Assembly: GCA_937864535.1 (NCBI GenBank)
Contig: CALMJS010000019.1
Span: 186,001 to 250,000 of the forward strand
Origin: an uncultured Paracoccaceae bacterium
Lineage (GTDB): Bacteria > Pseudomonadota > Alphaproteobacteria > Rhodobacterales > Rhodobacteraceae
DNA length: 64,000 bases
Direction of reading: 5' to 3'
Position 1 is the first letter of the stretch, and each line of letters starts with the position of its first letter. This document shows positions 1 to 64,000 of this stretch, piece by piece. The position numbers were made by a program, and so were the translations under genes. The notes under the pieces were generated by a model. It was not told the origin of the DNA and did not search any database. It saw only the letters and a list, made by a program, of their open reading frames with translations.

Positions 1-363
1 GATATTGCCAACGCCCTCGGGGGTGGATTTCGACCGGATGTTGATCCACTTGAAATACCAGCCCAGCATTTCCGGGGTACAATCGGGATAGGTGGTATAG
101 ACCGCCAGATAGCCGGTGCCATCGGGCATCATGCAATAGCCGTACTCGATCTCCTCATAGCCGACAGGGCGCAGCAGATCGGTAAAATTGTGCGGCAGCG
201 TCGCCTTGGACGGGTCCATCGGGCCAGCCTCGACCAACTGGCGCTGGAGCGGCGCCAGCTTGTGCAGCGGCATGTCCCAGTACTTCTTGAGCGGCAGAGC
301 AGCCTCGGCCTCGCTCAGGGGGATGCGGTTCGTGACCAGCATGCTTTCGGGGTAGTCTCTCAT
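1..363 (-). CDS. PhlG-like (2,4-diacetylphloroglucinol hydrolase family) C-C hydrolase, N-terminal part
   Basis: Only the first 121 codons are in the window; the gene runs off the left edge. The start ATG at 363 is preceded by GGAAAGG at good spacing. The visible part has the look of the DAPG hydrolase family (PhlG and phloretin hydrolase), including a Y-P-D-C-T-P-E-M stretch near residues 92-99 followed by an aromatic W-Y-F-K-W segment. PhlG-type enzymes are zinc hydrolases that remove an acyl group from acylated phloroglucinols. The metal ligands lie in the missing C-terminal half, so activity cannot be judged. It is divergent from a MarR gene and sits beside a hydroxyquinol pathway, which suits a role in releasing a di- or trihydroxybenzene ring. 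The family call is from recognition, not a search. Confidence 0.55.
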   Translation of the reverse strand, partial: MRDYPESMLVTNRIPLSEAEAALPLKKYWDMPLHKLAPLQRQLVEAGPMDPSKATLPHNFTDLLRPVGYEEIEYGYCMMPDGTGYLAVYTTYPDCTPEMLGWYFKWINIRSKSTPEGVGNI

Positions 364-438
364 CGGTTTAGCCTTTCCATCCGATCCAGCACTGGCCCTG
401 CGGTCAGGGTCAGCCTCCGGCGTCCATCGCCAGAATTT

Positions 439-456
439 AGTTCGGTATACTTAACT
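439..456. promoter_or_regulatory. Imperfect 18-bp palindrome, candidate MarR operator
   Basis: AGTTCGGTATACTTAACT matches its reverse complement at 7 of 9 positions per half (AGTT..GTA / TAC..AACT). It lies between the divergent PhlG-like gene (start 363) and the MarR gene (start near 564), where an autoregulatory MarR operator would be expected. It shares the GTATAC core with the TGGTATACCA sites farther along but lacks their flanks. Confidence 0.4.
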
Positions 457-563
457 ATCTTTTCGCTGTCGAGTCCCATTATCTGCCCGCCTGCGCATTG
501 ATGCGCCCCGACAGGCGCGATAGGCTGCGCCCCAGACCCAGAGACACACAGGACGGCCCCCGC

Positions 564-1022
564 GTGCAACCCGACCGCAAAATCACCGCCGAGGCGGCGC
601 AGATCACCGAATTACTGGGCGATATCTGGGGCTTGGCGACCTTGAACGCCCGGACCAAGGCAGACCTGCCCGCGCTGGCGCCGACGCAGGCGCGCAGTCT
701 GCACATCATCACCGCCGCCGATGGCATCACCCCTGCCGATCTGGCGGCACAGATGAACATGTCCCGCCCGATGATCAGCGAAATCATCCGCAAGCTCGAG
801 GCGAACGAGTTGATCATGCGCGAAAAATCCCCGACCGATGGCCGATCCGTGGTGATCAAGCCGACCGAGCGGGGGCTATACGTGCAGCGGCATTTCCATC
901 TGGGCGTGACCGAGAGTTTTGCCGAAGCGCTCTCTGACATGCCATACGCCGAGGTCGCGCCGCTGTTGTCGGCACTTCCGGCCTTGGCGGCGCTGCGCGA
1001 CAAAATGGCGTCTAGGCAATGA
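564..1022 (+). CDS. MarR family transcriptional regulator
   Basis: A 152-residue winged helix-turn-helix protein of normal MarR length. The recognition region is the stretch TPADLAAQMNMSRPMISEII followed by a wing containing SPTDGRS. MarR proteins are often dimeric repressors released by phenolic ligands. I chose the GTG at 564, preceded by AGGA at 550-553, because the upstream in-frame ATG at 501 would add an arginine-rich leader unlike the family; 501 remains possible. It is divergent from the PhlG-like gene, with a partial palindrome between them, so the simplest inference is control of that hydrolase by its aromatic substrate. Confidence 0.8.
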   Translation: MQPDRKITAEAAQITELLGDIWGLATLNARTKADLPALAPTQARSLHIITAADGITPADLAAQMNMSRPMISEIIRKLEANELIMREKSPTDGRSVVIKPTERGLYVQRHFHLGVTESFAEALSDMPYAEVAPLLSALPALAALRDKMASRQ

Positions 1023-1130
1023 CGGTGGAAAATGAACGGGGCGGGCATCAATCGGGGCTTTGGCAAAGGGTGATTCTTTATGGTACTATATCGGTTCCAT
1101 ATTTAATTTGGCATAAAATTTAGGTGTGCG

Positions 1131-1778
1131 ATGGAGAATGCCCCGCCGCAGCCGCGCCCGCGTGGCCGACCCAAAACCGAAACCGATGAGGACCGTCAGG
1201 ACAAAATCCGTGCTGGCGCTATGCAAGTCTTTGTCGAGAAAGGCTTTGCCAATACCACGATGCAGGACATTGCCCGTCAGGCTGGCGTGTCCAAGCGTGA
1301 TCTCTATCAGCAGTTCGCCGATAAAACCGCGCTGTTTACCGATGTGATCCAGTCGCGGCGGGGGCTGATCCTCGACCTGCCGCGCCCACCAGAGGAGGTT
1401 GCGGACCCGCTGACCACGCTGGTGCGGATTTTCCGGCTGGATCTGGATGAACAGCAGGCCAATGAACGCGACGCGCTGATGCGCCTGATCTCGCGTGAGA
1501 GCCTGCTTTTCCCGGACCTGAACGCGATGCTCTATGATACCGGCGTGCTGCGGTCGCGCGAGGCGCTGATCGACTGGCTGGATCACTGCGTGGCCAGCGG
1601 CGCGCTGCCGCCCTGCCATACCGCCCGTCTGGCGGGAATGCTGATGGATGTGGTGTTTGGCGCCCTATTGCCGCGGCGCCAGCGCAAGGGCGCGGTGGAC
1701 CGTGCGGCGCAGGCGGCAGACATCCGCGACCGGATTGCCGTGGTCCTTGCGGGGTTTGCCGCGCTTGGACAGGCGTAA
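1131..1778 (+). CDS. TetR/AcrR family transcriptional regulator
   Basis: A 215-residue TetR-type regulator. After a proline/arginine-rich leader (PRGRPK) comes the N-terminal HTH, with TMQDIARQAGVSKRDLYQQF as the recognition region at about residues 44-63. The C-terminal two thirds is the variable ligand-binding helical domain. It stands alone between the MarR gene and the convergent TfdB-like hydroxylase gene, so its target is unclear; the aromatic genes on either side are candidates. The ATG at 1131 follows a weak AGG. About 108 bases separate it from the MarR gene; they are AT-rich and hold no clear operator. Confidence 0.85.
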   Translation: MENAPPQPRPRGRPKTETDEDRQDKIRAGAMQVFVEKGFANTTMQDIARQAGVSKRDLYQQFADKTALFTDVIQSRRGLILDLPRPPEEVADPLTTLVRIFRLDLDEQQANERDALMRLISRESLLFPDLNAMLYDTGVLRSREALIDWLDHCVASGALPPCHTARLAGMLMDVVFGALLPRRQRKGAVDRAAQAADIRDRIAVVLAGFAALGQA

Positions 1779-1781
1779 ACG

Positions 1782-1802
1782 GGCGGCAACCCTCTGGCCG
1801 CC
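1782..1802. terminator. GC hairpin between convergent genes, possible terminator
   Basis: GGCGGC (1782-1787) and GCCGCC (1797-1802) can pair across a 9-base loop, just after the TetR stop and just before the end of the hydroxylase gene. There is no T-run, so intrinsic termination is doubtful. Confidence 0.3.
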
Positions 1803-1814
1803 GCCCGCGTCGTG

Positions 1815-3587
1815 TCAGTTCAGCGCGAGGATCGACCGCAGCGCGCCCGTCAGTGCCGCCCCCGGGTCCGCAGGCAGGGACGGGCTGCGCCATGCGACGT
1901 GGTGGTCGGGGCGCACCAGCAGACAGCCGTTGTCATGGATATCGCACACACGCGCCCAATCGCCGGTGTGGTCCTGATAGGGTTGCCGCGGTCCGATCAC
2001 ATGAACGCTGATCTCTAGCCCCAGCGCCGCGCCAACCTGCGCCGCCGCCCGCGCCCAAGCCTCGCCGCCCAGACCCGTCAGGATGCTGAACCGCCCGTGC
2101 CCGCACAGATCGAGCGTCGAAACACGGTCCCCGTTTGCCGCAAAGAGCCAGACATGCGGCAGCCGCGCACCGGGCCAGGTCGTCGGCTGGTAGTGCAGAT
2201 CGGCGTCCATCTCGAACGCCGGTTCGACCTGACCGTCGGTGACAATGGCCTCTGACCGATAGCGCTGGTTCATTTCGACCCCATGGGCGTCGAATTCGTA
2301 TTTCTTGAACGCAATCGCCTTGCGGATGGCATCACGCTGCCGCTCGGCCGCGGGGGTGCCGTTACACCGCGCCTCTAGGTTCTTTTGCATCTGCACCGGA
2401 TCGACACCGGCGCTCATGCCCAAGGCGTCGAAAATCGGCCCGGTTTCGCCAATCGACTGGTTCGCCCGTGTGACGATCTGTTTCGCGATCGGCGCCCGTT
2501 CGACACTATAGCTGTCCAAGAGCGCCGCGCCCGCCTGCCCGCGCAGCACCATCGCCAATTTCCACGCGAGGTTAAAGCTGTCCTGAATCGAGGTATTCGA
2601 CCCCAGTCCGTTTGACGGCGGATGGCGGTGGATGGCGTCGCCGACACAATAGACACGGCCCGCACTGGTGCGAGTGGCGTAATAGTTATTGACCGTCCAC
2701 GTATTGGCGTTGATCAGCTCGATCTCCAGCTCCGGATCGCCGATCAACTGCCGCGCCACGCCGGTGGCAAACTCGGGCGTGACGTCAGGCGCGGGCTCGT
2801 TGATGTCATAGCCCCAGACAATCAGCCATTCGTTCCACGGGCGCACCATCCGCACCAGCCCCATGCCGATCCCGCCGACATCCGCGCCGGGCTGCATCAC
2901 CCAGTACAAAACCGAAGGCCGGTGGGCGACATATTTCGACAGGTCCGCCTTGAACAGGATGTTCATCGACCCGCCAACGCCCATCTGTCCCTCGAACGGC
3001 AATCCGGCGTGTTCGGCGACCAGTGACTTGGCACCATCCGCCCCGATCAGGTACTTGGAGCGAATAGCGAATTCGCGGCCCGACAGGCGGTCGCGGCAGG
3101 TGGTCGTCACGCCGTCCTCGTCCTGCACATGCGACAGGTATTCGGTGGACATCCGCGCCTGCGTCCCGCGCGAACAGGCGGTTTTGAACAGCAGCGGCTC
3201 CATAAAGGTCTGCGGCAGGTCGTTCATCTGACAGGGCGAGGACATTTCATGTTCGGCGCGCGACAGCGGATGGTTGCCCCATGCCTTCATCCTGCCGATC
3301 TCTTCACCGGCGAGGCTCTCGCAGAACACGTTTTCGCCCATCAGGTCCTGATGCGTGGCGAACATATAGGCCTCGTCCTCGACCTCGCGGCCCAGATCGC
3401 GCAGGACCTCCATCGCGCGCTGGTTGGTGATATGCGCCCTAGGCGTGTTGGCCAGCCAGCGATAGCGGTTCACCACGATATTCTTGATGCCATAGCTCGA
3501 CAGCAGCGCCGCCGCAGCCGAGCCCGCGGGTCCGGTGCCGATGATCAGCACATCGGTTTCAATCTCGGCGGTATGAATTTCGGCCAT
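1815..3587 (-). CDS. TfdB-like FAD-dependent phenol hydroxylase
   Basis: A 590-residue class A flavoprotein monooxygenase, close in length to 2,4-dichlorophenol 6-monooxygenase (TfdB, about 598). It uses NAD(P)H, O2 and FAD to add an ortho hydroxyl to a phenol. The Rossmann motif GTGPAG is at residues 17-22. The text W-x-A-N-T-P-R-A-H-I-T-N-Q-R is typical of the TfdB group, as are VGDAIHRHPPSNGLGSN in the middle and a thioredoxin-fold-like C-terminus. The start at 3587 follows AGGGAGGA; a longer open frame upstream has no ribosome site. It is divergent from a LysR gene. With maleylacetate reductase and hydroxyquinol dioxygenase nearby, a likely job is making hydroxyquinol from a dihydroxybenzene, but the substrate cannot be read from sequence. 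Confidence 0.85.
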   Translation of the reverse strand: MAEIHTAEIETDVLIIGTGPAGSAAAALLSSYGIKNIVVNRYRWLANTPRAHITNQRAMEVLRDLGREVEDEAYMFATHQDLMGENVFCESLAGEEIGRMKAWGNHPLSRAEHEMSSPCQMNDLPQTFMEPLLFKTACSRGTQARMSTEYLSHVQDEDGVTTTCRDRLSGREFAIRSKYLIGADGAKSLVAEHAGLPFEGQMGVGGSMNILFKADLSKYVAHRPSVLYWVMQPGADVGGIGMGLVRMVRPWNEWLIVWGYDINEPAPDVTPEFATGVARQLIGDPELEIELINANTWTVNNYYATRTSAGRVYCVGDAIHRHPPSNGLGSNTSIQDSFNLAWKLAMVLRGQAGAALLDSYSVERAPIAKQIVTRANQSIGETGPIFDALGMSAGVDPVQMQKNLEARCNGTPAAERQRDAIRKAIAFKKYEFDAHGVEMNQRYRSEAIVTDGQVEPAFEMDADLHYQPTTWPGARLPHVWLFAANGDRVSTLDLCGHGRFSILTGLGGEAWARAAAQVGAALGLEISVHVIGPRQPYQDHTGDWARVCDIHDNGCLLVRPDHHVAWRSPSLPADPGAALTGALRSILALN

Positions 3588-3601
3588 AGTTCCTCCCTTG
3601 G

Positions 3602-3616
3602 ATAGCAAATTGCTAT
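3602..3616. promoter_or_regulatory. Perfect LTTR box (T-N11-A) upstream of the TfdB-like gene
   Basis: ATAGCAAATTGCTAT is a perfect inverted repeat of 7-base arms around one base and contains T-N11-A, the LysR-type consensus. It lies between the divergent hydroxylase and LysR genes, only 14 bases before the hydroxylase start and next to its ribosome site. That position suggests either a downstream activation-type subsite or direct blocking in the absence of inducer. Confidence 0.65.
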
Positions 3617-3739
3617 GATAGGTCGCGACACGGCCTCCTCTGACCCGTTTCGCCCCCTCATCACATCCTCTGACGGTCAAGATAGAGCAAAAGATTCCGC
3701 TGGATTTCGAAACTCTTCTGAATAACATTCCCTTTTGTT

Positions 3740-4690
3740 ATGAAGATAGACAGCGAACATCTCGAAATTCTGGCCATGATCGTGGACCGGGGCGGCCTGA
3801 CCGAAGGTGCCGAAGCACTGGGCAAGTCCCAGCCGTCGGTGTCGCGCACGATTTCCAATCTGGAAAAACGGCTGGGACAACCGCTGTTCGATCCCGGCAA
3901 GCGCCCCCTGCAACCGACCGAATTTGGCCGCGCCTTGGCCGAGGTCGGCATGCGCATCCACAAACTGAACCAAGAGGCCGTCGCCATCGTCGACGGGTTC
4001 CAGCGCGGCAATGTCGGCCACCTGCGGATTGGCGGGACCCCGCTGTTCATGGACGGCGTCATGGCGACGATGTTCGCCGATTTTCAGGACCAGTTCAGCG
4101 GTGCGCAATTCGACCAGACCTATGGCTATTTCGACAGCCTCGTCAGCAAGTTACGCAACCGGATGCTGGATATGGCGATCCTGCCGCTGCGGGCCGATCA
4201 GATCCCGATGGACTGCGATTTCCAGCCACTGATGCCGGGCCGCAATGTCATCGCCTGCCGCAAGGGTCATCCCTTGGTCCGCAAGGGGCCGATCACGCTG
4301 CAAGAGATAGAATCCTATTCCTGGGTCTCGCCGCCCGCCGACAGTCCGGTGTTTCGCGATCTCAAGGCCGCGATTTCCTCGATTGGCGCGGAAAAGTTCA
4401 AGATGACCTTTACCGGCGGTACGCTGGCTTCGATCACCTCGTTCCTCGCGCGGACCGATTGCCTGACGGTGCTGCCCTATTCGGTGGTCTATCTGATGAA
4501 GGAAACCGGGGCGATCGTGTCCCTGCCGATCAAGGTCGAACACCCGGACCGCCGTCTGGGCATCCTGTCACGCAAGGGCGAGGTGCTGTCGCCCGTGGCG
4601 CAGGCCCTCGTGCCGTTTCTACAGGAACAATGCGACCTGCTGGAACGCCGGATGGAGCGGGACCAGCAAATCACCCATCGCCGCGCCTAA
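3740..4690 (+). CDS. LysR family transcriptional regulator
   Basis: A 316-residue LTTR. The N-terminal HTH covers about residues 5-65, with LTEGAEALGKSQPSVSRTIS as the recognition region, followed by a periplasmic-binding-protein-like effector domain. It is divergent from the TfdB-like hydroxylase with a perfect T-N11-A palindrome between them, so it very probably regulates that gene in response to an aromatic or pathway intermediate. Its stop codon abuts the end of the convergent TetR gene. Members of this group act as tetramers and usually repress themselves; the single visible box is nearer the hydroxylase than the regulator. Confidence 0.88.
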   Translation: MKIDSEHLEILAMIVDRGGLTEGAEALGKSQPSVSRTISNLEKRLGQPLFDPGKRPLQPTEFGRALAEVGMRIHKLNQEAVAIVDGFQRGNVGHLRIGGTPLFMDGVMATMFADFQDQFSGAQFDQTYGYFDSLVSKLRNRMLDMAILPLRADQIPMDCDFQPLMPGRNVIACRKGHPLVRKGPITLQEIESYSWVSPPADSPVFRDLKAAISSIGAEKFKMTFTGGTLASITSFLARTDCLTVLPYSVVYLMKETGAIVSLPIKVEHPDRRLGILSRKGEVLSPVAQALVPFLQEQCDLLERRMERDQQITHRRA

Positions 4691-5329
4691 TCAGCGCGTC
4701 TCTGGCGGCAGGGCGGGCCGGGGCCGCGCAGCCAGTTCGGACGCGCCGTCCAGATCGATCCCGGTCATGCAGAGCAGCCGCGCAATCACCAGATTTTTCG
4801 ATTCGGGGGCGGTGTCCCCTTGGGTGATCGAATGCGCCGCGCCGGTGATCGCATAGGTGGTCAGCCGCCAGACCAATTCGGGGTTGGATACGCGGAACCG
4901 TCCCGCCTGCGACGCCAGACGCAAATCGCGGATCGCAAAGGGGCCCATCATCCGGAACATCGCATCGGCAATGACTTCGGTCCGGTGCAGCATCTGTTCC
5001 CAACGCGGATCGGTGGTCGCAGTGTCCAGAACGGTCCTGATCCCAAAGGCATAGACCTGCGCGGGGTCCTCGAACTGGTCGGTGATCGTCTCGATCCGGA
5101 CCGCCAATTCGTGCATGAGCACCTCTAGGACAGCGACGGCAATTTCGTCCTTGGATTTGAAATAGTTATAGACGGTCCCTGCCCCGACATCGGCCAGTTC
5201 GGCGATTTCCAGCATGGTGGTCGCCGCCACGCCCTTTTCCGACATGACCTGACGGGCCGCAGAAATCAGCGCGGTCCGCTTTTTCTTTTGCCGACGCGCA
5301 ACGCGACCTTCGGTGGCTGTTTCGGTCAT
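4691..5329 (-). CDS. TetR family transcriptional regulator of the hydroxyquinol operon
   Basis: A 212-residue TetR protein. A basic leader (RRQKKKR) precedes the HTH, with recognition region TMLEIAELADVGAGTVYNYF at about residues 38-57. The start at 5329 has AGGGG upstream and was preferred over the start 18 bases earlier. It is divergent from the nine-gene operon starting at 5564. A perfect 13-bp inverted repeat at 5484-5496 lies between them, so the inferred role is ligand-released repressor of that operon. Confidence 0.85.
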   Translation of the reverse strand: MTETATEGRVARRQKKKRTALISAARQVMSEKGVAATTMLEIAELADVGAGTVYNYFKSKDEIAVAVLEVLMHELAVRIETITDQFEDPAQVYAFGIRTVLDTATTDPRWEQMLHRTEVIADAMFRMMGPFAIRDLRLASQAGRFRVSNPELVWRLTTYAITGAAHSITQGDTAPESKNLVIARLLCMTGIDLDGASELAARPRPALPPETR

Positions 5330-5483
5330 TCGAACCCCTGTGTGCACCCGGTCCAGATGTAAACTTTTCTCCCGCAGGTTTCAAATCCCCCGGAGGCCAC
5401 GCCCTCCGCACCTCTGATTTTATCGGTTTCTCAGCGCCTTAGCCCGATTTTTCAGCACGACAATCCTGAAATATTTTCATAAT

Positions 5484-5496
5484 TGACGAATCGTCA
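5484..5496. promoter_or_regulatory. Perfect inverted repeat, probable TetR operator
   Basis: TGACGA-A-TCGTCA is a perfect inverted repeat with a one-base centre, 68 bases before the hydroxylase start and 155 bases from the divergent TetR start. The AT-rich run just before it (ATATTTTCATAATT) could hold the promoter it blocks. Size and symmetry fit a TetR dimer site. Confidence 0.6.
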
Positions 5497-5563
5497 GTTT
5501 TGAAACAGTCTCACATCAACGGACGCGGGCAGTGAGGAGCCCGCCCAGAGGGAGGACAAAACC

Positions 5564-7198
5564 ATGACCAAGGCCCGTTATGACACCGATGTTGCGATCG
5601 TGGGCGCAGGCCCTGTTGGCACACTCTTGGCGATTTTGCTGGGCCAGCGCGGCCACAAGGTGACGCTGATCGAACGCTGGTCCAAACATTACCCGCTGCC
5701 GCGTGCGGTGACGTTTGACCACGAAATCGCGCGGGTTCTGGCGACGCTGGGCATCAATTCAGAGGCCGACGACGCGATCAATTACCATGACGAACTGTAC
5801 TACTGGAAAAACCGCGACGGCAAAAACCTGCAAATCGTCGATTGGCAGAGCCAGTCCGCCTCGGGTTGGCGGGTGCGCTACTGGTTCAACCAGCCCGAAC
5901 TGGAAAAGCGGTTCCTGCGCATCGCTGCCGAACTGCCGACGGTGACCATCCTGCGCGGGTTCGAGGGCAACGGGCTGGAACAGGATGCCGACGGTGTGAC
6001 GCTGACCCTGAAACAGAACCCCGAAGAATTCGGCCCCGATGGCGAACGCCGTTCTATTCGCGCCAAATTTCTGGCCGGAACCGATGGCGCGAACAGCTTT
6101 GTGCGCGAAAGCCTCGGGATCGAGAACGAGGACAAAGGCTATTTCTTTGACTGGCTGATCCTCGATATGATCCCGAACTTTGACTATGTCGCCTCGCGCC
6201 CGTCGCAGCCCGCGCAATGGCAACTGTGCGATCCGCGCCGTCCCACGACCGTGGTGCCCGGCGGCCCCGGCCCGGTGGTCGGTGGACCTGACCGCCGCCG
6301 CTGGGAATTCATGGTGCTGCCGGGCGAGGATGCCCGCGATCTGGCCAAGCCCGATAACGCGTGGAAATTGCTGGAACCTTGGGGGTTGACCCGCGACAAC
6401 GCCGAACTGGAACGCTCGGCCGTCTATCGGTTTCAGGCGCGTTGGGCCAAATCGTGGAACAAGGGTCGCTGCATGATCGGCGGCGACGCGGCCCACCTGA
6501 TGCCGCCCTTTGCCGGCGAAGGCATGTGCGCCGGTGTCCGCGATGCGGTGGCGATGGCGTGGCGCTTGAACGGCATTCTAGAGGGCAAACTCGGACTCGA
6601 TGTGCTGGATAGCTACACCAGCGAACGGATCGAACACGCCAAACACTACATCCACTTCAGTCAGGAATTGGGCCAGATCATCTGCATCTCGGACGAGGAT
6701 CAGGCCGCCGAGCGCGACAACGCGATGATTGCCGCCCTCGCTGAACGGGGCGATACCCCGGTGCCGACCGATATCTGCCAGCTTGGCCGCGGAATCTGGG
6801 ACGAAAACAGCGCCCATGCCGGGGAATTGTCGGTGCAGGGCATCGTCGAATGCCACGGCAACCGCGACCGGTTTGATCAGGTCGTCGGACAGGGCTGGGT
6901 GCTGGTCGGCGACGCCACTGACCCGGCGCAGGCACTGACCCCGGAACAGGCCGCGCAGTTTGCGACGCTGGACGGCAGCGCGATTTCCATCGTCGCGCAG
7001 GGCGGGGCCGCGGACGTGGTGGATGTCAACGGCACATTCCGCGCGTGGTTCGACCAGATCGACGCGCGCTATGTTCTGATCCGTCCGGATTTCTACGTTG
7101 CGCTGACCGCCAGTTCCGCCGCCGACCTTCAGGCGAAAATGGACAAGGTTCTCAGCCGCTTGCACGTCCAGTCACCGGCACAGGTCGCTGCCGAATAA
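5564..7198 (+). CDS. MhpA-like FAD-dependent aromatic hydroxylase
   Basis: A 544-residue class A flavin monooxygenase of the MhpA type (3-(3-hydroxyphenyl)propionate hydroxylase, about 550 residues). The FAD-binding GAGPVG is at residues 14-19, the DG motif appears as GTDGANSFVRESLG, and the second FAD motif as GGDAAHLMPPFAGEG. The start follows GGGAGGAC. It is first in an operon running to 14280 that also holds maleylacetate reductase, an importer and hydroxyquinol dioxygenase. That makes a resorcinol- or hydroquinone-type substrate converted to hydroxyquinol more likely than hydroxyphenylpropionate, since no extradiol enzyme is present. The substrate is inference from context. Confidence 0.85.
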   Translation: MTKARYDTDVAIVGAGPVGTLLAILLGQRGHKVTLIERWSKHYPLPRAVTFDHEIARVLATLGINSEADDAINYHDELYYWKNRDGKNLQIVDWQSQSASGWRVRYWFNQPELEKRFLRIAAELPTVTILRGFEGNGLEQDADGVTLTLKQNPEEFGPDGERRSIRAKFLAGTDGANSFVRESLGIENEDKGYFFDWLILDMIPNFDYVASRPSQPAQWQLCDPRRPTTVVPGGPGPVVGGPDRRRWEFMVLPGEDARDLAKPDNAWKLLEPWGLTRDNAELERSAVYRFQARWAKSWNKGRCMIGGDAAHLMPPFAGEGMCAGVRDAVAMAWRLNGILEGKLGLDVLDSYTSERIEHAKHYIHFSQELGQIICISDEDQAAERDNAMIAALAERGDTPVPTDICQLGRGIWDENSAHAGELSVQGIVECHGNRDRFDQVVGQGWVLVGDATDPAQALTPEQAAQFATLDGSAISIVAQGGAADVVDVNGTFRAWFDQIDARYVLIRPDFYVALTASSAADLQAKMDKVLSRLHVQSPAQVAAE

Positions 7199-7209
7199 CC
7201 CCGAACACC

Positions 7210-7240
7210 GGCGGGGCCGCCATGGCGCGGCCTCACCGCC
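7210..7240 (+). terminator. Interrupted GC hairpin after the hydroxylase gene
   Basis: GGCGG...GGCCGC pairs with GCGGCC...CCGCC around a 6-base loop (CATGGC), 12 bases past the stop at 7198. There is no T-run. It may reduce read-through or protect the mRNA end, separating the hydroxylase from the genes downstream. Confidence 0.35.
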
Positions 7241-7246
7241 CAGATC

Positions 7247-7283
7247 ATAACGCCGCGTTATGTAGTTTGCAGATCATGTGATC
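7247..7283. promoter_or_regulatory. Two palindromes in the 162-base gap before maleylacetate reductase
   Basis: ATAACGC-C-GCGTTAT (7247-7261) is a perfect inverted repeat that also fits T-N11-A. GATCA-TG-TGATC (7272-7283) follows 10 bases later. The pair stands about 80-110 bases before the reductase start, where a second promoter and operator would sit. No clear -10/-35 pair was identified. Confidence 0.4.
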
Positions 7284-7360
7284 CTTTCGGACCTTGCACC
7301 GCAGTAGCCTAACCCGGAGGAGACCGCCCCAAGGGGCGACAGTTGAGGGAATTCGCCGCG

Positions 7361-8422
7361 ATGGCTCGGACATTTATTGGCACCTTTCATCCCGCGCGGA
7401 TCGTCTTTGGCGCCGGAACGCTGGCCCAGACCGCGACCGAGGCCGCACGGCTGGGCATGACGCGCCCGCTGGTTCTATCGACGCCGTTCCAACGGGCCGA
7501 CGCCGACCGGCTGGCCCATCAGATCGGGGCCGCTGGCGTGTTTGCCGGCGCCGCGATGCACACGCCGACCGATGTGACCGCACAGGCGATGGCAGCCTAT
7601 GCCGACTGCGGCGCGGACGGGGTGATCGCGCTTGGCGGTGGATCGACCATCGGGCTGGGCAAGGCGATCGCCTATCGCAACGACGCGCCGCAACTGGTGA
7701 TTGCCACCACCTACGCCGGGTCAGAGGTGACGCCGATTCTGGGCCAGACCGAAAACGGGGTGAAAACCACCGTCCGCGCCGCCTCGATCCTGCCGGAAAC
7801 CGTGATTTATGACCCCGAACTGACAGTCGGCCTGCCGGTCGCGATGTCCGTGACCTCGGCCCTGAATGCGATGGCCCATGCCGTCGAGGGCGTCTATGCA
7901 CAGGACAAAAACCCTGTCGCCAGCATGATGGCGGTCGAGGGCGTGCGCGCCCTGCGCGATGCGCTGCCGGGGATCGTCGCCAATCCTGCCGATCTGGGGT
8001 CGCGGTCTGATGCTCTGTACGGGTCGTGGCTGTGCGGCACGGTGCTGGGCGCGGTCGGCATGGCCCTGCACCACAAACTTTGCCACACGCTGGGCGGGTC
8101 GTTCGATCTACCGCATGCGGAAACCCATTCGGTGATGCTGCCGCATACCGCCGCCTATAACGCCCGCGCCGCACAGGCCGACATGCAGCCGCTGGCCGAT
8201 CTGTTCGGCGGCGAGATCGGCACCGGACTGTGGGACTTTGCCCGCAGCCTTGGTGCGCCGATGACGCTGCGCGATCTGGGGCTGGAGGCCGCCGATCTGG
8301 ACCGCGCCGCCGATCTGGCCGCGCAGAACCCCTATTGGAATCCGCAGCCCGTGGAACGGGGCGCGATCCGTGACCTGCTGCAACGCGCCTGGGAGGGCGC
8401 GCCGCCGGTCACGCCAAACTAA
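7361..8422 (+). CDS. Maleylacetate reductase
   Basis: A 353-residue member of the iron-containing alcohol dehydrogenase fold, the normal length of maleylacetate reductases (TfdF, TcbF, GraC). These reduce maleylacetate to 3-oxoadipate with NAD(P)H. Visible motifs are ALGGGSTIGLGKAIA (nucleotide loop), TYAGSEVTPILGQTE, NAMAHAVEG, HHKLCHTLGG and HAETHSVMLPH, the last two carrying the conserved histidines. I chose the ATG at 7361 (GAGGGA upstream) over a TTG 18 bases earlier. It is the step directly after hydroxyquinol 1,2-dioxygenase, which is encoded 4.7 kb downstream on the same strand. Confidence 0.9.
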   Translation: MARTFIGTFHPARIVFGAGTLAQTATEAARLGMTRPLVLSTPFQRADADRLAHQIGAAGVFAGAAMHTPTDVTAQAMAAYADCGADGVIALGGGSTIGLGKAIAYRNDAPQLVIATTYAGSEVTPILGQTENGVKTTVRAASILPETVIYDPELTVGLPVAMSVTSALNAMAHAVEGVYAQDKNPVASMMAVEGVRALRDALPGIVANPADLGSRSDALYGSWLCGTVLGAVGMALHHKLCHTLGGSFDLPHAETHSVMLPHTAAYNARAAQADMQPLADLFGGEIGTGLWDFARSLGAPMTLRDLGLEAADLDRAADLAAQNPYWNPQPVERGAIRDLLQRAWEGAPPVTPN

Positions 8423-8455
8423 CGAAACAAAAGCATCATCTTAGGGAGGAAAAGA

Positions 8456-9721
8456 ATGCTTTCACGTCGGAAATTCATGCAGACCGGCGCCGCCATCGCG
8501 GCCAGTTCGGTCGCCCTGCCCGCCTTTGCCGCCGGGTCCAAGATCAAGATCGGCTATGTCAGCCCGCAGTCCGGCCCGCTGTCGGCCTTTGCGCAGGCGG
8601 ACACCTATGTCATCGAGAACTTTGTCAAAAAGGCCGCCGAAGAGGGCTTTGACATCGAAGTGATCGTCAAGGACAGCCAGTCCAACCCCAACCGCGCCGC
8701 CGAAGTCGCCCGCGAACTGATCGTGCGCGACGAAGTGCATCTGATCTGCGTCGCCTCGACACCGGAAACGACGAACCCAGTCTGTACCATCGCCGAGGCC
8801 GAAGAAATCCCGGTCATCTCTTCGGTCGCGCCGTGGCAGCCGTGGTTCATCGGCCAGCAGGGCAACCCCGCCGATCCCGCCTCTTGGCAGCCGTTCGATT
8901 ACGTCCACCATTTCTTCTGGGGGCTAGAGGACAACGTCGGCGTGTTCATGAACATGTGGGCGCAGATCGACAGCAACAAGAACGTCGGCGCGCTCTGGCC
9001 CAATGACGGTGACGGCAACGCCTGGGCCTCCGAGGTCGGGATGCCCCCGGCACTGGCCGCCGCTGGCTATAACCTGACCGATCCGGGCCGGTTCCAGAAC
9101 CTGACCGACGATTTCAGCGCCCAGATCAACGCGTTCAAACAGAACAACTGTGACATCATGGTCGGCATTCCGATCCCGCCCGATTTCACCACGTTCTGGA
9201 CGCAGGCGAAACAGCAGGGCTACAACCCGAAAATGGTCTCGGTCGCCAAGGCGCTGCTCTTCCCCGAGAGCGTCGCGGCCCTCGGTGATCTGGGTCACAA
9301 CCTGACCTGCGAAGTCTGGTGGTCGCCGAACCACCCCTATAAATCGTCGCTGACCGGCCAATCCTGTGCCGATCTGGCCGGCGAATTCCAGGACTACGCC
9401 AAGCGTCAGTGGACCATGCCGCTCGGCTTTGTGCATGCGCTGTTCGAGGTGGCCCTGGACGCGATCAAACGCGCCAGCGATCCGACCGATGGCGATGAAA
9501 TGGCCGAACTGATCGGCGCGACCAAGCTCGATACCGCAGTGGGCCTGATCCAATGGGGCCGCGATAACGTGCCGCCGTTCGCGCAGCCGAATATCTCGAA
9601 AACCCCGTTGGTCGGCGGCCAGTGGCGGCGTCAGGATGACGGCAGCTTTGATCTGGTGATCGTGGAAAACGGGCTGGCCCCGGAAATCCCGCTGACAGGC
9701 ACGCTGGAAACCCTGAGCTAA
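8456..9721 (+). CDS. ABC transporter substrate-binding protein, LivK/aromatic type
   Basis: A 421-residue periplasmic binding protein (Peripla_BP_6 type). The N-terminus has a twin-arginine-like signal (SRRKFMQTGAAIAASSVAL) with cleavage expected near residue 26 (AFA-AG), so Tat export is likely. The mature part begins KIKIGYVSPQSGPLSAFA, as in the LivK group. It is followed by the two ATPase and two permease genes of the same importer. Flanking aromatic catabolic genes suggest the ligand is an aromatic compound rather than an amino acid. An AGGGAGGA ribosome site precedes the start. Confidence 0.88.
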   Translation: MLSRRKFMQTGAAIAASSVALPAFAAGSKIKIGYVSPQSGPLSAFAQADTYVIENFVKKAAEEGFDIEVIVKDSQSNPNRAAEVARELIVRDEVHLICVASTPETTNPVCTIAEAEEIPVISSVAPWQPWFIGQQGNPADPASWQPFDYVHHFFWGLEDNVGVFMNMWAQIDSNKNVGALWPNDGDGNAWASEVGMPPALAAAGYNLTDPGRFQNLTDDFSAQINAFKQNNCDIMVGIPIPPDFTTFWTQAKQQGYNPKMVSVAKALLFPESVAALGDLGHNLTCEVWWSPNHPYKSSLTGQSCADLAGEFQDYAKRQWTMPLGFVHALFEVALDAIKRASDPTDGDEMAELIGATKLDTAVGLIQWGRDNVPPFAQPNISKTPLVGGQWRRQDDGSFDLVIVENGLAPEIPLTGTLETLS

Positions 9722-9775
9722 GGACGTGGCGGTCGGCGGCCCCAACCGCCGCCGACCCCGTTCGAAAGGCGAAAC

Positions 9776-10492
9776 ATGGCTCTTCTTCGACTAGAGGGCG
9801 TGTCCAAATCCTTTGGCGCGCTGACGGTGACCGATAACGTGTCCTTTGCCGTCGAACCCGGGCAGGCGCTGGGGATCATCGGGCCGAATGGCGCGGGCAA
9901 ATCCACGTTGTTCAACCTGATCACCGGCAATATCGCACCGGGGGCAGGCACGATCGAATTTGACGGGGTGGACGTGACACGCCAGCCGCCGATGCAGCGG
10001 GTCGTCGCGGGCATCGGGCGGTCGTTCCAGATCCCGCAGCCCTTTACCAACCTGTCGGTCTACGAAAACCTGCTGGTCGCGGCGCAGTTCGGCGGCGGGC
10101 GGCATCGGGATGTCGGCGGGTTCTGTATGGATATTCTGGACCAGACCGGACTGGCCAAGGTGGCCGACAACACCTCGGGTAGCCTGTCGCTGCTGCAACG
10201 CAAACGGCTGGAACTGGCGCGGGCGATGGCCACGTCGCCGAAACTGATCCTGCTGGACGAAATCGCGGGCGGCCTGACCGAAGGCGAATGCGTCGCCCTG
10301 ATCCAGACCATCAAATCCATTCACGCCGCCGGAACGGCGATCATCTGGATCGAACATGTGCTCCATGCGCTCAATAGCGTGGTGGAACGGCTGATGGTCC
10401 TGAACTTTGGCAAAATGCTGATGATTGGCGATCCGGCGCAGGTCATGGCCTCGCCCGAGGTCAAGGAAATCTATCTGGGGATCGACGTATGA
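9776..10492 (+). CDS. ABC transporter ATP-binding protein, LivG type
   Basis: A 238-residue ATPase of the branched-chain amino acid/aromatic importer family. Walker A is GPNGAGKST and Walker B LILLDE, followed by the LivG-type IAGGLTEGE. The signature region reads SLSLLQRKRLELARAM, so the usual LSGGQ glycine is replaced by leucine. I recall such L-x-L-L-x-R-K-R variants in this subfamily, so it need not mean loss of function. It overlaps the next gene by four bases (ATGA), which implies coupled translation. Confidence 0.88.
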   Translation: MALLRLEGVSKSFGALTVTDNVSFAVEPGQALGIIGPNGAGKSTLFNLITGNIAPGAGTIEFDGVDVTRQPPMQRVVAGIGRSFQIPQPFTNLSVYENLLVAAQFGGGRHRDVGGFCMDILDQTGLAKVADNTSGSLSLLQRKRLELARAMATSPKLILLDEIAGGLTEGECVALIQTIKSIHAAGTAIIWIEHVLHALNSVVERLMVLNFGKMLMIGDPAQVMASPEVKEIYLGIDV

Positions 10493-11202
10493 GCGCGCCC
10501 GTACTGACCATTTCAAATCTGACCGCCCATTACGGCGACTTTCAGGCGCTGTTCGGCGTCGATCTGACCCTAGAGCAGGGGCAGGCGCTGGCAGTGATCG
10601 GCGCGAACGGGGCCGGAAAATCCACGTTGATGCGCGCCATCACCGGAATTTTGCCCAGCCCGCGCGATGCGATCACCCTGAACGGCCGCGCCATCGGCCA
10701 TCTCTCGGCGCCCGAGGTGCTGGAGGCTGGCATTTCCATGGTTCCCGAGGGGCGCAAACTGTTTCCCTCGCTCAGCGTCGAGGAAAACCTGCTGATCGGC
10801 GCGCACGCCCGCACCGGCAACGGCTATTGGACGCTAGAGCGGCTCTATGACCTGTTCCCGATCCTGCGCGAACGCCGACACAACCCCGGCACCGCCCTGT
10901 CCGGCGGGCAACAGCAGATGGTCGCCATCGGGCGGGCGCTGATGTCGAACCCGACGGTGCTGCTATGTGACGAAATCAGCCTCGGCCTCGCGCCGGTGGT
11001 GATCCGCGACATCTACGCCACCTTTCCGAAAATCCGCGAGAGCGGCGCGTCGGTCATCGTGGTGGAGCAGGACATCGGGCAGGCGCTGCGGATTGCCGAT
11101 CACGTCTGCTGCATGATGGAGGGGCGGATCACGCTCTCTGGTGCACCGACGGACCTGTCCCGCGACGCCATCCACAACGCCTATTTCGGAGTCAGCGCAT
11201 GA
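10489..11202 (+). CDS. ABC transporter ATP-binding protein, LivF type
   Basis: A 237-residue second ATPase of the same importer. Walker A is GANGAGKST, the signature is the canonical LSGGQQQMVAIGRALM, and Walker B is VLLCDEISLGLAP. It pairs with the LivG-type subunit encoded just upstream. Both ends overlap their neighbours by four bases, so the LivG, LivF and LivH-type genes are translationally coupled. Confidence 0.9.
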   Translation: MSAPVLTISNLTAHYGDFQALFGVDLTLEQGQALAVIGANGAGKSTLMRAITGILPSPRDAITLNGRAIGHLSAPEVLEAGISMVPEGRKLFPSLSVEENLLIGAHARTGNGYWTLERLYDLFPILRERRHNPGTALSGGQQQMVAIGRALMSNPTVLLCDEISLGLAPVVIRDIYATFPKIRESGASVIVVEQDIGQALRIADHVCCMMEGRITLSGAPTDLSRDAIHNAYFGVSA

Positions 11203-12062
11203 TCTGGGTCGATACCATTGTCCAAGGCGTCCTACTCGGCGGGCTCTATGCGCTGTTCGCGGCGGGGCTCAGTCTTGTCTTCGGGATCATGCGGCTGGTG
11301 AACCTCGCCCATGGCGACCTGATCGTGCTGGCGGCCTTTGTCATCCTGACGATGGCGGGCGCGCTGGGGCTGCATCCGTTCGTGGCGGTCCTGATCGCTG
11401 CGCCGGTGATGTTCGCTGTGGGCTGGCTGCTGCAAACCTATGTGCTGAACCGGGTGCTGGGTGACGACATCCTGCCGCCGCTCTTGGTGACCTTTGGCCT
11501 GTCGGTGGTGATCCAGAACGGCCTGCTCGAAGGCTTTTCCGCCGACAGCCAGAAACTCAGCGCCGGCCCGATCGAGGCCGCCTCGATCAAGCTCGGCCCG
11601 ATTGCTGTCGGCGTGATGCCGCTGCTGACACTGGTGTCGGCCATCGTGGTGATCTTTGCGCTGAACCAGTTGTTCTATCGCACCAAACTGGGCCGTGCGT
11701 TTCGGGCGACCTCGGACGATGCGGTGACGGCGGGGCTGATGGGCATCCGGCCGCGCAATGTGTTCGCGATTGCCACCGGCATCGCGATGGTGGTGGCGAC
11801 GATTGCCGCGCTCTATCTGGGTATCCGGGCAAACTTTGACCCGACCATCGGGCCTGCCCGCCTGATCTATGCCTTTCAGGCGGTGATCATCGGCGGTCTG
11901 GGATCGCTCTGGGGCACGCTGGCCGGGGGGATCGTGATTGGCGTTGCCCAAGGTCTGGGCGCGGCGATCAATCCCGAATGGCAGATACTGGCGGGGCATA
12001 TCGCCTTTGTGCTCGTGCTGCTGATCCGTCCGCGCGGCCTGTTCCCGCGCGCCAATGACTAA
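11199..12062 (+). CDS. ABC transporter permease, LivH type
   Basis: A 287-residue inner-membrane permease with about eight hydrophobic segments. It starts with a LivH-like VQGVLLGGLYALFAAGLSLV segment and carries the family pattern GLRNLAHGD-like MRLVNLAHGDLIVLAAF. A cytoplasmic coupling stretch, RATSDDAVTAGLMGI, contacts the ATPases in this family. Start overlaps the LivF stop (ATGA). Confidence 0.9.
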   Translation: MIWVDTIVQGVLLGGLYALFAAGLSLVFGIMRLVNLAHGDLIVLAAFVILTMAGALGLHPFVAVLIAAPVMFAVGWLLQTYVLNRVLGDDILPPLLVTFGLSVVIQNGLLEGFSADSQKLSAGPIEAASIKLGPIAVGVMPLLTLVSAIVVIFALNQLFYRTKLGRAFRATSDDAVTAGLMGIRPRNVFAIATGIAMVVATIAALYLGIRANFDPTIGPARLIYAFQAVIIGGLGSLWGTLAGGIVIGVAQGLGAAINPEWQILAGHIAFVLVLLIRPRGLFPRAND

Positions 12063-12072
12063 GGACATGGCC

Positions 12073-13083
12073 ATGAAAAACACCCTTACAAAATCCGTGG
12101 CTGTCCTGCTGTTTGTCGGTCTGGCGCTGGTGCCGGTGCTGGGAACGCGGGCGATGGTACAGGACCTCTTTATGGTGCTGACGCTGCTGATCCTCGCGCT
12201 CAACTGGAACATGCTGGCGGGCTTTGCCGGGCTGGTGTCGGTGGGCCAACAGGCCTTTGTCGGGATCGGCGCCTATGCGATGTTCGCGGCGGTGATCCTG
12301 TGGGGGCTGGACCCTCTGGTCGGGATCGCGATCGGCGGCGTGGCGGCGATCGTCCTCGCTGTGCCGATTGCGTTTTTCACCTTTCGCCTGAACGGTGCCT
12401 ATTTTGCCATCGGCACTTGGGTCGCCGCCGAAATCGTGCGCCTGTCGCTAGCCCAGTGGAAGGCGCTTGGCGGCGGCACCGGCACCTCCTTGCCCAAGGG
12501 CACGACCAAGGACATGTTCGGCGTCGATCTGATCAAGGACGCCCTCGACATGTCCTCGTCTGCGGCATCGGACGCTCTGACCTACTGGCTGGCGCTGCTC
12601 TTGGCGGCGGTGACGCTGGTGTCGGGCTATGTGTTCCTGCGCTCGCGCATGGGGCTGGGGCTACAGGCGATCCGCGACAACGCCGAAGCCGCGCGGTCGG
12701 TCGGGGTTGACCCGATCCGGCTCAAGGCGGCGGTCTATCTGCTGACGGCCTTTGGCACCGGACTGTGCGGCGCGCTGTTGTTCATCCAGATCACCCGCGT
12801 GACGCCCGATGCGGCCTTTGACGTGGTGGACTGGACCGCCTTTGTCATCTTTATCACCGTGATCGGCGGCATCGGCACCCTGCCCGGTCCGGTGGTCGGC
12901 GTGATCGTTTTCTACGCCCTCCAGCGCACGCTGGCCGATTACGGGACGATCTACCTGATCGTTCTGGGCCTGATCGGCATCGCCATCATGCTCTTTGCCC
13001 GCAAAGGCCTGTGGGGCATTTTTACCGCCAAAACCGGGATCGAACTGCTGCTCCTGCGGCACCGCGCCCCGAAACGTTCCTGA
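12073..13083 (+). CDS. ABC transporter permease, LivM type
   Basis: A 336-residue second permease. The LivM pattern LALNWNMLAGFAGLVSVGQQ is present near residue 45, and the coupling loop reads AIRDNAEAARSVGVDP. I placed the start at the ATG at 12073, seven bases after AAGGA. An in-frame ATG at 12055 inside the end of the LivH-type gene is the alternative and would give a short overlap. With LivH type it forms the channel of the presumed aromatic importer. Confidence 0.88.
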   Translation: MKNTLTKSVAVLLFVGLALVPVLGTRAMVQDLFMVLTLLILALNWNMLAGFAGLVSVGQQAFVGIGAYAMFAAVILWGLDPLVGIAIGGVAAIVLAVPIAFFTFRLNGAYFAIGTWVAAEIVRLSLAQWKALGGGTGTSLPKGTTKDMFGVDLIKDALDMSSSAASDALTYWLALLLAAVTLVSGYVFLRSRMGLGLQAIRDNAEAARSVGVDPIRLKAAVYLLTAFGTGLCGALLFIQITRVTPDAAFDVVDWTAFVIFITVIGGIGTLPGPVVGVIVFYALQRTLADYGTIYLIVLGLIGIAIMLFARKGLWGIFTAKTGIELLLLRHRAPKRS

Positions 13084-13099
13084 CCCGAAAGGATCTGAT

Positions 13100-13939
13100 A
13101 TGACGCATTATTTTACCGAAGAAGGCTCTGTCGAGGCCGTGAATGCCCGCATGCGGGGCGAGGTGACCCCCCGCCTGCGCGAGGTGATGGAATCCTTGGT
13201 CAAACACCTGCATGCCTTTGCCAAAGAGGTCGAACTGACCCAGACGGAATGGGAGTTCGGCATCGATTTCCTGACGAAAACCGGACAGATCTGTTCGGCA
13301 GAGCGGCAGGAATTCATCCTGTTGTCGGATGTGCTGGGCCTGTCGATGCTGGTCGATGCGATCAACAACCGTCGCCCGGCAGGAGCCACGGAAAACACCG
13401 TCTTTGGCCCCTTCCACGTCGAGGATGCACCGATCCGCGCCATGGGCGATACCATCTGCCTCGACGGCAAGGGCGAAACCTGCCTGTTCACCGGCCGCGT
13501 CATCGACATCCACGGCGAACCGATCGAGGGCGCCTGCGTCGATGTCTGGTCCGACAACGCCGAGGGCTTCTATGACGTGCAGCAACCGGACGTTCAGCCG
13601 AAATGGAACAACCGGGGCCGGTTCTATACCGGGGCGGACGGAGCCTATGCGTTTCGCGGCATCAAACCCGTCAGCTATCCGATCCCCGATGACGGGCCGG
13701 TCGGTCAGATGCTCGACCGGCTGGGCCGTCACCCCTATCGTCCGGCGCATATGCATTTCCTCGTCACCTCGCCGGGGTTCCAGACCATCGTGACCCATAC
13801 CTTTGTCGGCGACGACCCTTACCTCAGCGACGATGCGGTCTTTGGTGTCAAACAGACGCTGGTCGCCCCGTTCGAACACGTTCGCGGCGACACCGAATGG
13901 CATTCGCCCTTTGATTTCGTCATGGTAGCCAAGGCCTGA
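13100..13939 (+). CDS. Hydroxyquinol 1,2-dioxygenase (intradiol)
   Basis: A 279-residue intradiol ring-cleavage dioxygenase that opens 1,2,4-trihydroxybenzene to maleylacetate using Fe(III). An N-terminal helical dimer domain (to about residue 95) is followed by the catalytic beta domain, beginning at TENTVFGPF. The expected iron ligands are all present: Tyr158 (GFYDV), Tyr193 (VSYPIPDDGP), His217 and His219 (HPYRPAHMHF). The N-terminal layout and the neighbouring maleylacetate reductase favour hydroxyquinol over catechol; a catechol-type pathway would need muconate cycloisomerase, which is absent. The start at 13100 has GAAAGGA upstream. Confidence 0.92.
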   Translation: MTHYFTEEGSVEAVNARMRGEVTPRLREVMESLVKHLHAFAKEVELTQTEWEFGIDFLTKTGQICSAERQEFILLSDVLGLSMLVDAINNRRPAGATENTVFGPFHVEDAPIRAMGDTICLDGKGETCLFTGRVIDIHGEPIEGACVDVWSDNAEGFYDVQQPDVQPKWNNRGRFYTGADGAYAFRGIKPVSYPIPDDGPVGQMLDRLGRHPYRPAHMHFLVTSPGFQTIVTHTFVGDDPYLSDDAVFGVKQTLVAPFEHVRGDTEWHSPFDFVMVAKA

Positions 13940-13947
13940 GGTCCAAG

Positions 13948-14280
13948 ATGCCCCTTCTGAGCATTTCCATCGACGAAACCGTCCTGAGCCTGCGGCGCGA
14001 CCAGTTGGTCGCCGCCCTGCCCGCGATCCGCGACATGCTGTGCACCCGGCTGGATGTGCCCCAAGAGCTGAGCCATCTGACCATCGTGTCGGTGATCGGC
14101 GCGGACACCCAGCACAAGGTCAACGCCGACATGCGCGTCCTGAAAAAGGACAGCCGCCCGCGCGATCTGATCGACGCGGTCGCGGGCGATCTGCAACAGC
14201 AACTGAGCCGGATTTGCGACACCCCGGCGGCGGTGCGCGTGGCGATCATGCGGCCGGACGAATACCTCGCCCGGCGCTAA
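13948..14280 (+). CDS. Small tautomerase-superfamily-like protein
   Basis: A 110-residue protein, last in the hydroxyquinol operon and 8 bases after the dioxygenase gene. It begins Met-Pro, so removal of Met would leave the N-terminal proline that is the catalytic base of the tautomerase superfamily. The layout (beta strand, helix, then an H-x-x-T-I-V strand, and an S-R-P-R-D-L-I-D-A helix) resembles 5-carboxymethyl-2-hydroxymuconate isomerase-type proteins. A plausible job is keto-enol conversion of maleylacetate or a related ring-cleavage product. This is inference from length, Pro1 and position; the sequence similarity I can see is weak. Confidence 0.5.
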   Translation: MPLLSISIDETVLSLRRDQLVAALPAIRDMLCTRLDVPQELSHLTIVSVIGADTQHKVNADMRVLKKDSRPRDLIDAVAGDLQQQLSRICDTPAAVRVAIMRPDEYLARR

Positions 14281-14301
14281 ACCACTGGACGGCGGCGTGA
14301 T

Positions 14302-15591
14302 TTACGCCCCCGTCACCCGCCAGATGACATCGCCGACGTCATCGGCCATCAGCAGCGATTTGCCATCCGCGCCCAGCGTCACACCGACCGGGCGACCATA
14401 GGCCAGCTTTTCATCCTCGGACAGGAACCCCGACAGGATGTCGCGCGGCGCCCCGCTGGGTTTGCCATTGGCAAACGGGACAAAGATCATCCGATAGCCG
14501 CTCAGCTTGGACCGGTTCCACGATCCATGCTGGCCGATCACCATCCCAGCACCGAACCCCGGCAGGGTGCCTTCGGGCATCCAGCACAGGCCCAGCGACG
14601 CGGTATGGCCCCCCAGCGCATAGTCGGGCGTAATCGCGCGGGCGACCAGTGCGGCATCCTGCGGCACGCGGTCATCCACCGTCTGACCCCAATAGCAGTA
14701 GGGCCAGCCATAGAACCCGCCGTCCTGCACCGAGGTCAGGTAATCGGGCGGCGTTTCATCGCCCAGCCCGTCGCGTTCGTTAACAACCGTCCACAGCGCG
14801 CCGGTCGTTGGCTCCCACGCCATGCCGACCGCATTGCGTAGCCCGGTGGCATAGAGCCGCGCGGTTTCGCTGGCCACGTCCAGCTCCCAGATCGCGGCGC
14901 GGCCCTCTTCGGCCTCCATCCCGTGATCGCCGATGTTGGACAGCGACCCGACACCGCAGTAAATCTTGGTCTGGTCCGGCGACACGATCAGGCTGCGGGT
15001 CCAATGGCCATGCGCCTTGAACTCGACCAGCTTGCGTCCCTCGCCCACCAGACGGCCCGTGCTGGCGTCATAGTCGAACACCACGATGCCGTCGGTATTG
15101 CCCAGATAGAACCGCGTTCCGATCAGCGCCATACCAAAGGGCTGGTTCTGGTTCTCCACGAACACCTCGCGGTGTTCGGCCACCCCGTCGCCATCCAGAT
15201 CGCGCCACAGCGACACGCGGTTGGCGCTGACGCCGATCGCCTTGACCCGGCGCATCGTTGCCTGCGCGGCATGATCCATCAGTGTGCGGGGCGGGCCTGC
15301 CTGTTCCTTGGATTCGGCGACCAGAACATCGCCGTTCGGCATCACCTGAATCCAGCGCGGATGATCCAGCCCCGTGGCAAAGGCATTGACCCGCAGTCCC
15401 GGAGCGCAGGTCGGCAGGTGGCCGTTTTTCCAGCCTTCGGCGGCGGGCATTTTCAGGGTCATGATCCCCTGTTTCTTGGCCTCCGGAATGGCCGGGCTAT
15501 GACCGACGGCCTGCACCTTGGGCGATCCGAACCGCCGCACAAAGGCCACCGTTCCCCCGACAATTGCTGTTGCCTGCGCTCGAAAACTCAT
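14302..15591 (-). CDS. PQQ-dependent sugar dehydrogenase, sorbosone dehydrogenase type
   Basis: A 429-residue six-bladed beta-propeller dehydrogenase of the glucose/sorbosone dehydrogenase family. Matching stretches include GLDHPRWIQVMPNGDVLVAE, the repeat region around ATGLRNAVGMAWEP, and FYGWPYCYWGQ. Residues 5-20 are hydrophobic and may anchor it to the membrane with the domain in the periplasm; no clear cleavage site is seen. I set the start at 15591, seven bases after GGAGG, rather than the ATG six bases earlier. It follows the arabinoside ABC genes on the same strand but is separated from them by a hairpin, so co-transcription is uncertain. Electron transfer partners are not in the window. 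Confidence 0.82.
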   Translation of the reverse strand: MSFRAQATAIVGGTVAFVRRFGSPKVQAVGHSPAIPEAKKQGIMTLKMPAAEGWKNGHLPTCAPGLRVNAFATGLDHPRWIQVMPNGDVLVAESKEQAGPPRTLMDHAAQATMRRVKAIGVSANRVSLWRDLDGDGVAEHREVFVENQNQPFGMALIGTRFYLGNTDGIVVFDYDASTGRLVGEGRKLVEFKAHGHWTRSLIVSPDQTKIYCGVGSLSNIGDHGMEAEEGRAAIWELDVASETARLYATGLRNAVGMAWEPTTGALWTVVNERDGLGDETPPDYLTSVQDGGFYGWPYCYWGQTVDDRVPQDAALVARAITPDYALGGHTASLGLCWMPEGTLPGFGAGMVIGQHGSWNRSKLSGYRMIFVPFANGKPSGAPRDILSGFLSEDEKLAYGRPVGVTLGADGKSLLMADDVGDVIWRVTGA

Positions 15592-15649
15592 CGTCATTCC
15601 TCCGTCATTTGCGCGCATGTTAGCGAAAACAGCCGGAGCCACAACGGCA

Positions 15650-15675
15650 GAAAGGGGACCAAACGGCCCCCTTTC
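15650..15675 (-). terminator. Hairpin between sugar-binding protein and PQQ dehydrogenase genes
   Basis: GAAAGGGG-A-CC pairs with GG-C-CCCCTTTC around AAAC with one mismatch. It lies 25-50 bases beyond the binding-protein stop. No T-run follows on the minus strand, so it could be a transcript-end stabiliser rather than a strong terminator. Confidence 0.4.
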
Positions 15676-15699
15676 CCTCAAAAGATCCGGGAGAAGATC

Positions 15700-17016
15700 T
15701 TAGAGGTTTGCCAGCAGATCGTTGATCCGCGCCTCGGCAGAGGACAGCGCCTCTGCGACGGATTTATCGCCATTGACGGCAGAGCCGACCTCTTCGCCGA
15801 TGATGTCCTGAATGGCGAACTGGCGCTGGACCTCTGCGGGCAGAGAGGTGCCGGTCTGGGCGATCTCTGCGATATTGGCACGGTGCGGCAGGCCCTGGAA
15901 TTCGGGCATGTCAAACACCGCGCTCACCGCCGGAAGGTGCCCCGTCCGCGCCCATTGGAAGTCGTTATCCGCAAGGAACTTGAACAGCTTGCCGATGGCC
16001 TCCGCCTTTTCGGCATCTTCCAGCGCGCCCTTGGGGACAACCCAGCCGTGACCGTCCGCATAGGTGCTGTCACGCCCGCCAAAGAACTGCGGGATCGGAT
16101 AAACGGTGTACCCGCCGCCCGACAGCGCGTTGCCGTCCTCATGCGATTGCGCCTCGAACGACCCGATCAGCCATGTGCCGTTGATGGCAATCCCGCCCTC
16201 GCCATTGGTAAAGCCGGACACGGCGGCGGGATAGTCCATCGCCTCGGTGCTCAGGCCTTCGTCCTTGATCCGCTTCATCAGCTCGACAGCGGCGACGGCC
16301 TCGGGGGTGTTCAGCTTGATCGCGGTCGGATCGGCGAAAAAGTCCGAGTTCTGCTGTTGCAGCAGCGTGTAGAGAACCCGCGCATAAGCGGCGGTTTCAT
16401 TGGCCAGAATTTGCACCAGATAGGGCTTGCCGGTGGCCTCTTTGAATTTGGCCCCCATCGCAAAGAGATCGTCGATCGAATTGGGCAGCATCGGCGTGCC
16501 ATCGGCGTTCATCAACCCGGCCTGCGCCATCAGGTTGGTGTTGACGTGGAACAGCATCGTCCAGTTGTCGAAGGGCAGGCCGAACATCTGGCCGTCCTTG
16601 GTCACGCCGCCACGGCCCGCATCGGTAAAGGCTGCCGGGTCGATGCCCTGACCGGCCAGCAGGCCGTCCAGCGGCTCTAGCAGACCGCGCGACTGATAGT
16701 CGGAAATCACCGAATAGTGCATCGACACGACATCGGGCGCCGCGCCAGAGGCCAGCTGTGCGTTCAGCTGGTCGTAGCCGGGCCATTCCACGGTGGTCAC
16801 ATTCACGTCGATGCCGGGGTTATCGGCCTCGAATTTGTTGACCAGCGCGGTGATGATCCCGCATTCGCCCACGGCGGCAGAGACATCCGTCACCGTGCCG
16901 TAGTCCGCGTCGCAGGCCCCGAAAAACCGCTGCAACTCGATCGTGGTGTCTGCCATTGCCGCCGATGCGATAGACATAGCCGCCCCGGCCGCTGTTCCCA
17001 AAAGAAAGCGCTTCAT
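15700..17016 (-). CDS. Sugar ABC transporter substrate-binding protein
   Basis: A 438-residue extracellular solute-binding protein family 1 member. A Sec signal peptide (MKRFLLGTAAGAAMSIASAA) ends near residue 22 (AMA). The mature part has the family pattern F-E-x-x-N-P-G-I-D-V-N-V near residue 65 and a D-x-V-S-M-H region. It is encoded after both permeases, whereas most such operons place it first; 89 bases separate it from the permease gene, with GGGAG before the start. Together with the GH51 enzyme it suggests import of arabinose-containing oligosaccharides. Confidence 0.88.
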   Translation of the reverse strand: MKRFLLGTAAGAAMSIASAAMADTTIELQRFFGACDADYGTVTDVSAAVGECGIITALVNKFEADNPGIDVNVTTVEWPGYDQLNAQLASGAAPDVVSMHYSVISDYQSRGLLEPLDGLLAGQGIDPAAFTDAGRGGVTKDGQMFGLPFDNWTMLFHVNTNLMAQAGLMNADGTPMLPNSIDDLFAMGAKFKEATGKPYLVQILANETAAYARVLYTLLQQQNSDFFADPTAIKLNTPEAVAAVELMKRIKDEGLSTEAMDYPAAVSGFTNGEGGIAINGTWLIGSFEAQSHEDGNALSGGGYTVYPIPQFFGGRDSTYADGHGWVVPKGALEDAEKAEAIGKLFKFLADNDFQWARTGHLPAVSAVFDMPEFQGLPHRANIAEIAQTGTSLPAEVQRQFAIQDIIGEEVGSAVNGDKSVAEALSSAEARINDLLANL

Positions 17017-17105
17017 TAGTTCAACTCCCTGTTTTTGAGGGGTATTTCCCCGTCAGATGTGCCGCTGGCCCGTTCCTCCTACGGGGGCGGCAGGTGGCAG
17101 CGGGC

Positions 17106-17948
17106 CTATTTCACGGCACCGCCAGAGACAGCCGTCACGATGTGACGCTGGAAGAATATGTAGACAACCACGATGGGCAGCGCGGCAAAGACGGCCTGCG
17201 CACTGAGAAACCCCAGCCCTTCGGATTGCGCGAAATTGGTCTGCGAAGAGGCGATCCCGATGGTCAGGGTGAACATCTCTTTCTTGGTCGCGGAAATCAG
17301 CGGCCACCAGTAGTCGTTCCACGCCAGCAGAAAGGTAAAGATCCCCAGGGTCGCCTGCGCTGGCAGGGTCAGCGGCATCAGCACCCGCCAGAAAATCCGG
17401 AACGGCGGCGTGTTGTCCAGCAGCGCGGCCTCGTCAATATCGCGCGGGATCGCCCGGAAAAACTGCGCCATCAGGAACACGCCAAAGGCCGACGACAGAC
17501 CCGGCAGGATCAGCGCGATATGGGTATTGTGCAGCCCGAACCAGTTGAACATCTGGTGGCGGGCGATGATCACCACCTGTTCCGGCACCGCCAGCCCGAA
17601 CAGCACGATGACAAACAGCGTGCGGCGGAACGGAAATTCCAACCGGGCAAAGGCGTAGCCCGCCAGCGACGACAGGATCAGCACCCCGACCGTCTGCCCC
17701 AGCGCGACGATCAGCGAATTTAGGAACCACCCGAACACATTCGAGGATTTCAGGATATTGAGGTAGTTCACCACCGTATAGGGCGCGGAAAATACCTGCT
17801 GCGTGCCGCGCATCAGCTCGGCGTTATCCTTGATCGACAGGCCGATGATCCACAGGACCGGCGCCATCATCACCACCGCCAGACCCGCCGCGATCCAGTA
17901 GAGGCGGCGATTGGCGATCAGATCGGTCGGGGCATAGGTCTTGGCCAT
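17106..17948 (-). CDS. Sugar ABC transporter permease, MalG type
   Basis: A 280-residue inner-membrane protein with about six transmembrane segments. The cytoplasmic EAA loop reads EAALLDNTPPFRIFWRVLMP, with the conserved E-A-A and distal glycine position altered to an F-R-I-F-W-R segment typical of MalG-like subunits. It starts at 17948, two bases after the end of the partner permease gene, so the two are probably coupled. Confidence 0.88.
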   Translation of the reverse strand: MAKTYAPTDLIANRRLYWIAAGLAVVMMAPVLWIIGLSIKDNAELMRGTQQVFSAPYTVVNYLNILKSSNVFGWFLNSLIVALGQTVGVLILSSLAGYAFARLEFPFRRTLFVIVLFGLAVPEQVVIIARHQMFNWFGLHNTHIALILPGLSSAFGVFLMAQFFRAIPRDIDEAALLDNTPPFRIFWRVLMPLTLPAQATLGIFTFLLAWNDYWWPLISATKKEMFTLTIGIASSQTNFAQSEGLGFLSAQAVFAALPIVVVYIFFQRHIVTAVSGGAVK

Positions 17949-17950
17949 GA

Positions 17951-18826
17951 TCACGCCTCCTCTTTGCGGGTCGAGAGCCAGTATTGCACCATCGCGGCAA
18001 CCAGAATGATGGCGAACAAAATCTCGGATGCGGCGGCGCCCATACCGATTTCCCAGCGGACAAAGCTGGTCTCGTAGATATACATCACGATGGGTCGAGA
18101 TGATCCGGCAGGCCCGCCGTTGGTCATCAGCTGCGCCTGACCAAACAGTTGGAATTGCATCACAATCTGGATCACCGCCACCATCATGATCGTGGACCGG
18201 ATCGACGGCAGGGTGACCCGCGTCAGAACCCGCCATTTGCTGGCATTGTCCAGCGCCGCCGCCTCGTACAGATCCGCCGGGATCTGCTGGAGCGCGGCCA
18301 GAAACAACATCATCGGCAGGCCCAGACACCACCAGACCGTCGCCACGCCGACCGAAAACAGCGACCAGCCCTTGGTCGACAGGAACCCGATCGGGGTCCA
18401 GCCCATCGCCTCGAACAGGACGGCCAAGAGACCGTCACCGGGAATGAACACCACCCGCCAGATCAGCGTGACGATGGTCACCGACAGGATCGAGGACGAG
18501 AAAAACAGCCCCCGCAAAAACGCCGATCCCCGTGTGGTTTTGTTCAGCGCGAGCGCCAGAAACAGCCCCAGCGCCACCAGCGACGGCACCGAGACGGCGA
18601 CAAACAGCGCGGTGTTTTTCACCGCCTGCGCAAACACCGGATCGGCCAGCACCCGCGCATAGTTTTTCAGCCCGACGAACTTTGCGCCGCTGAACAGGTC
18701 CACCTTGTTCAGCGACAGCCACATGCCCCAGAGCAGCGGGAACACCAAGAGCGTGACAAAGGCCGTCAGATAGGGCGCCACGAACAGCATGTTTTTCCAG
18801 CTGGAACGGCGATAGCTCTCGGCCAT
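17951..18826 (-). CDS. Sugar ABC transporter permease, MalF/UgpA type
   Basis: A 291-residue permease with six predicted membrane segments. The EAA loop is YEAAALDNASKWRVLTRVTL, matching the coupling helix of MalF/UgpA-type subunits. The ATG at 18826 lies directly after the ATPase gene stop. With the MalG-type protein it should form the import channel. Confidence 0.9.
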   Translation of the reverse strand: MAESYRRSSWKNMLFVAPYLTAFVTLLVFPLLWGMWLSLNKVDLFSGAKFVGLKNYARVLADPVFAQAVKNTALFVAVSVPSLVALGLFLALALNKTTRGSAFLRGLFFSSSILSVTIVTLIWRVVFIPGDGLLAVLFEAMGWTPIGFLSTKGWSLFSVGVATVWWCLGLPMMLFLAALQQIPADLYEAAALDNASKWRVLTRVTLPSIRSTIMMVAVIQIVMQFQLFGQAQLMTNGGPAGSSRPIVMYIYETSFVRWEIGMGAAASEILFAIILVAAMVQYWLSTRKEEA

Positions 18827-18827
18827 G

Positions 18828-19913
18828 TCAGCCCCCCAGCCCGTCGCAGGCGCGGCCCGCCGCGTCGAACAGGTGCAGCGCGGCGGGATTGAACCCGACC
18901 GACACCGTTTGCCCCGCGACAGCGGTTGACCGGCCGGTATCCTCGACCACCAGATCGCAGACCGTCCCCAGCCGCCCGTATAGCAGCGTGCGATCCCCCA
19001 GCCGTTCGACCACCGAAATGGTAAACGGCAACCCGGACTGATCGGCGGGCAGGACATGCGCATCCTCGGCCCGCACGCCCAGCACAGCGCCGGCGGCGTC
19101 AAACCCCGACAGCCCCGGCAGTTGCGCCGCGATCCGGCCCAGTCCGGCGATCTCGACACTCTCCGCCGTCACAGCGGCGACCGGCAGCATCGACATGGCG
19201 GGCGAGCCGACAAATTCCGCGACAAACCGCGTTTTCGGGCGGTGGTAGATGTCCATCGGCGTGCCGATCTGTTCGATCTTGCGCCCGTTCATGATCACGA
19301 TCCGGTCGGCCAGCGTCATCGCCTCGACCTGATCATGGGTGACGAAAATCATCGTCGCGCCCAGACGCTGGTGCAGTTGCGCCAGTTCCAGCCGCGTGCG
19401 CCCGCGCAGCGCCGCATCGAGGTTGGACAGTGGTTCGTCGAACAGGAACGCCATCGGCTCTTTGACGATGGCCCGCCCGATGGCGACACGCTGGCGCTGC
19501 CCGCCGGACAGTTTCGCGGGCTTGCGGTCCAGCAGGTGATCGATTTCCAGCACCCGCGCCGCCTCGGTCACGCGGCGGGTGATCTCTGCCGCCTCCAGCC
19601 CGATGTTTTCCAGCCCAAAGGCCATGTTTTTGGCAACCGTCATATGCGGGTACAGCGCATAGGACTGAAACACCATCGCCACGCCGCGCTGTCCGGGCGC
19701 CAGCGTGTCGATCCGCCGTCCGCCCAGATGGATTTCCCCGGCATCGACCGCCTCAAGCCCGGCGATCATCCGCAACAGGGTGGATTTGCCACAGCCCGAC
19801 GGGCCTAGAAACACCACGAATTCGCCCGGTGTGATCGTCAGGCTGATATCGTCGAGCACCGTAAGCGCGCCATAGCGTTTGGTGACCGACTGGATTTCGA
19901 TTGCTGCGGACAT
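18828..19913 (-). CDS. Sugar ABC transporter ATPase, UgpC/MsmX type
   Basis: A 361-residue ATPase of the CUT1 sugar importers. Walker A is GPSGCGKST, the signature LSGGQRQRVAIGRAI, Walker B AFLFDEP, and the switch histidine is in FVTHDQ. The C-terminal third (from about residue 235) is the TOBE/MalK regulatory domain. It lies between the arabinofuranosidase and permease genes in one leftward operon. Confidence 0.92.
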   Translation of the reverse strand: MSAAIEIQSVTKRYGALTVLDDISLTITPGEFVVFLGPSGCGKSTLLRMIAGLEAVDAGEIHLGGRRIDTLAPGQRGVAMVFQSYALYPHMTVAKNMAFGLENIGLEAAEITRRVTEAARVLEIDHLLDRKPAKLSGGQRQRVAIGRAIVKEPMAFLFDEPLSNLDAALRGRTRLELAQLHQRLGATMIFVTHDQVEAMTLADRIVIMNGRKIEQIGTPMDIYHRPKTRFVAEFVGSPAMSMLPVAAVTAESVEIAGLGRIAAQLPGLSGFDAAGAVLGVRAEDAHVLPADQSGLPFTISVVERLGDRTLLYGRLGTVCDLVVEDTGRSTAVAGQTVSVGFNPAALHLFDAAGRACDGLGG

Positions 19914-19944
19914 GGCCCCTCCTCCTGTCTGCGGGTCCGGGCGC

Positions 19945-21450
19945 TCAGGCGCCCAGACGGATCATGCGATAGGACATCGGCGGCAGGCTGGCGGTCAGAA
20001 CGCCGTTCGCAATCGCCGCGCCGACACCGTCCACCGGGGCGACAGGCTCGCCCTCGGGTCCGTTGACCGCATGCGGATCATGGCCCGCGATGACCTTGTC
20101 CATCAGAACCGTCATCTGGCCAAAGCCCTGTAGCGACACCGCCAGTTCCATGTCGTCGCTCTGATGACGGTTGACGCAGAACAGCGTCATCACCCCGTCA
20201 CCATCCACCACGGCAGAGACGTCCAGATAGGGCACATTCTTGGCGAATTCGGTGTCATAACCCGGGCAATCCACCGCCAGATTCAGCGCCGTACCCCGCC
20301 CGTATTTCGACGCATAGAGATAGGGCCAATAGGTCGTCTGCCGCCACGCCGGACCACCCGGCACCGTCATGATCGGCGCGATCACGTTCACCAGCTGCGC
20401 CAGACAGCCGACCTTGACCACGTCAGAGCGGCGGATGAATGTGTTGAGGATACAGCCGACCTGCAGCACATCCGCGAAATCGTAGATATCCTCCAGCAGA
20501 GCGGGCGCATGCGGCCAGCCCTGTTTGCCCTCTAGCACCGGGCGATCCTGTTCGCGCGAATGATACCAGACGTTCCATTCGTCGAACGAGATATAGACGT
20601 CGCGCTTGGACCGCTTTTTCGTCTTGGTCATCTTGATGACGCCCGCGACGGTCGCGATATAGTCATCCAGCCGCGCCGACTGCGCCAGATAGTTGGCGGT
20701 ATTGCCCTCGTGGTCGTCAAAATACATGTGCAGCGAAATGTAGTCGACGCTGTCATAGGTGTAATCCAGCACCGTCGCCTCCCACTCGGGGTAGGTGGCC
20801 ATTTTCGGCGAGGACGAGCCGCAAACCACCAGTTCGATGCTCTTGTCAAAGGCACGCATCGCCTTGGCGGTCTCAAAGGCGATCCGGCCATATTCGGCGG
20901 CGGTTTTCTGGCCGATCTGCCACGGACCGTCCATTTCGTTGCCCAGACACCACATCTTGACACCCCACGGCGCGTCGCGGCCGTTCTGTTTGCGCAGGTC
21001 CGACCAATAGGACCCGCCGGGGTGGTTCACATATTCCAGAAACGCGCGCGCCTCGTCCAGCCCGCGCGACCCGAGGTTGACGGCCAGCATCATCTCGGTC
21101 CCGGCCTTTTCGGCCCAGTCGGCGAATTCATGGATACCGACCTGATTGCTCTCCGAGGTGTGCCACGCCAGATCCAGACGCACGGGGCGGGTTTCCTTGG
21201 GCCCGATCCCGTCTTCCCAGTTGTAGGCCGACACAAAGTTACCACCGGGGTACCGGGTGATCGGCACGTCGATATCGCGGATCAGGTCGATCACGTCCTG
21301 ACGCCAGCCTTCGGCATCGGCGGTCGGATGGCCCGGTTCGTAGATGCCCGTATAGACCGCACGGCCCAGATGTTCGATGAACGACCCATAGAGACGCGGA
21401 TCGATTTCAGCGATGGTAAAGTCTTTGTGTGCGGTCACGGCTGCGCGCAT
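19945..21450 (-). CDS. Alpha-L-arabinofuranosidase, GH51
   Basis: A 501-residue family 51 glycoside hydrolase, the usual length for intracellular AbfA enzymes. It releases terminal L-arabinofuranose from arabino-oligosaccharides. The catalytic acid/base is Glu172 in CLGNEMDGPW and the nucleophile Glu291 in SFDEWNVWY; the TRYPGGNFVSAYNWEDGIGP segment is also characteristic. There is no signal peptide, so it acts in the cytoplasm after uptake by the adjacent ABC importer. It is first in the operon, with an ATCC-N7-GGAT operator about 25 bases upstream. No L-arabinose dehydrogenase or isomerase is evident nearby. Confidence 0.93.
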   Translation of the reverse strand: MRAAVTAHKDFTIAEIDPRLYGSFIEHLGRAVYTGIYEPGHPTADAEGWRQDVIDLIRDIDVPITRYPGGNFVSAYNWEDGIGPKETRPVRLDLAWHTSESNQVGIHEFADWAEKAGTEMMLAVNLGSRGLDEARAFLEYVNHPGGSYWSDLRKQNGRDAPWGVKMWCLGNEMDGPWQIGQKTAAEYGRIAFETAKAMRAFDKSIELVVCGSSSPKMATYPEWEATVLDYTYDSVDYISLHMYFDDHEGNTANYLAQSARLDDYIATVAGVIKMTKTKKRSKRDVYISFDEWNVWYHSREQDRPVLEGKQGWPHAPALLEDIYDFADVLQVGCILNTFIRRSDVVKVGCLAQLVNVIAPIMTVPGGPAWRQTTYWPYLYASKYGRGTALNLAVDCPGYDTEFAKNVPYLDVSAVVDGDGVMTLFCVNRHQSDDMELAVSLQGFGQMTVLMDKVIAGHDPHAVNGPEGEPVAPVDGVGAAIANGVLTASLPPMSYRMIRLGA

Positions 21451-21474
21451 GTCCGGCTTCTCCCCCGTTTCAGT

Positions 21475-21489
21475 ATCCAGATTTTGGAT
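21475..21489. promoter_or_regulatory. ATCC-N7-GGAT operator before the arabinofuranosidase gene
   Basis: ATCCAGATTTTGGAT matches the two sites before the adjacent ArsR-type regulator in arms and spacing. A second inverted pair, ATATC (21492-21496) and GATAT (21506-21510), follows. The 125-base region between regulator and hydrolase genes therefore probably holds a separate promoter for the hydrolase-importer operon. Confidence 0.65.
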
Positions 21490-21575
21490 TTATATCTGCT
21501 ATCAGGATATTATTCAGCGGGAAGGGTGCGGTCAATTTCTTTGTCAAACAATCGTCGCCGCGGCGCAGAAATTGT

Positions 21576-22496
21576 TTAAGTCCAGAGCCTTAGGATAATA
21601 TCCTGATCGTAGTTGCCAAAACCGCGGCCAAAAATGTTGATCCCGCCGGGATGGTCCGCTCCTTCGGGAACCGAGATTTGTACCCGAATCGACCGATGTT
21701 CATCCAGTTTCAACTGCGCCAGATTGACATCGGACACCCGTATCCCGTCGACAAAGGTGCCGTCCGTAGTGACCCGGAAACTCTTGAGATGACCGTACTG
21801 GCTCCCGGCGAGTTTCCACCAGTCGGGGGTATATTTGCCGCGCTGGTCGCCATAGTCGCCGGGGGCGGTCCAGATCGCGATCCGCGCCCCGTTGACGGTG
21901 ATATTGATATCTGACGGCCAGTTGTCAGAGGTGCCCGGCACCTCGGATGACAGCTCCATCACCAGCTCCAGCTCCTTGATCGGCTTGCCTGCGATCCGGG
22001 CGTTATTGGGGAACTGGTATTCGACGTTACCCTTTGTAAACCAAAGCAAACCTGCCTTCATCCGGTCGGGCAGCAAAAAGGTATCCGGGCTGTCGAGATA
22101 GCCGATGATCCCGTCGCCGGAGCACAGCCCGCAGGGCGCGATCACGTCGTAACTGGAATAGAGCCCCACCGGCATCGCCACTTCGATCACGTCGCTATCC
22201 ACCTGCCGTTGACCGACAAAGGACAGCACGATTTCGTCATGGGCCGCACGGCACAGTTTCTGGCTGCCCTTGCGGGCCTTCTGGCTCTCGGTCAGGATCA
22301 GCCCCGCCTTTTCCAAGGCATTCACATGGGTCGAGGTCGAGGATTGCGGCAGCCCGAGCATATCAGAAATCTCGTTGACGTTCAGAGCCTCGTGCTGGTG
22401 CAACAGCGACAGGATCTGCAATCGGGTGGGCGAGCCCAGCGATTTGAGCACTTCGACGCCATCTTCTGGCCCGATCAACAGGAAACGTTTCGACAT
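21576..22496 (-). CDS. ArsR-type HTH regulator with a large C-terminal sensor domain
   Basis: A 306-residue protein, about three times the size of classic ArsR regulators. Residues 10-85 form a winged HTH with LNVNEISDMLGLPQSSTSTH as the recognition region. The remaining 200 residues are a beta-rich domain unlike metal-binding ArsR proteins, containing a CGLC pair and a tryptophan-rich segment (TPDWWKLAGSQYGHL). I do not recognise the domain by name; linkage to a GH51 hydrolase and sugar importer suggests it senses a sugar. It has AGGAGG before the start and two ATCC-N7-GGAT sites in its own promoter, so autoregulation is likely. Confidence 0.82.
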   Translation of the reverse strand: MSKRFLLIGPEDGVEVLKSLGSPTRLQILSLLHQHEALNVNEISDMLGLPQSSTSTHVNALEKAGLILTESQKARKGSQKLCRAAHDEIVLSFVGQRQVDSDVIEVAMPVGLYSSYDVIAPCGLCSGDGIIGYLDSPDTFLLPDRMKAGLLWFTKGNVEYQFPNNARIAGKPIKELELVMELSSEVPGTSDNWPSDINITVNGARIAIWTAPGDYGDQRGKYTPDWWKLAGSQYGHLKSFRVTTDGTFVDGIRVSDVNLAQLKLDEHRSIRVQISVPEGADHPGGINIFGRGFGNYDQDIILRLWT

Positions 22497-22521
22497 CCGG
22501 GGTCCTCCTGCCCTCTTGCGT

Positions 22522-22565
22522 ATCCACAGTGCGGATGCAAATCAATATAAATCCGCAATTTGGAT
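22522..22565. promoter_or_regulatory. Tandem ATCC-N7-GGAT operators before the ArsR-type gene
   Basis: ATCCACAGTGCGGAT (22522-22536) and ATCCGCAATTTGGAT (22551-22565) have identical 4-base arms and 7-base spacers, with centres 29 bases apart, close to three helical turns. A further GCGGAT follows at 22572. They fit cooperative binding by two dimers of the regulator. Confidence 0.65.
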
Positions 22566-22632
22566 ATGAATGCGGATTTTGCCGCCCCACTCTCCGCTTG
22601 CCGCGCCAAGGGCGCTGCCGCTAGGCTACAAA

Positions 22633-22646
22633 TGAACGCATGTTCA
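22633..22646. promoter_or_regulatory. TGAAC-N4-GTTCA inverted repeat, candidate TetR-type operator
   Basis: TGAACGCATGTTCA has perfect 5-base arms and lies 23 bases before the start of a degraded acyl-CoA synthetase gene. The form is typical of TetR-family sites in front of fatty-acid or acyl-CoA genes. No TetR gene is adjacent, so the regulator may be elsewhere or lost. Confidence 0.45.
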
Positions 22647-22668
22647 ATTGGCCCGAGCGGAGGACGGG

Positions 22669-24087
22669 ATGCTACGCAGCCGGGGCGATTACGCCCAGAC
22701 CTATGACCAGTTCCAGTGGACCATCCCCGACCGCTACAACATCGGCGTCGATATCTGCGACCGTCCGGCGGCGCTCAGACCGGACGCGCCCGCGATCATC
22801 GACATCGGCCCGGACGGGCAGGCCGTGACCCATAGCTTTGACGCGCTGCGCCGGCGGTCGAACCAACTGGCCCGCGCCCTGACCCGCCTGACCTCGTCCG
22901 GCGACCGGATCGGGGTGCTGTTGCCGCAATCGGTCGAAACCGCGCTGGCCCATATCGTCGCGACCAAATCGGGGCGATCCGCGCCGACCTGCCCGCGCTG
23001 CGCCATGTCATCTGTACCGACCCCGGCGCGGATACCCTACACTTTGATAGCCTCTGCGCCGCCGAGGCCGAGGATTTCGACCCCGCCCCCACCCGCGCCG
23101 ACGATCCCGCGATCCTGATCTACACCTCCGGCACCACCGGCAGCCCCAAGGGCGCGCTGCACGCCCACCGCGTCCTATTGGGCCATCTGCCGGGGGTCGA
23201 GATGAGCCATGATTTCCTGCCCCAACCGGGGGACCGCATCTGGACCCCCGCCGACTGGGCGTGGATCGGCGGACTGCTGGATGTGCTGATGCCCGCGCTG
23301 CACCACGGGGTGCCGGTGATCGCCTGCCGGTTCCGCAAATTCACCGCCGAGGCGGCCTTTGACCTGATGCGCCGCCGGCGGGCAGACATGGCTGTTGACC
23401 GGCGATCGCGGACGGCGGCTGGCGTCGGGGCGGATCGCCTTTGTCGGGCGGGACGACGATGTCATCAGTTCCGCCGGGTATCGCATCGGCCCCGCAGAGA
23501 TCGAGGATTGCCTGCTGACCCATCCGGCGGTGCAGATGGCCGGGGTGGTTGGCAAGCCGGACCCGCTGCGCGGCTCCATCGTCGCCGCCTATATCACGCT
23601 GGCCGAGGGGGCCGCCCCGTCAGACGCGCTGGCCGGCGGGTTCGAAATCATGCTGGCCTGTGACATGGTGATTGCCGCCGACACTGCCGTTTTCGGCCTG
23701 CCAGAGGCGAAACTGGGCCTGATCGCGGGCGGCGGCGGGGCGCTGCGCCTTTCGCAACGGGTGCCGCGCGTGCTGGCCAATGAAATGTTGCTCACCGCCA
23801 AACCCTTTGCCGCGGCAGAGATGGCCCGCTGGGGCGTCGTGAACCGCGTCGTGGCCGAGGCCGAGGTGCTGACCACGGCGCTGGCGCTGGCCGCTGACAT
23901 CGCCGCCAACGCGCCCCTCAGCGTGACGGAAACCTTGGCGCTGTCCGACGCGGCCTTTGACAGCGAACAGATTACGGGCTGGGCGCTGAACGAGGTCGCG
24001 ATGCACAAACTGGCCAATTCCGCCGACGTCCGCGAAGGCGTCACCGCGTTTTTCGAAAAACGTCCCCCGCAGTGGACCGGCAGCTAG
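22669..24087 (+). pseudogene. Acyl-CoA synthetase remnant fused to the C-terminal part of an enoyl-CoA hydratase
   Basis: The start at 22669 keeps a GGAGGA ribosome site and an intact synthetase N-terminus (GDYAQTYDQFQWTIPDRYNI). Near 22970 the frame shifts and roughly 80 expected residues are missing. The AMP-binding core then continues in another frame with LIYTSGTTGSPKGALHAHR and WTPADWAWIGG to about 23390. There the frame shifts back and a long central part is absent, resuming at LLTGDRG and the C-terminal motif FVGRDDDVISSAGYRIGPAE. At about 23639 it passes in frame into the second half of a crotonase (GFEIMLACDMVIAADTAVFG) up to 24087. Three deletion junctions make any activity very unlikely. 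Its stop overlaps the end of the convergent sitD gene. Confidence 0.85.
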
Positions 24088-24917
24088 AGCGTGGCATTGG
24101 CGCGGCGGGTCAAAATCCCCCGCCGCACAAAGGCGAGGATAAACATCGCCGTCAGCAGCAAAATCGCCGTCGGCGCAGGGGCGCTATCCAGCCAAAAGCT
24201 CAGGTAAACGCCGCCAATGAGGCCGATCAGGCAGACGATGACCGACACGGTCAGCATCCGGCCAAAGCTCCGGGTGATCAGGAATGCAATCGCGCCCGGT
24301 GAAATCAGCAGCCCCACCGCCAGCACCAGCCCTGTCGCCGACAGCGTCGCCACGATGGTCAGCGACAGCGCCGTCAGCAGCCCATAGTGCAAAAACCCGA
24401 TCCGCAGTCCAGAGGCCCGCGCCTGCGCCGGATCAAAGGCGTGCAGCATCAGGTCCTTCCATGTCAGCAGCAGCCCCAGCGTCACCGCCAGCGAAATCAG
24501 CCCCGCCGTCCACATATCCGCTGCCCCGACGCCGAACAGGTTGCCATAGAGAACGTGGTCCAGATGTACGCCCGAGGCCAGCGCCACATGCAGCACGATC
24601 CCCAGCGCGAACATCCCCGAAAACACCACCCCCATCACGGTGTCCTGTTTGACCCGACTGTTGCCAGCGACATAGCCCGTCGCCAGCGCGGTCACCATTC
24701 CGGCGGCAAAGGCGCCCAAAATCATCGGCAGCCCCAGCAGATAGGCCAGCACGATCCCCGGCAGCACTGCGTGGCTGACCGCGTCGCCCATCAGCGCCCA
24801 GCCCTTGAGCACCAGAAAACACGACAGCAGCGCGGTCGGCGGCGCGATGATCACGCAGATCCAGAACGCCGACTGCATGAACGGAAACTGGAACGGCAGC
24901 AGCAGATCGGCCATCAT
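24084..24917 (-). CDS. sitD: Manganese/iron ABC transporter permease, SitD type
   Basis: A 277-residue permease of the metal ABC-3 family with about eight membrane segments. The family stretch GWALMGDAVSHAVLPGIVLAY... starts near residue 38. It is last of four sit genes and overlaps sitC by four bases (ATGA), so translation is coupled. Metal specificity is inferred from the binding protein and from Mur. Confidence 0.87.
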   Translation of the reverse strand: MMADLLLPFQFPFMQSAFWICVIIAPPTALLSCFLVLKGWALMGDAVSHAVLPGIVLAYLLGLPMILGAFAAGMVTALATGYVAGNSRVKQDTVMGVVFSGMFALGIVLHVALASGVHLDHVLYGNLFGVGAADMWTAGLISLAVTLGLLLTWKDLMLHAFDPAQARASGLRIGFLHYGLLTALSLTIVATLSATGLVLAVGLLISPGAIAFLITRSFGRMLTVSVIVCLIGLIGGVYLSFWLDSAPAPTAILLLTAMFILAFVRRGILTRRANATL

Positions 24918-25768
24918 ACCCGCCCCTCCAGCGCGGCGCGGGCGCGTCTGCGCGCGGCCAATACGCCATGTTTCGGCGCCCAGACAAAGGCCGCCCCGAA
25001 CACCGCCGTTTGCAGCAGCACGATAATGCCGCCCGTTGCCCCGTTCAGGAAATAGCTGGCGTAGGCGCCGATCAGGCTGGTCAGCGTACCGATCGCGACC
25101 GAGATCAGGATCAGCCGCGGGAACCGGTCGCACAGCAGATAGGCCGTCGCCCCCGGTGTCACCACCATCGCGATCACCAGAAACGCGCCCACCGTCTGCA
25201 TCGCCGCCACCACACAGGCCGACAGCAACGCAAAGAACACAGCCCTGAGCAGGTCAGGCCGCAGCCCGATGGACCGCGCGTGGTTTTCGTCGAAAAACAC
25301 CACCATCAGATCGCGCCACTTGGCCAGCAGCACCGCCAGAGACACAAAGCCGATGATCGCCAATTGCAGCGTATCCCCCGGCGAAATCGCCAGAATGTTG
25401 CCCATCGTGATCGTGTCGAGCGAGATCGCAATCGGGTTGATCGAGGCCATGAACAGCCCCGCGCCGAAAAACGCGGTAAAGATCAGGCCGATCACCACGT
25501 CCGCCTTAAGCCCGGATCGCCCCGACAGGAACAGCATCGCCCCCGCCGCCAGCCCGCCCGACAAAAACGCCCCGAGCGCGAAGGGCAGACCCAGCAAATA
25601 GGCCCCCGCCACCCCCGGCACGACCGAATGGGACAGGGCATCGCCGATCAGCGACCAGCCCTTGAGCATCAGATAGGCCGACAGAAACGCGCAGACCCCG
25701 CCAACCAGTCCGGACACCCAGATCGCATTGACCATGTAGCTATAGCCGAACGGCTCGAGTGCGGTCAT
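24914..25768 (-). CDS. sitC: Manganese/iron ABC transporter permease, SitC type
   Basis: A 284-residue paralogue of SitD, with the matching [20 protein letters not shown] segment near residue 32. The two permeases form the inner-membrane channel. Its start overlaps the sitB stop by four bases. Confidence 0.88.
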
Positions 25769-26634
25769 TTCGTCCCCTCGGGCGCAGGGTGTTCGCCGTA
25801 ATGCACGAACGGGCGTTCGTCGTCCGACAGGATCGTCACCGCACGCGGGTCGTGATCGTCGTGCAGATCCGGCCCCGCCAGCGTGAACTGCCGCAGCACC
25901 CCGCCAAAGGCCAGCGCGAGGTTTTCGCGGGTAAATGTCGTCTCAGTCGGGCCAGAGGCCAGCACCGTGCCCTTGACCAGAACCGTGCGGTCGCAAAACT
26001 CCGGCACGGTCCCCAGATTATGGGTCGAGACCAGCATCACCCGCCCCTCGTCGCGCAATTCGCGCAGCAGGGCGATGATCTGCGCCTCGGTTTTCACGTC
26101 CACGCCGGTAAAGGGTTCGTCCAGCAGGATCACCTGCCCGTCCTGCGCCAGCGCACGGGCCAGAAACACCCGCTTTTTCTGGCCGCCCGACAATTCGCCA
26201 ATCTGGCGATGGCGGTAGTCCTGCATATTGACGCGGGCCAGCGCCGCATCGACCGCCGCGTGATCGGCGGGGCCGGGACGGCGCAAGAACCCCATATGGC
26301 CATAGCGGCCCATCATCACCACGTCCTGCACCAGCACGGGGAACGACCAATCGACCTCTTCGGCCTGCGGCACATAGGCCACCAGATTGTTGCGCAGCGC
26401 CGCGCGCACCGGCAGGCCCAGCAACCGGATGTCGCCCGCGGCGGCAGGGACAAAGCCCATGATCGCCTTGAACAGGGTGGATTTCCCCGCGCCATTCACC
26501 CCGACCAATGCGGTCACGGTCCCGCGCGGGATGGTGAAACTGGCATCGCGCAGCGCCGTCAGGCCGTTGCGATAGGTGACGGTGAGGCCCTGCGCCTCGA
26601 TCCCGGGTGTCTGGGTGTGTGCTGCGTCTGTCAT
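25765..26634 (-). CDS. sitB: Manganese/iron ABC transporter ATPase, SitB type
   Basis: A 289-residue ATPase. Walker A is GVNGAGKST, the signature [15 protein letters not shown], Walker B VILLDEP, and the switch histidine is in VSTHNLG. The C-terminal tail (to HPAPEGTK) carries acidic and histidine residues beyond the core domain (DLHDDHDPR), which might sense metal. It is second in the sit operon, 56 bases after sitA. Confidence 0.88.
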
Positions 26635-26690
26635 GGTCGTTTCGCAAAGGGCGGGACCAGTGCCAGACGGTCCCGGCGTCCCGGTTCGTC

Positions 26691-27602
26691 CTACTGTCCT
26701 TGTTCAAGCCCTTGGGCAATCGTCTCTATCGTGACCCGCAGCAGATCCAGATAACTGGGCACCGGGCCGTCCTGCTCGGACAGGCTATCGACATAGAGCA
26801 AACCGCCGAACGCCGCTCCGGTTTCCCGCGCCACCTGTTCGGCGGGGGCGCTGTTGACCGTGCTTTCGCAGAACACCGCCGGAACATTGTGCGCCCGCAC
26901 CCCGTCGATCACCGTGCGGACCTGCTGCGGTGTGCCCATCTGGTCGGCGTTCATCGGCCAGAGGTACAATTCATTCAGCCCCAGATCGCGGGCCAGATAG
27001 CTGAACGCCCCTTCGCAGGTCACCAGCCAGCGTTCGTCCTGCGGCAGCGCCCCGATCCGGTCGCGCAGGGGCGTCAGCGCCTCGGTCAACTGTTGTTTAT
27101 AGCCGGTGGCATTCGCCTGATACACATCGGCATTGGCCGGGTCGTATTGCGCAAAGGCCGCTGCGATATTGTCCACATAGATCAGCGCGTTATCCAGCCC
27201 CATCCATGCGTGCGGGTTCGGTGTCCCCTCATATGCACCAGAGGAAATCGCGATCGGCTCGATCCCGTCCGACACCGTGACCGACGGCACATCACCGAGG
27301 TTGGACAGGAACTGTTCGAACCACAGCTCCAAGTTCAGGCCGTTCCACAGGATCAGGTCGGCATCCATCGCCCCGACCATATCGCGCGGCGTGGGTTCAT
27401 AGCCGTGGATTTGCGCACCCGGCTTGGTGATCGACACCACATCCGCCGCATCGCCCGCGACCTGCTGCGCCATATCGGCCAGTACGGTAAAGGTCGTCAC
27501 GACCTTCATCCGGTCCGCATCCGCCATCGCAGTTCCGGCCCAGATCGCCAGAACCGAGGTCGCGCCGATCAGCCGTCTGAATCCAGTGGTCATTTTTCCC
27601 AT
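26691..27602 (-). CDS. sitA: Manganese/iron ABC transporter binding protein, SitA type
   Basis: A 303-residue cluster A-I (ZinT/PsaA/SitA fold) metal-binding protein with a signal peptide ending near residue 27 (AMA-DAD). Expected metal ligands are visible: His in QIHGYEPTP, His in NPHAWMG, Glu in TCEGAFSY and an acidic residue in [10 protein letters not shown]. There is no histidine-rich loop, which argues for Mn/Fe over Zn. An ATG nine bases into the frame (27593) is an alternative start. The divergent gene is a Fur/Mur-type regulator with two direct 15-base repeats between, which supports manganese-controlled expression. Confidence 0.9.
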
Positions 27603-27628
27603 ACCATCGTCGTCTCACCCTATGTAAA

Positions 27629-27672
27629 TGCAACTCATTCGCAAAAATCAAGGTGAATGAGACGCATTCGCA
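27629..27672. promoter_or_regulatory. Two Mur/Fur-box-like direct repeats between sitA and the regulator
   Basis: TGCAACTCATTCGCA (27629-27643) and TGAGACGCATTCGCA (27658-27672) agree at 12 of 15 positions and share CATTCGCAA, 29 bases apart. The first has a TGC...GCA dyad. Their place between sitA and the Fur-family gene fits manganese-responsive elements bound by Mur. Confidence 0.6.
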
Positions 27673-27731
27673 ACTTCTTGAAGCGAAATAGCGGTCTTGA
27701 TATGACTTTGGGCAACGACGAAAGGCATCGC

Positions 27732-28148
27732 ATGTGCGCTGACACCCCGGATTTCGCCCGCGCCCTCAAGGAGGCCGGCCTGCGCGTGACCCAGCAACGG
27801 GTGACGGTGATGTCGGTGTTGATGGACTGCGGCGACCATCCCAACGCCGACGAGGTCCTCGCCCGCGCCAAAGGGGTCGATGACTCGATCTCTCTGGCAA
27901 CGGTATATCGCACGCTCGCCTCTCTCGAAGAGGCGGGGATCATCCGCAAACTCGCCATCGAAAACGCCCCCGCCCGCTATGAGAGCACCCCCGCCGCCGA
28001 ACACGATCACATCGTGGATATCGACACCGGCGAGGTGATCGAAATCGCCAGCGACGAAATCAACCTGCTGCGCGAAAAGATCGTGCAGCAACTGGGCTAT
28101 GACATCATCAGCCAGACCACCCTGATCCGCGCCCGCAAACGCGGATAG
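27732..28148 (+). CDS. mur: Fur-family regulator, probable Mur (manganese uptake regulator)
   Basis: A 138-residue Fur superfamily protein. The HTH includes ISLATVYRTLASLEEAGIIR at about residues 55-74, and the metal site region reads EHDHIVDIDTGEVIEI. There is no C-x-x-C zinc motif. In Rhodobacterales and Rhizobiales the Fur homologue beside sitABCD commonly acts as Mur, repressing sit when Mn is sufficient. I chose the ATG at 27732, six bases after AAAGG; starts at 27702 or 27657 would extend into or near the operator. An Irr-type identity is the main alternative. Confidence 0.8.
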   Translation: MCADTPDFARALKEAGLRVTQQRVTVMSVLMDCGDHPNADEVLARAKGVDDSISLATVYRTLASLEEAGIIRKLAIENAPARYESTPAAEHDHIVDIDTGEVIEIASDEINLLREKIVQQLGYDIISQTTLIRARKRG

Positions 28149-28228
28149 CCATTGCTGCGGCTGTGGCTTGGCCCTAGGGTGATTACCATACAAGTATACA
28201 TCACGCCGTTCACCATCTGGGAGGGATC

Positions 28229-29284
28229 ATGAACGCCACCACTTTTGCCCGGAGCGACCTGAAATCGCTGGCCTTTTCGCTGCTGACCGCCGGCGGGATG
28301 CCACAGGACATGGCGCAAACCGTGTCGGAGCTGCTGATTCAGACCGACGAGTTGGGCGTGACGACGCACGGGATTTCGATGGTGCCCTACTATCTGCCGG
28401 AACTGGCGAACGGCACGATGACCACCACCGGGACATGGGACGTGGTGCGCGACAAAGGCGTGACGATGGTCTGGGACGGCAATTACCTGCCCGGCCACTG
28501 GATCATGTCGCATGCCATCAACACCTGTATCGACCGCGCCCGCACCTATGGCATGGCCGCGCTGGCGATCCGGCGCAGCCATCACATCGGCTGTCTGTCC
28601 ACCCTGACGCGGATTGCCGCTGAACAGGGGCTGGTGTGCCAGATCGCCACCTCCGACCCCTCGGGCAAATGGGTTGCCCCCTTTGGCGGGACCCAGCCGA
28701 CATTGACACCGAACCCTTGGGCGGTCGGCTATCCGTCGCAGGGGCATCCGGTGCTGATCGACACCTGCGCCAGCATCACCACCGTCTCCAAGGTGCGTGA
28801 ACATGTGAACCAGGGCACGCGGTTCGCCCACCCGTGGATGCTGGGCGCCGATGGCATCGCCACCACCGATCCCACCGTCGTCAACGCCCTGCCCAAGGGC
28901 ACGATCCTGCCCGTCGGCGGCATGGACCACGGCCACAAGGGCTATGCGATGGGGCTGATGGTCGAAATGCTGACACAGGCGCTGTCCGGCCACGGGCGCT
29001 CTACCGATACCACCCGCTGGGGCGGCAATGTGTTCTTGCAGGTGATGGACCCCGACGCCTTTGGCGGCGGCGAAGACTTCCGCCGCGAGGTACAGGCGCT
29101 GAACGATCTGTGCCGCGCCAATACGCCGGTGCCGGGGGTGGATCGCGTCCGCGTGCCGGGGGACCGCAGCTATGCCGCTCTGGATCGCTCGCGCAGCGAT
29201 GGCGTCCGCCTGCCGACCGAGGTCTGGACCCGCGTCAGCGCCGCCGCCGGATCGCTGAACGTGGCCCTGCCCGCACCAATGTGA
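28229..29284 (+). CDS. Malate/L-lactate dehydrogenase-like oxidoreductase (Ldh_2 family)
   Basis: A 351-residue NAD(P)-dependent enzyme of the family that includes YlbC/AllD, ComC and YiaK (2,3-diketo-L-gulonate reductase). Supporting stretches are TDELGVTTHGISMVPYYLPE, AIRRSHHIGCL with the catalytic histidine, and GGMDHGHKGYAMGLMVEML. The partners nearby handle C4-C6 sugar acids, so reduction of a 2-oxo sugar acid is a better guess than malate. GGGAGGG precedes the start. An ATAC-AA-GTAT inverted repeat lies at 28188-28197, but the TGGTATACCA operator is only found downstream of this gene. Confidence 0.85.
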   Translation: MNATTFARSDLKSLAFSLLTAGGMPQDMAQTVSELLIQTDELGVTTHGISMVPYYLPELANGTMTTTGTWDVVRDKGVTMVWDGNYLPGHWIMSHAINTCIDRARTYGMAALAIRRSHHIGCLSTLTRIAAEQGLVCQIATSDPSGKWVAPFGGTQPTLTPNPWAVGYPSQGHPVLIDTCASITTVSKVREHVNQGTRFAHPWMLGADGIATTDPTVVNALPKGTILPVGGMDHGHKGYAMGLMVEMLTQALSGHGRSTDTTRWGGNVFLQVMDPDAFGGGEDFRREVQALNDLCRANTPVPGVDRVRVPGDRSYAALDRSRSDGVRLPTEVWTRVSAAAGSLNVALPAPM

Positions 29285-29296
29285 TCGCCACCGCGA

Positions 29297-29312
29297 TTTT
29301 GGTATACCAAAA
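29297..29312. promoter_or_regulatory. Perfect 16-bp GntR-type palindrome before ltnD
   Basis: TTTTGGTATACCAAAA is a perfect palindrome with the core TGGTATACCA. It lies between the Ldh_2-family gene (stop 29284) and ltnD (start 29385), where the five-gene tetronate operon would start. The same core recurs at 39749, 44539, 55053 and 55110. Confidence 0.8.
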
Positions 29313-29384
29313 CTTGCCCCATGCACCATCCCGCGATATGACTGACTCGCGGGGTGGTTCGCCCCACGCGTGAGGGAGAGAGAG

Positions 29385-30269
29385 ATGGTTAAGATCGCCG
29401 CCATTGGGCTGGGCTCTATGGGCTATGGCATGGCCGCCAGCGCGCTGCGCGCCGGGCATCAGGTCTGGGGACAGGATATCAACGCCGCGCAGATGGCGCG
29501 ACTGGTCGCCGAGGGCGGCACGCAGCTGGCCCCCGGCGATGTCGATGCGGTGATGGTCGTCGTGCTGAACGCCCCGCAGACCGAAGCGGTCCTCTTTGGT
29601 GCCGATGGCATCGCGCCGCACCTGCGCGCCGGAACGGTGGTGATCTCTTGTGCGACAGTCGCGCCCGAGTTCGCCCGCGACATGGAACAGCGCTGCGCCG
29701 CTCTGGGGCTATTGTACCTCGACGCGCCGATTTCCGGCGGCGCGGCCAAGGCCGCCTCGGGCCAGCTGACCATCATGGCCTCTGGCACCCCCGCCGCCTT
29801 TGACGCCGCGCGGCCCGTTCTGGCGGCCATTGCGCAAACCGTGTTCGAACTGGGCGATCACGCCGGACCGGGGTCCGCGATGAAGGCGACGAACCAACTG
29901 CTCGCCGGGGTCCATATCGCCGCCATGGCCGAGGCGATCACCTTTGGCATGACCCAAGGCATCGAACCGGCCAAATTTCTCGAGGTGATTTCCCAATCCG
30001 CCGGCACCAGCTGGATGCTGGAAAACCGTGCGCCGCATATCATCGACGGCGATTATACCCCGCGCAGTTCCGTCAACATCTGGCCCAAGGATTTGGGCAT
30101 CGTGCTGGACATCGCGAAATCCGCCAGGTTCAGCGCCCCGATCACCGCCGCCGCCATGCAGCAGTATCTGGCCGCCGCCGGAATGGGACTGGGCGGCGAG
30201 GACGATGCCGCCGTGGCCAAGGTCTATGCCCGCAACGCTGGCCTGACCCTGCCGGAGGGCAGCGCATGA
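29385..30269 (+). CDS. ltnD: L-threonate dehydrogenase
   Basis: A 294-residue beta-hydroxyacid dehydrogenase. The NAD site is GLGSMGYGMA near the N-terminus, the substrate loop DAPISGGAAKAASGQLT, and the catalytic lysine is in GSAMKATNQLLAG. In the known tetronate pathway LtnD oxidises L-threonate at C2 to 2-oxo-tetronate. The specific call rests on the directly following otnK, otnC and otnI genes, with otnK overlapping by four bases. The ATG at 29385 follows GAGGGAGAG; an upstream start 15 bases earlier has no ribosome site. Confidence 0.85.
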   Translation: MVKIAAIGLGSMGYGMAASALRAGHQVWGQDINAAQMARLVAEGGTQLAPGDVDAVMVVVLNAPQTEAVLFGADGIAPHLRAGTVVISCATVAPEFARDMEQRCAALGLLYLDAPISGGAAKAASGQLTIMASGTPAAFDAARPVLAAIAQTVFELGDHAGPGSAMKATNQLLAGVHIAAMAEAITFGMTQGIEPAKFLEVISQSAGTSWMLENRAPHIIDGDYTPRSSVNIWPKDLGIVLDIAKSARFSAPITAAAMQQYLAAAGMGLGGEDDAAVAKVYARNAGLTLPEGSA

Positions 30270-31537
30270 CCACGGTTCTGGGCTGTATCGCCGACGATTT
30301 CACCGGCGCGACCGATCTGGCGGGGCTGCTCGCCCGGTCCGGCGTGCGGGTTTCGCTGCGGATGGGGGTGCCGACCGGCCCGGTCGCCGACCCCGCCCCC
30401 TTCGAGGTCGTCGCGCTGAAAATTCGCACCAATCCGGTCGCGGACGCCACCGCACAGGCCCTGGCCGCGCTGGACTGGCTGCGCCAGACCGGAGCGCAGC
30501 GGTTCTATTGGAAATACTGCTCGACCTTTGACTCGACCGCCGAGGGCAATATCGGCCCCGTGGCCGAGGCGCTGATGGCCGCGCTTGGCACCGATCAGAC
30601 GATCTATTGTCCCGCCTTTCCCGAAAATGGGCGCGCGATTTTCATGGGCAACCTCTTTGTCGGGCAGCAGCCGCTGGCCGAGAGCCCGATGCGCAACCAC
30701 CCGCTGACCCCGATGCGCGACAGCAACCTGATGCGCCTCCTCGCGCCGCAGGTGCAGGGGGCGGTCGGCCTGATCGACCGCCTGACCGTCGCCAGGGGCC
30801 CCGAGGCGATCCGCGCCGCGATGACCCGCGCCGCCGCCGACCGACAGGCGCATCTGGTCGTCGATGCCGTCGCCAATGACGACCTGAGCCAGATCGCCAC
30901 CGCCTGCCGTGACTTGCCGCTGATGACCGGCGGCTCGGCGCTGGCGATGCCGCTGCCGGGGCTGTATCTGGCGGATGGCACACTCTCGGCCGATGCCGCG
31001 CGGATGGTGGTCCCCACGCTACCCGCCAGCCGGATCATCCTGTCCGGCAGCTGCTCCAGCATGACCAACCAGCAGGTCGCCGCCTATCTGGCACAGGGCC
31101 GTCCCGCCTATCAGCTCGACCCGCTGGCCATCGCGGAAAACGGCATCCAGCCGGTGCTGGACTGGCTGGCGTCGCAGGACCTGACCCGCGCGCCGCTGAT
31201 CTATGCCACCGCCAGCCCCGACAGCGTCCGCGCCGTGCAGGACAAACTGGGCGTCGCTGCGGCAGGCGAATTGATCGAACAGACCCTTGCCCGCTGTGCC
31301 GTAGCCGCCCGCGACACGGGTGCGCGGCAGATCGTCGTTGCGGGCGGGGAAACCTCGGGCGCGGTGACACAGGCGCTGGAGGTCGACCAGATGGACATCG
31401 GCCCGGAAATCGCCCCCGGTGTGCCGTGGTGTTTCGCCCAGAGCGGCGGCAGCAGGATCGCGCTGACCCTGAAATCGGGGAACTTTGGCGCGCCGACTTT
31501 CTTTACCGACGCCTTTACCACGTTGGAGGCCGCATGA
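30266..31537 (+). CDS. otnK: 3-oxo-tetronate kinase
   Basis: A 423-residue four-carbon acid sugar kinase (former DUF1537). The N-terminal domain opens with CIADDFTGATDLAGLLA, the family's substrate-binding motif, and includes WKYCSTFDSTAEGNIGP. The C-terminal nucleotide domain has the glycine-rich VVAGGETSGAVTQAL. OtnK phosphorylates 3-oxo-tetronate at O4 for the decarboxylase encoded next. Both gene ends overlap their neighbours by four bases, giving a coupled ltnD-otnK-otnC block. Confidence 0.92.
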   Translation: MTTVLGCIADDFTGATDLAGLLARSGVRVSLRMGVPTGPVADPAPFEVVALKIRTNPVADATAQALAALDWLRQTGAQRFYWKYCSTFDSTAEGNIGPVAEALMAALGTDQTIYCPAFPENGRAIFMGNLFVGQQPLAESPMRNHPLTPMRDSNLMRLLAPQVQGAVGLIDRLTVARGPEAIRAAMTRAAADRQAHLVVDAVANDDLSQIATACRDLPLMTGGSALAMPLPGLYLADGTLSADAARMVVPTLPASRIILSGSCSSMTNQQVAAYLAQGRPAYQLDPLAIAENGIQPVLDWLASQDLTRAPLIYATASPDSVRAVQDKLGVAAAGELIEQTLARCAVAARDTGARQIVVAGGETSGAVTQALEVDQMDIGPEIAPGVPWCFAQSGGSRIALTLKSGNFGAPTFFTDAFTTLEAA

Positions 31538-32181
31538 CCGCCGAAACCGCCCTGCGCGACCAGATCTGTACGCTGGCCAAATCGTTGTTCGACCGGGGGC
31601 TGACCGGCGGTTCGACCGGCAATATCAGCGCCCGCACCGACGATGGCGGCCTGCTCGTGTCGCCGACCGGCACCTCGTTCGGGCGGCTCGACCCGGCGCG
31701 GCTGTCCCGCTTTGACGCGCAGGGGCGGCTGATCGGCGGCGACAAACCGACCAAGGAAATGCCGCTCCATTCGGCCTTTTATGACACCCGCAGCACGGCG
31801 GGGGCGGTGGTCCATCTGCACGCCTGTCACTCGGTCGCGTGGTCGATGATGCCCGGGGTGGACCCGGACAACTTCCTGCCGCCGATGACGCCCTATTCGA
31901 TCATGAAACTGGGCAAGGTCAAACTGCTGCCCTATTTCCTGCCCGGCGATCCCGCCATGGGTGAGGCCGTGCGCGGTCTGGCAGGCAAACGCAGCGCCGT
32001 CATGCTGGCCAATCACGGCCCCGTCGTCGCTGGCGCCGATGTCGAGGCCGCCTGCAACGCCATCGAGGAACTGGAGGACACCGCCCGTCTGGCCATGCTG
32101 ATGCGCGGCTACGACGCCCGCATGCTCACGCCCGAGCAGATCCAGACCGTAATCACCAAATTCAACGTGGAATGGGACTGA
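31534..32181 (+). CDS. otnC: 3-oxo-tetronate 4-phosphate decarboxylase
   Basis: A 215-residue class II aldolase/adducin-fold enzyme. GLTGGSTGNISAR holds the phosphate-binding loop, and the zinc histidines are in VHLHACHSVAW plus a later His in MLANHGPVV. In the tetronate pathway OtnC decarboxylates 3-oxo-tetronate 4-phosphate to dihydroxyacetone phosphate. It overlaps otnK by four bases and otnI by one base (TGATG). Confidence 0.92.
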   Translation: MTAETALRDQICTLAKSLFDRGLTGGSTGNISARTDDGGLLVSPTGTSFGRLDPARLSRFDAQGRLIGGDKPTKEMPLHSAFYDTRSTAGAVVHLHACHSVAWSMMPGVDPDNFLPPMTPYSIMKLGKVKLLPYFLPGDPAMGEAVRGLAGKRSAVMLANHGPVVAGADVEAACNAIEELEDTARLAMLMRGYDARMLTPEQIQTVITKFNVEWD

Positions 32182-32945
32182 TGCGCTTTTCTGCCAATCT
32201 GGGGTTCCTGTGGACCGACCGCCCCCTGCCTGACGCGATCCGCGCCGCCCATGCCGCAGGCTTTGACGCGGTGGAATGCCACTGGCCCTATGCCATCCCC
32301 GCTCAGGATGTCGCCGCCGCGCTGCGCGACACCGGACTGCGGATGCTGGGCCTGAACACCGCACGCGGCGATGTCGCGGGCGGCGAAAACGGGCTGGCCG
32401 CCCTGCCCGGACGGCAGGCCGATGCCCGCGCGGCGATTGATCAGGCTCTGGACTACGCCGCCGCGATCGGGGCGGGCAATGTGCATGTCATGGGCGGGTT
32501 TGCCTCTGGCGCCGCAGCCCATCGCACCTTTGTCGAGAACCTGCACTATGCCTGTGACCGGGCCGCGCCGATGGGGATCACCATCCTGATCGAGCCGCTG
32601 AACCCCTACGATGCGCCGGGATATTTCCTGAACACCGCCACGCAGGCCGCCGCGATCATCGCCGAGGTGGACCGTCCGAACCTCAAACTGATGTTCGACT
32701 GCTACCACGTCCAACTGACCGAAGGCGATCTGACCAACCGTCTGCGGCGTCTGCTGCCGATCATCGGCCATATCCAGTTCGCCGCCGTCCCCAGTCGCGG
32801 CGCCCCCGACCACGGCGAGGTCAATTACCCCTATCTGTTTGATCTGGCGGATCAATTGGGATGGGAAACGCCGCTTGGCGCGGAATACAAACCCGGTGGC
32901 GACACCGATCTTACTTTGGGCTGGCTGACCCAGTTTCGGCCATAA
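32181..32945 (+). CDS. otnI: 2-oxo-tetronate isomerase
   Basis: A 254-residue TIM-barrel enzyme of the hydroxypyruvate isomerase (Hyi) family. Motifs are RFSANLGFLW at the N-terminus, LIEPLNPYDAPGYFLNT with a metal-binding Glu, LMFDCYHVQ and GHIQFAAVPSRGAPDHGE with the remaining ligands. OtnI interconverts 2-oxo- and 3-oxo-tetronate, joining LtnD or DenD to OtnK. The pathway from L-threonate to dihydroxyacetone phosphate is thus complete in this operon. Confidence 0.92.
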   Translation: MRFSANLGFLWTDRPLPDAIRAAHAAGFDAVECHWPYAIPAQDVAAALRDTGLRMLGLNTARGDVAGGENGLAALPGRQADARAAIDQALDYAAAIGAGNVHVMGGFASGAAAHRTFVENLHYACDRAAPMGITILIEPLNPYDAPGYFLNTATQAAAIIAEVDRPNLKLMFDCYHVQLTEGDLTNRLRRLLPIIGHIQFAAVPSRGAPDHGEVNYPYLFDLADQLGWETPLGAEYKPGGDTDLTLGWLTQFRP

Positions 32946-32955
32946 GGAGGAGCCT

Positions 32956-33891
32956 ATGACCACACTCGTTATCGGGAATTACAGCGACATCGACCATGCC
33001 GCGCTGACCCGGACCTTTGATCCGGTGTTCATCGCCGGGCCCGGCGATCTGGCGGGCCTGCCTGCCGACACCCGCGCCGCCGTCCGCGCCGTCTGTTACA
33101 AGGGCCACGCGAAATTCGACGGCAGCGCGATGGACCTCCTGCCCGCGCTGGGGCTGATTGCCAACTTTGGCGTTGGCTATGATGCCATCGACGTCACCGC
33201 CGCCACCGCACGCGGGGTCAAAGTCACGAACACCCCCGATGTCCTGAACGACGATGTGGCCGATCTGGCGGTCGGGATGCTGCTGTCGCAGGTGCGCGAA
33301 ATGGAACAGGCCAGCGCATGGGCGCGCTCCGGGCACTGGGCGGCCAAGGGCGAATATCGCCTCAACCGCAAATTCAGCGGCGGCAAGGTCGGGATCGTCG
33401 GGCTTGGCCGTATTGGCCGCGAAATCGCCGACCGTCTGGCCGCGTTCAAAATGGAGATGCATTACTACGCGCGGTCCGAAAAACAGACCCCCGGCTGGAC
33501 CTATCACGCCGATCCGGTGTCACTGGCCGCTGCGGTGGATTATCTGGTCGTCGCCTTGGTCGGCGGTGCGAGCACGGAAAAATTCGTGTCCAAGGACATG
33601 ATCGACGCTCTTGGCCCGCGCGGGATCATCGTGAACATCTCTCGCGGCACCACGATCGACGAGGCCGCCCTGCTGGACGCGCTGGAAACCGGCCGCATCG
33701 GCGGCGCGGCACTGGATGTGTTCCTGAACGAACCGAACATCGACCCGCGGTTCTATGCGCTTGACAACGTTGTGATCCAGCCGCACCAAGGCTCTGGCAC
33801 GGTAGAAACCCGCGCCGCGATGGGCCAGCTCCAGCGCGATAACGTCAGCGCGTTTTTGGCAGGACAGCCGCTGTTGACCGCCGTCAACTAG
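32956..33891 (+). CDS. D-isomer specific 2-hydroxyacid dehydrogenase (glyoxylate/hydroxypyruvate reductase-like)
   Basis: A 311-residue NAD(P)-dependent enzyme. The Rossmann motif is GLGRIGREIA at about residue 151, the substrate arginine is in NISRGTTIDEAALL and a catalytic-type His is in QPHQGSGT. AAGGAGG precedes the start, 10 bases after otnI. As last gene of the tetronate operon it may reduce a side-product oxo acid or another 2-hydroxy acid; the exact substrate cannot be told. Confidence 0.85.
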   Translation: MTTLVIGNYSDIDHAALTRTFDPVFIAGPGDLAGLPADTRAAVRAVCYKGHAKFDGSAMDLLPALGLIANFGVGYDAIDVTAATARGVKVTNTPDVLNDDVADLAVGMLLSQVREMEQASAWARSGHWAAKGEYRLNRKFSGGKVGIVGLGRIGREIADRLAAFKMEMHYYARSEKQTPGWTYHADPVSLAAAVDYLVVALVGGASTEKFVSKDMIDALGPRGIIVNISRGTTIDEAALLDALETGRIGGAALDVFLNEPNIDPRFYALDNVVIQPHQGSGTVETRAAMGQLQRDNVSAFLAGQPLLTAVN

Positions 33892-33914
33892 GCGGCCCTC
33901 TAAATAACATAGAA

Positions 33915-33947
33915 AAATGCCGCGCTAGGGTCTCTAGCGCGGCATTT
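33915..33947. terminator. Strong bidirectional hairpin terminator
   Basis: AAATGCCGCGCTAG (33915-33928) and CTAGCGCGGCATTT (33934-33947) form a perfect 14-bp stem with a 5-base loop. A-rich and T-rich flanks on both sides suit termination of both converging operons (stops at 33891 and 33952). Confidence 0.88.
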
Positions 33948-33951
33948 GCAT

Positions 33952-34917
33952 TTACGCAGAGGGTTTATCGTCTTCGAGGTAGTAACGGATATTATCCTCG
34001 AAACTGTCATCCGCCGTCAGACCCAGCGCCAGCGATTTTTCCGGGCGCAGATCGAACCGCCAGCCTTTGACGATGCGCTGGATGTCCGGCTGGCTCTCCC
34101 AGCGGATCAGATTTGCCGGCGCGGGGCCCGCTACAGCGGTCATCGCGTCGATCATCTGGCGGATGGTCCACATCCGGCCCGGCATCATCATACAGCGGTT
34201 CTGACCCAGATCGGCCTCGGCGATCTCGGCCCCCTTGATCAGGTTTTCCACGCATTTGCGCGGCGACAGGTAGTAATGCGGGAAATCGTCGTCCACCGGA
34301 CAAATCGCTTCGGCACCGTTCAGCGGCTCGCGCAGGATCGACGACATAAAGCTGGAGGCCGCGCGGTTCGGTTTGCCGGGGCGTACCGAAATCGTCGGCA
34401 GGCGGAACCCGCGCCCGTCCACGAAACCTTTGCGGCTATAGTCGTTCAGCAGCAGTTCCCCGACCGCTTTTTGCGCGCCATAGGATGTCTGCGGATTGAG
34501 GAAGCTATGGTCCACAATCGGGTCCGGCACTTCGCCGCCATAGACCGCGATGGACGAGGTAAACACCACGACCGGCTTGGTTTGTAGCGCCCGCGCCCGT
34601 TCCAGAACGTTCAGCGTGCCCATCATGTTGATGGACCAACCGGCGTCGAAATCCTCTTCGGCATGGGCGGACACAATCGCGGCCAGTAGGTAGATCACGT
34701 CCACCTCTGCCGACAGCACCGACGCGACCGAGGCCGGATCGGCGATGTTGCAGGCCACCGTATGCACCGGGAACGGCGCAGTGATCGGCGCCGGATCGAC
34801 CACATCGGCCAGGGTGATGGCGCTGATCTCTTTACCGCGGAGCTGCCCCCGCGCGACCAAGGCACGGGCCAGTTTTTGTCCGACGACACCGCCGCCGCCA
34901 ATAATCAGAATATTCAT
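33952..34917 (-). CDS. denD: D-erythronate dehydrogenase
   Basis: A 321-residue extended SDR/epimerase-fold enzyme. The NAD motif is IIGGGGVVGQKLA, and the catalytic residues are in FTSSIAVYGGEVP (Ser) and TSYGAQKAVGE (Y-x3-K). DenD is the known partner of otnI/K/C that oxidises D-erythronate at C2 to 2-oxo-tetronate. It is encoded convergently to the ltnD-otn operon, with a shared terminator, and lies in the operon under the 39749 operator. Thus both tetronate stereoisomers can feed the same pathway. Confidence 0.85.
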   Translation of the reverse strand: MNILIIGGGGVVGQKLARALVARGQLRGKEISAITLADVVDPAPITAPFPVHTVACNIADPASVASVLSAEVDVIYLLAAIVSAHAEEDFDAGWSINMMGTLNVLERARALQTKPVVVFTSSIAVYGGEVPDPIVDHSFLNPQTSYGAQKAVGELLLNDYSRKGFVDGRGFRLPTISVRPGKPNRAASSFMSSILREPLNGAEAICPVDDDFPHYYLSPRKCVENLIKGAEIAEADLGQNRCMMMPGRMWTIRQMIDAMTAVAGPAPANLIRWESQPDIQRIVKGWRFDLRPEKSLALGLTADDSFEDNIRYYLEDDKPSA

Positions 34918-34932
34918 CGGGGTCTCCTCTCC

Positions 34933-36081
34933 CTAAATCAGACCACGGCGGGCGAGGTTGCGCATCAACGCCGTGGTGCCAAATGTCCATTCGGGGCACT
35001 CTGTCGACAGGCGCACCGTATTTTGCAGCGCGCCCAGACCGGGTTCGCTGATCGTCACCACATCGCCGGTGTGGTGGGTAAAGCCCTGCCCCGGCGCATC
35101 GCGATCCTTGACCGGCGCGAACATCGTTCCGAGGAACAGGAAAAACCCGTCCGGATACTGGTGATGGCGACCGATGGTCTGTGCGACCAGACTGGCGGGA
35201 TCGCGGCTGATCTGGGTCATCGACGAATGCCCGTCCATAGTGAACCCATCGTCCCCGCCGACATGCATCGACAATTCGGCATGTCGAACATTGTCCAAAT
35301 CATAGGTTTCATCAAACAGGCGCACAAAAGGCCCAATCGCGCACGAGGCGTTGTTATCCTTGGCCTTACCCAGTAGCAGTGCCGAGCGCCCCTCGACATC
35401 GCGCAGGTTCACGTCATTACCCAGCGTCGCGCCCACGATCTGCCCGCGCGACGACACCGCCAGCACGATCTCTGGCTCTGGGTTGTTCCAGCGCGAAATC
35501 GGGTGCAGCCCCACGGCCGCGCCCCAGCCCACAGCGGCCATCGGCTGGCTCTTGGTGAAAATCTCGGCGTCCGGCCCGATGCCGACCTCCAGATACTGCG
35601 ACCACAGGCCTTCGTCCTGTAGCACCGATTTCACCCGCATCGCCTGTTCCGACCCCGGCTGGATGCCCGACAGGCTCTCGCCGATCACCGCTGCCACGCG
35701 GGCGCGGATCGCTTGGGCGAGGTCGGGATCACCCGCTGCGCGTTCCTCGATCACCCGTTCGACCATGCTGGCGGCAAAGGTCACGCCCGAAGCCTTGATC
35801 GCCTGAAAATCCGGCGGGGCCAGCAGGCGCAGATCATCCGCACCCGCATCGGGCGTAGAGCCGGCAACCAGTTCGGCCAGCGTGCAGACCACCGCGCCCG
35901 TCGCCGCCCGCGCCGCGCCCGCCGGGTCCGCGTGATCCAGCAGCGCCTGCATCGTCGGGATGTCCCGGCTGGTGATGTCGATCACATCCTGCCCGTCCAG
36001 CCGCACGACCGCGGGGCCGATACCGGGGCGCCACACGCGGCCCACAAAGGTGCCGTCCGATCCGTTCTCAAGTGGGAGCAT
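34933..36081 (-). CDS. XylX-like 2-keto-3-deoxy-pentonate dehydratase (FAH fold)
   Basis: A 382-residue fumarylacetoacetate-hydrolase-fold protein. Stretches such as QYLEVGIGPDAEIFTKSQPM, WNNPEPEIVLA (metal Glu), LGNDVNLRD (metal Asp) and KAKDNNASCAIGPF match what I know of Caulobacter XylX. XylX removes water from 2-keto-3-deoxy-D-xylonate to give 2-oxoglutarate semialdehyde in the Weimberg pathway. An XylD-like dehydratase is encoded at 44616 under a promoter with the same operator. The stereochemistry of the real substrate is open. It sits 16 bases upstream of denD in one operon. Confidence 0.82.
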   Translation of the reverse strand: MLPLENGSDGTFVGRVWRPGIGPAVVRLDGQDVIDITSRDIPTMQALLDHADPAGAARAATGAVVCTLAELVAGSTPDAGADDLRLLAPPDFQAIKASGVTFAASMVERVIEERAAGDPDLAQAIRARVAAVIGESLSGIQPGSEQAMRVKSVLQDEGLWSQYLEVGIGPDAEIFTKSQPMAAVGWGAAVGLHPISRWNNPEPEIVLAVSSRGQIVGATLGNDVNLRDVEGRSALLLGKAKDNNASCAIGPFVRLFDETYDLDNVRHAELSMHVGGDDGFTMDGHSSMTQISRDPASLVAQTIGRHHQYPDGFFLFLGTMFAPVKDRDAPGQGFTHHTGDVVTISEPGLGALQNTVRLSTECPEWTFGTTALMRNLARRGLI

Positions 36082-36090
36082 CGCGTCCTC

Positions 36091-37473
36091 TCAGTCTAGC
36101 GCGGGCAGAATTTTGCCCGGATTCAGGATATTATTGGGGTCAAAGGCCGTCTTGATCGCCCGCATATAGGCCAGCGCGGGACCGTGTTCGGCCTGCATGA
36201 ACTTCTGTTTGCCCAGCCCGATCCCGTGTTCGCCCGACACCGTACCGCCCAGACGCAGCGCGGTTTTCGCCAGCGCATTGGTGAACTCTTCGGCGCGGGC
36301 CATTTCGTCGGCGTTGGCCGGATCGACACTGATCCCGGCGTGGAAATTCCCGTCGCCCACATGCCCCACGATGGTCGAGGTCAGCCCCAGCGTCACCGCA
36401 TCGCGCTGCGCCTGCAACACCGCCTCGGCCAGTTTGGAAATCGGCACGCAGACATCGGTCGGCCAGATATGCCCCCCGGTGCCAAGCGCCGCGCTGGCAT
36501 AATGCGATTTGTGCCGCATCGCCCAGAGCGCGGTGCGCTCTTCGGTGGTGGTGGCGGTTTTCCACCCCTCCATCCCGAAATCCCCCGCGATGGTGGCAAA
36601 GAGGTCCGCCTGTTCGGCCACACCGGCGGGCGAGCCGTGGAATTCCAGAAACAGATGCGGCACCTCTGGCAGGTCCGCGCCGGAATATTTTTTGAATCCG
36701 CGCACCATTTGTTCATCGACCAGTTCGATCCGCGCCATCGGAATGGCCGACTGGATGGTCAGGATCACACAGTTCACCGCATCCTCGACGCTGGGGAACC
36801 GGCAGGTCGCGGCAAGGGTGGCCTCCGGGATGCCATGCAGCCGCACGGTCAGTTCGGTGATGATGCCCAGCGTGCCCTCTGACCCGATCAGCAGATGGTT
36901 GAGGTCATAGCCCGTCGATGACTTGCGCGCCTGACTGCCGGTGCGGATGATCGTCCCGTCGGCCATCACGGCTTCAAGCGCCAGTACGTTATCGCGCATC
37001 GTCCCATAGCGCACCGCCGTCGTGCCGCTGGCCCGTGTGGCGGTCATCCCGCCGATGCTGGCATTCGCGCCCGGATCGACCGAGAAAAACAGCCCCGTCG
37101 CCCGCAGCTCTTCGTTCAGGGCGACACGGGTCAGGCCGGGCTGCACCACGGCGTTCAGATCCTCGGCATTGACGGCCAGAACCCGGTTCATCCGCCCCAT
37201 GTCCAGACTGATCCCGCCTTGGGTGCACAGGTGCTGCCCCTCGAGCGAGGTCGCCGTACCATAGGCCACGATCGGGCATTTATGCGCATTGCAGACGCGC
37301 ACGATCGCCGCTACCTCTTCGGTGGTTTCGGGATAGGCCACCGCATCCGGCAGGGTCAGCGGATAGTAGGTTTCATTGCGGCCATGCAGGTCACGATCCG
37401 CAAGGGTGGTAACCAGTCGGTCCCCCAGAAGTGAGGCCAGTTCGGGGCGGGCAGCGTCAAAAGGTGTCGTCAT
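36091..37473 (-). CDS. FAD-linked oxidase, GlcD / D-2-hydroxyacid dehydrogenase type
   Basis: A 460-residue flavoprotein with an N-terminal VAO/PCMH FAD-binding domain (residues about 40-220, including CPIVAYGTATSLEGQ and NASIGGMTATRASGTTAVRY) and a C-terminal cap with HVGDGNFHAGI and SGEHGIGLGKQ. It oxidises a D-2-hydroxy acid such as D-lactate or glycolate and passes electrons to the quinone pool or a flavoprotein. Its start overlaps the upstream dehydratase stop by four bases. A lactate-type product of deoxy-sugar acid cleavage is one possible substrate. Confidence 0.85.
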   Translation of the reverse strand: MTTPFDAARPELASLLGDRLVTTLADRDLHGRNETYYPLTLPDAVAYPETTEEVAAIVRVCNAHKCPIVAYGTATSLEGQHLCTQGGISLDMGRMNRVLAVNAEDLNAVVQPGLTRVALNEELRATGLFFSVDPGANASIGGMTATRASGTTAVRYGTMRDNVLALEAVMADGTIIRTGSQARKSSTGYDLNHLLIGSEGTLGIITELTVRLHGIPEATLAATCRFPSVEDAVNCVILTIQSAIPMARIELVDEQMVRGFKKYSGADLPEVPHLFLEFHGSPAGVAEQADLFATIAGDFGMEGWKTATTTEERTALWAMRHKSHYASAALGTGGHIWPTDVCVPISKLAEAVLQAQRDAVTLGLTSTIVGHVGDGNFHAGISVDPANADEMARAEEFTNALAKTALRLGGTVSGEHGIGLGKQKFMQAEHGPALAYMRAIKTAFDPNNILNPGKILPALD

Positions 37474-38666
37474 TCCAAAGCCGTGGTTTTTCGCGAAACA
37501 GTAAACAGGCGGTCCAGATCGGGGTTCAGTTCCATCCCCAGACCGGGGCCGGGCGGGACAGTGATCATGCCGTTGGTCACGGTCGGCAGGGCCGTCACGA
37601 TGTCACGGTACCAAGTGCGGTAGAACGCCCGCACGCTCTCTTGGACCAGCGCATTGGGCACCGCCAGCGACAGATGGGTCGAAGCCGCCAGAACCACAGG
37701 CCCGGTGCAATCATGCGGCGCGACCGGCAGCTTTTCGGCCTCGGCCATCGCGGCGGCCTTGCGGGCGGCGGTCAGCCCTCCGCACCAGCTGAGGTCCAGC
37801 ATGACGATCCCCGCCGTTCCTGTGGCCAAGAGATCGCGGAATGCCCCGATCCCGCCCAGGGTTTCCGACGCGCAGACCGGCGCGGGACTGACTGCGGCAT
37901 AGCGTTTGAGCAGGTCCAGACTGTCTAGCCGGATCGGGTCCTCGTGCCAGTAGGTCTGATAGGGGGCCAGCGCACGGGCGATTTTCATCGCCGGGGTCAG
38001 TTGCCACATCGAATGGAACTCGACCATGATATCCATCTTGTCGCCGACGGCGGCGCGGATTTTCTCGAACGGCTCCAGCGCGCGGCGCAATTCGTCCGCG
38101 CTGATATGGGCGCCCTCGTTCGCCTCGGCTGCGGCATCAAACGGCCATATCTTCATGGCCGTGATCCCGTCCTCCAGCAGCGACAGCGCCAGTTCATCGG
38201 CACGGTGCAAAAACCCGTTCAGATCGTCATAGGCTCCACCCTTGCCCAGACCGTAGTTGCCGGTCTGCTGGCCGCTGTCGTCCTTGATATATTCGACACC
38301 GGCGCAGGTGTTATAGGTGCGGATGCTGTCGCGGGTGAACCCGCCCAGGAGTTGTGCAACCGGCTGTCCGGTGGCCCGTCCCCACAGGTCCCACAGCGCA
38401 ATATCAAAGGCGGAATTGCCCCGCGTTTCCGCCCCGGTGGACCGCCAGCCCAGATAGCCTTCGGCGCGGCGGGCCAGATATTCGATCCGGCGCGGGTCCT
38501 GTCCCAGCATGAGGGGCGCCAGCGTTTCATGCACATAGGCCTCGACGGCGCGGGCGCCATAGAACGTCTCGCCCAGCCCGCTGACGCCCTCATCGGTGTG
38601 GACCTGCATCCACATCAGATTGGGCCGTTCCGCCATGCGGATGGTTTCGATCGCGGTGATTTTCAT
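37470..38666 (-). CDS. Enolase-superfamily sugar acid dehydratase (MR group)
   Basis: A 398-residue mandelate racemase/muconate lactonizing enzyme family protein. The N-terminal capping domain carries LGETFYGARAVEAYVHE. Barrel residues include a Lys in GITAMKIWPFD, metal ligands in DIMVEFHSMW, YWHEDPIR and VCASETLGG, and a His base in VAPHDCTGP. These enzymes dehydrate aldonates to 2-keto-3-deoxy acids. Location between idnD- and glcD-like genes supports an aldonate substrate (galactonate, lyxonate or fuconate types are all possible). I cannot choose among them. Confidence 0.83.
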   Translation of the reverse strand: MKITAIETIRMAERPNLMWMQVHTDEGVSGLGETFYGARAVEAYVHETLAPLMLGQDPRRIEYLARRAEGYLGWRSTGAETRGNSAFDIALWDLWGRATGQPVAQLLGGFTRDSIRTYNTCAGVEYIKDDSGQQTGNYGLGKGGAYDDLNGFLHRADELALSLLEDGITAMKIWPFDAAAEANEGAHISADELRRALEPFEKIRAAVGDKMDIMVEFHSMWQLTPAMKIARALAPYQTYWHEDPIRLDSLDLLKRYAAVSPAPVCASETLGGIGAFRDLLATGTAGIVMLDLSWCGGLTAARKAAAMAEAEKLPVAPHDCTGPVVLAASTHLSLAVPNALVQESVRAFYRTWYRDIVTALPTVTNGMITVPPGPGLGMELNPDLDRLFTVSRKTTALE

Positions 38667-38669
38667 CGC

Positions 38670-39710
38670 TTAGACCTGACCAAAGTCGATCTGCACCTTC
38701 ATCGACTGCGACCGATCCAGCGCCATCTCAAAGGCCGCCTGAAAATCCGCCAGCGCATAACTGTGCGTAATCAGGGGTTTGACATCGATCAGCCCCGCTT
38801 GCATCAGGCGCACGGCGGTGGCGAATTCCTCGTGGAACCGGAACGATCCGGTGATGCTGATCTCCTTGGCGGTGACCTGCATCATCGGCAGCGTCATGTC
38901 CCCCGACAGGCCCAGCTGCACGACGCGGCCACGCGGGCGCAGCGCCGCGATCCCGGAGGCCAGCGCCGCCTGCGCGCCGGAACATTCGAACAGCACGTCC
39001 AGACTGCCCTTGCCCGCCTGATAGGGGGCCAGCGCGTCCGGATTGGTCGCGGTGTTCAGCACCACATCCGCCCCTGCGGCGCGGGCCATCTCCAGCACGT
39101 TATCGGCAATGTCGGTGGCGATGATCTCTCCGGCTCCGGCGCGGCGCGCGGCCAGAATGGTCAAAACCCCGATCGGCCCGCAGCCGGTGACCAGCACCCG
39201 CGCCCCGACCATCACACCCGCCTGACGCACCGCATGCAGACACACGGCCAAGGGTTCGGCCATCGCCGCCTCTCCGGCGGACAATCCCGCCGCGGGGATA
39301 CAGTTCCCGGCATCCGCGACGATCTGTTCGCGGAACGCCCCCTGAATATGCGGAAAGGGCATCGCCGAGCCGTAGAACCGCATGTTCAGACATTCATTCG
39401 GCAAGCCGCGCAAACATTCCACACAATGACCGCAGGGACGCGACGGCGAAATCGCCACCAGATCGCCCACCGACAGCCCCGTCACCCCCTGCCCCAGCGC
39501 GGCGACATGGCCCGCGACCTCGTGGCCCAGAATCATCGGCTCGCGCAGGCGGACGGTGCCAAAGCCGCCGTTCTTGAAATAGGACAAATCGGACCCGCAA
39601 ATCCCGCCACGGGCCAGCGTGACCAGCACCTCGCCCGCGGCGGGGGCGGTAACATCGGTTTCGCCCAGACGCAGGTCACGGGCGGCATGGGCAAAGAGTG
39701 CCTGTACCAA
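38670..39710 (-). CDS. Zinc-dependent alcohol dehydrogenase, L-idonate 5-dehydrogenase type
   Basis: A 346-residue MDR enzyme. Catalytic zinc ligands are Cys38 (GGICGSD) and His63-Glu64 (LGHEVAG); structural zinc ligands are Cys93, Cys96, Cys99 and Cys107. The stretch LSYFKNGGFGTVRLREPMIL resembles IdnD, which oxidises L-idonate to 5-keto-D-gluconate. The divergent SDR gene at 39829 looks like the partner IdnO, with a shared operator between them. It heads the leftward operon ending with denD. Confidence 0.83.
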   Translation of the reverse strand: MVQALFAHAARDLRLGETDVTAPAAGEVLVTLARGGICGSDLSYFKNGGFGTVRLREPMILGHEVAGHVAALGQGVTGLSVGDLVAISPSRPCGHCVECLRGLPNECLNMRFYGSAMPFPHIQGAFREQIVADAGNCIPAAGLSAGEAAMAEPLAVCLHAVRQAGVMVGARVLVTGCGPIGVLTILAARRAGAGEIIATDIADNVLEMARAAGADVVLNTATNPDALAPYQAGKGSLDVLFECSGAQAALASGIAALRPRGRVVQLGLSGDMTLPMMQVTAKEISITGSFRFHEEFATAVRLMQAGLIDVKPLITHSYALADFQAAFEMALDRSQSMKVQIDFGQV

Positions 39711-39748
39711 AGAATCCTCCCTGTGGGGCTTTCCCTTGCATAGCCCCG

Positions 39749-39766
39749 AAAATGGTATACCATTTT
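39749..39766. promoter_or_regulatory. Perfect 18-bp GntR-type palindrome between idnD- and idnO-like genes
   Basis: AAAATGGTATACCATTTT is a perfect palindrome in the 118-base divergent region. One site could control both the five-gene leftward operon and the two-gene rightward operon. Confidence 0.85.
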
Positions 39767-39828
39767 ATCAAGGCGGGTTTGGACTGGATTGTCAACATCA
39801 GATCAACCCGCAGGATTGCGGAGGAAAT

Positions 39829-40590
39829 ATGAAACTATTCGACCTGACCGGGCGGACCGCCCTGATCACCGGATCGTCCATGGGGATCGGCTATGCCTTG
39901 GCCGAGGGGCTGTCACAGGCCGGGGCGCGGGTGATCCTGAACGCCCGCGACGTGACCCGGCTTGAGGATGCCGCCGACCGGCTGCGCACCACCGGCGCGA
40001 CCGTTGACACGCTGGTTTTCGACGCCACCGACCCCGCCGGGATCAAGGCCGCCATTGACGGCTATGAGGCCGATATCGGCCCGATCGACATTCTGGTGAA
40101 CAACGCCGGGATGCAGCATCGCACCCCTCTCGAGGATTTTCCCGCCGACGCCTTTGACCGGCTGATGCGCACCAACGTCAATTCGGTGTTCTACGTCGGT
40201 CAGGCGGTGGCGCGGCACATGATCGGGCGCGGGCGCGGCAAGATCGTCAATATCGCCAGCGTTCAGGCCGCCCTCGCCCGTCCGAGCATCGCCCCCTACA
40301 CCGCGTCCAAGGGCGCTGTGGCCAACCTGACCAAGGGCATGGCCACCGACTGGGCCAAGCATGGTCTGAACTGCAACGCCATCGCCCCCGGCTATTTCAA
40401 AACCCCGCTCAATCAGGCGCTGGTGGACGATCCGGCCTTTACCGAATGGCTGCAAAAACGCACGCCCGCCGGACGCTGGGGCAACGTCGAGGAATTGGTC
40501 GGGGCCTGTATTTTCCTGACCTCTGACGCGGCCAGCTTTGTCAACGGCCACACGCTGTTCGTGGACGGGGGCATCACCGCCAGCCTGTAA
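39829..40590 (+). CDS. SDR, gluconate 5-dehydrogenase (IdnO) type
   Basis: A 253-residue classical short-chain dehydrogenase. The cofactor motif is TGSSMGIG, NNAG follows near residue 92, and the catalytic Y-T-A-S-K is near residue 158, with the family ending FVNGHTLFVDGGITASL. The N-terminal FDLTGRTALITGSSMGIGYA is close to IdnO/Gno enzymes that reduce 5-keto-D-gluconate to D-gluconate. GGAGGAA precedes the start; the open frame extends upstream without a ribosome site. Confidence 0.83.
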   Translation: MKLFDLTGRTALITGSSMGIGYALAEGLSQAGARVILNARDVTRLEDAADRLRTTGATVDTLVFDATDPAGIKAAIDGYEADIGPIDILVNNAGMQHRTPLEDFPADAFDRLMRTNVNSVFYVGQAVARHMIGRGRGKIVNIASVQAALARPSIAPYTASKGAVANLTKGMATDWAKHGLNCNAIAPGYFKTPLNQALVDDPAFTEWLQKRTPAGRWGNVEELVGACIFLTSDAASFVNGHTLFVDGGITASL

Positions 40591-40614
40591 TCTGTCTTTG
40601 GGAGGAGAGAGACA

Positions 40615-41532
40615 ATGACCAAACCCGTTATCGGCTTTATCGGCGTGGGCTATATGGGCCACGGCATGGCCAAAAACATCCGTCTGGGCGGCTATGACCT
40701 CTGGGTCATGGGCCGCAGCAACCGCACCCCGGTGGACAATCTGGTCAGCATGGGCGCGACCGAGGCGAAATCCGCCGCAGAGATGGCCGCACAGTGCGAC
40801 ATCATCCACCTGTGCCTGTCAAACTCGCCGCAGGTCGAGGCGGTGATCACCGGCCCCGGCGGCATCCTCGAAGGCGCACGCGAGGGGCTGATCGTCATCG
40901 ACACCTCGACCGCCGATCCGACCTCGACCCTGCGGCTGGCCGATCTGATGGCGCAGCGCGGCGTGATCCTCGTCGATGCGCCGCTGGGCCGCACCCCCAA
41001 AGAGGCCGAAGCCGGGACGCTGGACGCGATGGTCGGCTGCGATGACGCGACCTTTGCCACGATCCAGCCGGTGATCGACTGCTGGGCGGGGACCATCACC
41101 CACATCGGCCCCGTGGGCTCTGGCCACAAAATGAAACTCTTGATGAACTTCCTCGGCGCCAGCTATGCCGCGCTCTATTCCGAGGCCGTGGCCATCGGCG
41201 CCAAGGTCGGCATCGCGCCGCAAACCTTTCGCAAGGTGATCGAACCCAGCCGTCTGGGCAGCGGGTTTTTCGGCACCTTCATGCAATATGTCTGCGACCG
41301 CGACGAGAACGCGCATAAATTCACCATCGCCAACATGTCCAAGGACATCCGCTATGTGAACGCCATGGCGACCGATGCGGGGGTGATGAACGTGATGGCC
41401 AGCGCCGCGCGGCACTATTTCACCCACGCCGAGGCGATCGGCGCAGGCGCGGATTTCGTGCCGATGTTGTCGGACCATGTCGGCCGCCTGAACGGGCTCG
41501 ACATGGCCGCAGAGGTGAAAAAGGGCGAATGA
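40615..41532 (+). CDS. NAD(P)-dependent beta-hydroxyacid dehydrogenase (GarR/HIBADH family)
   Basis: A 305-residue enzyme with the cofactor motif GFIGVGYMGHGMAKNI, the substrate loop DAPLGRTPKEAEAGTLD and the catalytic lysine in GHKMKLLMNF. Relatives include tartronate semialdehyde reductase and sulfolactaldehyde reductase. It follows the IdnO-like gene by 24 bases with GGAGGAG and shares its operator. It differs in the substrate loop from the LtnD-type protein encoded at 29385, so a different C3-C6 substrate is likely. Confidence 0.85.
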   Translation: MTKPVIGFIGVGYMGHGMAKNIRLGGYDLWVMGRSNRTPVDNLVSMGATEAKSAAEMAAQCDIIHLCLSNSPQVEAVITGPGGILEGAREGLIVIDTSTADPTSTLRLADLMAQRGVILVDAPLGRTPKEAEAGTLDAMVGCDDATFATIQPVIDCWAGTITHIGPVGSGHKMKLLMNFLGASYAALYSEAVAIGAKVGIAPQTFRKVIEPSRLGSGFFGTFMQYVCDRDENAHKFTIANMSKDIRYVNAMATDAGVMNVMASAARHYFTHAEAIGAGADFVPMLSDHVGRLNGLDMAAEVKKGE

Positions 41533-41547
41533 CCCTGTGGGGGCGGC

Positions 41548-42300
41548 CTAGTAGGTCGCCCGCCCGCCGGACAGATCGAACACCGCCCCGGTGGTAAAGG
41601 AATTGTCGCGGCTGATCGCCCAAGTGATCATTGCCGCAGCCTCGTCCACCTCAAGGAACCGGTTGCGCGGGATTTTCGACAGCATATAGGCGATGAACTC
41701 TTCCTTGAGCTGATCGAAAATCGCCGTCTTGGCCGCTGCCGGGGTGACACAGTTCACCGCGATGTCGTGTAGCGCCATTTCCTTGCCCAGCGATTTGGTA
41801 AAGCCGATCACCGCAGCCTTGCTGGCGCTATAGGCGCTGGCGTTGGGGTTGCCCTCTTTGCCGGCAATCGAGGCGATGTTCACGATACGGCCATAGTTCC
41901 GCTCTTTCATCCCGCCCACGACGGCGCGGTTGGTGTGATAGGTGCCAAAGAGGTTGATATCCATCACCCGCCGGAATTCTGCGTGATCATACTCCAGCAC
42001 CGGCGCATTGGCCCCGGCGATCCCGGCGCTATTGACCAGAAAATCGATCCGGCCAAAGGCTTTGGTCGTGGTGGCAGCGGCGGCCTCTGTGCTGGCCCAA
42101 TCCGCCACGTTGCACGGCACCGCGATCACCCGACCCAAGGGGGCGAGCTGTTCGGCGGCGGCCTCGGCGCGGGCGATATCCATATCCCACAGCGCCACCG
42201 CAGCCCCCGATTTCAGCGCCCGCGCCGCCACGGCAAAGCCGATGCCCTGGGCGCCGCCCGTCACAACGCCGAACTGTCCGTTCAAATCAATCTGGTTCAT
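41548..42300 (-). CDS. SDR family sugar (acid) dehydrogenase
   Basis: A 250-residue classical SDR with TGGAQGIG, NSAG and Y-S-A-S-K, ending FDLSGGRATY. The G-G-R-A-T-Y end is common in SDRs of rhamnose, arabinose or fuconate pathways. It is last in the leftward operon led by the secreted Cys-rich protein gene and lies 3 bases after the RraA-like gene. Substrate not assignable. Confidence 0.83.
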   Translation of the reverse strand: MNQIDLNGQFGVVTGGAQGIGFAVAARALKSGAAVALWDMDIARAEAAAEQLAPLGRVIAVPCNVADWASTEAAAATTTKAFGRIDFLVNSAGIAGANAPVLEYDHAEFRRVMDINLFGTYHTNRAVVGGMKERNYGRIVNIASIAGKEGNPNASAYSASKAAVIGFTKSLGKEMALHDIAVNCVTPAAAKTAIFDQLKEEFIAYMLSKIPRNRFLEVDEAAAMITWAISRDNSFTTGAVFDLSGGRATY

Positions 42301-42303
42301 CGC

Positions 42304-42993
42304 TCACTCCACCATGACGGCGCGGCCGTCTGCAATCATGTCCTCGATCGCCTTCATCTGGCAAAACCCGGCCTTGACCTTGGCCTCTAGGGCGTCCTCT
42401 AGCCCGCGCACATGGGCCACCTGCGCGATCACATAGTCGATCTGGTCGAACGGCACCACGACGACACCGTTGCGATCGGCCACGATGATATCGCCGCTGT
42501 TGACCATCCGCCCGCCGACCACCGCGCCAAAGCCGACACGCGCCGGACCATGGGCATAGGGCGAATTGGGCGACAGCCCCGTACACCAGACCGGCAGTCC
42601 GGTTTCCACGATCCCGTCGAAATCGCGCATTTCACCATCGGTCACGAACCCGCCCGCGCCCTTGTTGCGCAGCATCCCGCAGAACTGGTCGCCCGAGGCG
42701 GAACAGTTGCGGTGGCCATGGACCGCCGACACGACGATATCGCCCTCTTGCAGGATATGGAGCGCCGCCATCGTGGCGAGGATCTCTTGCGGACCATTGT
42801 CCGCCACCAGCGCGACCCCGACCGCCGCAAAGGGCAGCCCGCCCATCGGCGCGATCCGGCTCTCCAGCGCGCCCTGCCCGCCCATGGCGTCACAGACGAA
42901 CCCGGTTGGGACCCCGCGAAACGCCTCGATCTGCGCGGCGGTGGGACGGGGGAAATTCTGCCGAATGGTCAGGCTAGGCGGTTCTTCGATCAT
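42304..42993 (-). CDS. RraA/HMG aldolase-like protein
   Basis: A 229-residue member of the RraA family, which includes 4-hydroxy-4-methyl-2-oxoglutarate/4-carboxy-4-hydroxy-2-oxoadipate aldolase and the RNase E regulator RraA. The conserved metal-site stretch G-F-V-T-D-G-E-M-R-D (here with Glu-Met where aldolases have G-x-x-R-D) and the GVVVVPFDQID end are visible. In sugar acid clusters such proteins act as class II pyruvate aldolases or decarboxylases. It is encoded 9 bases after azlD. Confidence 0.82.
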   Translation of the reverse strand: MIEEPPSLTIRQNFPRPTAAQIEAFRGVPTGFVCDAMGGQGALESRIAPMGGLPFAAVGVALVADNGPQEILATMAALHILQEGDIVVSAVHGHRNCSASGDQFCGMLRNKGAGGFVTDGEMRDFDGIVETGLPVWCTGLSPNSPYAHGPARVGFGAVVGGRMVNSGDIIVADRNGVVVVPFDQIDYVIAQVAHVRGLEDALEAKVKAGFCQMKAIEDMIADGRAVMVE

Positions 42994-43002
42994 CGGAGCC
43001 TC

Positions 43003-43323
43003 TCACAAGATATACTGTAGGGAATAGAGCGCGGCCATGCCCGCCACGATGGACCAGATGACCCCGAACCGCAGCCCGACCAGAATCGTCGCCGCGGCGG
43101 CAATCAGTCGGGTAGGATCGGTCACGCCGCCTGTCGCTGCGGGCCAGACCAGTTGCGGCATCACCAGCGCGGGAAACACCGCGACGCCGACGTATTTCAG
43201 GTGCAGGGTCAACCAGCCGGGCAGACTCCGCCCGCCCAGAATCCCCAAAAACGAAAACCGGATCAGAAAGGTCCCGATCCCCAACGCGATGGTCACGATC
43301 CAGAAATCGCTGTCCGCAATCAT
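43003..43323 (-). CDS. azlD: AzlD family transporter subunit
   Basis: A 106-residue integral membrane protein with about four segments. R-F-S-F-L-G-I-L at residues 22-29 is typical of AzlD. It pairs with AzlC in branched-chain amino acid (or related) export. Its start overlaps the azlC stop by one base (TGATG). Confidence 0.87.
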   Translation of the reverse strand: MIADSDFWIVTIALGIGTFLIRFSFLGILGGRSLPGWLTLHLKYVGVAVFPALVMPQLVWPAATGGVTDPTRLIAAAATILVGLRFGVIWSIVAGMAALYSLQYIL

Positions 43324-44024
43324 CACGCCGCCCTCCGTTTGACAAACAGCTCTGCCTGACCGCCCGCGATCAGCCCTGAGAGCGCCGCGATGATCAGGCC
43401 CAGCGACCATGGCACCCACGCAAAGGCCAGCACCACCACCCCCGACACCAAGGCCGCAACCACATGGGCGCGTGACCGCAAGAGCGGGGCCGTCATCGCC
43501 AGAAAACAAACTGGCACCGCGAAATCCAGTTGATAGGACGCGGGGATCGCCTGCCCGACCAAGGCCCCGACAAAGGCGAACCCGTACCAGAACGGGCAAA
43601 TGAACATCATCGCGCCGAAATAGTAGCTGACCTTTTCCGCGCCGGTCATATCTGGCCGGTCCTCATAGGTGCGCACGGCAACACCATAGGCCTGATCCAC
43701 CATCAGATAGGCCATCAAGGCCCGCAGCGACAGCCGCGCATGACCCAGATGCGGCACCAGCGCCGCCGAATACATCGCCATCCGCAGATTCACGACCAGC
43801 GCCGCCAGCAGCGCCACGAAGACCGGCGCCTGATCCTGTAGCAGCGCGATCGCGGTGAACTGCGATGCGCCCGCGATGACCAGAACCGTCATCGACATAG
43901 TCTGGATCAGGTCCAGCCCCGCGTCGCGCGCCACCACGCCAAACAGCAGCGAATAGGGCACCACAATCAGGATAAAGGGCGCACAGTCCAGATACCCGCG
44001 CAGGAACGCTGCGCGCGGTGTCAT
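43323..44024 (-). CDS. azlC: AzlC family transporter subunit
   Basis: A 233-residue membrane protein of the AzlC/YgaZ family. The N-terminal F-I-L-I-V-V-P-Y-S-L-L-F-G segment and GASQFTAIALL near residue 60 are characteristic. The start at 44024 overlaps the stop of the upstream secreted-protein gene by four bases (ATGA). The export role is known for amino acids; in a sugar acid regulon it may move another small compound. Confidence 0.88.
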   Translation of the reverse strand: MTPRAAFLRGYLDCAPFILIVVPYSLLFGVVARDAGLDLIQTMSMTVLVIAGASQFTAIALLQDQAPVFVALLAALVVNLRMAMYSAALVPHLGHARLSLRALMAYLMVDQAYGVAVRTYEDRPDMTGAEKVSYYFGAMMFICPFWYGFAFVGALVGQAIPASYQLDFAVPVCFLAMTAPLLRSRAHVVAALVSGVVVLAFAWVPWSLGLIIAALSGLIAGGQAELFVKRRAA

Positions 44025-44503
44025 TGCAGGTCCCGCACGCGCCACACCAGCCGGGCATAGGCCAGACCCGCCGCCATCGCATCGCACTGCGATTTCTGCC
44101 GTTGGATCGCCTCGGACGACTCTTCGGATACCGCCAGCGCCAGTTCATTGATCCGGTCGCATTGCATCAGAGCCGACAGAATATCGTATTTCGTCTCGAT
44201 CCCGGCGATCAGCGCAATGTCCTGCGGCGCACTGGCGTTCAGCCCGACCATCAGGTCACGAATGCCGCCGTTCCACATATCGGCCTGTTCGCGGAAACAG
44301 ACCACCGCCACCAGCGGCGTGCCCTCGTCCACGGTCAGGCAGGCGACATGCGCCGTCTCGATACACTCGGTCGGCTGCTGCTCTGCCTCGAATCTCTCGA
44401 ATATGCAGGACTTTGCCTGATCCAAGACCTCTTGGGCCTGTGCCGGGGCAGGCACAAACCCCAATCCAGCCAAGGCCGCGACTGATAAAAAGCGCAAGAA
44501 CAT
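44021..44503 (-). CDS. Secreted six-cysteine protein of unknown function
   Basis: A 160-residue protein with a Sec signal peptide (residues 1-23, cleavage A-Q-A/QE). The mature part has six cysteines (33, 47, 55, 69, 115, 140), which could form three disulfides in the periplasm. The helical, C-x13-C spacing recalls the lysozyme-inhibitor LprI-like family, but I am not sure. AGGAGGAG precedes the start. It heads a leftward operon, translationally coupled to azlC, and shares a divergent promoter region and operator with the XylD-like gene. Confidence 0.7.
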   Translation of the reverse strand: MFLRFLSVAALAGLGFVPAPAQAQEVLDQAKSCIFERFEAEQQPTECIETAHVACLTVDEGTPLVAVVCFREQADMWNGGIRDLMVGLNASAPQDIALIAGIETKYDILSALMQCDRINELALAVSEESSEAIQRQKSQCDAMAAGLAYARLVWRVRDLQ

Positions 44504-44538
44504 CAAGGCTCCTCCTCCTGTGATCGTCTTTGCTCTTG

Positions 44539-44556
44539 CATTTGGTATACCAAATG
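44539..44556. promoter_or_regulatory. Perfect 18-bp GntR-type palindrome between the secreted-protein and XylD-like genes
   Basis: CATTTGGTATACCAAATG is a perfect palindrome in the 112-base divergent region. It would control the leftward azlCD-rraA-SDR operon and the rightward XylD-SDR operon. Confidence 0.85.
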
Positions 44557-44615
44557 GCATGCTTAGCTCAAGAGGGTGCTTCGCCACCCCGCACGATATT
44601 TCATGGGAGGTGCAA

Positions 44616-46397
44616 ATGTCGGATACCCGCGCGAACAAGCGATTCCGGTCGCAAGAATGGTTCGACAACCCCAACAATCCGGGGATGACCGCGCTCTATG
44701 TGGAACGCTACCAGAACCAGGAGTTCACCCGCGAGGAACTCCAGAGCGAACGCCCGATCATCGGCATTGCCCAGACCGGCTCGGATCTGGCGCCCTGCAA
44801 CAAAATCCACGTGTTCCTGATGGACCGGATCAAGGCAGGCATCCGCGAGGCGGGCGGCATTCCGATGGAATTTCCGGTGCACCCGATTCAGGAAACCGGC
44901 AAACGCCCGACGGCGGCTCTGGACCGGAACCTGCAATATCTGTCGCTGGTCGAGGTGCTGCACGGCTATCCCATCGACGGTGTGGTGCTGACCACGGGCT
45001 GCGATAAAACCACCCCCGCCATGCTGATGGGCGCGGCGACGGTGGATATCCCCGCCATCGCCCTGAACGGCGGCCCGATGCTGGACGGCTGGTGGAAGGG
45101 CAAGCGCGCCGGTTCCGGCTCGATCATCTGGGAGAGCCGCCGCCTCTTGGCCGAGGGCAAGATCGACTACGAAGAATTCATGTCCCGCGTCTGTTCCTCG
45201 GCCCCCTCGCTGGGCCATTGCAACACGATGGGCACCGCCTCGACGATGAACAGCATGGCCGAGGCGCTTGGCATGTCGCTGACCGGCAATTCCGCGATCC
45301 CCGCACCGTTCCGCGAACGCATGGCGATGGCCTATCAGACCGGCAAACGCATCGTGGAAATGGTTTACGAGGATCTCAAACCCTCGGACATCATGACCCG
45401 CGAGGCGTTCGAGAACGCCATCGTCGTCAACGCCGCGATTGGCGGATCGACCAACGCCCCGCCGCACCTTCAGGCCGTCGCCCGCCATATGGGCGTCGAA
45501 CTGCACGTCACCGACTGGGAAAAATACGGCTTTGACGTCCCTCTGCTGGTCAACATGCAGCCTGCTGGCGAATATCTGGGCGAGAGTTTCTTTCGCGCGG
45601 GCGGTGTTCCGGCGGTGATGGGCGAACTGGTCAAGGCCGGCCGCATCCATTTGGGCGCGATGACCGCCACGGGTAAAACCATGGGCGAAAACCTGACCGG
45701 ATGGGAGAGCCAGGATCTGGCGGTGATCAAGACCTACACAGAGCCCATGCGCCCCAATGCCGGGTTCAAGGTGCTCTCGGGCAACCTCTTTGACAGCGCC
45801 CTGATGAAAACCAGCGTGATCAGCGCCGATTTCCGCCAGCGGTTCCTGTCCGAACCGGGCAACGAGGGCGTGTTCGAGGCCAAGGCCATCGTGTTCGAAG
45901 GCCCCGAGGATTACCACGACCGGATCAACGATCCGGCGCTGGGGATCGACGAACGCAGCATCCTGTTCATCCGCGGTGTCGGGGCCGTCGGCTATCCCGG
46001 CTCGGCCGAGGTGGTGAACATGCAGCCGCCCGACGCGATCATCCGGCGCGGCATCACCCATCTGCCCACCGTCGGCGACGGTCGGCAGTCCGGCACCTCG
46101 GAGAGCCCGTCGATCCTGAACGCCTCGCCCGAATCCGTGGTGGGCGGCGGTCTGGCCTATCTGAAAACCGGCGATATGGTCCGGCTCGATTTCAACAAAT
46201 CGACCCTGAACGCGCTGGTCGAGGATGCCGAATGGCAGGCCCGCATCGACGCATGGGAAAAACCCGTGCTGCGCCACCAGACCCCGTGGCAGGAAATCTA
46301 TCGCACCCATGTCGGGCAATTGTCCGACGGCGGCTGTCTGGAACTGGCCACCGCCTATCACAAAATCGGCCGCGATTTGCCGCGCGACAACCACTAG
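44616..46397 (+). CDS. Sugar acid dehydratase, D-xylonate dehydratase (XylD) type
   Basis: A 593-residue IlvD/EDD-family Fe-S dehydratase, matching Caulobacter XylD (about 591) in length and in stretches such as RFRSQEWFDNP, ALDRNLQYLSLVEVLHGYPI and SLGHCNTMGTASTMN. The three cluster ligands are Cys61 (APCNKIH), Cys129 (TTGCDKTT) and Cys202 (GHCNTMGT). It converts a pentonate to the 2-keto-3-deoxy acid, the substrate of the XylX-like enzyme encoded at 34933. L-arabinonate or other aldonate specificity cannot be excluded. Start at 44616 follows GGGAGG; the open frame reaches into the operator upstream. Confidence 0.88.
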   Translation: MSDTRANKRFRSQEWFDNPNNPGMTALYVERYQNQEFTREELQSERPIIGIAQTGSDLAPCNKIHVFLMDRIKAGIREAGGIPMEFPVHPIQETGKRPTAALDRNLQYLSLVEVLHGYPIDGVVLTTGCDKTTPAMLMGAATVDIPAIALNGGPMLDGWWKGKRAGSGSIIWESRRLLAEGKIDYEEFMSRVCSSAPSLGHCNTMGTASTMNSMAEALGMSLTGNSAIPAPFRERMAMAYQTGKRIVEMVYEDLKPSDIMTREAFENAIVVNAAIGGSTNAPPHLQAVARHMGVELHVTDWEKYGFDVPLLVNMQPAGEYLGESFFRAGGVPAVMGELVKAGRIHLGAMTATGKTMGENLTGWESQDLAVIKTYTEPMRPNAGFKVLSGNLFDSALMKTSVISADFRQRFLSEPGNEGVFEAKAIVFEGPEDYHDRINDPALGIDERSILFIRGVGAVGYPGSAEVVNMQPPDAIIRRGITHLPTVGDGRQSGTSESPSILNASPESVVGGGLAYLKTGDMVRLDFNKSTLNALVEDAEWQARIDAWEKPVLRHQTPWQEIYRTHVGQLSDGGCLELATAYHKIGRDLPRDNH

Positions 46398-46406
46398 GGA
46401 CCAACG

Positions 46407-47144
46407 ATGACCAAAACCATTATCATTACGGGCGGCGGCGGCGGGATCGGACGATCCGTGGCCCGCGCCTTTCTCGACGCGGGCTGGCAGGTCGGTCTGG
46501 TCGGCCGCCGGATCGAGGCGCTGGAAGAGAGCGCGACCGGACATGCCAATGCCCTCCTGCTGCCCTGCGACGTGACCAAAGAGGCCGAGGTCGACGCCGC
46601 CTTTGGCCGCGCCTATGACACGTGGGGCCATCTGGACGTGCTGTTCAACAACGCGGGCGTCGCGATGAAGGGCGCGCCGATTGACGAACTCTCGGTCGAT
46701 GACTGGCGCAACCTGATCGACGTGAACGTCACAGGCAGCTTTATCGCTGCCCGCGCCGCCTTTGGCATCATGCGCAAACAGAGCCCGCAGGGCGGCCGGA
46801 TCATCAACAACGGCTCGGTTTCCGCGCAGGTTCCGCGCTGGGGGTCCGCGCCCTACACCGCGTCCAAACACGCGATCACCGGCCTGACCCGCACCATCAG
46901 CCTCGACGGGCGGAAATTCAACATCGCCTGCGGGCAGATCGACATCGGCAATGCGCTGACCGACATGGCCGTCGCCATGACCAAGGGCGTGCCGCAGGCT
47001 GACGGCTCTATCGCGGTGGAACCGGTGATGGACGTGGCGCATGTCGCCAGTTCGGTCCTGCATATGGCGACTTTGCCGCTCGAGGCGAACGTACAATTCA
47101 TGACGGTCATGGCCAGCGCCATGCCGTATATCGGCCGCGGCTAG
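46407..47144 (+). CDS. SDR family oxidoreductase
   Basis: A 245-residue classical SDR with TGGGGGIG at the N-terminus, NNAG, and the catalytic Y-T-A-S-K (APYTASKHAITGL). The segment after it, ISLDGRKFNIACGQIDIGNA, is a recognisable subgroup pattern of uncharacterised SDRs. It follows the XylD-like gene by 9 bases and ends at a terminator. A pentose dehydrogenase role (XylB-like) is possible but the sequence is not close to XylB. Confidence 0.83.
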   Translation: MTKTIIITGGGGGIGRSVARAFLDAGWQVGLVGRRIEALEESATGHANALLLPCDVTKEAEVDAAFGRAYDTWGHLDVLFNNAGVAMKGAPIDELSVDDWRNLIDVNVTGSFIAARAAFGIMRKQSPQGGRIINNGSVSAQVPRWGSAPYTASKHAITGLTRTISLDGRKFNIACGQIDIGNALTDMAVAMTKGVPQADGSIAVEPVMDVAHVASSVLHMATLPLEANVQFMTVMASAMPYIGRG

Positions 47145-47171
47145 ACTCTCCCACTGGCTCGGCACCCAACT

Positions 47172-47202
47172 CACCCGCACCAGACACGGTGTGGGTGTTT
47201 TT
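47172..47202 (+). terminator. Intrinsic terminator after the XylD-SDR operon
   Basis: CACCCGCACC pairs with GGTGTGGGTG (one G-U pair) across a 6-base loop, followed by TTTTT. It lies 28 bases after the SDR stop and before the convergent DMT gene. Confidence 0.82.
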
Positions 47203-47218
47203 CTGTGTAATTAGGCGG

Positions 47219-48103
47219 TTAACGGGCTTTGATCTGCCGCTCGCGCTGCCAGATATAGAGGCCAGAGGCGATGATGATCGCGCCGCCGCCCAGCGTGTAG
47301 ACCGTCGGCCAGGTGTTGAACACAACGATGCCCACGGCCGCCGCCATAAAGATCTGCGTATAGATCATCGGCGCGAGGATCGAGGCATCGGCATACCGGT
47401 GCGCCGTGGTCGCGGCGATATGGCCGGTGGCCCCGAACCCGCCGATGATCACCAGAACCAGCCATTCGAGCCCGCTATCGGGCCAAACCCAGACGTTCAG
47501 CGCAAAGGGCGCCAGAACCACACTCGCCAGCCCACTGGCCCAGAGCTGCTGGGTCGCGTTGCTCTCGATCCCGGCCAGCATCCGCGTCATGATGAAATAG
47601 AGCGAGGCAATGACCAGCGCGCAGAGGTTGAACAGCATCGCCGGATGGAACTCTGCGCCCCACGGCTGCGCGACGACCAGCACGCCGGTGAACCCGACGC
47701 AGACCGCAATGATCCGCCGCAGCCCCACGGTTTCCCCCAAAATCGGGATCGCCAGCAGGGTGATCACGATCGGCTGGGCAAAGCCGATGGTGGTCGTCAC
47801 GGTGATCGGCAGATATTTCAGCCCCAGAAAGTTGAAAATCGTGCTGCCGAACAGGAATGTCGAGCGCAGCAACTGACGGCGCGGCGCATGGGACCGGAAC
47901 GCCGACAGACCCTCTTGGGGCAGGTAGATCAGATTGGCATAGAGAAAGTGACCCAGATAGCGCATGAACACGATCTGGATCACCGGCAGCCCGGCTATGG
48001 TCAGCCACTTGGCCGAGGTATCAATCCCGGTAAACAGCAAAATCGCCAGCCCCATGATCAGGACGCCAGCCGAGGTGCGGTTTTCCTTGGGCGCGACGGA
48101 CAT
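47219..48103 (-). CDS. DMT superfamily (EamA) transporter
   Basis: A 294-residue inner-membrane protein with about ten segments made of two EamA repeats. The N-terminal LLFTGIDTSAKWLTIAGLP and the QIVFMRYLGH segment are typical of the S-adenosylmethionine/metabolite exporter-like group. It is last in the TRAP operon and abuts the upstream SDR gene. It may export or import a small metabolite; direction and substrate are unknown. Confidence 0.85.
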   Translation of the reverse strand: MSVAPKENRTSAGVLIMGLAILLFTGIDTSAKWLTIAGLPVIQIVFMRYLGHFLYANLIYLPQEGLSAFRSHAPRRQLLRSTFLFGSTIFNFLGLKYLPITVTTTIGFAQPIVITLLAIPILGETVGLRRIIAVCVGFTGVLVVAQPWGAEFHPAMLFNLCALVIASLYFIMTRMLAGIESNATQQLWASGLASVVLAPFALNVWVWPDSGLEWLVLVIIGGFGATGHIAATTAHRYADASILAPMIYTQIFMAAAVGIVVFNTWPTVYTLGGGAIIIASGLYIWQRERQIKAR

Positions 48104-48826
48104 TTACAGCGTCATGCCCCCGTCGATATTCACGCATTGGCCGGTCATATAGCGGCTCTCGTCGCTGGACAGGTAGACCACCAGATCCGCGATCTCTTCG
48201 GCTTCGCCCAGACGGCCCATCGGTTGACGGGCGATAAACTGCTTCATCGCGGCGTCATAATCGCCGGTGGCGTGCAGACGCTGGTGCAGGCTGGGGCTGT
48301 CCACCGTGCCCGGCGCGATACAGTTGCAGCGAATGCCGCGCGTGATGAAATCGGCTGCCACCTGTTTCGTCAGGCCGATGGTTGCGGCCTTGGAGGTGCC
48401 ATAGATGAACCGGTTGGGCAGCCCGCGCAGGGTCGAACAGACGCTGGCAATGTTCACAATCGCCCCCGCACCACGGTCCAGCATCCCCGGCAGCGCCGCC
48501 TGAATGGCGTGGAAATGCGCCCGCACGTTCAGGTTCATCGCGAAATCGAACTGGTCATCCGTTGCCTCTAGGATCGTGCCCGAATGCACGACACCCGAAC
48601 AGTTCACCAGAATATCCGGCTGGGCCTCGCGCACGGCGGCCTGTAGCGCCGCGCGGTCGGTCGCATCGAGGCCAAAGCTCTGCGCGACCTCCAGCCCGTC
48701 CAGCAGATCACCGCGCAAATCGGTGGCGATCACCTCTGCCCCTTCGCGGGCCAATGCGATGGCGCTGGCGCGGCCGATCCCCTGCCCGGCTGCGGTCACA
48801 AATGCACGTTTTCCCTGTAGTCTCAT
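48104..48826 (-). CDS. SDR, 2-keto-3-deoxy-L-fuconate dehydrogenase-like
   Basis: A 240-residue SDR with TAAGQGIGRASAIALAREGA (the first glycine of the usual TG motif is Ala), N-C-S-G in place of NNAG, and Y-G-T-S-K. This pattern is that of DHRS6/BDH2-like enzymes, several of which oxidise 2-keto-3-deoxy-L-fuconate at C4. The LRA6-like hydrolase encoded at 55888 would be the next step in that route, which supports the guess. It is encoded 24 bases after the Gfo/Idh gene. Confidence 0.8.
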   Translation of the reverse strand: MRLQGKRAFVTAAGQGIGRASAIALAREGAEVIATDLRGDLLDGLEVAQSFGLDATDRAALQAAVREAQPDILVNCSGVVHSGTILEATDDQFDFAMNLNVRAHFHAIQAALPGMLDRGAGAIVNIASVCSTLRGLPNRFIYGTSKAATIGLTKQVAADFITRGIRCNCIAPGTVDSPSLHQRLHATGDYDAAMKQFIARQPMGRLGEAEEIADLVVYLSSDESRYMTGQCVNIDGGMTL

Positions 48827-48850
48827 ATCTCTAATCCCGATCTTGCGCCC

Positions 48851-49918
48851 TCAGACGCCTCTATAATCCGGCCCGACCTGCCCCAGACCCACGGGCTGCC
48901 CCGTGTGCCCGGACAGCGCCGTGGCCAAGGTGATTTCCAGCGCAGCCAGCCCGTCGGACCCGCTGCACAAAATATCATCCGGCTGGCCCGTGGCGACAAC
49001 GCGGGCGAACCGGCGCATCTGTTCCAGCAGCGGATCGACCCGCGCCATCGCGGGCGCGTCCTGCGCAGTCAGCGGCTTGCGCCATTCCGTTTCGCCGCCC
49101 TGCCCGTTCAGCCACAGACGCAGCGACGGGAATTCCAGCGCGCCCCGCGTGCCGACGATCCGCAGATAATCCTGACCAGAGGCCGCGAGCATCGGGTTTT
49201 CCCCGCTCGCCGCCTCGAATGCCCATGGGCTGGCCCCGGCGTCGGACATCAGGACGGACCCCAACGCGCCATTGGCAAAATGCAGCGACAGCGCGGCGGT
49301 ATCCTCGACCGCCAGCCCGCGCCGGTCACTGGACACCAGCGCCGACACCCGATCAATCGGACCCATCAGGAAGTGCAGCAAATCCACCTCATGGCTGAGG
49401 TTTTGCAGCAAGGGCCCCGCGCCCGGTTCCCGCCGCCACGGCACATCGTAATAGCTGTCATGTTTGCGCAGCGACCACAGCGCCTGCACCCCGACCAGAT
49501 CGCCAAGCTGCCTGATCCGGTCCCGCGCCGCGATGGAAAACGGGTGACAGCGGCGATGATGGCCCGTGAACACCGGCAGGCCACGGGCCTCGGCGCGGGC
49601 GATCACCTGCCGCGCCTCAGCCAGCGATCCCGCCAGCGGTTTTTCAACGATCACCGCCCATCCCCGATCCAGCGCCGCCAGCGCCGCGCCCGCGTGGTCC
49701 GGCGTCGGTGTGGCGATGATCGCCGCGCGGGTATGCTCCGGCACCTCTGCTATCGTTGCGACCACCGGCAGACCCATGTCGCGCAACTGGTCCCGCCGCG
49801 CCGCATAGGGTTCCACAACTGCTGTCAGGGTGACCTCCGGACAGGCCAGCGCCACCTCTATGTGGCGTTCGCCGATCTGCCCGCCACCGATGACGCAGAG
49901 GGGAGTCGCTGCCGTCAC
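48851..49918 (-). CDS. Gfo/Idh/MocA family oxidoreductase
   Basis: A 355-residue NAD(P)-dependent sugar or sugar acid dehydrogenase. The cofactor motif is VIGGGQIGERHIE, the catalytic lysine region is EKPLAG near residue 90, and the substrate region includes LSHEVDLLHFL. I placed the start at a GTG (49918) that overlaps the stop of the UxaA-family gene as GTGA; the open frame continues upstream only inside that gene. This overlap implies coupled translation. Confidence 0.82.
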   Translation of the reverse strand: MTAATPLCVIGGGQIGERHIEVALACPEVTLTAVVEPYAARRDQLRDMGLPVVATIAEVPEHTRAAIIATPTPDHAGAALAALDRGWAVIVEKPLAGSLAEARQVIARAEARGLPVFTGHHRRCHPFSIAARDRIRQLGDLVGVQALWSLRKHDSYYDVPWRREPGAGPLLQNLSHEVDLLHFLMGPIDRVSALVSSDRRGLAVEDTAALSLHFANGALGSVLMSDAGASPWAFEAASGENPMLAASGQDYLRIVGTRGALEFPSLRLWLNGQGGETEWRKPLTAQDAPAMARVDPLLEQMRRFARVVATGQPDDILCSGSDGLAALEITLATALSGHTGQPVGLGQVGPDYRGV

Positions 49919-51417
49919 ATCACCGCCCCGACCTGCCACGGCACGAATTCATAATCGCCCAGACCCTGCGCTTCGGATTTCGATTTCTCGCCCGAGGCCA
50001 TGCGCAGCCACATCTCATAGATCTCGCGGCCGACCTCTTCGACGGTGGCACCGTCGGTCAGGATGCGGCCTGCGTTCACGTCCATGTCTTCGTGCAAGCG
50101 GTTATACATTTCGGTGTTGGTCGCGACCTTCATCGACGGGCTGGGCTTGGCCCCAAAGGCCGAGCCGCGTCCGGTGGTGAACGCCACGAGGTTACAGCCC
50201 GACGCGATCTGCCCCGTCACACTGGCCGGGTCATAGCCCGGGCTGTCCATAAAGGTGAAGCCCTTGGCGGTGACAGGCTCGGCGTATTTGTAGACGCCGG
50301 TCAGCGGGGTCGTGCCGCCCTTGGCCGCAGCGCCCAACGATTTTTCGAGGATCGTCGTCAACCCGCCCTTTTTGTTACCGGGGCTGGGGTTGTTGTCCAT
50401 GCTGCCCCCGTTGCGGGCGGTGTAATCCTCCCACCAATGGATCAGGCTGATCAGTTTATCCCCGACGGCGCGATCCACCGCGCGGGCGGTCAGCAGATGT
50501 TCGGCCCCGTAAATTTCGGGCGTTTCAGCCAGAACGCCGGTGCCGCCCTGCGCCACCAACAGATCGCAGGCATATCCCAGCGCCGGGTTCGCGGTCACAC
50601 CGGACCACGCATCCGATCCGCCGCACTGCAAGGCAACCATCAGCTCGCTCGCCGGACAGACCTCGCGGGTGGCCTTGTTGACCTCGGGCAGCATCGCCTC
50701 GATCTTCTTGATGCCCAGTTCGACGGTTTTGCGCAGACCGCCCACGTCCTGAATGTTCATCGTCTGGAACAGCGGACCGGGGGTCAGGCCATTGGCCTCG
50801 ATCAGCCAGTCGATCTGCATCATCTCGCACCCCAGACCGGCCATCAGCACACCGCCGACATTGGGGTTGCGGGCATAGCCCCACAGCACGCGCTGCAACA
50901 GTTCGAACCCGGTGCCGTCGCCGCCCATCGCGCAGCCGGTGCCATGGACAAAGGCCACGACGCCATCGACATTGGGATAGGCCGCCAGACGGTCCTCGGT
51001 GAAATGCTGCGCAATCAGCCGCGCCGCGGTGGCGGAACAGTTCACGCTGGTCAGCACCGCGATATAGTTGCGGGTCCCGACCCGGCCCGTGGCACGGCGA
51101 TAGCCCATGAACGTGTCGCGCTGCGTCGCCGGGGCGACAGGCCGCAGGTTGGTGGAAAACTCGTAGGTCGCCTCGACATTGCGGAATTCGAGGTTGTGCG
51201 TATGCACATGCTCGCCCGCGGCGATATCCTCTGCCGCATAGCCGATGACCTGCGCATATTTATAGACCGGCGCGCCCTTGGGGATATCGGCGGTTGCGAT
51301 TTTGTGACCACGGGGGATGGGCTGCGTTGCGCCCTCCTCTCCGACGGTCAGGGCGCGAAGGGCGGTGACGACGTTGTCAGACGCAGACAGGCGAACGGTG
51401 GTCATAATCTTTGCCAT
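49915..51417 (-). CDS. UxaA-family (altronate/galactarate) dehydratase
   Basis: A 500-residue fusion of an N-terminal SAF domain (HKIATADIPKGAPVYKYAQV, about residues 35-85) and the two GD_AH domains. The latter include NCSATAARLIAQHF, HGTGCAMGGDGTGFELLQR and LQCGGSDAWSGVTANPALG. The family dehydrates D-altronate, galactarate or related acids using Fe(II) or an Fe-S site. It is the second dehydratase type in this regulon. The start is uncertain: 51417 has no good ribosome site, and 51405 is possible. A hairpin with a T-run lies directly upstream. Confidence 0.87.
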   Translation of the reverse strand: MAKIMTTVRLSASDNVVTALRALTVGEEGATQPIPRGHKIATADIPKGAPVYKYAQVIGYAAEDIAAGEHVHTHNLEFRNVEATYEFSTNLRPVAPATQRDTFMGYRRATGRVGTRNYIAVLTSVNCSATAARLIAQHFTEDRLAAYPNVDGVVAFVHGTGCAMGGDGTGFELLQRVLWGYARNPNVGGVLMAGLGCEMMQIDWLIEANGLTPGPLFQTMNIQDVGGLRKTVELGIKKIEAMLPEVNKATREVCPASELMVALQCGGSDAWSGVTANPALGYACDLLVAQGGTGVLAETPEIYGAEHLLTARAVDRAVGDKLISLIHWWEDYTARNGGSMDNNPSPGNKKGGLTTILEKSLGAAAKGGTTPLTGVYKYAEPVTAKGFTFMDSPGYDPASVTGQIASGCNLVAFTTGRGSAFGAKPSPSMKVATNTEMYNRLHEDMDVNAGRILTDGATVEEVGREIYEMWLRMASGEKSKSEAQGLGDYEFVPWQVGAVM

Positions 51418-51426
51418 ACTCAAAGG

Positions 51427-51456
51427 AAAACGCGGGGCGATCCGAACCGCCCCGCG
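51427..51456 (-). terminator. Hairpin with T-run between dctM-like and UxaA-family genes
   Basis: CGCGGGGCG (51431-51439) and CGCCCCGCG (51448-51456) form a perfect 9-bp stem with an 8-base loop. On the minus strand it is followed by TTTTCCTTT. It fits an intrinsic terminator inside the operon, reducing expression of the four catabolic genes downstream relative to the transporter. Confidence 0.7.
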
Positions 51457-51465
51457 CTGTTACGT

Positions 51466-53091
51466 TTACAGGAACACTGTCACGATATTCGGGAACACCA
51501 GAAGGATCAGCAGCGCCAGGAGTTGCAAGCAGATGAACGGGAGGAAGCCAGCGAAAATCTGCGTCAACGTGATGTGCGACGGTGCCACCGATTTCAGGTA
51601 GAACGCAGCCGGACCAAACGGCGGCGACAAGAAGCTGACCTGCATGTTCATACAGAACACCACGCCGAACCAGACCGCCACGTGTTTCGGGTCGAGCGAG
51701 CCGATAAACCCGAGTTCCTCGACCGGCAGCTTGAGCACGATCGGCAGGAACACCGGCATGATCAGCAGCACGATGCCAACCCAGTCCATGAACATCCCCA
51801 TGATCAGGAAGATGAACATCATCACAAAGATCACGCCCATCGTCGGCAGTTCCGATGCGACGATCATATTCGCCACATAGGTCGGACCGCCCGCCAGCGT
51901 ATAGGCCGCAGCCAGCGCCGCCGCACCGATCGTCACCCAGATAATGGTGCCGGTGGATTTCAGCGTCCGCATCAGGCTGTCCCAGACGATGTCAAAGGTC
52001 ATCTCGCGGCGGATCAGGCCGATCACAAACACCGCAACGGTGCCCATTCCAGCGGCTTCGGTGATGCCGGTGATGCCCATATAGATCGAGCCCAGAACCA
52101 CACCGATCACGATGGTCGGGGCGATCAGGCCCTTGCCCATCTCCCAGCCTTCGTCGGCGCGCTGTTTGCCAACCAGTTTCATCGCGGCAAAGCACAGCAC
52201 AAAGGCGCCGATGATATAGGGAATATGCGACACCATCCCCAGCGCGATCGGCTCGACGCCTTCGCGGATGGCGTTTTCACCGGTGACGGTAAAGAACACC
52301 GCACGCGCCAGCATCACAGCCGTGATCCACATGCCGAACCGACCGATAAAGCCGATAAAGCGCAGACCTTTTTCCTTGCCACGCGGCTCGCTCGGATCGA
52401 TTTCCGGCAGCGGGGCGAGGGCCGGGTTCAACTGCGTGCGCACCACGATATAGATCATAAAGAACGACGCCAGCATGAAACCCGGCAGGAACGAGGCGGT
52501 GAACAGCGCCTTGATCGAGGTTTCGGTGACCAGACCGTAGAAAATCAGCACGATCGACGGCGGGATCATTGTCCCCAGCGACCCGGACGCACAGATCGTC
52601 CCGATAGCGAGGTTCTGGTTATACCCCAGCCGCAGCATCTGCGGCAGCGCGATCAGACCCAGCAGAACCACTTCGCCGCCGATGATGCCCGACATGGCCG
52701 CCATGATCACCGCCATCACCGAAGTGACCAGCGCGATCCCGCCCCGCAGGCCGGACAGCCAGCGGTTCAGCGACGCATACATGTCACGGGCGATGCCCGA
52801 CCGTTCCAAGAGGGCCGCCATAAAGATAAACAATGGCACCGAGATCAGAACATAGTTGGTCATCTGCCGGTAAACGGCCTGACCCAGCACCGACAGCGGC
52901 CCCTTGCCGAAATTGCCATAGAGCAGTTCCGGCCCGAACTTCATCACCAGCACCGCCACCGCGAGAAACGCAGAGGCAAAGCCGAGCGGCATACCGATGC
53001 CGAGCAGAATGAACATACCGATCAGCAGATAGAGGCTGATCAAGGCCACGCTATCGACCTTCATCCACGCGAGGAGATCAAGAAATTCCAT
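51466..53091 (-). CDS. dctM: TRAP transporter large permease (DctM)
   Basis: A 541-residue permease, longer than classic DctM (about 430) because of an inserted hydrophilic and membrane stretch around residues 240-370. Family segments include SGSLGTMIPPSIVLIFYGLV, the YGLVTETSI loop and FMDWVGIVLLIMPVFLPIV. It works with the small permease and the DctP-type binding protein in Na+-driven uptake of organic acids. The start at 53091 was chosen next to the end of dctQ. Confidence 0.9.
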   Translation of the reverse strand: MEFLDLLAWMKVDSVALISLYLLIGMFILLGIGMPLGFASAFLAVAVLVMKFGPELLYGNFGKGPLSVLGQAVYRQMTNYVLISVPLFIFMAALLERSGIARDMYASLNRWLSGLRGGIALVTSVMAVIMAAMSGIIGGEVVLLGLIALPQMLRLGYNQNLAIGTICASGSLGTMIPPSIVLIFYGLVTETSIKALFTASFLPGFMLASFFMIYIVVRTQLNPALAPLPEIDPSEPRGKEKGLRFIGFIGRFGMWITAVMLARAVFFTVTGENAIREGVEPIALGMVSHIPYIIGAFVLCFAAMKLVGKQRADEGWEMGKGLIAPTIVIGVVLGSIYMGITGITEAAGMGTVAVFVIGLIRREMTFDIVWDSLMRTLKSTGTIIWVTIGAAALAAAYTLAGGPTYVANMIVASELPTMGVIFVMMFIFLIMGMFMDWVGIVLLIMPVFLPIVLKLPVEELGFIGSLDPKHVAVWFGVVFCMNMQVSFLSPPFGPAAFYLKSVAPSHITLTQIFAGFLPFICLQLLALLILLVFPNIVTVFL

Positions 53092-53092
53092 A

Positions 53093-53893
53093 TTAGTTCT
53101 CCAGCGTCCGGCGAAGGTTTTCGATTTCGGTTTCGTCGGGGGCGTCGGAATGGGCTTCGGGCGCCTTATTCCAGTCGGCAATCAGGTTCGACACAGCCTG
53201 CACCGTCACCAGAACGATGATGAACAGGATCGAGGGCTTCAGAATGCCCGGAATGGGTGGATCCCATGCGGTGCCAAAGGTCTCCATCCGCAGCATCCGC
53301 GTGACGGCATCGGAATACCCGCCCCAGACCAGCGAAAAGGTAAAGGTGACCAGCAGCAGCAGCGACAGAACGTCAGCCGACTTTTGCATCCAGCGCGGCA
53401 TCAGATCATACAGAACGTAGATCCGGATGTGACTGCGCTGCTGCATGGCGTATTGCCCCGCGAACAGGAACACGAACGACGCGATCCACAGCGACAGTTC
53501 GTTTGCCCAGAGCGTCGGGCGGGAAAACGTGTAGCGCGACACCACTTCGTAGAACATCACCAGAACCGTCAGCGCGATCATGATCATCGCCATCCGCGAT
53601 GTGACCAGCGACAGGATGTCGAAAATCCCGTCCGGTTCGGATTCGATGTCGCCCTTGGTGTCGGACAGGTACAAAGAAGTGAACAGAATAGAGCCCGCGA
53701 TCAGCAGCAGCATGACCGTAACCATCGGTCGTCCCGCCGGCCGGATCATTTCGTGCATGCCGATCGCATCGGCGGTAAAGAGCTTGAGCAGGACGAGGAC
53801 CGCAAACATCAGCAGCGCCAGTCCGGTAAAGCCTATCATGGCCAGTCGGACAGGCCCCCTGGAGCGGCCAAGCCATAGGCTTTTGTTTTCCAT
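53093..53893 (-). CDS. dctQ: TRAP transporter small permease (DctQ), extended form
   Basis: A 266-residue protein, about 90 residues longer than a typical DctQ. An N-terminal extension carries two hydrophobic segments (about residues 17-40 and 57-78). The DctQ core follows, with VVSRYTFSRPTLWANELSLW near residues 117-136. A charged tail (PDETEIENLRRTLEN) ends it. Such extended forms accompany long DctM proteins. Confidence 0.85.
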   Translation of the reverse strand: MENKSLWLGRSRGPVRLAMIGFTGLALLMFAVLVLLKLFTADAIGMHEMIRPAGRPMVTVMLLLIAGSILFTSLYLSDTKGDIESEPDGIFDILSLVTSRMAMIMIALTVLVMFYEVVSRYTFSRPTLWANELSLWIASFVFLFAGQYAMQQRSHIRIYVLYDLMPRWMQKSADVLSLLLLVTFTFSLVWGGYSDAVTRMLRMETFGTAWDPPIPGILKPSILFIIVLVTVQAVSNLIADWNKAPEAHSDAPDETEIENLRRTLEN

Positions 53894-53930
53894 ATCATTC
53901 TCCCTGCGGACATGGAAATTACAACAAAGA

Positions 53931-53956
53931 CAATGAGCCCCGAACGGGGCTCATTG
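53931..53956 (-). terminator. Hairpin between dctP and dctQ
   Basis: CAATGAGCCCC and GGGGCTCATTG make a perfect 11-bp stem with a 4-base loop, 15 bases after the dctP stop. The minus-strand sequence beyond is TCTTTGTTGT, moderately T-rich. Partial termination or 3-prime end protection here would give more binding protein than membrane subunits. Confidence 0.7.
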
Positions 53957-53971
53957 CTATATCAAGGCGGA

Positions 53972-54988
53972 TTAGTCGCCCAGCAGACCCAGCTGGCTCA
54001 GATAGGTCTTGTGGCTGGCGAGCAGGGCAGCAGCCTCGGGCGAACGGGTTCCCCAGTCTTCCCATGCAACCTGGGCAGCTTGACGGAAGGCAGCGCGGTC
54101 TTCGGCCGACCATGCGTGCAGCGTCACACCGGCAGCGGTGAGCGCGTCAGCAGCTTCGGCGTTGGCCTTTTCGTTGTAGAGGGCGATCTGGAACGAAACC
54201 TTCTGCCACGCGGTGTCGATGATACGACGCTGCTGTTCGGTCATGCCGTTCCAGACGTCGAGGTTACAGGCCAGGTGGTCCGACGGCATCGAGTGGAAGC
54301 CCGGATAGGTGGCGTGCTTGACGATGTCATAGAGACCCAGACCAACGTTGTTGGCCAGACCCGAGGCGTCAGCCCCGTCGATGATGCCGGTTTCCAGCGC
54401 GGTAAAGATTTCGGTAAAGTCCATCACGATCGGAGACGCGCCCAGACCCTGGAAGATTTCGGTTTCCATGCCCGGAGGCGAACGGAACTTCCAGCCCTTG
54501 AGGTCTTCAAAGCCAGCCAGCGGCTTGGACGAGGACAGCGATTCCTGACCGTAGATCGACCAGCCGATCAGCTGCATGTTCTGGGCGTTGTACAGCGCCT
54601 GGGCTGCATCGTAACCGCCGCCGTAGTACAGCCACGAATACTGCTGCCACGGGGTGTCATAGCCACCCATGATGTCGCCGACGAACTGGAACGCGGGGTT
54701 CTTGCCGGTCTGGTAGGCACCGCCGGTGGCGTCGCAGTCCAGAATGCCGTTGATGGCCGCGTCAAAGGTTTCCGTCGTTGCAACGACCGAAGACGAATAG
54801 AACATCTCGATGGTGATATCACCGCCAGACATGGTCTGAACGTCATCAACCCACTGAGCCAGACGTTTGCCGGTCGGGTGCTCGGTGGCGTAGTGCGTCT
54901 GGATACGCAGCGTGATCGGGTCAGCAGCTGCAGCGGTTGCCATAATGGCGGCTGCGCCTGCGGTCATCATAAGAGATTTGATTTTCAT
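53972..54988 (-). CDS. dctP: TRAP transporter substrate-binding protein (DctP)
   Basis: A 338-residue periplasmic binding protein with a signal peptide ending near residue 22 (AAA-DPI). The core pattern DLKGWKFRSPPGMETEIFQG holds the arginine that binds the substrate carboxylate in TRAP proteins. AGGGAGGAAG precedes the start at 54988. Two TGGTATACCA palindromes lie upstream, shared with the divergent gntR gene. A sugar acid ligand is inferred from the operon. Confidence 0.9.
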   Translation of the reverse strand: MKIKSLMMTAGAAAIMATAAAADPITLRIQTHYATEHPTGKRLAQWVDDVQTMSGGDITIEMFYSSSVVATTETFDAAINGILDCDATGGAYQTGKNPAFQFVGDIMGGYDTPWQQYSWLYYGGGYDAAQALYNAQNMQLIGWSIYGQESLSSSKPLAGFEDLKGWKFRSPPGMETEIFQGLGASPIVMDFTEIFTALETGIIDGADASGLANNVGLGLYDIVKHATYPGFHSMPSDHLACNLDVWNGMTEQQRRIIDTAWQKVSFQIALYNEKANAEAADALTAAGVTLHAWSAEDRAAFRQAAQVAWEDWGTRSPEAAALLASHKTYLSQLGLLGD

Positions 54989-55052
54989 ACTTCCTCCCTT
55001 GGCGGCCAGTTTGCCACCGTGTCTACCAAGCAGATCCTCCAACCTGCTGCGA

Positions 55053-55068
55053 AGATGGTATACCATCT
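55053..55068. promoter_or_regulatory. Perfect 16-bp GntR-type palindrome, dctP side
   Basis: AGATGGTATACCATCT is a perfect palindrome 65 bases upstream of dctP. Its centre is 56 bases from that of the second site at 55110, near five helical turns. Confidence 0.85.
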
Positions 55069-55109
55069 GCAAATCACGGTAGCCAAAGCTGTCTCGACAA
55101 TCAACAAGT

Positions 55110-55123
55110 TTTGGTATACCAAA
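55110..55123. promoter_or_regulatory. Perfect 14-bp GntR-type palindrome, gntR side
   Basis: TTTGGTATACCAAA is a perfect palindrome 80 bases before the GntR-type start, suiting autoregulation and joint control of dctP. Confidence 0.85.
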
Positions 55124-55203
55124 TGCGAAAATATCCGATTGACCTTGACGGGCGAACATGACGGCCATTAGCCCGAGGCCATGGAAGAAAACGGAAACCT
55201 GGC

Positions 55204-55887
55204 ATGACGGAACAAATCCTGGCCGAACAGATCGCGAACCAGCTGCGGCGCAATATCTTGCGTGGCAAACTCGCGCCGGGCACGTCGATCAAGGAACGCG
55301 ACAACGCCGCCGAGATGGGGGTGAGTCGCACGCCGATGCGCGAAGCGATCCGTATTCTGGCCAAGGAAGGTCTGGTCGAACTGCGCCCCTCGCGCAGCCC
55401 CATCGTGTCGGAACTGGACGCCAAGGAAGTATCGGATCAGGCCGAGGTGCTGATCGCGCTGGAAAAGCTGTCCGCCGAACTGGCCTGCAAATATGCCACC
55501 GACGAGGACATCGCCGAACTGACGCGAATCGTGCGGTTCATGGACGACCATTTCTATGACACCGATCCGCTGGACATGTTCGAAATCGACATGTCGTTTC
55601 ACACCGGCATCGCGAGTGCCTCGCACAATCTGGCGCTGGCGGAAACCCATCGCAGCTATCTTCAGCGGCTCTGGCATGCCCGTTATCTGGCGGCCAGTCA
55701 GCGCCGCAACCGCGACCGTCTGGTCTTTGAACACAGCCAGATTCTCAACGGCATCGTCCAGCGCGACTTCGAGGTTGCCCGCAAGGCGCTCGAGAGCCAC
55801 CTTGGCCATTTGGCCGAAGATATCCGCACGGTGCTAGAGGAACGCGCCACTGCGGCCCCGAAAATACATTCCAGAGGAGAGAGTTGA
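55204..55887 (+). CDS. GntR/FadR-type (FCD) regulator, probable master regulator of the sugar-acid genes
   Basis: A 227-residue regulator. The N-terminal winged HTH includes ERDNAAEMGVSRTPMREAIR at about residues 31-50. The C-terminal FCD domain has a metal-site pattern: Asp and His in EIDMSFHTGI, His in FEHSQILN and His in LESHLGHL. FadR-subfamily proteins bind T-G-G-T-N-x-A-C-C-A-type palindromes, which matches the TGGTATACCA sites in its own promoter and three other promoter regions of the window. The ligand is presumably a sugar acid or its 2-keto derivative. Its stop is directly followed by the hydrolase start. Confidence 0.9.
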   Translation: MTEQILAEQIANQLRRNILRGKLAPGTSIKERDNAAEMGVSRTPMREAIRILAKEGLVELRPSRSPIVSELDAKEVSDQAEVLIALEKLSAELACKYATDEDIAELTRIVRFMDDHFYDTDPLDMFEIDMSFHTGIASASHNLALAETHRSYLQRLWHARYLAASQRRNRDRLVFEHSQILNGIVQRDFEVARKALESHLGHLAEDIRTVLEERATAAPKIHSRGES

Positions 55888-56733
55888 ATGAAACTATTGC
55901 GCTTCGGCCCCGCCGGTCAGGAAAAGCCGGGCATTCTGGACGCGGACGGCAACGTCCGTGACCTGTCCGGCAAAGTGGCCGATTTCGCCGGCGCCGGCGT
56001 CTCGCTCGAGGCGCTGGAGGCGATTCGCACCATCGACGTCACCAGCCTGCCGGTCGTGGAAAACCCGGGCCGGATCGGGTCCTGCGTCGCCTCTGTGCCG
56101 AACTTTTTCTGCATCGGCCTGAACTACGCCAAACACGCCGCCGAAACCGGCGCGCAGCCGCCCAAGGAACCGATCATCTTTAACAAGGCGACCTCCGCCC
56201 TGTCCGGCCCCTTTGACCCGGTGGTCATCCCCCGCAATTCGGTGAAAACCGACTGGGAGGTCGAACTGGGCGTCGTCATCGGCCGCGAGGCGCTCTATGT
56301 CAGCAAGGAGGACGCGCTGTCCTATGTCGCGGGCTATTGCACGATCAACGACATGTCGGAACGCGAATTCCAGATCGAAAAGGGTGGCCAGTGGGTCAAG
56401 GGCAAATCCGCCCCGACCTTTGGCCCGACCGGCCCGTGGCTGGTCACCGCCGACGAGGTGCCGAACCCGCAGGCGCTGCGCCTGCAACTGGCGCTGAACG
56501 GCGAAACCGTGCAGGATTCGAACACCGACGACATGATCTTTGGCGTTGCAGAAATCATCTCCTACATGAGCCAGTTCATGAAGCTCCAGCCGGGCGACAT
56601 CATCGCCACCGGCACCCCGTCGGGCGTTGGCATGGGCATGAAGCCGCAGCGATTCGTTCGTCCCGGCGACGTGATGGAACTCTCGATCGAGGGGCTGGGC
56701 AGCCAGAAACAGACGGCTGTTGCCGCCGAATAA
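55888..56733 (+). CDS. FAH-fold hydrolase, 2,4-diketo-3-deoxy-sugar acid hydrolase (LRA6) type
   Basis: A 281-residue fumarylacetoacetate hydrolase family protein. Family stretches include CIGLNYAKHAAE, DWEVELGVVIG (metal Glu) and TGTPSGVGMGMKP. It resembles the hydrolases that split 2,4-diketo-3-deoxy-L-rhamnonate or -fuconate to pyruvate and lactate; ureidoglycolate lyase is the usual alternative label, but no purine genes are present. It is co-transcribed with gntR with no gap and ends at a terminator. It would work after an enolase-type dehydratase and an SDR of this regulon. Confidence 0.83.
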   Translation: MKLLRFGPAGQEKPGILDADGNVRDLSGKVADFAGAGVSLEALEAIRTIDVTSLPVVENPGRIGSCVASVPNFFCIGLNYAKHAAETGAQPPKEPIIFNKATSALSGPFDPVVIPRNSVKTDWEVELGVVIGREALYVSKEDALSYVAGYCTINDMSEREFQIEKGGQWVKGKSAPTFGPTGPWLVTADEVPNPQALRLQLALNGETVQDSNTDDMIFGVAEIISYMSQFMKLQPGDIIATGTPSGVGMGMKPQRFVRPGDVMELSIEGLGSQKQTAVAAE

Positions 56734-56739
56734 CCCCCC

Positions 56740-56769
56740 AAAGGGCGCGTTGCAGGACGCGCCCTTTTT
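56740..56769 (+). terminator. Intrinsic terminator after the gntR-hydrolase operon
   Basis: AAAGGGCGCGT and ACGCGCCCTTT form a perfect 11-bp stem with a 6-base loop, running into TTTTT. Confidence 0.9.
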
Positions 56770-56787
56770 CTTGGTTCCCGTCGCCGT

Positions 56788-57765
56788 ATGTCACGCATCC
56801 CCAATCTCAACGGTTTTCTCTATTTTGAAACCGTCGCCCGCTGCGGCACCATTTCCCGCGCCTCTCAGGAAATGGGAGTCTCTGCCTCTGCAATCAGCCA
56901 GCAAATCAAACTGCTTGAACAACAGCTCGGCACGAAACTGTTTCGCCGCGAAGGCCGGTCCCTGTCGCTGACCCAAGAAGGCGAACAGCTGTTCCAGACC
57001 GCCAACACCGCCCTGCGGATGCTGCGCGATGCGCATCGACATTTCGGCCAGAGTCAGGACAGTTACCAGCTGAACATGCGGGTCACGCCCAGCTTTGGCG
57101 CGCGCTGGCTGGGTCCGCGCCTGTCGGATTTCGTCACCCGTCACCCGAACTGGGATTTGCGCATCGACGCAGCGCCGGACCCCACGGATTTTGACCGCGA
57201 GATGGTCGAACTGGAACTGCGCTATGGCACCGGAAACTGGCCGGGGTACCATAACGAACCGATCTTTGAGGACCGCGTTCTGCCGATGTGCAGCCCCGCC
57301 TATCTGGCCGCGCTCGGACCCGGCGACCCGGCGGACCTGCTGGCGCGGGCACGCCTGATCGGCACCCCCCGCGCGATGGTGCAATGGGGGACTTGGGCGC
57401 AGACCAGCGACCTGCCGCATCAACCGGCGGAACCGCTGATCCTGATGGACCGCTCGACCATGGCGCTGCAACTGGCGGTGGACGGGGTCGGCGTGGTGCT
57501 GGATTCGATGGCTCTCGCGATGCAGGAATTGACCGCTGGCCAACTGGTTCCGTTCCTGCCCGCTGTGCCTGTGCTGAAATACACCGCCTATTGGGCGATC
57601 TGCCCGCCCCGCTATCTCAAACGGCGGGCGGTGCAGGAATTTCTGGACTGGATCACCGATCAGGCCACCCGCTTTGAATCCGAGGTCGGCGATCTCTATG
57701 CCCGTTACGCCATGCGCGAAGTCGCCTTTACCCTGCCGCAGGTCAGCCGCAGCCCGACGCGTTAG
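56788..57765 (+). CDS. LysR family transcriptional regulator (GcvA-like)
   Basis: A 325-residue LTTR. The HTH region is TISRASQEMGVSASAISQQI at about residues 21-40, followed by a substrate-binding domain that begins with LNMRVTPSFGARWLGPRLSD, as in GcvA-type regulators. No divergent gene shares its promoter. The nearest perfect T-N11-A box is at 59541, in the promoter between the dehydrogenase and SAF-type genes, which are its probable targets. It starts 18 bases after the preceding terminator. Confidence 0.87.
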   Translation: MSRIPNLNGFLYFETVARCGTISRASQEMGVSASAISQQIKLLEQQLGTKLFRREGRSLSLTQEGEQLFQTANTALRMLRDAHRHFGQSQDSYQLNMRVTPSFGARWLGPRLSDFVTRHPNWDLRIDAAPDPTDFDREMVELELRYGTGNWPGYHNEPIFEDRVLPMCSPAYLAALGPGDPADLLARARLIGTPRAMVQWGTWAQTSDLPHQPAEPLILMDRSTMALQLAVDGVGVVLDSMALAMQELTAGQLVPFLPAVPVLKYTAYWAICPPRYLKRRAVQEFLDWITDQATRFESEVGDLYARYAMREVAFTLPQVSRSPTR

Positions 57766-57803
57766 CACGACCCGCCCAGAGAGAGAAAGGGGGGCGGGCC
57801 GTG
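57766..57803. terminator. Long-stem hairpin between convergent genes
   Basis: CACGACCCGCCC and GGGCGGGCCGTG pair with one mismatch around a 14-base purine-rich loop, beginning at the LysR stop and ending 9 bases before the SDR end. It probably stops both converging transcripts. Confidence 0.6.
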
Positions 57804-57811
57804 CCATTTGC

Positions 57812-58567
57812 CTAGTGGATAAGCGAACCTCCGTTCACATCCACTTCGGACCCCGTGACATAGGCCGACAGATCAGAGGCCAGAAACAGCGCGCATCCCG
57901 CGACATCTGACGCCTGACCGACACGGCCCATGGGTATTCCTGCAATGATCTGCGCGGTCATCGCCTCGGTCAGCGCGCCGCCGGTGATATCCGTGGCGAT
58001 AAAGCCCGGACAAATGGCGTTCGACCGGATGCCATCGGGCGCGAGTTCCCGCGCCATCGCCTTGGTCAGGCCCAGAACGCCCGCCTTGGCCGCCGAATAA
58101 TGCGGCCCGCCGAAAATCCCGCCGCCACGCTGCGCCGAAACCGACGACAGGTTGATGATCGACCCCTGCCCGCGTTCGCGCATATGCGGCACCACGGCCT
58201 GCGTCATGTTCAGCGTGCCCAGCAGGTTCACGTCCATCACCGCGTCATAGTTTTCGTGCCGGATCTCCATCAGGCGCAGCGGCTGGGTGATCCCGGCATT
58301 GTTCACGAGGATATCGATCTGGCCGCATTCCGCCAAAATCGCCGCCACAGCGGCCTCGCAATCGGATTTATGCGTGACATCGCAGGCCAGCCCGAAATGC
58401 GCCTCGCCGATATCGGCGGCGGCGTCCTCGGCGGCGGTCTGATCCAGATCGAGGATCACCACCCGCGCCCCATGGTCCGCGAACATCTGCGCGGTGGACT
58501 TGCCCAAACCACGCGGACTGGCCGCCCCGGTGATCACCGCGACCTTGCCGGGCAACAGGGCGATCAT
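57812..58567 (-). CDS. SDR family oxidoreductase
   Basis: A 251-residue classical SDR. The cofactor loop is slightly long (TGAASPRGLG), then NNAG and the catalytic Y-S-A-A-K (HYSAAKAGVLGL), with the end YVTGSEVDVNGGSLIH. Its start overlaps the upstream dehydrogenase stop by four bases. A substrate cannot be given; 3-oxoacyl-ACP reductase is the default label but the operon suggests a small hydroxy acid or sugar. Confidence 0.83.
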   Translation of the reverse strand: MIALLPGKVAVITGAASPRGLGKSTAQMFADHGARVVILDLDQTAAEDAAADIGEAHFGLACDVTHKSDCEAAVAAILAECGQIDILVNNAGITQPLRLMEIRHENYDAVMDVNLLGTLNMTQAVVPHMRERGQGSIINLSSVSAQRGGGIFGGPHYSAAKAGVLGLTKAMARELAPDGIRSNAICPGFIATDITGGALTEAMTAQIIAGIPMGRVGQASDVAGCALFLASDLSAYVTGSEVDVNGGSLIH

Positions 58568-59463
58568 TCAGTGATGGCCTTATGCACCACGGCGCCGGTC
58601 ACCTCTTCGTAGGCGCGCACGACAGTGCTGTCATCGGACGGCCCGCAGCCCATTTCACCCGCGGCCTTCAGCATCTGAAAGGCCGCCTGCGCCAAAGGGA
58701 GCGGCACGCCGGTTTCCTCGCCCGTCTGGAGAACGAGCGACATATCCTTGAGGAAAATATCCACGCTCGAGGTCGCGCGCGGGTCAGCCTCCATCATCCG
58801 CGGGGCACGGTCGCCAAACATCCAGCTATTCCCGGCAGAGCTTGAGACGATTTCATACAGCTTGTGCGGATCACAGCCCGCCTTGACCCCCAGCGCCATC
58901 AGTTCGGCAGCAGCGACCAGATGCACTCCGGCGGCCAGTTGATGCACGACCTTGTAGGTGGCGCCCAGCCCCGGATCGGTGCCCAGCTGGTGGACCTTTT
59001 TCGCCACGGCCTGTAGCGCGGGCAGTGCCTTTTTCATGGCGCGCTCCGGCCCCGACGCCATGATCGTCAATGTGCCCGCATCCGCGCCGACCTGCCCGCC
59101 CGATACCGGCGCGGCCAACAGATCGTGGCCGATGGCGGCGACCTCGGCAGAGATCCTGCGCATATCGCTGGCGGAAATCGTCGAACAAAGAACGATGACG
59201 GACTGCGGGTCCAGCGCCGCGGCCACGCCATCGGCGAACAGAACCTGCCGTGCTTGGGCAGCGGTCTGCACCATCACGAACACCATATCGCAGCCCTGCG
59301 CCGCCAGCGCCGCCGTAACACAGGCTGTGCCGCCAAAATTGGCAAACCGCGTGCGTGCGGCGGCGTTCAGGTCAAACCCGCGCAGCGCGATTCCCTTGGA
59401 CAGCATATTGCGGGCCATACCCTGACCCATCATTCCCAGACCGATAAACGCCGTGCCTGACAT
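58564..59463 (-). CDS. NAD(P)-dependent beta-hydroxyacid dehydrogenase (LtnD-like)
   Basis: A 299-residue enzyme with GLGMMGQGMA, the substrate loop APVSGGQVGADAGTLT and the catalytic lysine in GATYKVVHQLAAG. These are closer to the LtnD-type protein encoded at 29385 than to the GarR-like one encoded at 40615. I chose the second of two adjacent ATGs (59463) for spacing from GGAGGG. It is divergent from the SAF-type oxidoreductase gene with an LTTR box between them. Confidence 0.83.
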   Translation of the reverse strand: MSGTAFIGLGMMGQGMARNMLSKGIALRGFDLNAAARTRFANFGGTACVTAALAAQGCDMVFVMVQTAAQARQVLFADGVAAALDPQSVIVLCSTISASDMRRISAEVAAIGHDLLAAPVSGGQVGADAGTLTIMASGPERAMKKALPALQAVAKKVHQLGTDPGLGATYKVVHQLAAGVHLVAAAELMALGVKAGCDPHKLYEIVSSSAGNSWMFGDRAPRMMEADPRATSSVDIFLKDMSLVLQTGEETGVPLPLAQAAFQMLKAAGEMGCGPSDDSTVVRAYEEVTGAVVHKAITE

Positions 59464-59540
59464 CATGCCCTCCACCCCGTGCATGATAGCACATGGCCAG
59501 TGAGCGCCGATTCAAACAAGAAACGATTCATGAAGAGTAG

Positions 59541-59555
59541 TTAAGCACAGCTTAA
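59541..59555. promoter_or_regulatory. Perfect LTTR box between divergent dehydrogenase and SAF-oxidoreductase genes
   Basis: TTAAGC-ACA-GCTTAA is a perfect inverted repeat containing T-N11-A. It is central in the 174-base divergent region, a typical place for LysR control of both operons; the LysR gene at 56788 is the nearest candidate. Confidence 0.6.
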
Positions 59556-59637
59556 ACGTTCTTTGCGAAATCGTGATGGTTCATTTTCAACGGCTATCGC
59601 TAATCTGCCGCAAACGCATCCCAAAGGGAGGGGAGAA

Positions 59638-60978
59638 ATGAACCTGTCCACCATGCTGGCCGCCCGCGCCGCCGCCGGTAAACCTGTCCGCGTCGGCCTG
59701 ATCGGCGCCGGAAAATTCGGCTCTATGATCCTGTCGCAGGCCCAGCACATCCCCGGCTACCATATCGTCGGCATCGCGGACGTGAATCCGGCCAAGGCGC
59801 AGGCCTCGCTGTCGCGCGTCCATTGGCCCGCCGAACGCTATGCCGCCAAATCGCTGGCCGAGGCCTATGCCGCCGGCACCACCCATATCACCGACAACGC
59901 CGCCGATCTGTTTGCCTTTGACGGCATCGAATGCGTGATCGAGGCGACGGGCCACCCGCTGGCCGGGACGCGCCACGCGCTGGCCGCGATCGAGGCGGGC
60001 AAACACGTCATTATGGTCAACGTCGAGGCCGACGTGATGTGCGGCGCCATACTCGCCGAAAAGGCGCGGGAAAAGGGCGTCGTCTATTCGATGGCCTATG
60101 GTGATCAACCCGCCGCGCAATGCGAACTGGTCGATTGGGTCCGCTCTGCCGGGTTCGAACTGGTGTCTTCGGGCAAGGGCATGAATTTCTGCCCGCATTA
60201 CCGCTATTCCACGCCCGATACCGTCTGGGATTTCTTTGATTTCACCCCCGAACAGGTCAAGGCGGGCGATTTCAACCCGAAAATGTACAACTCCTTTACC
60301 GACGGGACCAAGGCCGCCATCGAAATGGCCGCTGTCGCCAATGCCACCGGCCTCGACTGCCCCTATGACGGTCTGGCCTTCCATCCGGCCGGGCTTCAGG
60401 ATCTGGCCGAGGTGTTCAAACCCGTCTCCGACGGCGGGCGGCTGGAAAAGAACGGCATCGTCGATATCGCCGCCAGCCGTGAACCCGATGGCCGCGTCGT
60501 GCTGAACAACATCCAGTACGGGATGTTCGTCACCTTCAAGGCCCCGAACGAATACACCCGCCAGTGTTTCAACCAATACGGCCTGCTGACCGATAAATCC
60601 GGCTGGTACGGGTCGATGTGGCGTCCGTTCCACCTGATCGGGCTGGAAACCTCGGTCTCGGTCCTGTCGGCGGTGCTGCGCGGCGAACCCACGGGCAGTT
60701 CCACCCGCTATCGCGGCGATGCCGTCGCCACCGCCAAGGGCGACTTCAAGGCGGGCGAATATCTGGACGGCGAAGGCGGGTTCAAGGTCTGGGCCAAGGC
60801 GATCCCCGCCTCGCGCGCCCATAAAATCGGCGCGCTGCCGATCGGCCTCGCCCATCATATCAAGCTGAAACGCGACGTGGTGCGCGACCAGATTATCACC
60901 CTCGACGATGTGGAAATTGTCGATGATCTGGACATCTTTGCGCTGCGCGAGCAGCAGAACCGCCTGCTAGAGGCCTGA
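59638..60978 (+). CDS. NAD(P)-dependent oxidoreductase with C-terminal SAF-like domain
   Basis: A 446-residue protein. The N-terminal Rossmann domain has VGLIGAGKFGSMI and then EATGHPLAGTRHALAAIEAG, as in the homoserine-dehydrogenase-like/Gfo-Idh group. The C-terminal region (from about residue 345, RGDAVATAKGDFKAGEYLDG) resembles SAF domains, which is why such proteins are sometimes labelled FlgA-like. I know no firm reaction for this family; it occurs in sugar and polyol clusters. GGGAGGGGAG precedes the ATG at 59638. Confidence 0.8.
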   Translation: MNLSTMLAARAAAGKPVRVGLIGAGKFGSMILSQAQHIPGYHIVGIADVNPAKAQASLSRVHWPAERYAAKSLAEAYAAGTTHITDNAADLFAFDGIECVIEATGHPLAGTRHALAAIEAGKHVIMVNVEADVMCGAILAEKAREKGVVYSMAYGDQPAAQCELVDWVRSAGFELVSSGKGMNFCPHYRYSTPDTVWDFFDFTPEQVKAGDFNPKMYNSFTDGTKAAIEMAAVANATGLDCPYDGLAFHPAGLQDLAEVFKPVSDGGRLEKNGIVDIAASREPDGRVVLNNIQYGMFVTFKAPNEYTRQCFNQYGLLTDKSGWYGSMWRPFHLIGLETSVSVLSAVLRGEPTGSSTRYRGDAVATAKGDFKAGEYLDGEGGFKVWAKAIPASRAHKIGALPIGLAHHIKLKRDVVRDQIITLDDVEIVDDLDIFALREQQNRLLEA

Positions 60979-61016
60979 CAGCAGCGCGCAAACCCCTATC
61001 TGTAAACGAAAATTAG

Positions 61017-61048
61017 TGCCGCCATGCAAATGCTGCATGGCGGCATTT
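61017..61048 (+). terminator. Terminator hairpin after the SAF-type oxidoreductase
   Basis: TGCCGCCATGCA (61017-61028) and TGCATGGCGGCA (61034-61045) form a perfect 12-bp stem with a 5-base loop, followed by TTTCT, 39 bases past the stop. Confidence 0.8.
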
Positions 61049-61112
61049 CTGACTTGGCCGATGTGCGCACTGCAGAAAACTCCTACGTTGAACCCAACAA
61101 AAGGAGACTCAG

Positions 61113-61325
61113 ATGTTCCAGCGTATCATCAGCCGTATGCAGGCCGCCCAGCAAATCCGTGCCGCCCAGATCACCGCGCAGCACCTGTCGTCCGCCGATT
61201 TCGCCGCGCTCGGCACCACCCGCGCCGCCTATCTGGCGCAGGCCCGTCAGGCCGCTGCCGCCGATCTGGCCCGTGCGCAGATTGCACCGGCACAGACCAA
61301 CCTGCCCGCTGGCCTGCCCGCCTGA
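61113..61325 (+). CDS. Small alanine/glutamine-rich protein of unknown function
   Basis: A 70-residue open frame with a good AAAGGAG ribosome site at proper spacing, placed between a terminator and the convergent acuI gene, where no larger gene competes. The sequence is helical and amphipathic (QAAQQIRAAQITAQHLSSAD), with no Cys, Trp or signal peptide. Codon use resembles its neighbours. Its stop abuts that of acuI. I do not recognise the family. Confidence 0.6.
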   Translation: MFQRIISRMQAAQQIRAAQITAQHLSSADFAALGTTRAAYLAQARQAAAADLARAQIAPAQTNLPAGLPA

Positions 61326-62318
61326 TCACTCTAGTTCCGGCGCGACGGGGACAACCACCCGCCCGCGCACCTGGCCTGACAGGAATTTCGGCGCGGTGTC
61401 GATGACCTGATCGAACGGGACCTCGACCGTCAGCGCATCCAGCTTGGCCATATCCAGTTCCGCCGCCAGTGCCGCCCACGCGGCCCGGCGGATCGGACCG
61501 GGAACCATCACGCTGTCCACCCCCGCCAGCGTCACCCCGCGCAGGATGAACGGCGCGACCGTCGTCGGCAGGTCCATCCCCGCCGCCAATCCGCAGGCCG
61601 CGACCGTGCCGCCATAGCGGATCATCGACAGCAGATTCGCCAGAACCGTACTGCCCGCGACATCCACCGCGCCTGCCCAGCGTTCCTTGGACAGGGGGCG
61701 CGCCTTGCCGGTCAATTCCGTACGATCCACGATGCTGCTGGCGCCCAGCCCACGCAGGAACTCGGCCTCTTCGGCGCGGCCCGTCACCGCCGCCACGTGA
61801 TATCCCCGCCCGGCCAAGAGCGCCGTCGCCACCGATCCCACGCCGCCTGCCGCGCCGGTCACCGCGACCTCGCCGCTGTCGGGGCGCACCCCGTGCCGTT
61901 CCAGCGCCTGCACACAGAGCATCGCCGTATAACCCGCCGTGCCAATCGCCATGGCGCGGCGCATCGAAATCCCCTCGGGCAGCGGCACCAGCCAGTCGCC
62001 CTTGACCCGCGCCTGTTTCGCCAGCCCGCCCCAATGGGTTTCACCGACGCCCCAGCCATTCAGGATCACCCGGTCACCGGGGGCATAGTCGGCATGGCTG
62101 CTCTCGATCACCACCCCGACAAAGTCGATCCCCGGCACCATCGGGAAACTGCGCACCACCGGCGCCGCGCCGGTCATCGCCAGCGCGTCCTTGTAATTCA
62201 GGGTCGAATAGCCCACCTGCACCAGCACATCACCAGCGGGCAACTGGTCAGGCGACACTTGGGTTCTGGTCACGGTCTGGGTATCGCCGTCTTTGGCGAT
62301 TACGATAGCATCGAACAT
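61326..62318 (-). CDS. acuI: Acryloyl-CoA reductase / YhdH-type quinone oxidoreductase
   Basis: A 330-residue MDR enzyme without zinc ligands. Motifs are [10 protein letters not shown] near residue 40, [24 protein letters not shown], and the NADPH-binding [11 protein letters not shown]. This pattern is that of AcuI/YhdH, which reduces acryloyl-CoA to propionyl-CoA with NADPH and is common in marine Rhodobacterales for DMSP and propionate metabolism. No DMSP lyase gene is in the window, so it may serve as general acrylate detoxification. AGGAGAGG precedes the start. Confidence 0.88.
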
Positions 62319-62406
62319 GGGGCCTCTCCTCTTTGACCCGCAGGTTCAGAGACCCCGCAGCGTAATGCAAGCCCCCCGAACCCATTCCAATCGCATAGAC
62401 GCCACG

Positions 62407-64000
62407 TCAGGCCTGCCAGATCACCGCGCCGTCACACAGGGTCATCGCAGCCCGCGCCGTGCCCAGTTGATCGACCGGCATATCGTGCAGCCGGTGATCC
62501 ATCACCACGATATCGGCCATCATGCCGGGGATCAGACTGCCCAGCCGGTGTTCGTCGAACCCGGCATAGGCCCCGCCGCGCGTGTAATACTCCAGCGCCT
62601 GATCCAGCGTCACGCGGTTGTCGGGGCCGTCTTCGGTGAACTTGGGCCGCGTCATCGCCGCCTGAACCCCGCGCATCGGGTTGATATCCGCCACCGGCCA
62701 GTCCGAGGCAAAGGCGATCGGCACCCCCGCCTCGCGCAGCGCCGCCACCGGAAACGCCCCGTCCCAGCGGGCCGCGCCGACACGCTTGCGCCACGGGTCC
62801 CACGGGAAATCCATCGCCGCGGGCGGGTGCGACGGCTGCATCGACGCCACCACGCCCAAGTCCCTGATCCGTGGCAGGTCGTCGGGGTGCAGCACCTCGA
62901 TATGTTCGATGCGGTGGCGGCTGTCGCGGGGTCCGTTCGCCTCGCGCGCGGTCTGATAGCCGTCCAGCACGCGGCGCACGGCGGCATCGCCGATGGCATG
63001 CACGCTGATCTGTAGCCCGCGCCGATCCGCCTCTATGGCGATTTCGTTGAACCGCTCGACACTATGCAGCGCATCGCCGCGCAAACCCGGCTCGTCGGCG
63101 TAATCCTCCAGGAAAAACGCGGTGCCACTGTCCACAACACCGTCCATGAACAGCTTGACCCGACCGGACCGCAGCTTGTCACTGTTGAACTGCCGCTGCA
63201 TCAGCGACGCCTCTTTCAGCGAAGAGACAGGTTTCTCCGGCGTCAGGTGGAACGGGACTTCGGTGCGGCAGATCAGATCGCCACCGGCCTCCAGTTCGGC
63301 CAGCAGGTCGAGTTGATAGAAATTCCCGTCCATATTGTGCAAGGAGGTAAAGCCGAACGACGCGCAATAGGCCAGCCCGCTGCGCATCAGGTCCAGATCG
63401 AACGCCCGCTCGGCCGGTGTGACATCCCGCGCGGGTTCCGATCCGGTAAAGCCCAGATCTTCGCGCCCGCCGGTGCTGCGCAGGGCCAGAACCGCCGTAT
63501 AGGCATAAAATTCCAGCAATTCCCCCGTCGCCAGCCCGTCCGGCCCCATGACGATCTCATTGCCAATCGGCATCTCGCGGCCATGCAGAACCCCGGCGCG
63601 GTCCAGCGCGATGGTATTGGCCCATGCCGTATGGTGATCGCCCGCAATCAGGATGACCGGACGGTCGGGCAGCGCCTGATCCAGATCGTGCCGCGTCACC
63701 GATTGCCCCGGCCCCATCAGGTTGTAATCCGCCGCCTTGCAGATCAGCAGGGTTTCGCGCGGATTGTCCGCCGCATATTGGCGCAGCAGCGGGGTAAGTT
63801 GCTCTAGCCCCTGCACACCATCCAGTTGCAACAGTTGCAGACCCATCGCACCGGAAAACAGATGCAAATGCGCCTCGACAAAGCCGGGCAGCACGGTGTT
63901 GCCCTGCGCATCGATCCTCCGTGTCTGCGGCCCGACCAGCGCGGCAATCTCGGCGTTCGATCCCACGGCCATGATGGATCGACCCGCGATCGCCACCGCC
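62407..64000 (-). CDS. YtcJ-like amidohydrolase, N-terminus beyond window
   Basis: The last 531 codons of an amidohydrolase family 3 protein; translation continues past the right edge (about 20-40 residues missing by family length). The metal site is GFVEAHLHLFSG near the start, with HAIGDAAVRRVLDGY, HRIEHIEVLHP and FASDWPVADINPMRG farther on. YtcJ/NfdA-type enzymes hydrolyse N-substituted amides or formamides. No signal peptide can be judged. It is separated from acuI by 88 bases with nothing notable. Confidence 0.85.
   Translation of the reverse strand, partial: AVAIAGRSIMAVGSNAEIAALVGPQTRRIDAQGNTVLPGFVEAHLHLFSGAMGLQLLQLDGVQGLEQLTPLLRQYAADNPRETLLICKAADYNLMGPGQSVTRHDLDQALPDRPVILIAGDHHTAWANTIALDRAGVLHGREMPIGNEIVMGPDGLATGELLEFYAYTAVLALRSTGGREDLGFTGSEPARDVTPAERAFDLDLMRSGLAYCASFGFTSLHNMDGNFYQLDLLAELEAGGDLICRTEVPFHLTPEKPVSSLKEASLMQRQFNSDKLRSGRVKLFMDGVVDSGTAFFLEDYADEPGLRGDALHSVERFNEIAIEADRRGLQISVHAIGDAAVRRVLDGYQTAREANGPRDSRHRIEHIEVLHPDDLPRIRDLGVVASMQPSHPPAAMDFPWDPWRKRVGAARWDGAFPVAALREAGVPIAFASDWPVADINPMRGVQAAMTRPKFTEDGPDNRVTLDQALEYYTRGGAYAGFDEHRLGSLIPGMMADIVVMDHRLHDMPVDQLGTARAAMTLCDGAVIWQA

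Follow-up and report, generated by a model that had tools for sequence, protein, structure and literature searches.

Comparison of a 64,000-nucleotide stretch of DNA (the whole stretch analysed, hereafter the window) with related genomes suggests that several sugar-acid operons form one regulon, whose cognate repressor, itself autoregulated, is the FCD-type GntR protein encoded at position 55204. Based on sequence and comparative genomics, with DNA binding itself predicted, we put the probability of this reading at about 0.87. The five predicted switches and their regulator look like a real regulatory circuit of a familiar kind, because these switches usually recur, at corresponding genes, in relatives that have the neighbouring regulator gene.

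Palindromic sites and the genes they precede

The exact core TGGTATACCA was detected at five places in the window, starting at 29300, 39753, 44543, 55056 and 55112 (Table 1), against an expectation of 0.00 from 100 dinucleotide shuffles of the window; a search of the window allowing one mismatch gave no copy beyond these five. The surrounding perfect palindromes measure 16, 18, 18, 16 and 14 bases, in that order, and the sites share no more than the core and short arms. These coordinates bear out the earlier note, which had described perfect palindromes of 14–18 bases with one 10-base core, each in a promoter region and none inside a gene: all five cores are intergenic, between predicted genes, in promoter regions.

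In the whole genome, the exact core occurs six times, compared with three for the reversed pattern. Frequent copies elsewhere in the genome would have counted against the regulon proposed in the earlier note, and five of the six copies fall inside the window. A rough Poisson estimate gave P~3e-12 for at least five copies in 64 kb, with an assumed genome size of 3.75 Mb and a background of 0.78 copies per genome from 236 family genomes lacking the regulator. With up to one mismatch, the genome contained 34 copies versus 101 for the reversed pattern, indicating no enrichment of near-copies. The sixth exact copy, at C20:60341, is located 15 bases 5′ of an SDR start. It may be background, the mean in genomes that lack the regulator being 0.78 copies.

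Table 1. Putative operators, candidate operons and predicted promoter in the window
Feature	Position	Strand	Remarks
Operator 1, TTTTGGTATACCAAAA	29297..29312		Exact core; before ltnD-otnKCI; putative
Operator 2, AAAATGGTATACCATTTT	39749..39766		Exact core; common to operons B and C; putative
Operator 3, CATTTGGTATACCAAATG	44539..44556		Exact core; common to operons D and E; putative
Operator 4 (dctP side), AGATGGTATACCATCT	55053..55068		Exact core; ~+1 of predicted dctP promoter; putative
Operator 5 (gntR side), TTTGGTATACCAAA	55110..55123		Exact core; overlaps predicted gntR −10; putative
Predicted dctP promoter, TTGATT-N17-TACCGT	55076..55104	−	Comparative logo and spacing
Operon A: ltnD, otnK, otnC, otnI, 2-hydroxyacid dehydrogenase	29385..33891	+	NCBIfam: ltnD, otnK, otnC above cut-off; otnI below (290.8 of 325)
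Operon B: idnD-like, enolase-superfamily dehydratase, FAD-linked oxidase (GlcD type), 382-aa FAH-type protein, denD	33952..39710	−	NCBIfam: denD above cut-off; idnD below (343.4 of 469)
Operon C: SDR, 3-hydroxyisobutyrate dehydrogenase-like	39829..41532	+	SDR gluconate 5-dehydrogenase-like (316 of 408 bits)
Operon D: 160-aa ORF, azlC, azlD, RraA-like, SDR	41548..44503	−	160-aa ORF at 44021–44503; signal-like start, no function assigned
Operon E: IlvD/Edd-type dehydratase ('xylD' here; sugar-acid dehydratase-like), SDR	44616..47144	+	NCBIfam subfamily PRK13017 above cut-off (xylD)
Operon F: dctP, dctQ, dctM (TRAP), galactarate/altronate-dehydratase-like, Gfo/Idh/MocA, SDR, EamA permease	47219..54988	−
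FCD-type GntR regulator, 227 aa	55204..55887	+	PF00392 and PF07729
FAH hydrolase, 2,4-didehydro-3-deoxy-L-rhamnonate hydrolase-like	55888..56733	+	388.2 of 500 bits

The 382-aa FAH-type protein of operon B is 2-keto-3-deoxy-aldonate dehydratase-like, and a LysR protein is encoded at 56788. The galactarate/altronate-dehydratase-like gene reached 386.8 of 730.85 bits with the galactarate model and was therefore assigned at the family level only. Comparison of the TRAP binding protein with solved structures gave 51 sequences at E ≤1e-10, which are binding proteins of several ligands, and no firm ligand assignment.

Recounting from the ORF lists gave 28 downstream genes in seven directions, on the assumption that every co-directed run is one operon. 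The earlier note had proposed about 28 sugar-acid genes; the number was recovered, but azlC, azlD, the EamA permease gene and the 160-aa ORF are not obviously of the sugar-acid type. A real regulon of fewer than 28 genes, with separate promoters for azlCD, EamA, RraA and the denD end, is a serious contender at somewhat below even odds, given that operon extents were drawn from spacing only and that the 160-aa ORF stands between azlC and its site, ~450 bp away. Against this, neighbouring genes within the runs overlap or are separated by short gaps of at most ~80 bases, and much of the window gene order is kept together in other genera.

Homologous promoters of other genera bear the sites as well, even where the gene order differs. 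In 62 regulator loci (12 weak loci of 74 were left out), we identified 118 exact copies, compared with a single copy of the reversed control. Of the 118, 104 lie upstream of a mapped homologue of a window gene at a distance of 250 bp or less, although such zones represent 11% of the bases; none of the 118 lies inside a mapped homologue, and for 14 no window-type gene was mapped within 250 bp. In a table of 67 sources including the window, the idnD operator was detected in 8 and the SDR1 operator in 10, while xylD accounted for 19 site rows in 17 sources and ltnD for six rows in five (the window and four others). Fourteen of the 62 loci were omitted from this table as repeat genomes, one of them (L106) wrongly, its genome being absent from the stretches.

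No exact site was found within 400 bp upstream of gntR in 16 of the 62 loci, and a genome check covered 12 of these 16. Nine loci had no exact copy. All seven from the Salipiger clade bear a single one-mismatch copy at the SDR3-gntR promoter, and the genomes of the other two have copies at garD and xylD, or beside xylD. The possibility that Salipiger-clade regulators use another motif was set aside, because all seven hold the one-mismatch copy at their own promoter. The predicted regulon is conserved: putative operators precede orthologous genes in several genera, with exceptions.

Promoter architecture and direction of regulation

A plain sigma-70 consensus scan of positions 54900–55300 detected no promoter, and the promoter calls rest on conservation. 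The predicted dctP promoter overlaps the predicted gntR −35 region (TCGACA, + strand) and is bracketed by paired operators 54–58 bp apart. A pair of operators upstream of gntR was found in 34 of the 62 loci, with a spacing of 54–58 bp in 30. Culturable relatives with paired sites include Actibacterium pelagium and a Donghicola species. Within these 30 pairs, spacing showed no tie to gap width (r 0.05); when two 111-bp and two 24-bp pairs were added, the two were correlated (r 0.79). The arrangement of a TTG-type −35, a 17-nt spacer, a TA-N3-T −10 and an operator 8–11 nt beyond was detected in 26 of 31 cases. At the other operators, TTGACA precedes the idnD site in all eight rows, and CTTGCA precedes the SDR1 site in 7 of 10 and the xylD site in 14 of 19. 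The predicted idnD, SDR1 and xylD operators thus adjoin conserved −35-like boxes on their downstream side, which fits repression.

Activation is known for some FCD proteins. The 55204 protein could therefore activate, or act both as repressor at gntR and as activator at dctP, where the conserved layout places the far, gntR-side operator directly before the −35. We consider this improbable, since the second operator lies at ~+1 of dctP and the idnD, SDR1 and xylD sites are downstream of their −35-like boxes.

The regulator protein and its association with the core

The 55204 protein contains PF00392 (58.8 bits, cut-off 27) and PF07729 (82.3 bits, cut-off 24.3), and it is the sole FCD regulator of the window, located beside the last two sites as the earlier note had recognized. 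Its AlphaFold model (mean pLDDT 90.4) has a helical effector part, and the best PDB matches by Foldseek are GntR-family regulators, including AlkR (VanR), Atu1419 (VanR) and the FCD protein TM0439. The core, TGGT-AT-ACCA, agrees with the TKGT-N2-ACMA consensus given in PMC4494728 for UxuR and further FadR-subfamily members whose GT/AC gap is 2 nt, as the earlier note had supposed. Domains, helical effector fold and palindromic operator form all fit, and the protein belongs to the FCD (FadR/VanR) subfamily of GntR. In 20 of 20 aligned orthologues, D129, H133, H177 and H199 are invariant; by analogy, these would be the Asp/His ligands of a metal site, a feature of many but not all FCD members. 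Also invariant in all 20 are E31, R32, R42, R46 and E47, whose positions coincide with FadR residues in the table of PMC4494728.

The closest relatives among named sequences are from Rhodobacteraceae. As candidate identities, PhnR, LldR, NanR, GlcC, the Uxu operon regulator, ExuR and PdhR were rejected, all eight NCBIfam models found at E ≤1e-8 scoring under their cut-offs: the best, TIGR03338, reached 94.5 of 271.5 bits, and the Uxu operon regulator 49.9 of 442.

Across 295 family genomes, presence of the regulator predicts the copy number of the core, supporting the proposal of the earlier note that one GntR regulator would act on all five sites. Of the other family genomes, the 34 with a strong orthologue all have at least two exact copies, versus 37 of 236 without a homologue; at least three were found in 32 of 34 versus 16 of 236, and the means were 5.8 and 0.78 copies per genome, respectively. 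The reversed pattern gave equal counts in genomes with and without the regulator. The cut for strong orthologues (190 bits) was chosen after the list was seen, and the compared genomes share kinship, so that the tests treat dependent data as independent. One genome without a homologue (G136) has seven copies, and a single copy was found in a Hoeflea genome that has an orthologue.

The core by itself does not single out this regulon. In seven Salipiger-clade genomes, 11 of 23 exact copies adjoin a gene for an EamA-type permease 31–35% identical to that of the window, and another genome (G063) has five copies without window-type neighbours. Other FCD proteins may therefore use the core, and such copies form part of the genome counts. 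Exact copies at other places in the Salipiger-clade genomes were left out of the regulon, their mapped neighbours being 31–40% identical to window proteins at best.

This use of the core at other loci, together with the 13 FCD proteins of the genome, raises the question of whether another FCD paralogue, or the LysR protein, actually controls some or all of the sites. A one-mismatch version of the core, TAGTATACCA, is found 61 bases upstream of the probable start of one other FCD gene, C19:335126. However, the DNA-binding domains of the 12 other FCD proteins are only 21–40% identical to that of 55204, and no exact genomic copy lies beside their genes, the nearest being 7.5 kb from an FCD gene on C20. 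A LysR gene was mapped in just 12 of the 62 loci, paired sites persisting without it, and copy number tracks the 55204 orthologue. We regard a different regulator as quite unlikely. That the palindromes, near-identical within one 27-kb stretch, are a repeat, a mobile element or chance A/T-rich palindromes is scarcely credible, given that sharing is limited to the core and short arms, that positions are promoter-specific and recur across genera, and that the reversed control gave one copy against 118.

Proposed mechanism, known systems and significance

As an autoregulated repressor, the 55204 protein would bind TGGTATACCA with its A/T-rich arms as a dimer, via the winged helix. The operators coincide with predicted promoter elements or adjoin them, so that RNA polymerase would be blocked at dctP, gntR, idnD, SDR1 and xylD while the repressor is bound. 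The inducer would be a sugar acid or a keto sugar acid that is taken up through the TRAP transporter or derived from its cargo; FCD biology and the invariant D129, H133, H177 and H199 suggest that it enters a metal-type pocket of the FCD domain and frees the protein from DNA. From their family names, the enzymes would convert aldonates and tetronates via keto-deoxy acids to small central metabolites. More speculatively, and rather doubtfully as a whole, one local regulator may be the master switch of several non-phosphorylating sugar-acid routes in Rhodobacterales: the fixed 54–58 bp pair, possibly held by a tetramer, would lock two overlapping divergent promoters, so that dctPQM uptake and the regulator would respond together.

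Both the motif and the architecture follow a pattern known for FCD (FadR/VanR) regulators. For the FadR subfamily, divergons that include the regulator gene and have two operators at a nearly constant distance have been described as a class (PMC4494728); unlike UxuR and its kin, the 55204 protein reached the cut-off of no NCBIfam named-regulator model. Atu1419 is a VanR-type FCD repressor of Agrobacterium fabrum, from a region concerned with hydroxycinnamate degradation (PMC7797058), and the 55204 model matches its DNA complex (Foldseek, E 7.2e-10). As described in that paper, Atu1419 likewise has a 10-bp perfect palindrome with a TATA centre, with sites both in the promoter region of its own gene and at another gene, one over a −10 and another between −35 and −10; in contrast, its core is ATGTATACAT, and its sites are 190 bp apart and loopable by a tetramer, compared with 54–58 bp here. 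DgoR, the FadR-type repressor of D-galactonate genes in E. coli, is similarly a sugar-acid repressor with two inverted repeats over its own promoter and an Asp/His metal pocket (PMC7674646), but it is a distant sequence match only (7C7E, 33.9 bits), has other target genes, and its motifs have a 3-nt centre (PMC4494728). The C. salexigens L-gulonate locus, cited in PMC5507952, resembles the present one by description only, in combining a TRAP transporter, a GntR regulator and sugar-acid enzymes. Among the matches listed in open-licence literature, we found no description of this regulon, which may stand in RegPrecise, outside that scope, and no bacterial-regulator paper with the exact core; GGTATACC together with GntR gave no match there.

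The predicted circuit provides a testable regulon for a large block of enzymes of the L-threonate, D-erythronate, aldonate, idonate and galactarate types in bacteria that this protein places closest, among named sequences, to Rhodobacteraceae, and it would tie genes of unassigned role, namely, the 160-aa ORF, azlCD and the 382-aa FAH-type protein, to that regulon. The 30 natural promoter variants with fixed operator geometry are a resource for the study of paired-operator repression by FCD proteins.

The core palindrome in the genome and across the family

The five perfect palindromes of 14–18 bases sharing a 10-base core, TGGTATACCA, that were claimed in the earlier note held on re-measurement: all five cores were exact, a perfect palindrome of 14–18 bases was centred on each, and a search of the window at up to one mismatch returned the same five only. 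The window has a further six perfect palindromes of 14 bases or longer, none of them containing the core. Nor was the core frequent genome-wide, with only six exact copies in the organism's own genome (3.70 Mb, 35 contigs) and three of the reversed pattern used as control. At one mismatch, the core gave 34 matches versus 101 for the control, indicating that no cloud of weaker copies is present in this genome. The sixth exact copy, located before an SDR gene, also adjoins Gfo/Idh-like and LacI-like reading frames, both named by eye.

Among 295 Rhodobacteraceae-family genomes, a regulator homologue (E up to 1e-30) was detected in 59, which were divided at a score gap (191 to 177 bits), chosen after the list was seen, into 35 strong-orthologue genomes (own included) and 24 weaker ones. 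The 34 other strong genomes carried a median of 5 core copies (mean 5.82), with at least two in 34/34 and at least three in 32/34. The mean was 1.25 in the 24 weak-homologue genomes (at least three in 3) and 0.78 in the 236 genomes without a homologue (at least two in 37, at least three in 16), while the reversed control gave means of 1.76, 1.50 and 1.65 for strong, weak and none, respectively. Core counts differed between the strong and none groups (Mann-Whitney p = 3e-22, kinship being ignored; 295 genomes in 294 genera). The only other genome from the organism's own genus (G117) lacked a homologue at this threshold and had one core copy. In a genome with five core copies and no regulator homologue (G063), window-type neighbours were not seen beside the copies.

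Putative operator positions and predicted promoters

Of 74 regulator loci obtained by scanning titled genome records, the analysis covered the first 62 (L084–L145), all with 48% identity or more, and excluded the 12 weaker loci; this set is not independent of the family set, because several loci come from the same genomes. Across the 62 loci (1.18 Mb), the core occurred 118 times and the control once. Of the 118 copies, 104 lay no more than 250 bp upstream of mapped window-gene homologues, in zones making up 11% of bases, leaving 14 elsewhere; none was found inside these homologues, which cover 45% of bases. Up to 400 bp upstream of gntR, two copies were present in 34 loci, one in 12 and none in 16. 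The paired sites were 54–58 bp apart in 30 of the 34 loci; of the remaining four, two had a spacing of 111 bp and two of 24 bp. For the 30 regular pairs, spacing was independent of the dctP–gntR gap (177 to 236; r 0.05), and adding the four irregular pairs gave r = 0.79 (34 pairs). In 17 genomes (18 stretches) read from the map by eye, sites were close to gntR in 16, and many, not all, had additional sites in front of xylD/azlC, SDR1/idnD, ltnD or other genes of the proposed regulon.

The promoter elements described here are predictions from conservation; scanning for the plain consensus detected no promoter. In an alignment of the window with the 30 regular pairs, TTGATT or a similar −35 was followed after 17 bases by TA-N3-T, with the dctP-side operator 8–11 bases beyond in 26/31. 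The gntR-side operator lay just upstream of the predicted dctP −35 and, on the other strand, at the expected gntR −10 position. TTGACA preceded the idnD operator in 8/8 rows, and CTTGCA preceded the SDR1 operator in 7/10 and the xylD operator in 14/19, directly abutting in 11/19. Neither element was seen ahead of the ltnD operators (6 rows).

Exact copies were absent from nine of the 62 loci. Seven of these belong to the Salipiger/Citreicella group, and each has one 1-mismatch copy between an FAD-oxidase gene and the SDR3-gntR-FAH genes, standing behind a CTTGCA element as at xylD. The other two, from Phaeobacter marinintestinus and a Hoeflea, have exact copies elsewhere in their genomes: in the former at garD and xylD, plus others, one 1.7 kb before the gene for a 382-aa protein; in the latter a single copy in total, between xylD and the 382-aa gene. 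Twelve genomes whose loci have no close site held 1 to 8 core copies each. In the seven Salipiger-clade genomes (stretches L178–L193, L196–L202), 11 of 23 exact copies adjoin EamA-type permease genes, 31–35% identical to that of the window, and the others have no close window homologue alongside, suggesting that the core also serves a second regulon or that the regulon has been remodelled there.

The regulator and the genes of the proposed regulon

The regulator combines a GntR-type winged helix with an FCD domain and, as had been proposed, is the sole FadR-type regulator of the window, which encodes one of the genome's 13 FCD proteins; the DNA-binding parts of the other 12 are 21–40% identical to its own. 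An AlphaFold model (20-sequence alignment; mean pLDDT 90.4) best matched solved GntR-family regulators, e.g. AlkR, Atu1419 and TM0439. R32, R42 and R46, and likewise D129, H133, H177 and H199, were invariant in 20/20 aligned orthologues. By ungapped position in our own alignment, the three arginines correspond to FadR Arg35, Arg45 and Arg49, as tabled in PMC4494728, where arginine at the first position is tied to the G in TKGT, in agreement with the TGGT of the core. Another FCD regulator gene of the genome is preceded by the TAGTATACCA/ACTAATATATTAGT site, perhaps its own putative operator.

Coordinates of features in the window and elsewhere in the genome (G000, own genome; C, contig; L, genome stretch)
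Feature	Position	Strand	Observation
Regulator gene gntR	55204-55887	+	
160-aa ORF	44021-44503	minus	Signal-like start; between xylD/azlC operator and azlC
Zinc-uptake type ABC genes	24914-28148		ABC-3 permease, ATPase, ZnuA; adjoining Fur-family regulator gene
SDR, 3-hydroxyisobutyrate dehydrogenase-like and DRL-type oxidoreductase genes	57812-60978		With gntR-FAH in some relatives; no exact operator here
Sixth core copy	G000:C20:60341-60350 (L006 1501-1510)		15 bases before SDR gene start
TAGTATACCA	G000:C19:335832-335841 (in L014)		Overlaps perfect ACTAATATATTAGT palindrome, ~60 bases ahead of the probable start of a different FCD regulator gene

Window genes were named by profile models with NCBIfam cut-offs, which ltnD, otnK, otnC and denD passed; otnI, idnD, galactarate dehydratase and the FAH hydrolase fell below and were named at family level. 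The IlvD/Edd protein passed a subfamily model titled dihydroxy-acid dehydratase and fell below cut-off with the L-arabinonate model (512.7 of 882 bits) and with that for YjhG/YagF D-xylonate (151.1 of 808). Its nearest solved relatives are 5OYN, an IlvD/Edd dehydratase acting on xylonate, and a galactonate dehydratase; because of these scores and relatives, xylD serves as a working name. The 382-aa protein most resembled an FAH-family protein and, to a weak degree, 2-keto-3-deoxy-D-arabinonate dehydratase. The gene names would accord with a route from aldonates via 2-keto-3-deoxy acids to small central metabolites. A Pfam search with the 160-aa ORF (E threshold 0.01) gave no match; relatives at 31–48% identity occur in 10 other genome stretches.

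Relation to known systems

Among the matches listed in our literature search, no paper on this proposed sugar-acid regulon was found, and the 12 (of 21) passages surveyed in PMC5507952, a paper on sugar-acid regulons with Rhodobacteraceae included, do not describe it. The core agrees, as the earlier note had held, with the known FadR-subfamily operator form; PMC4494728 describes operators of such form as well as paired sites, set a near-constant distance apart, in divergons that include a regulator gene. Atu1419 is alike, with 10-bp palindromes placed on promoter elements (PMC7797058, in part). In view of these operator precedents and the Atu1419 logic, the proposed regulon belongs to an already known kind of system.
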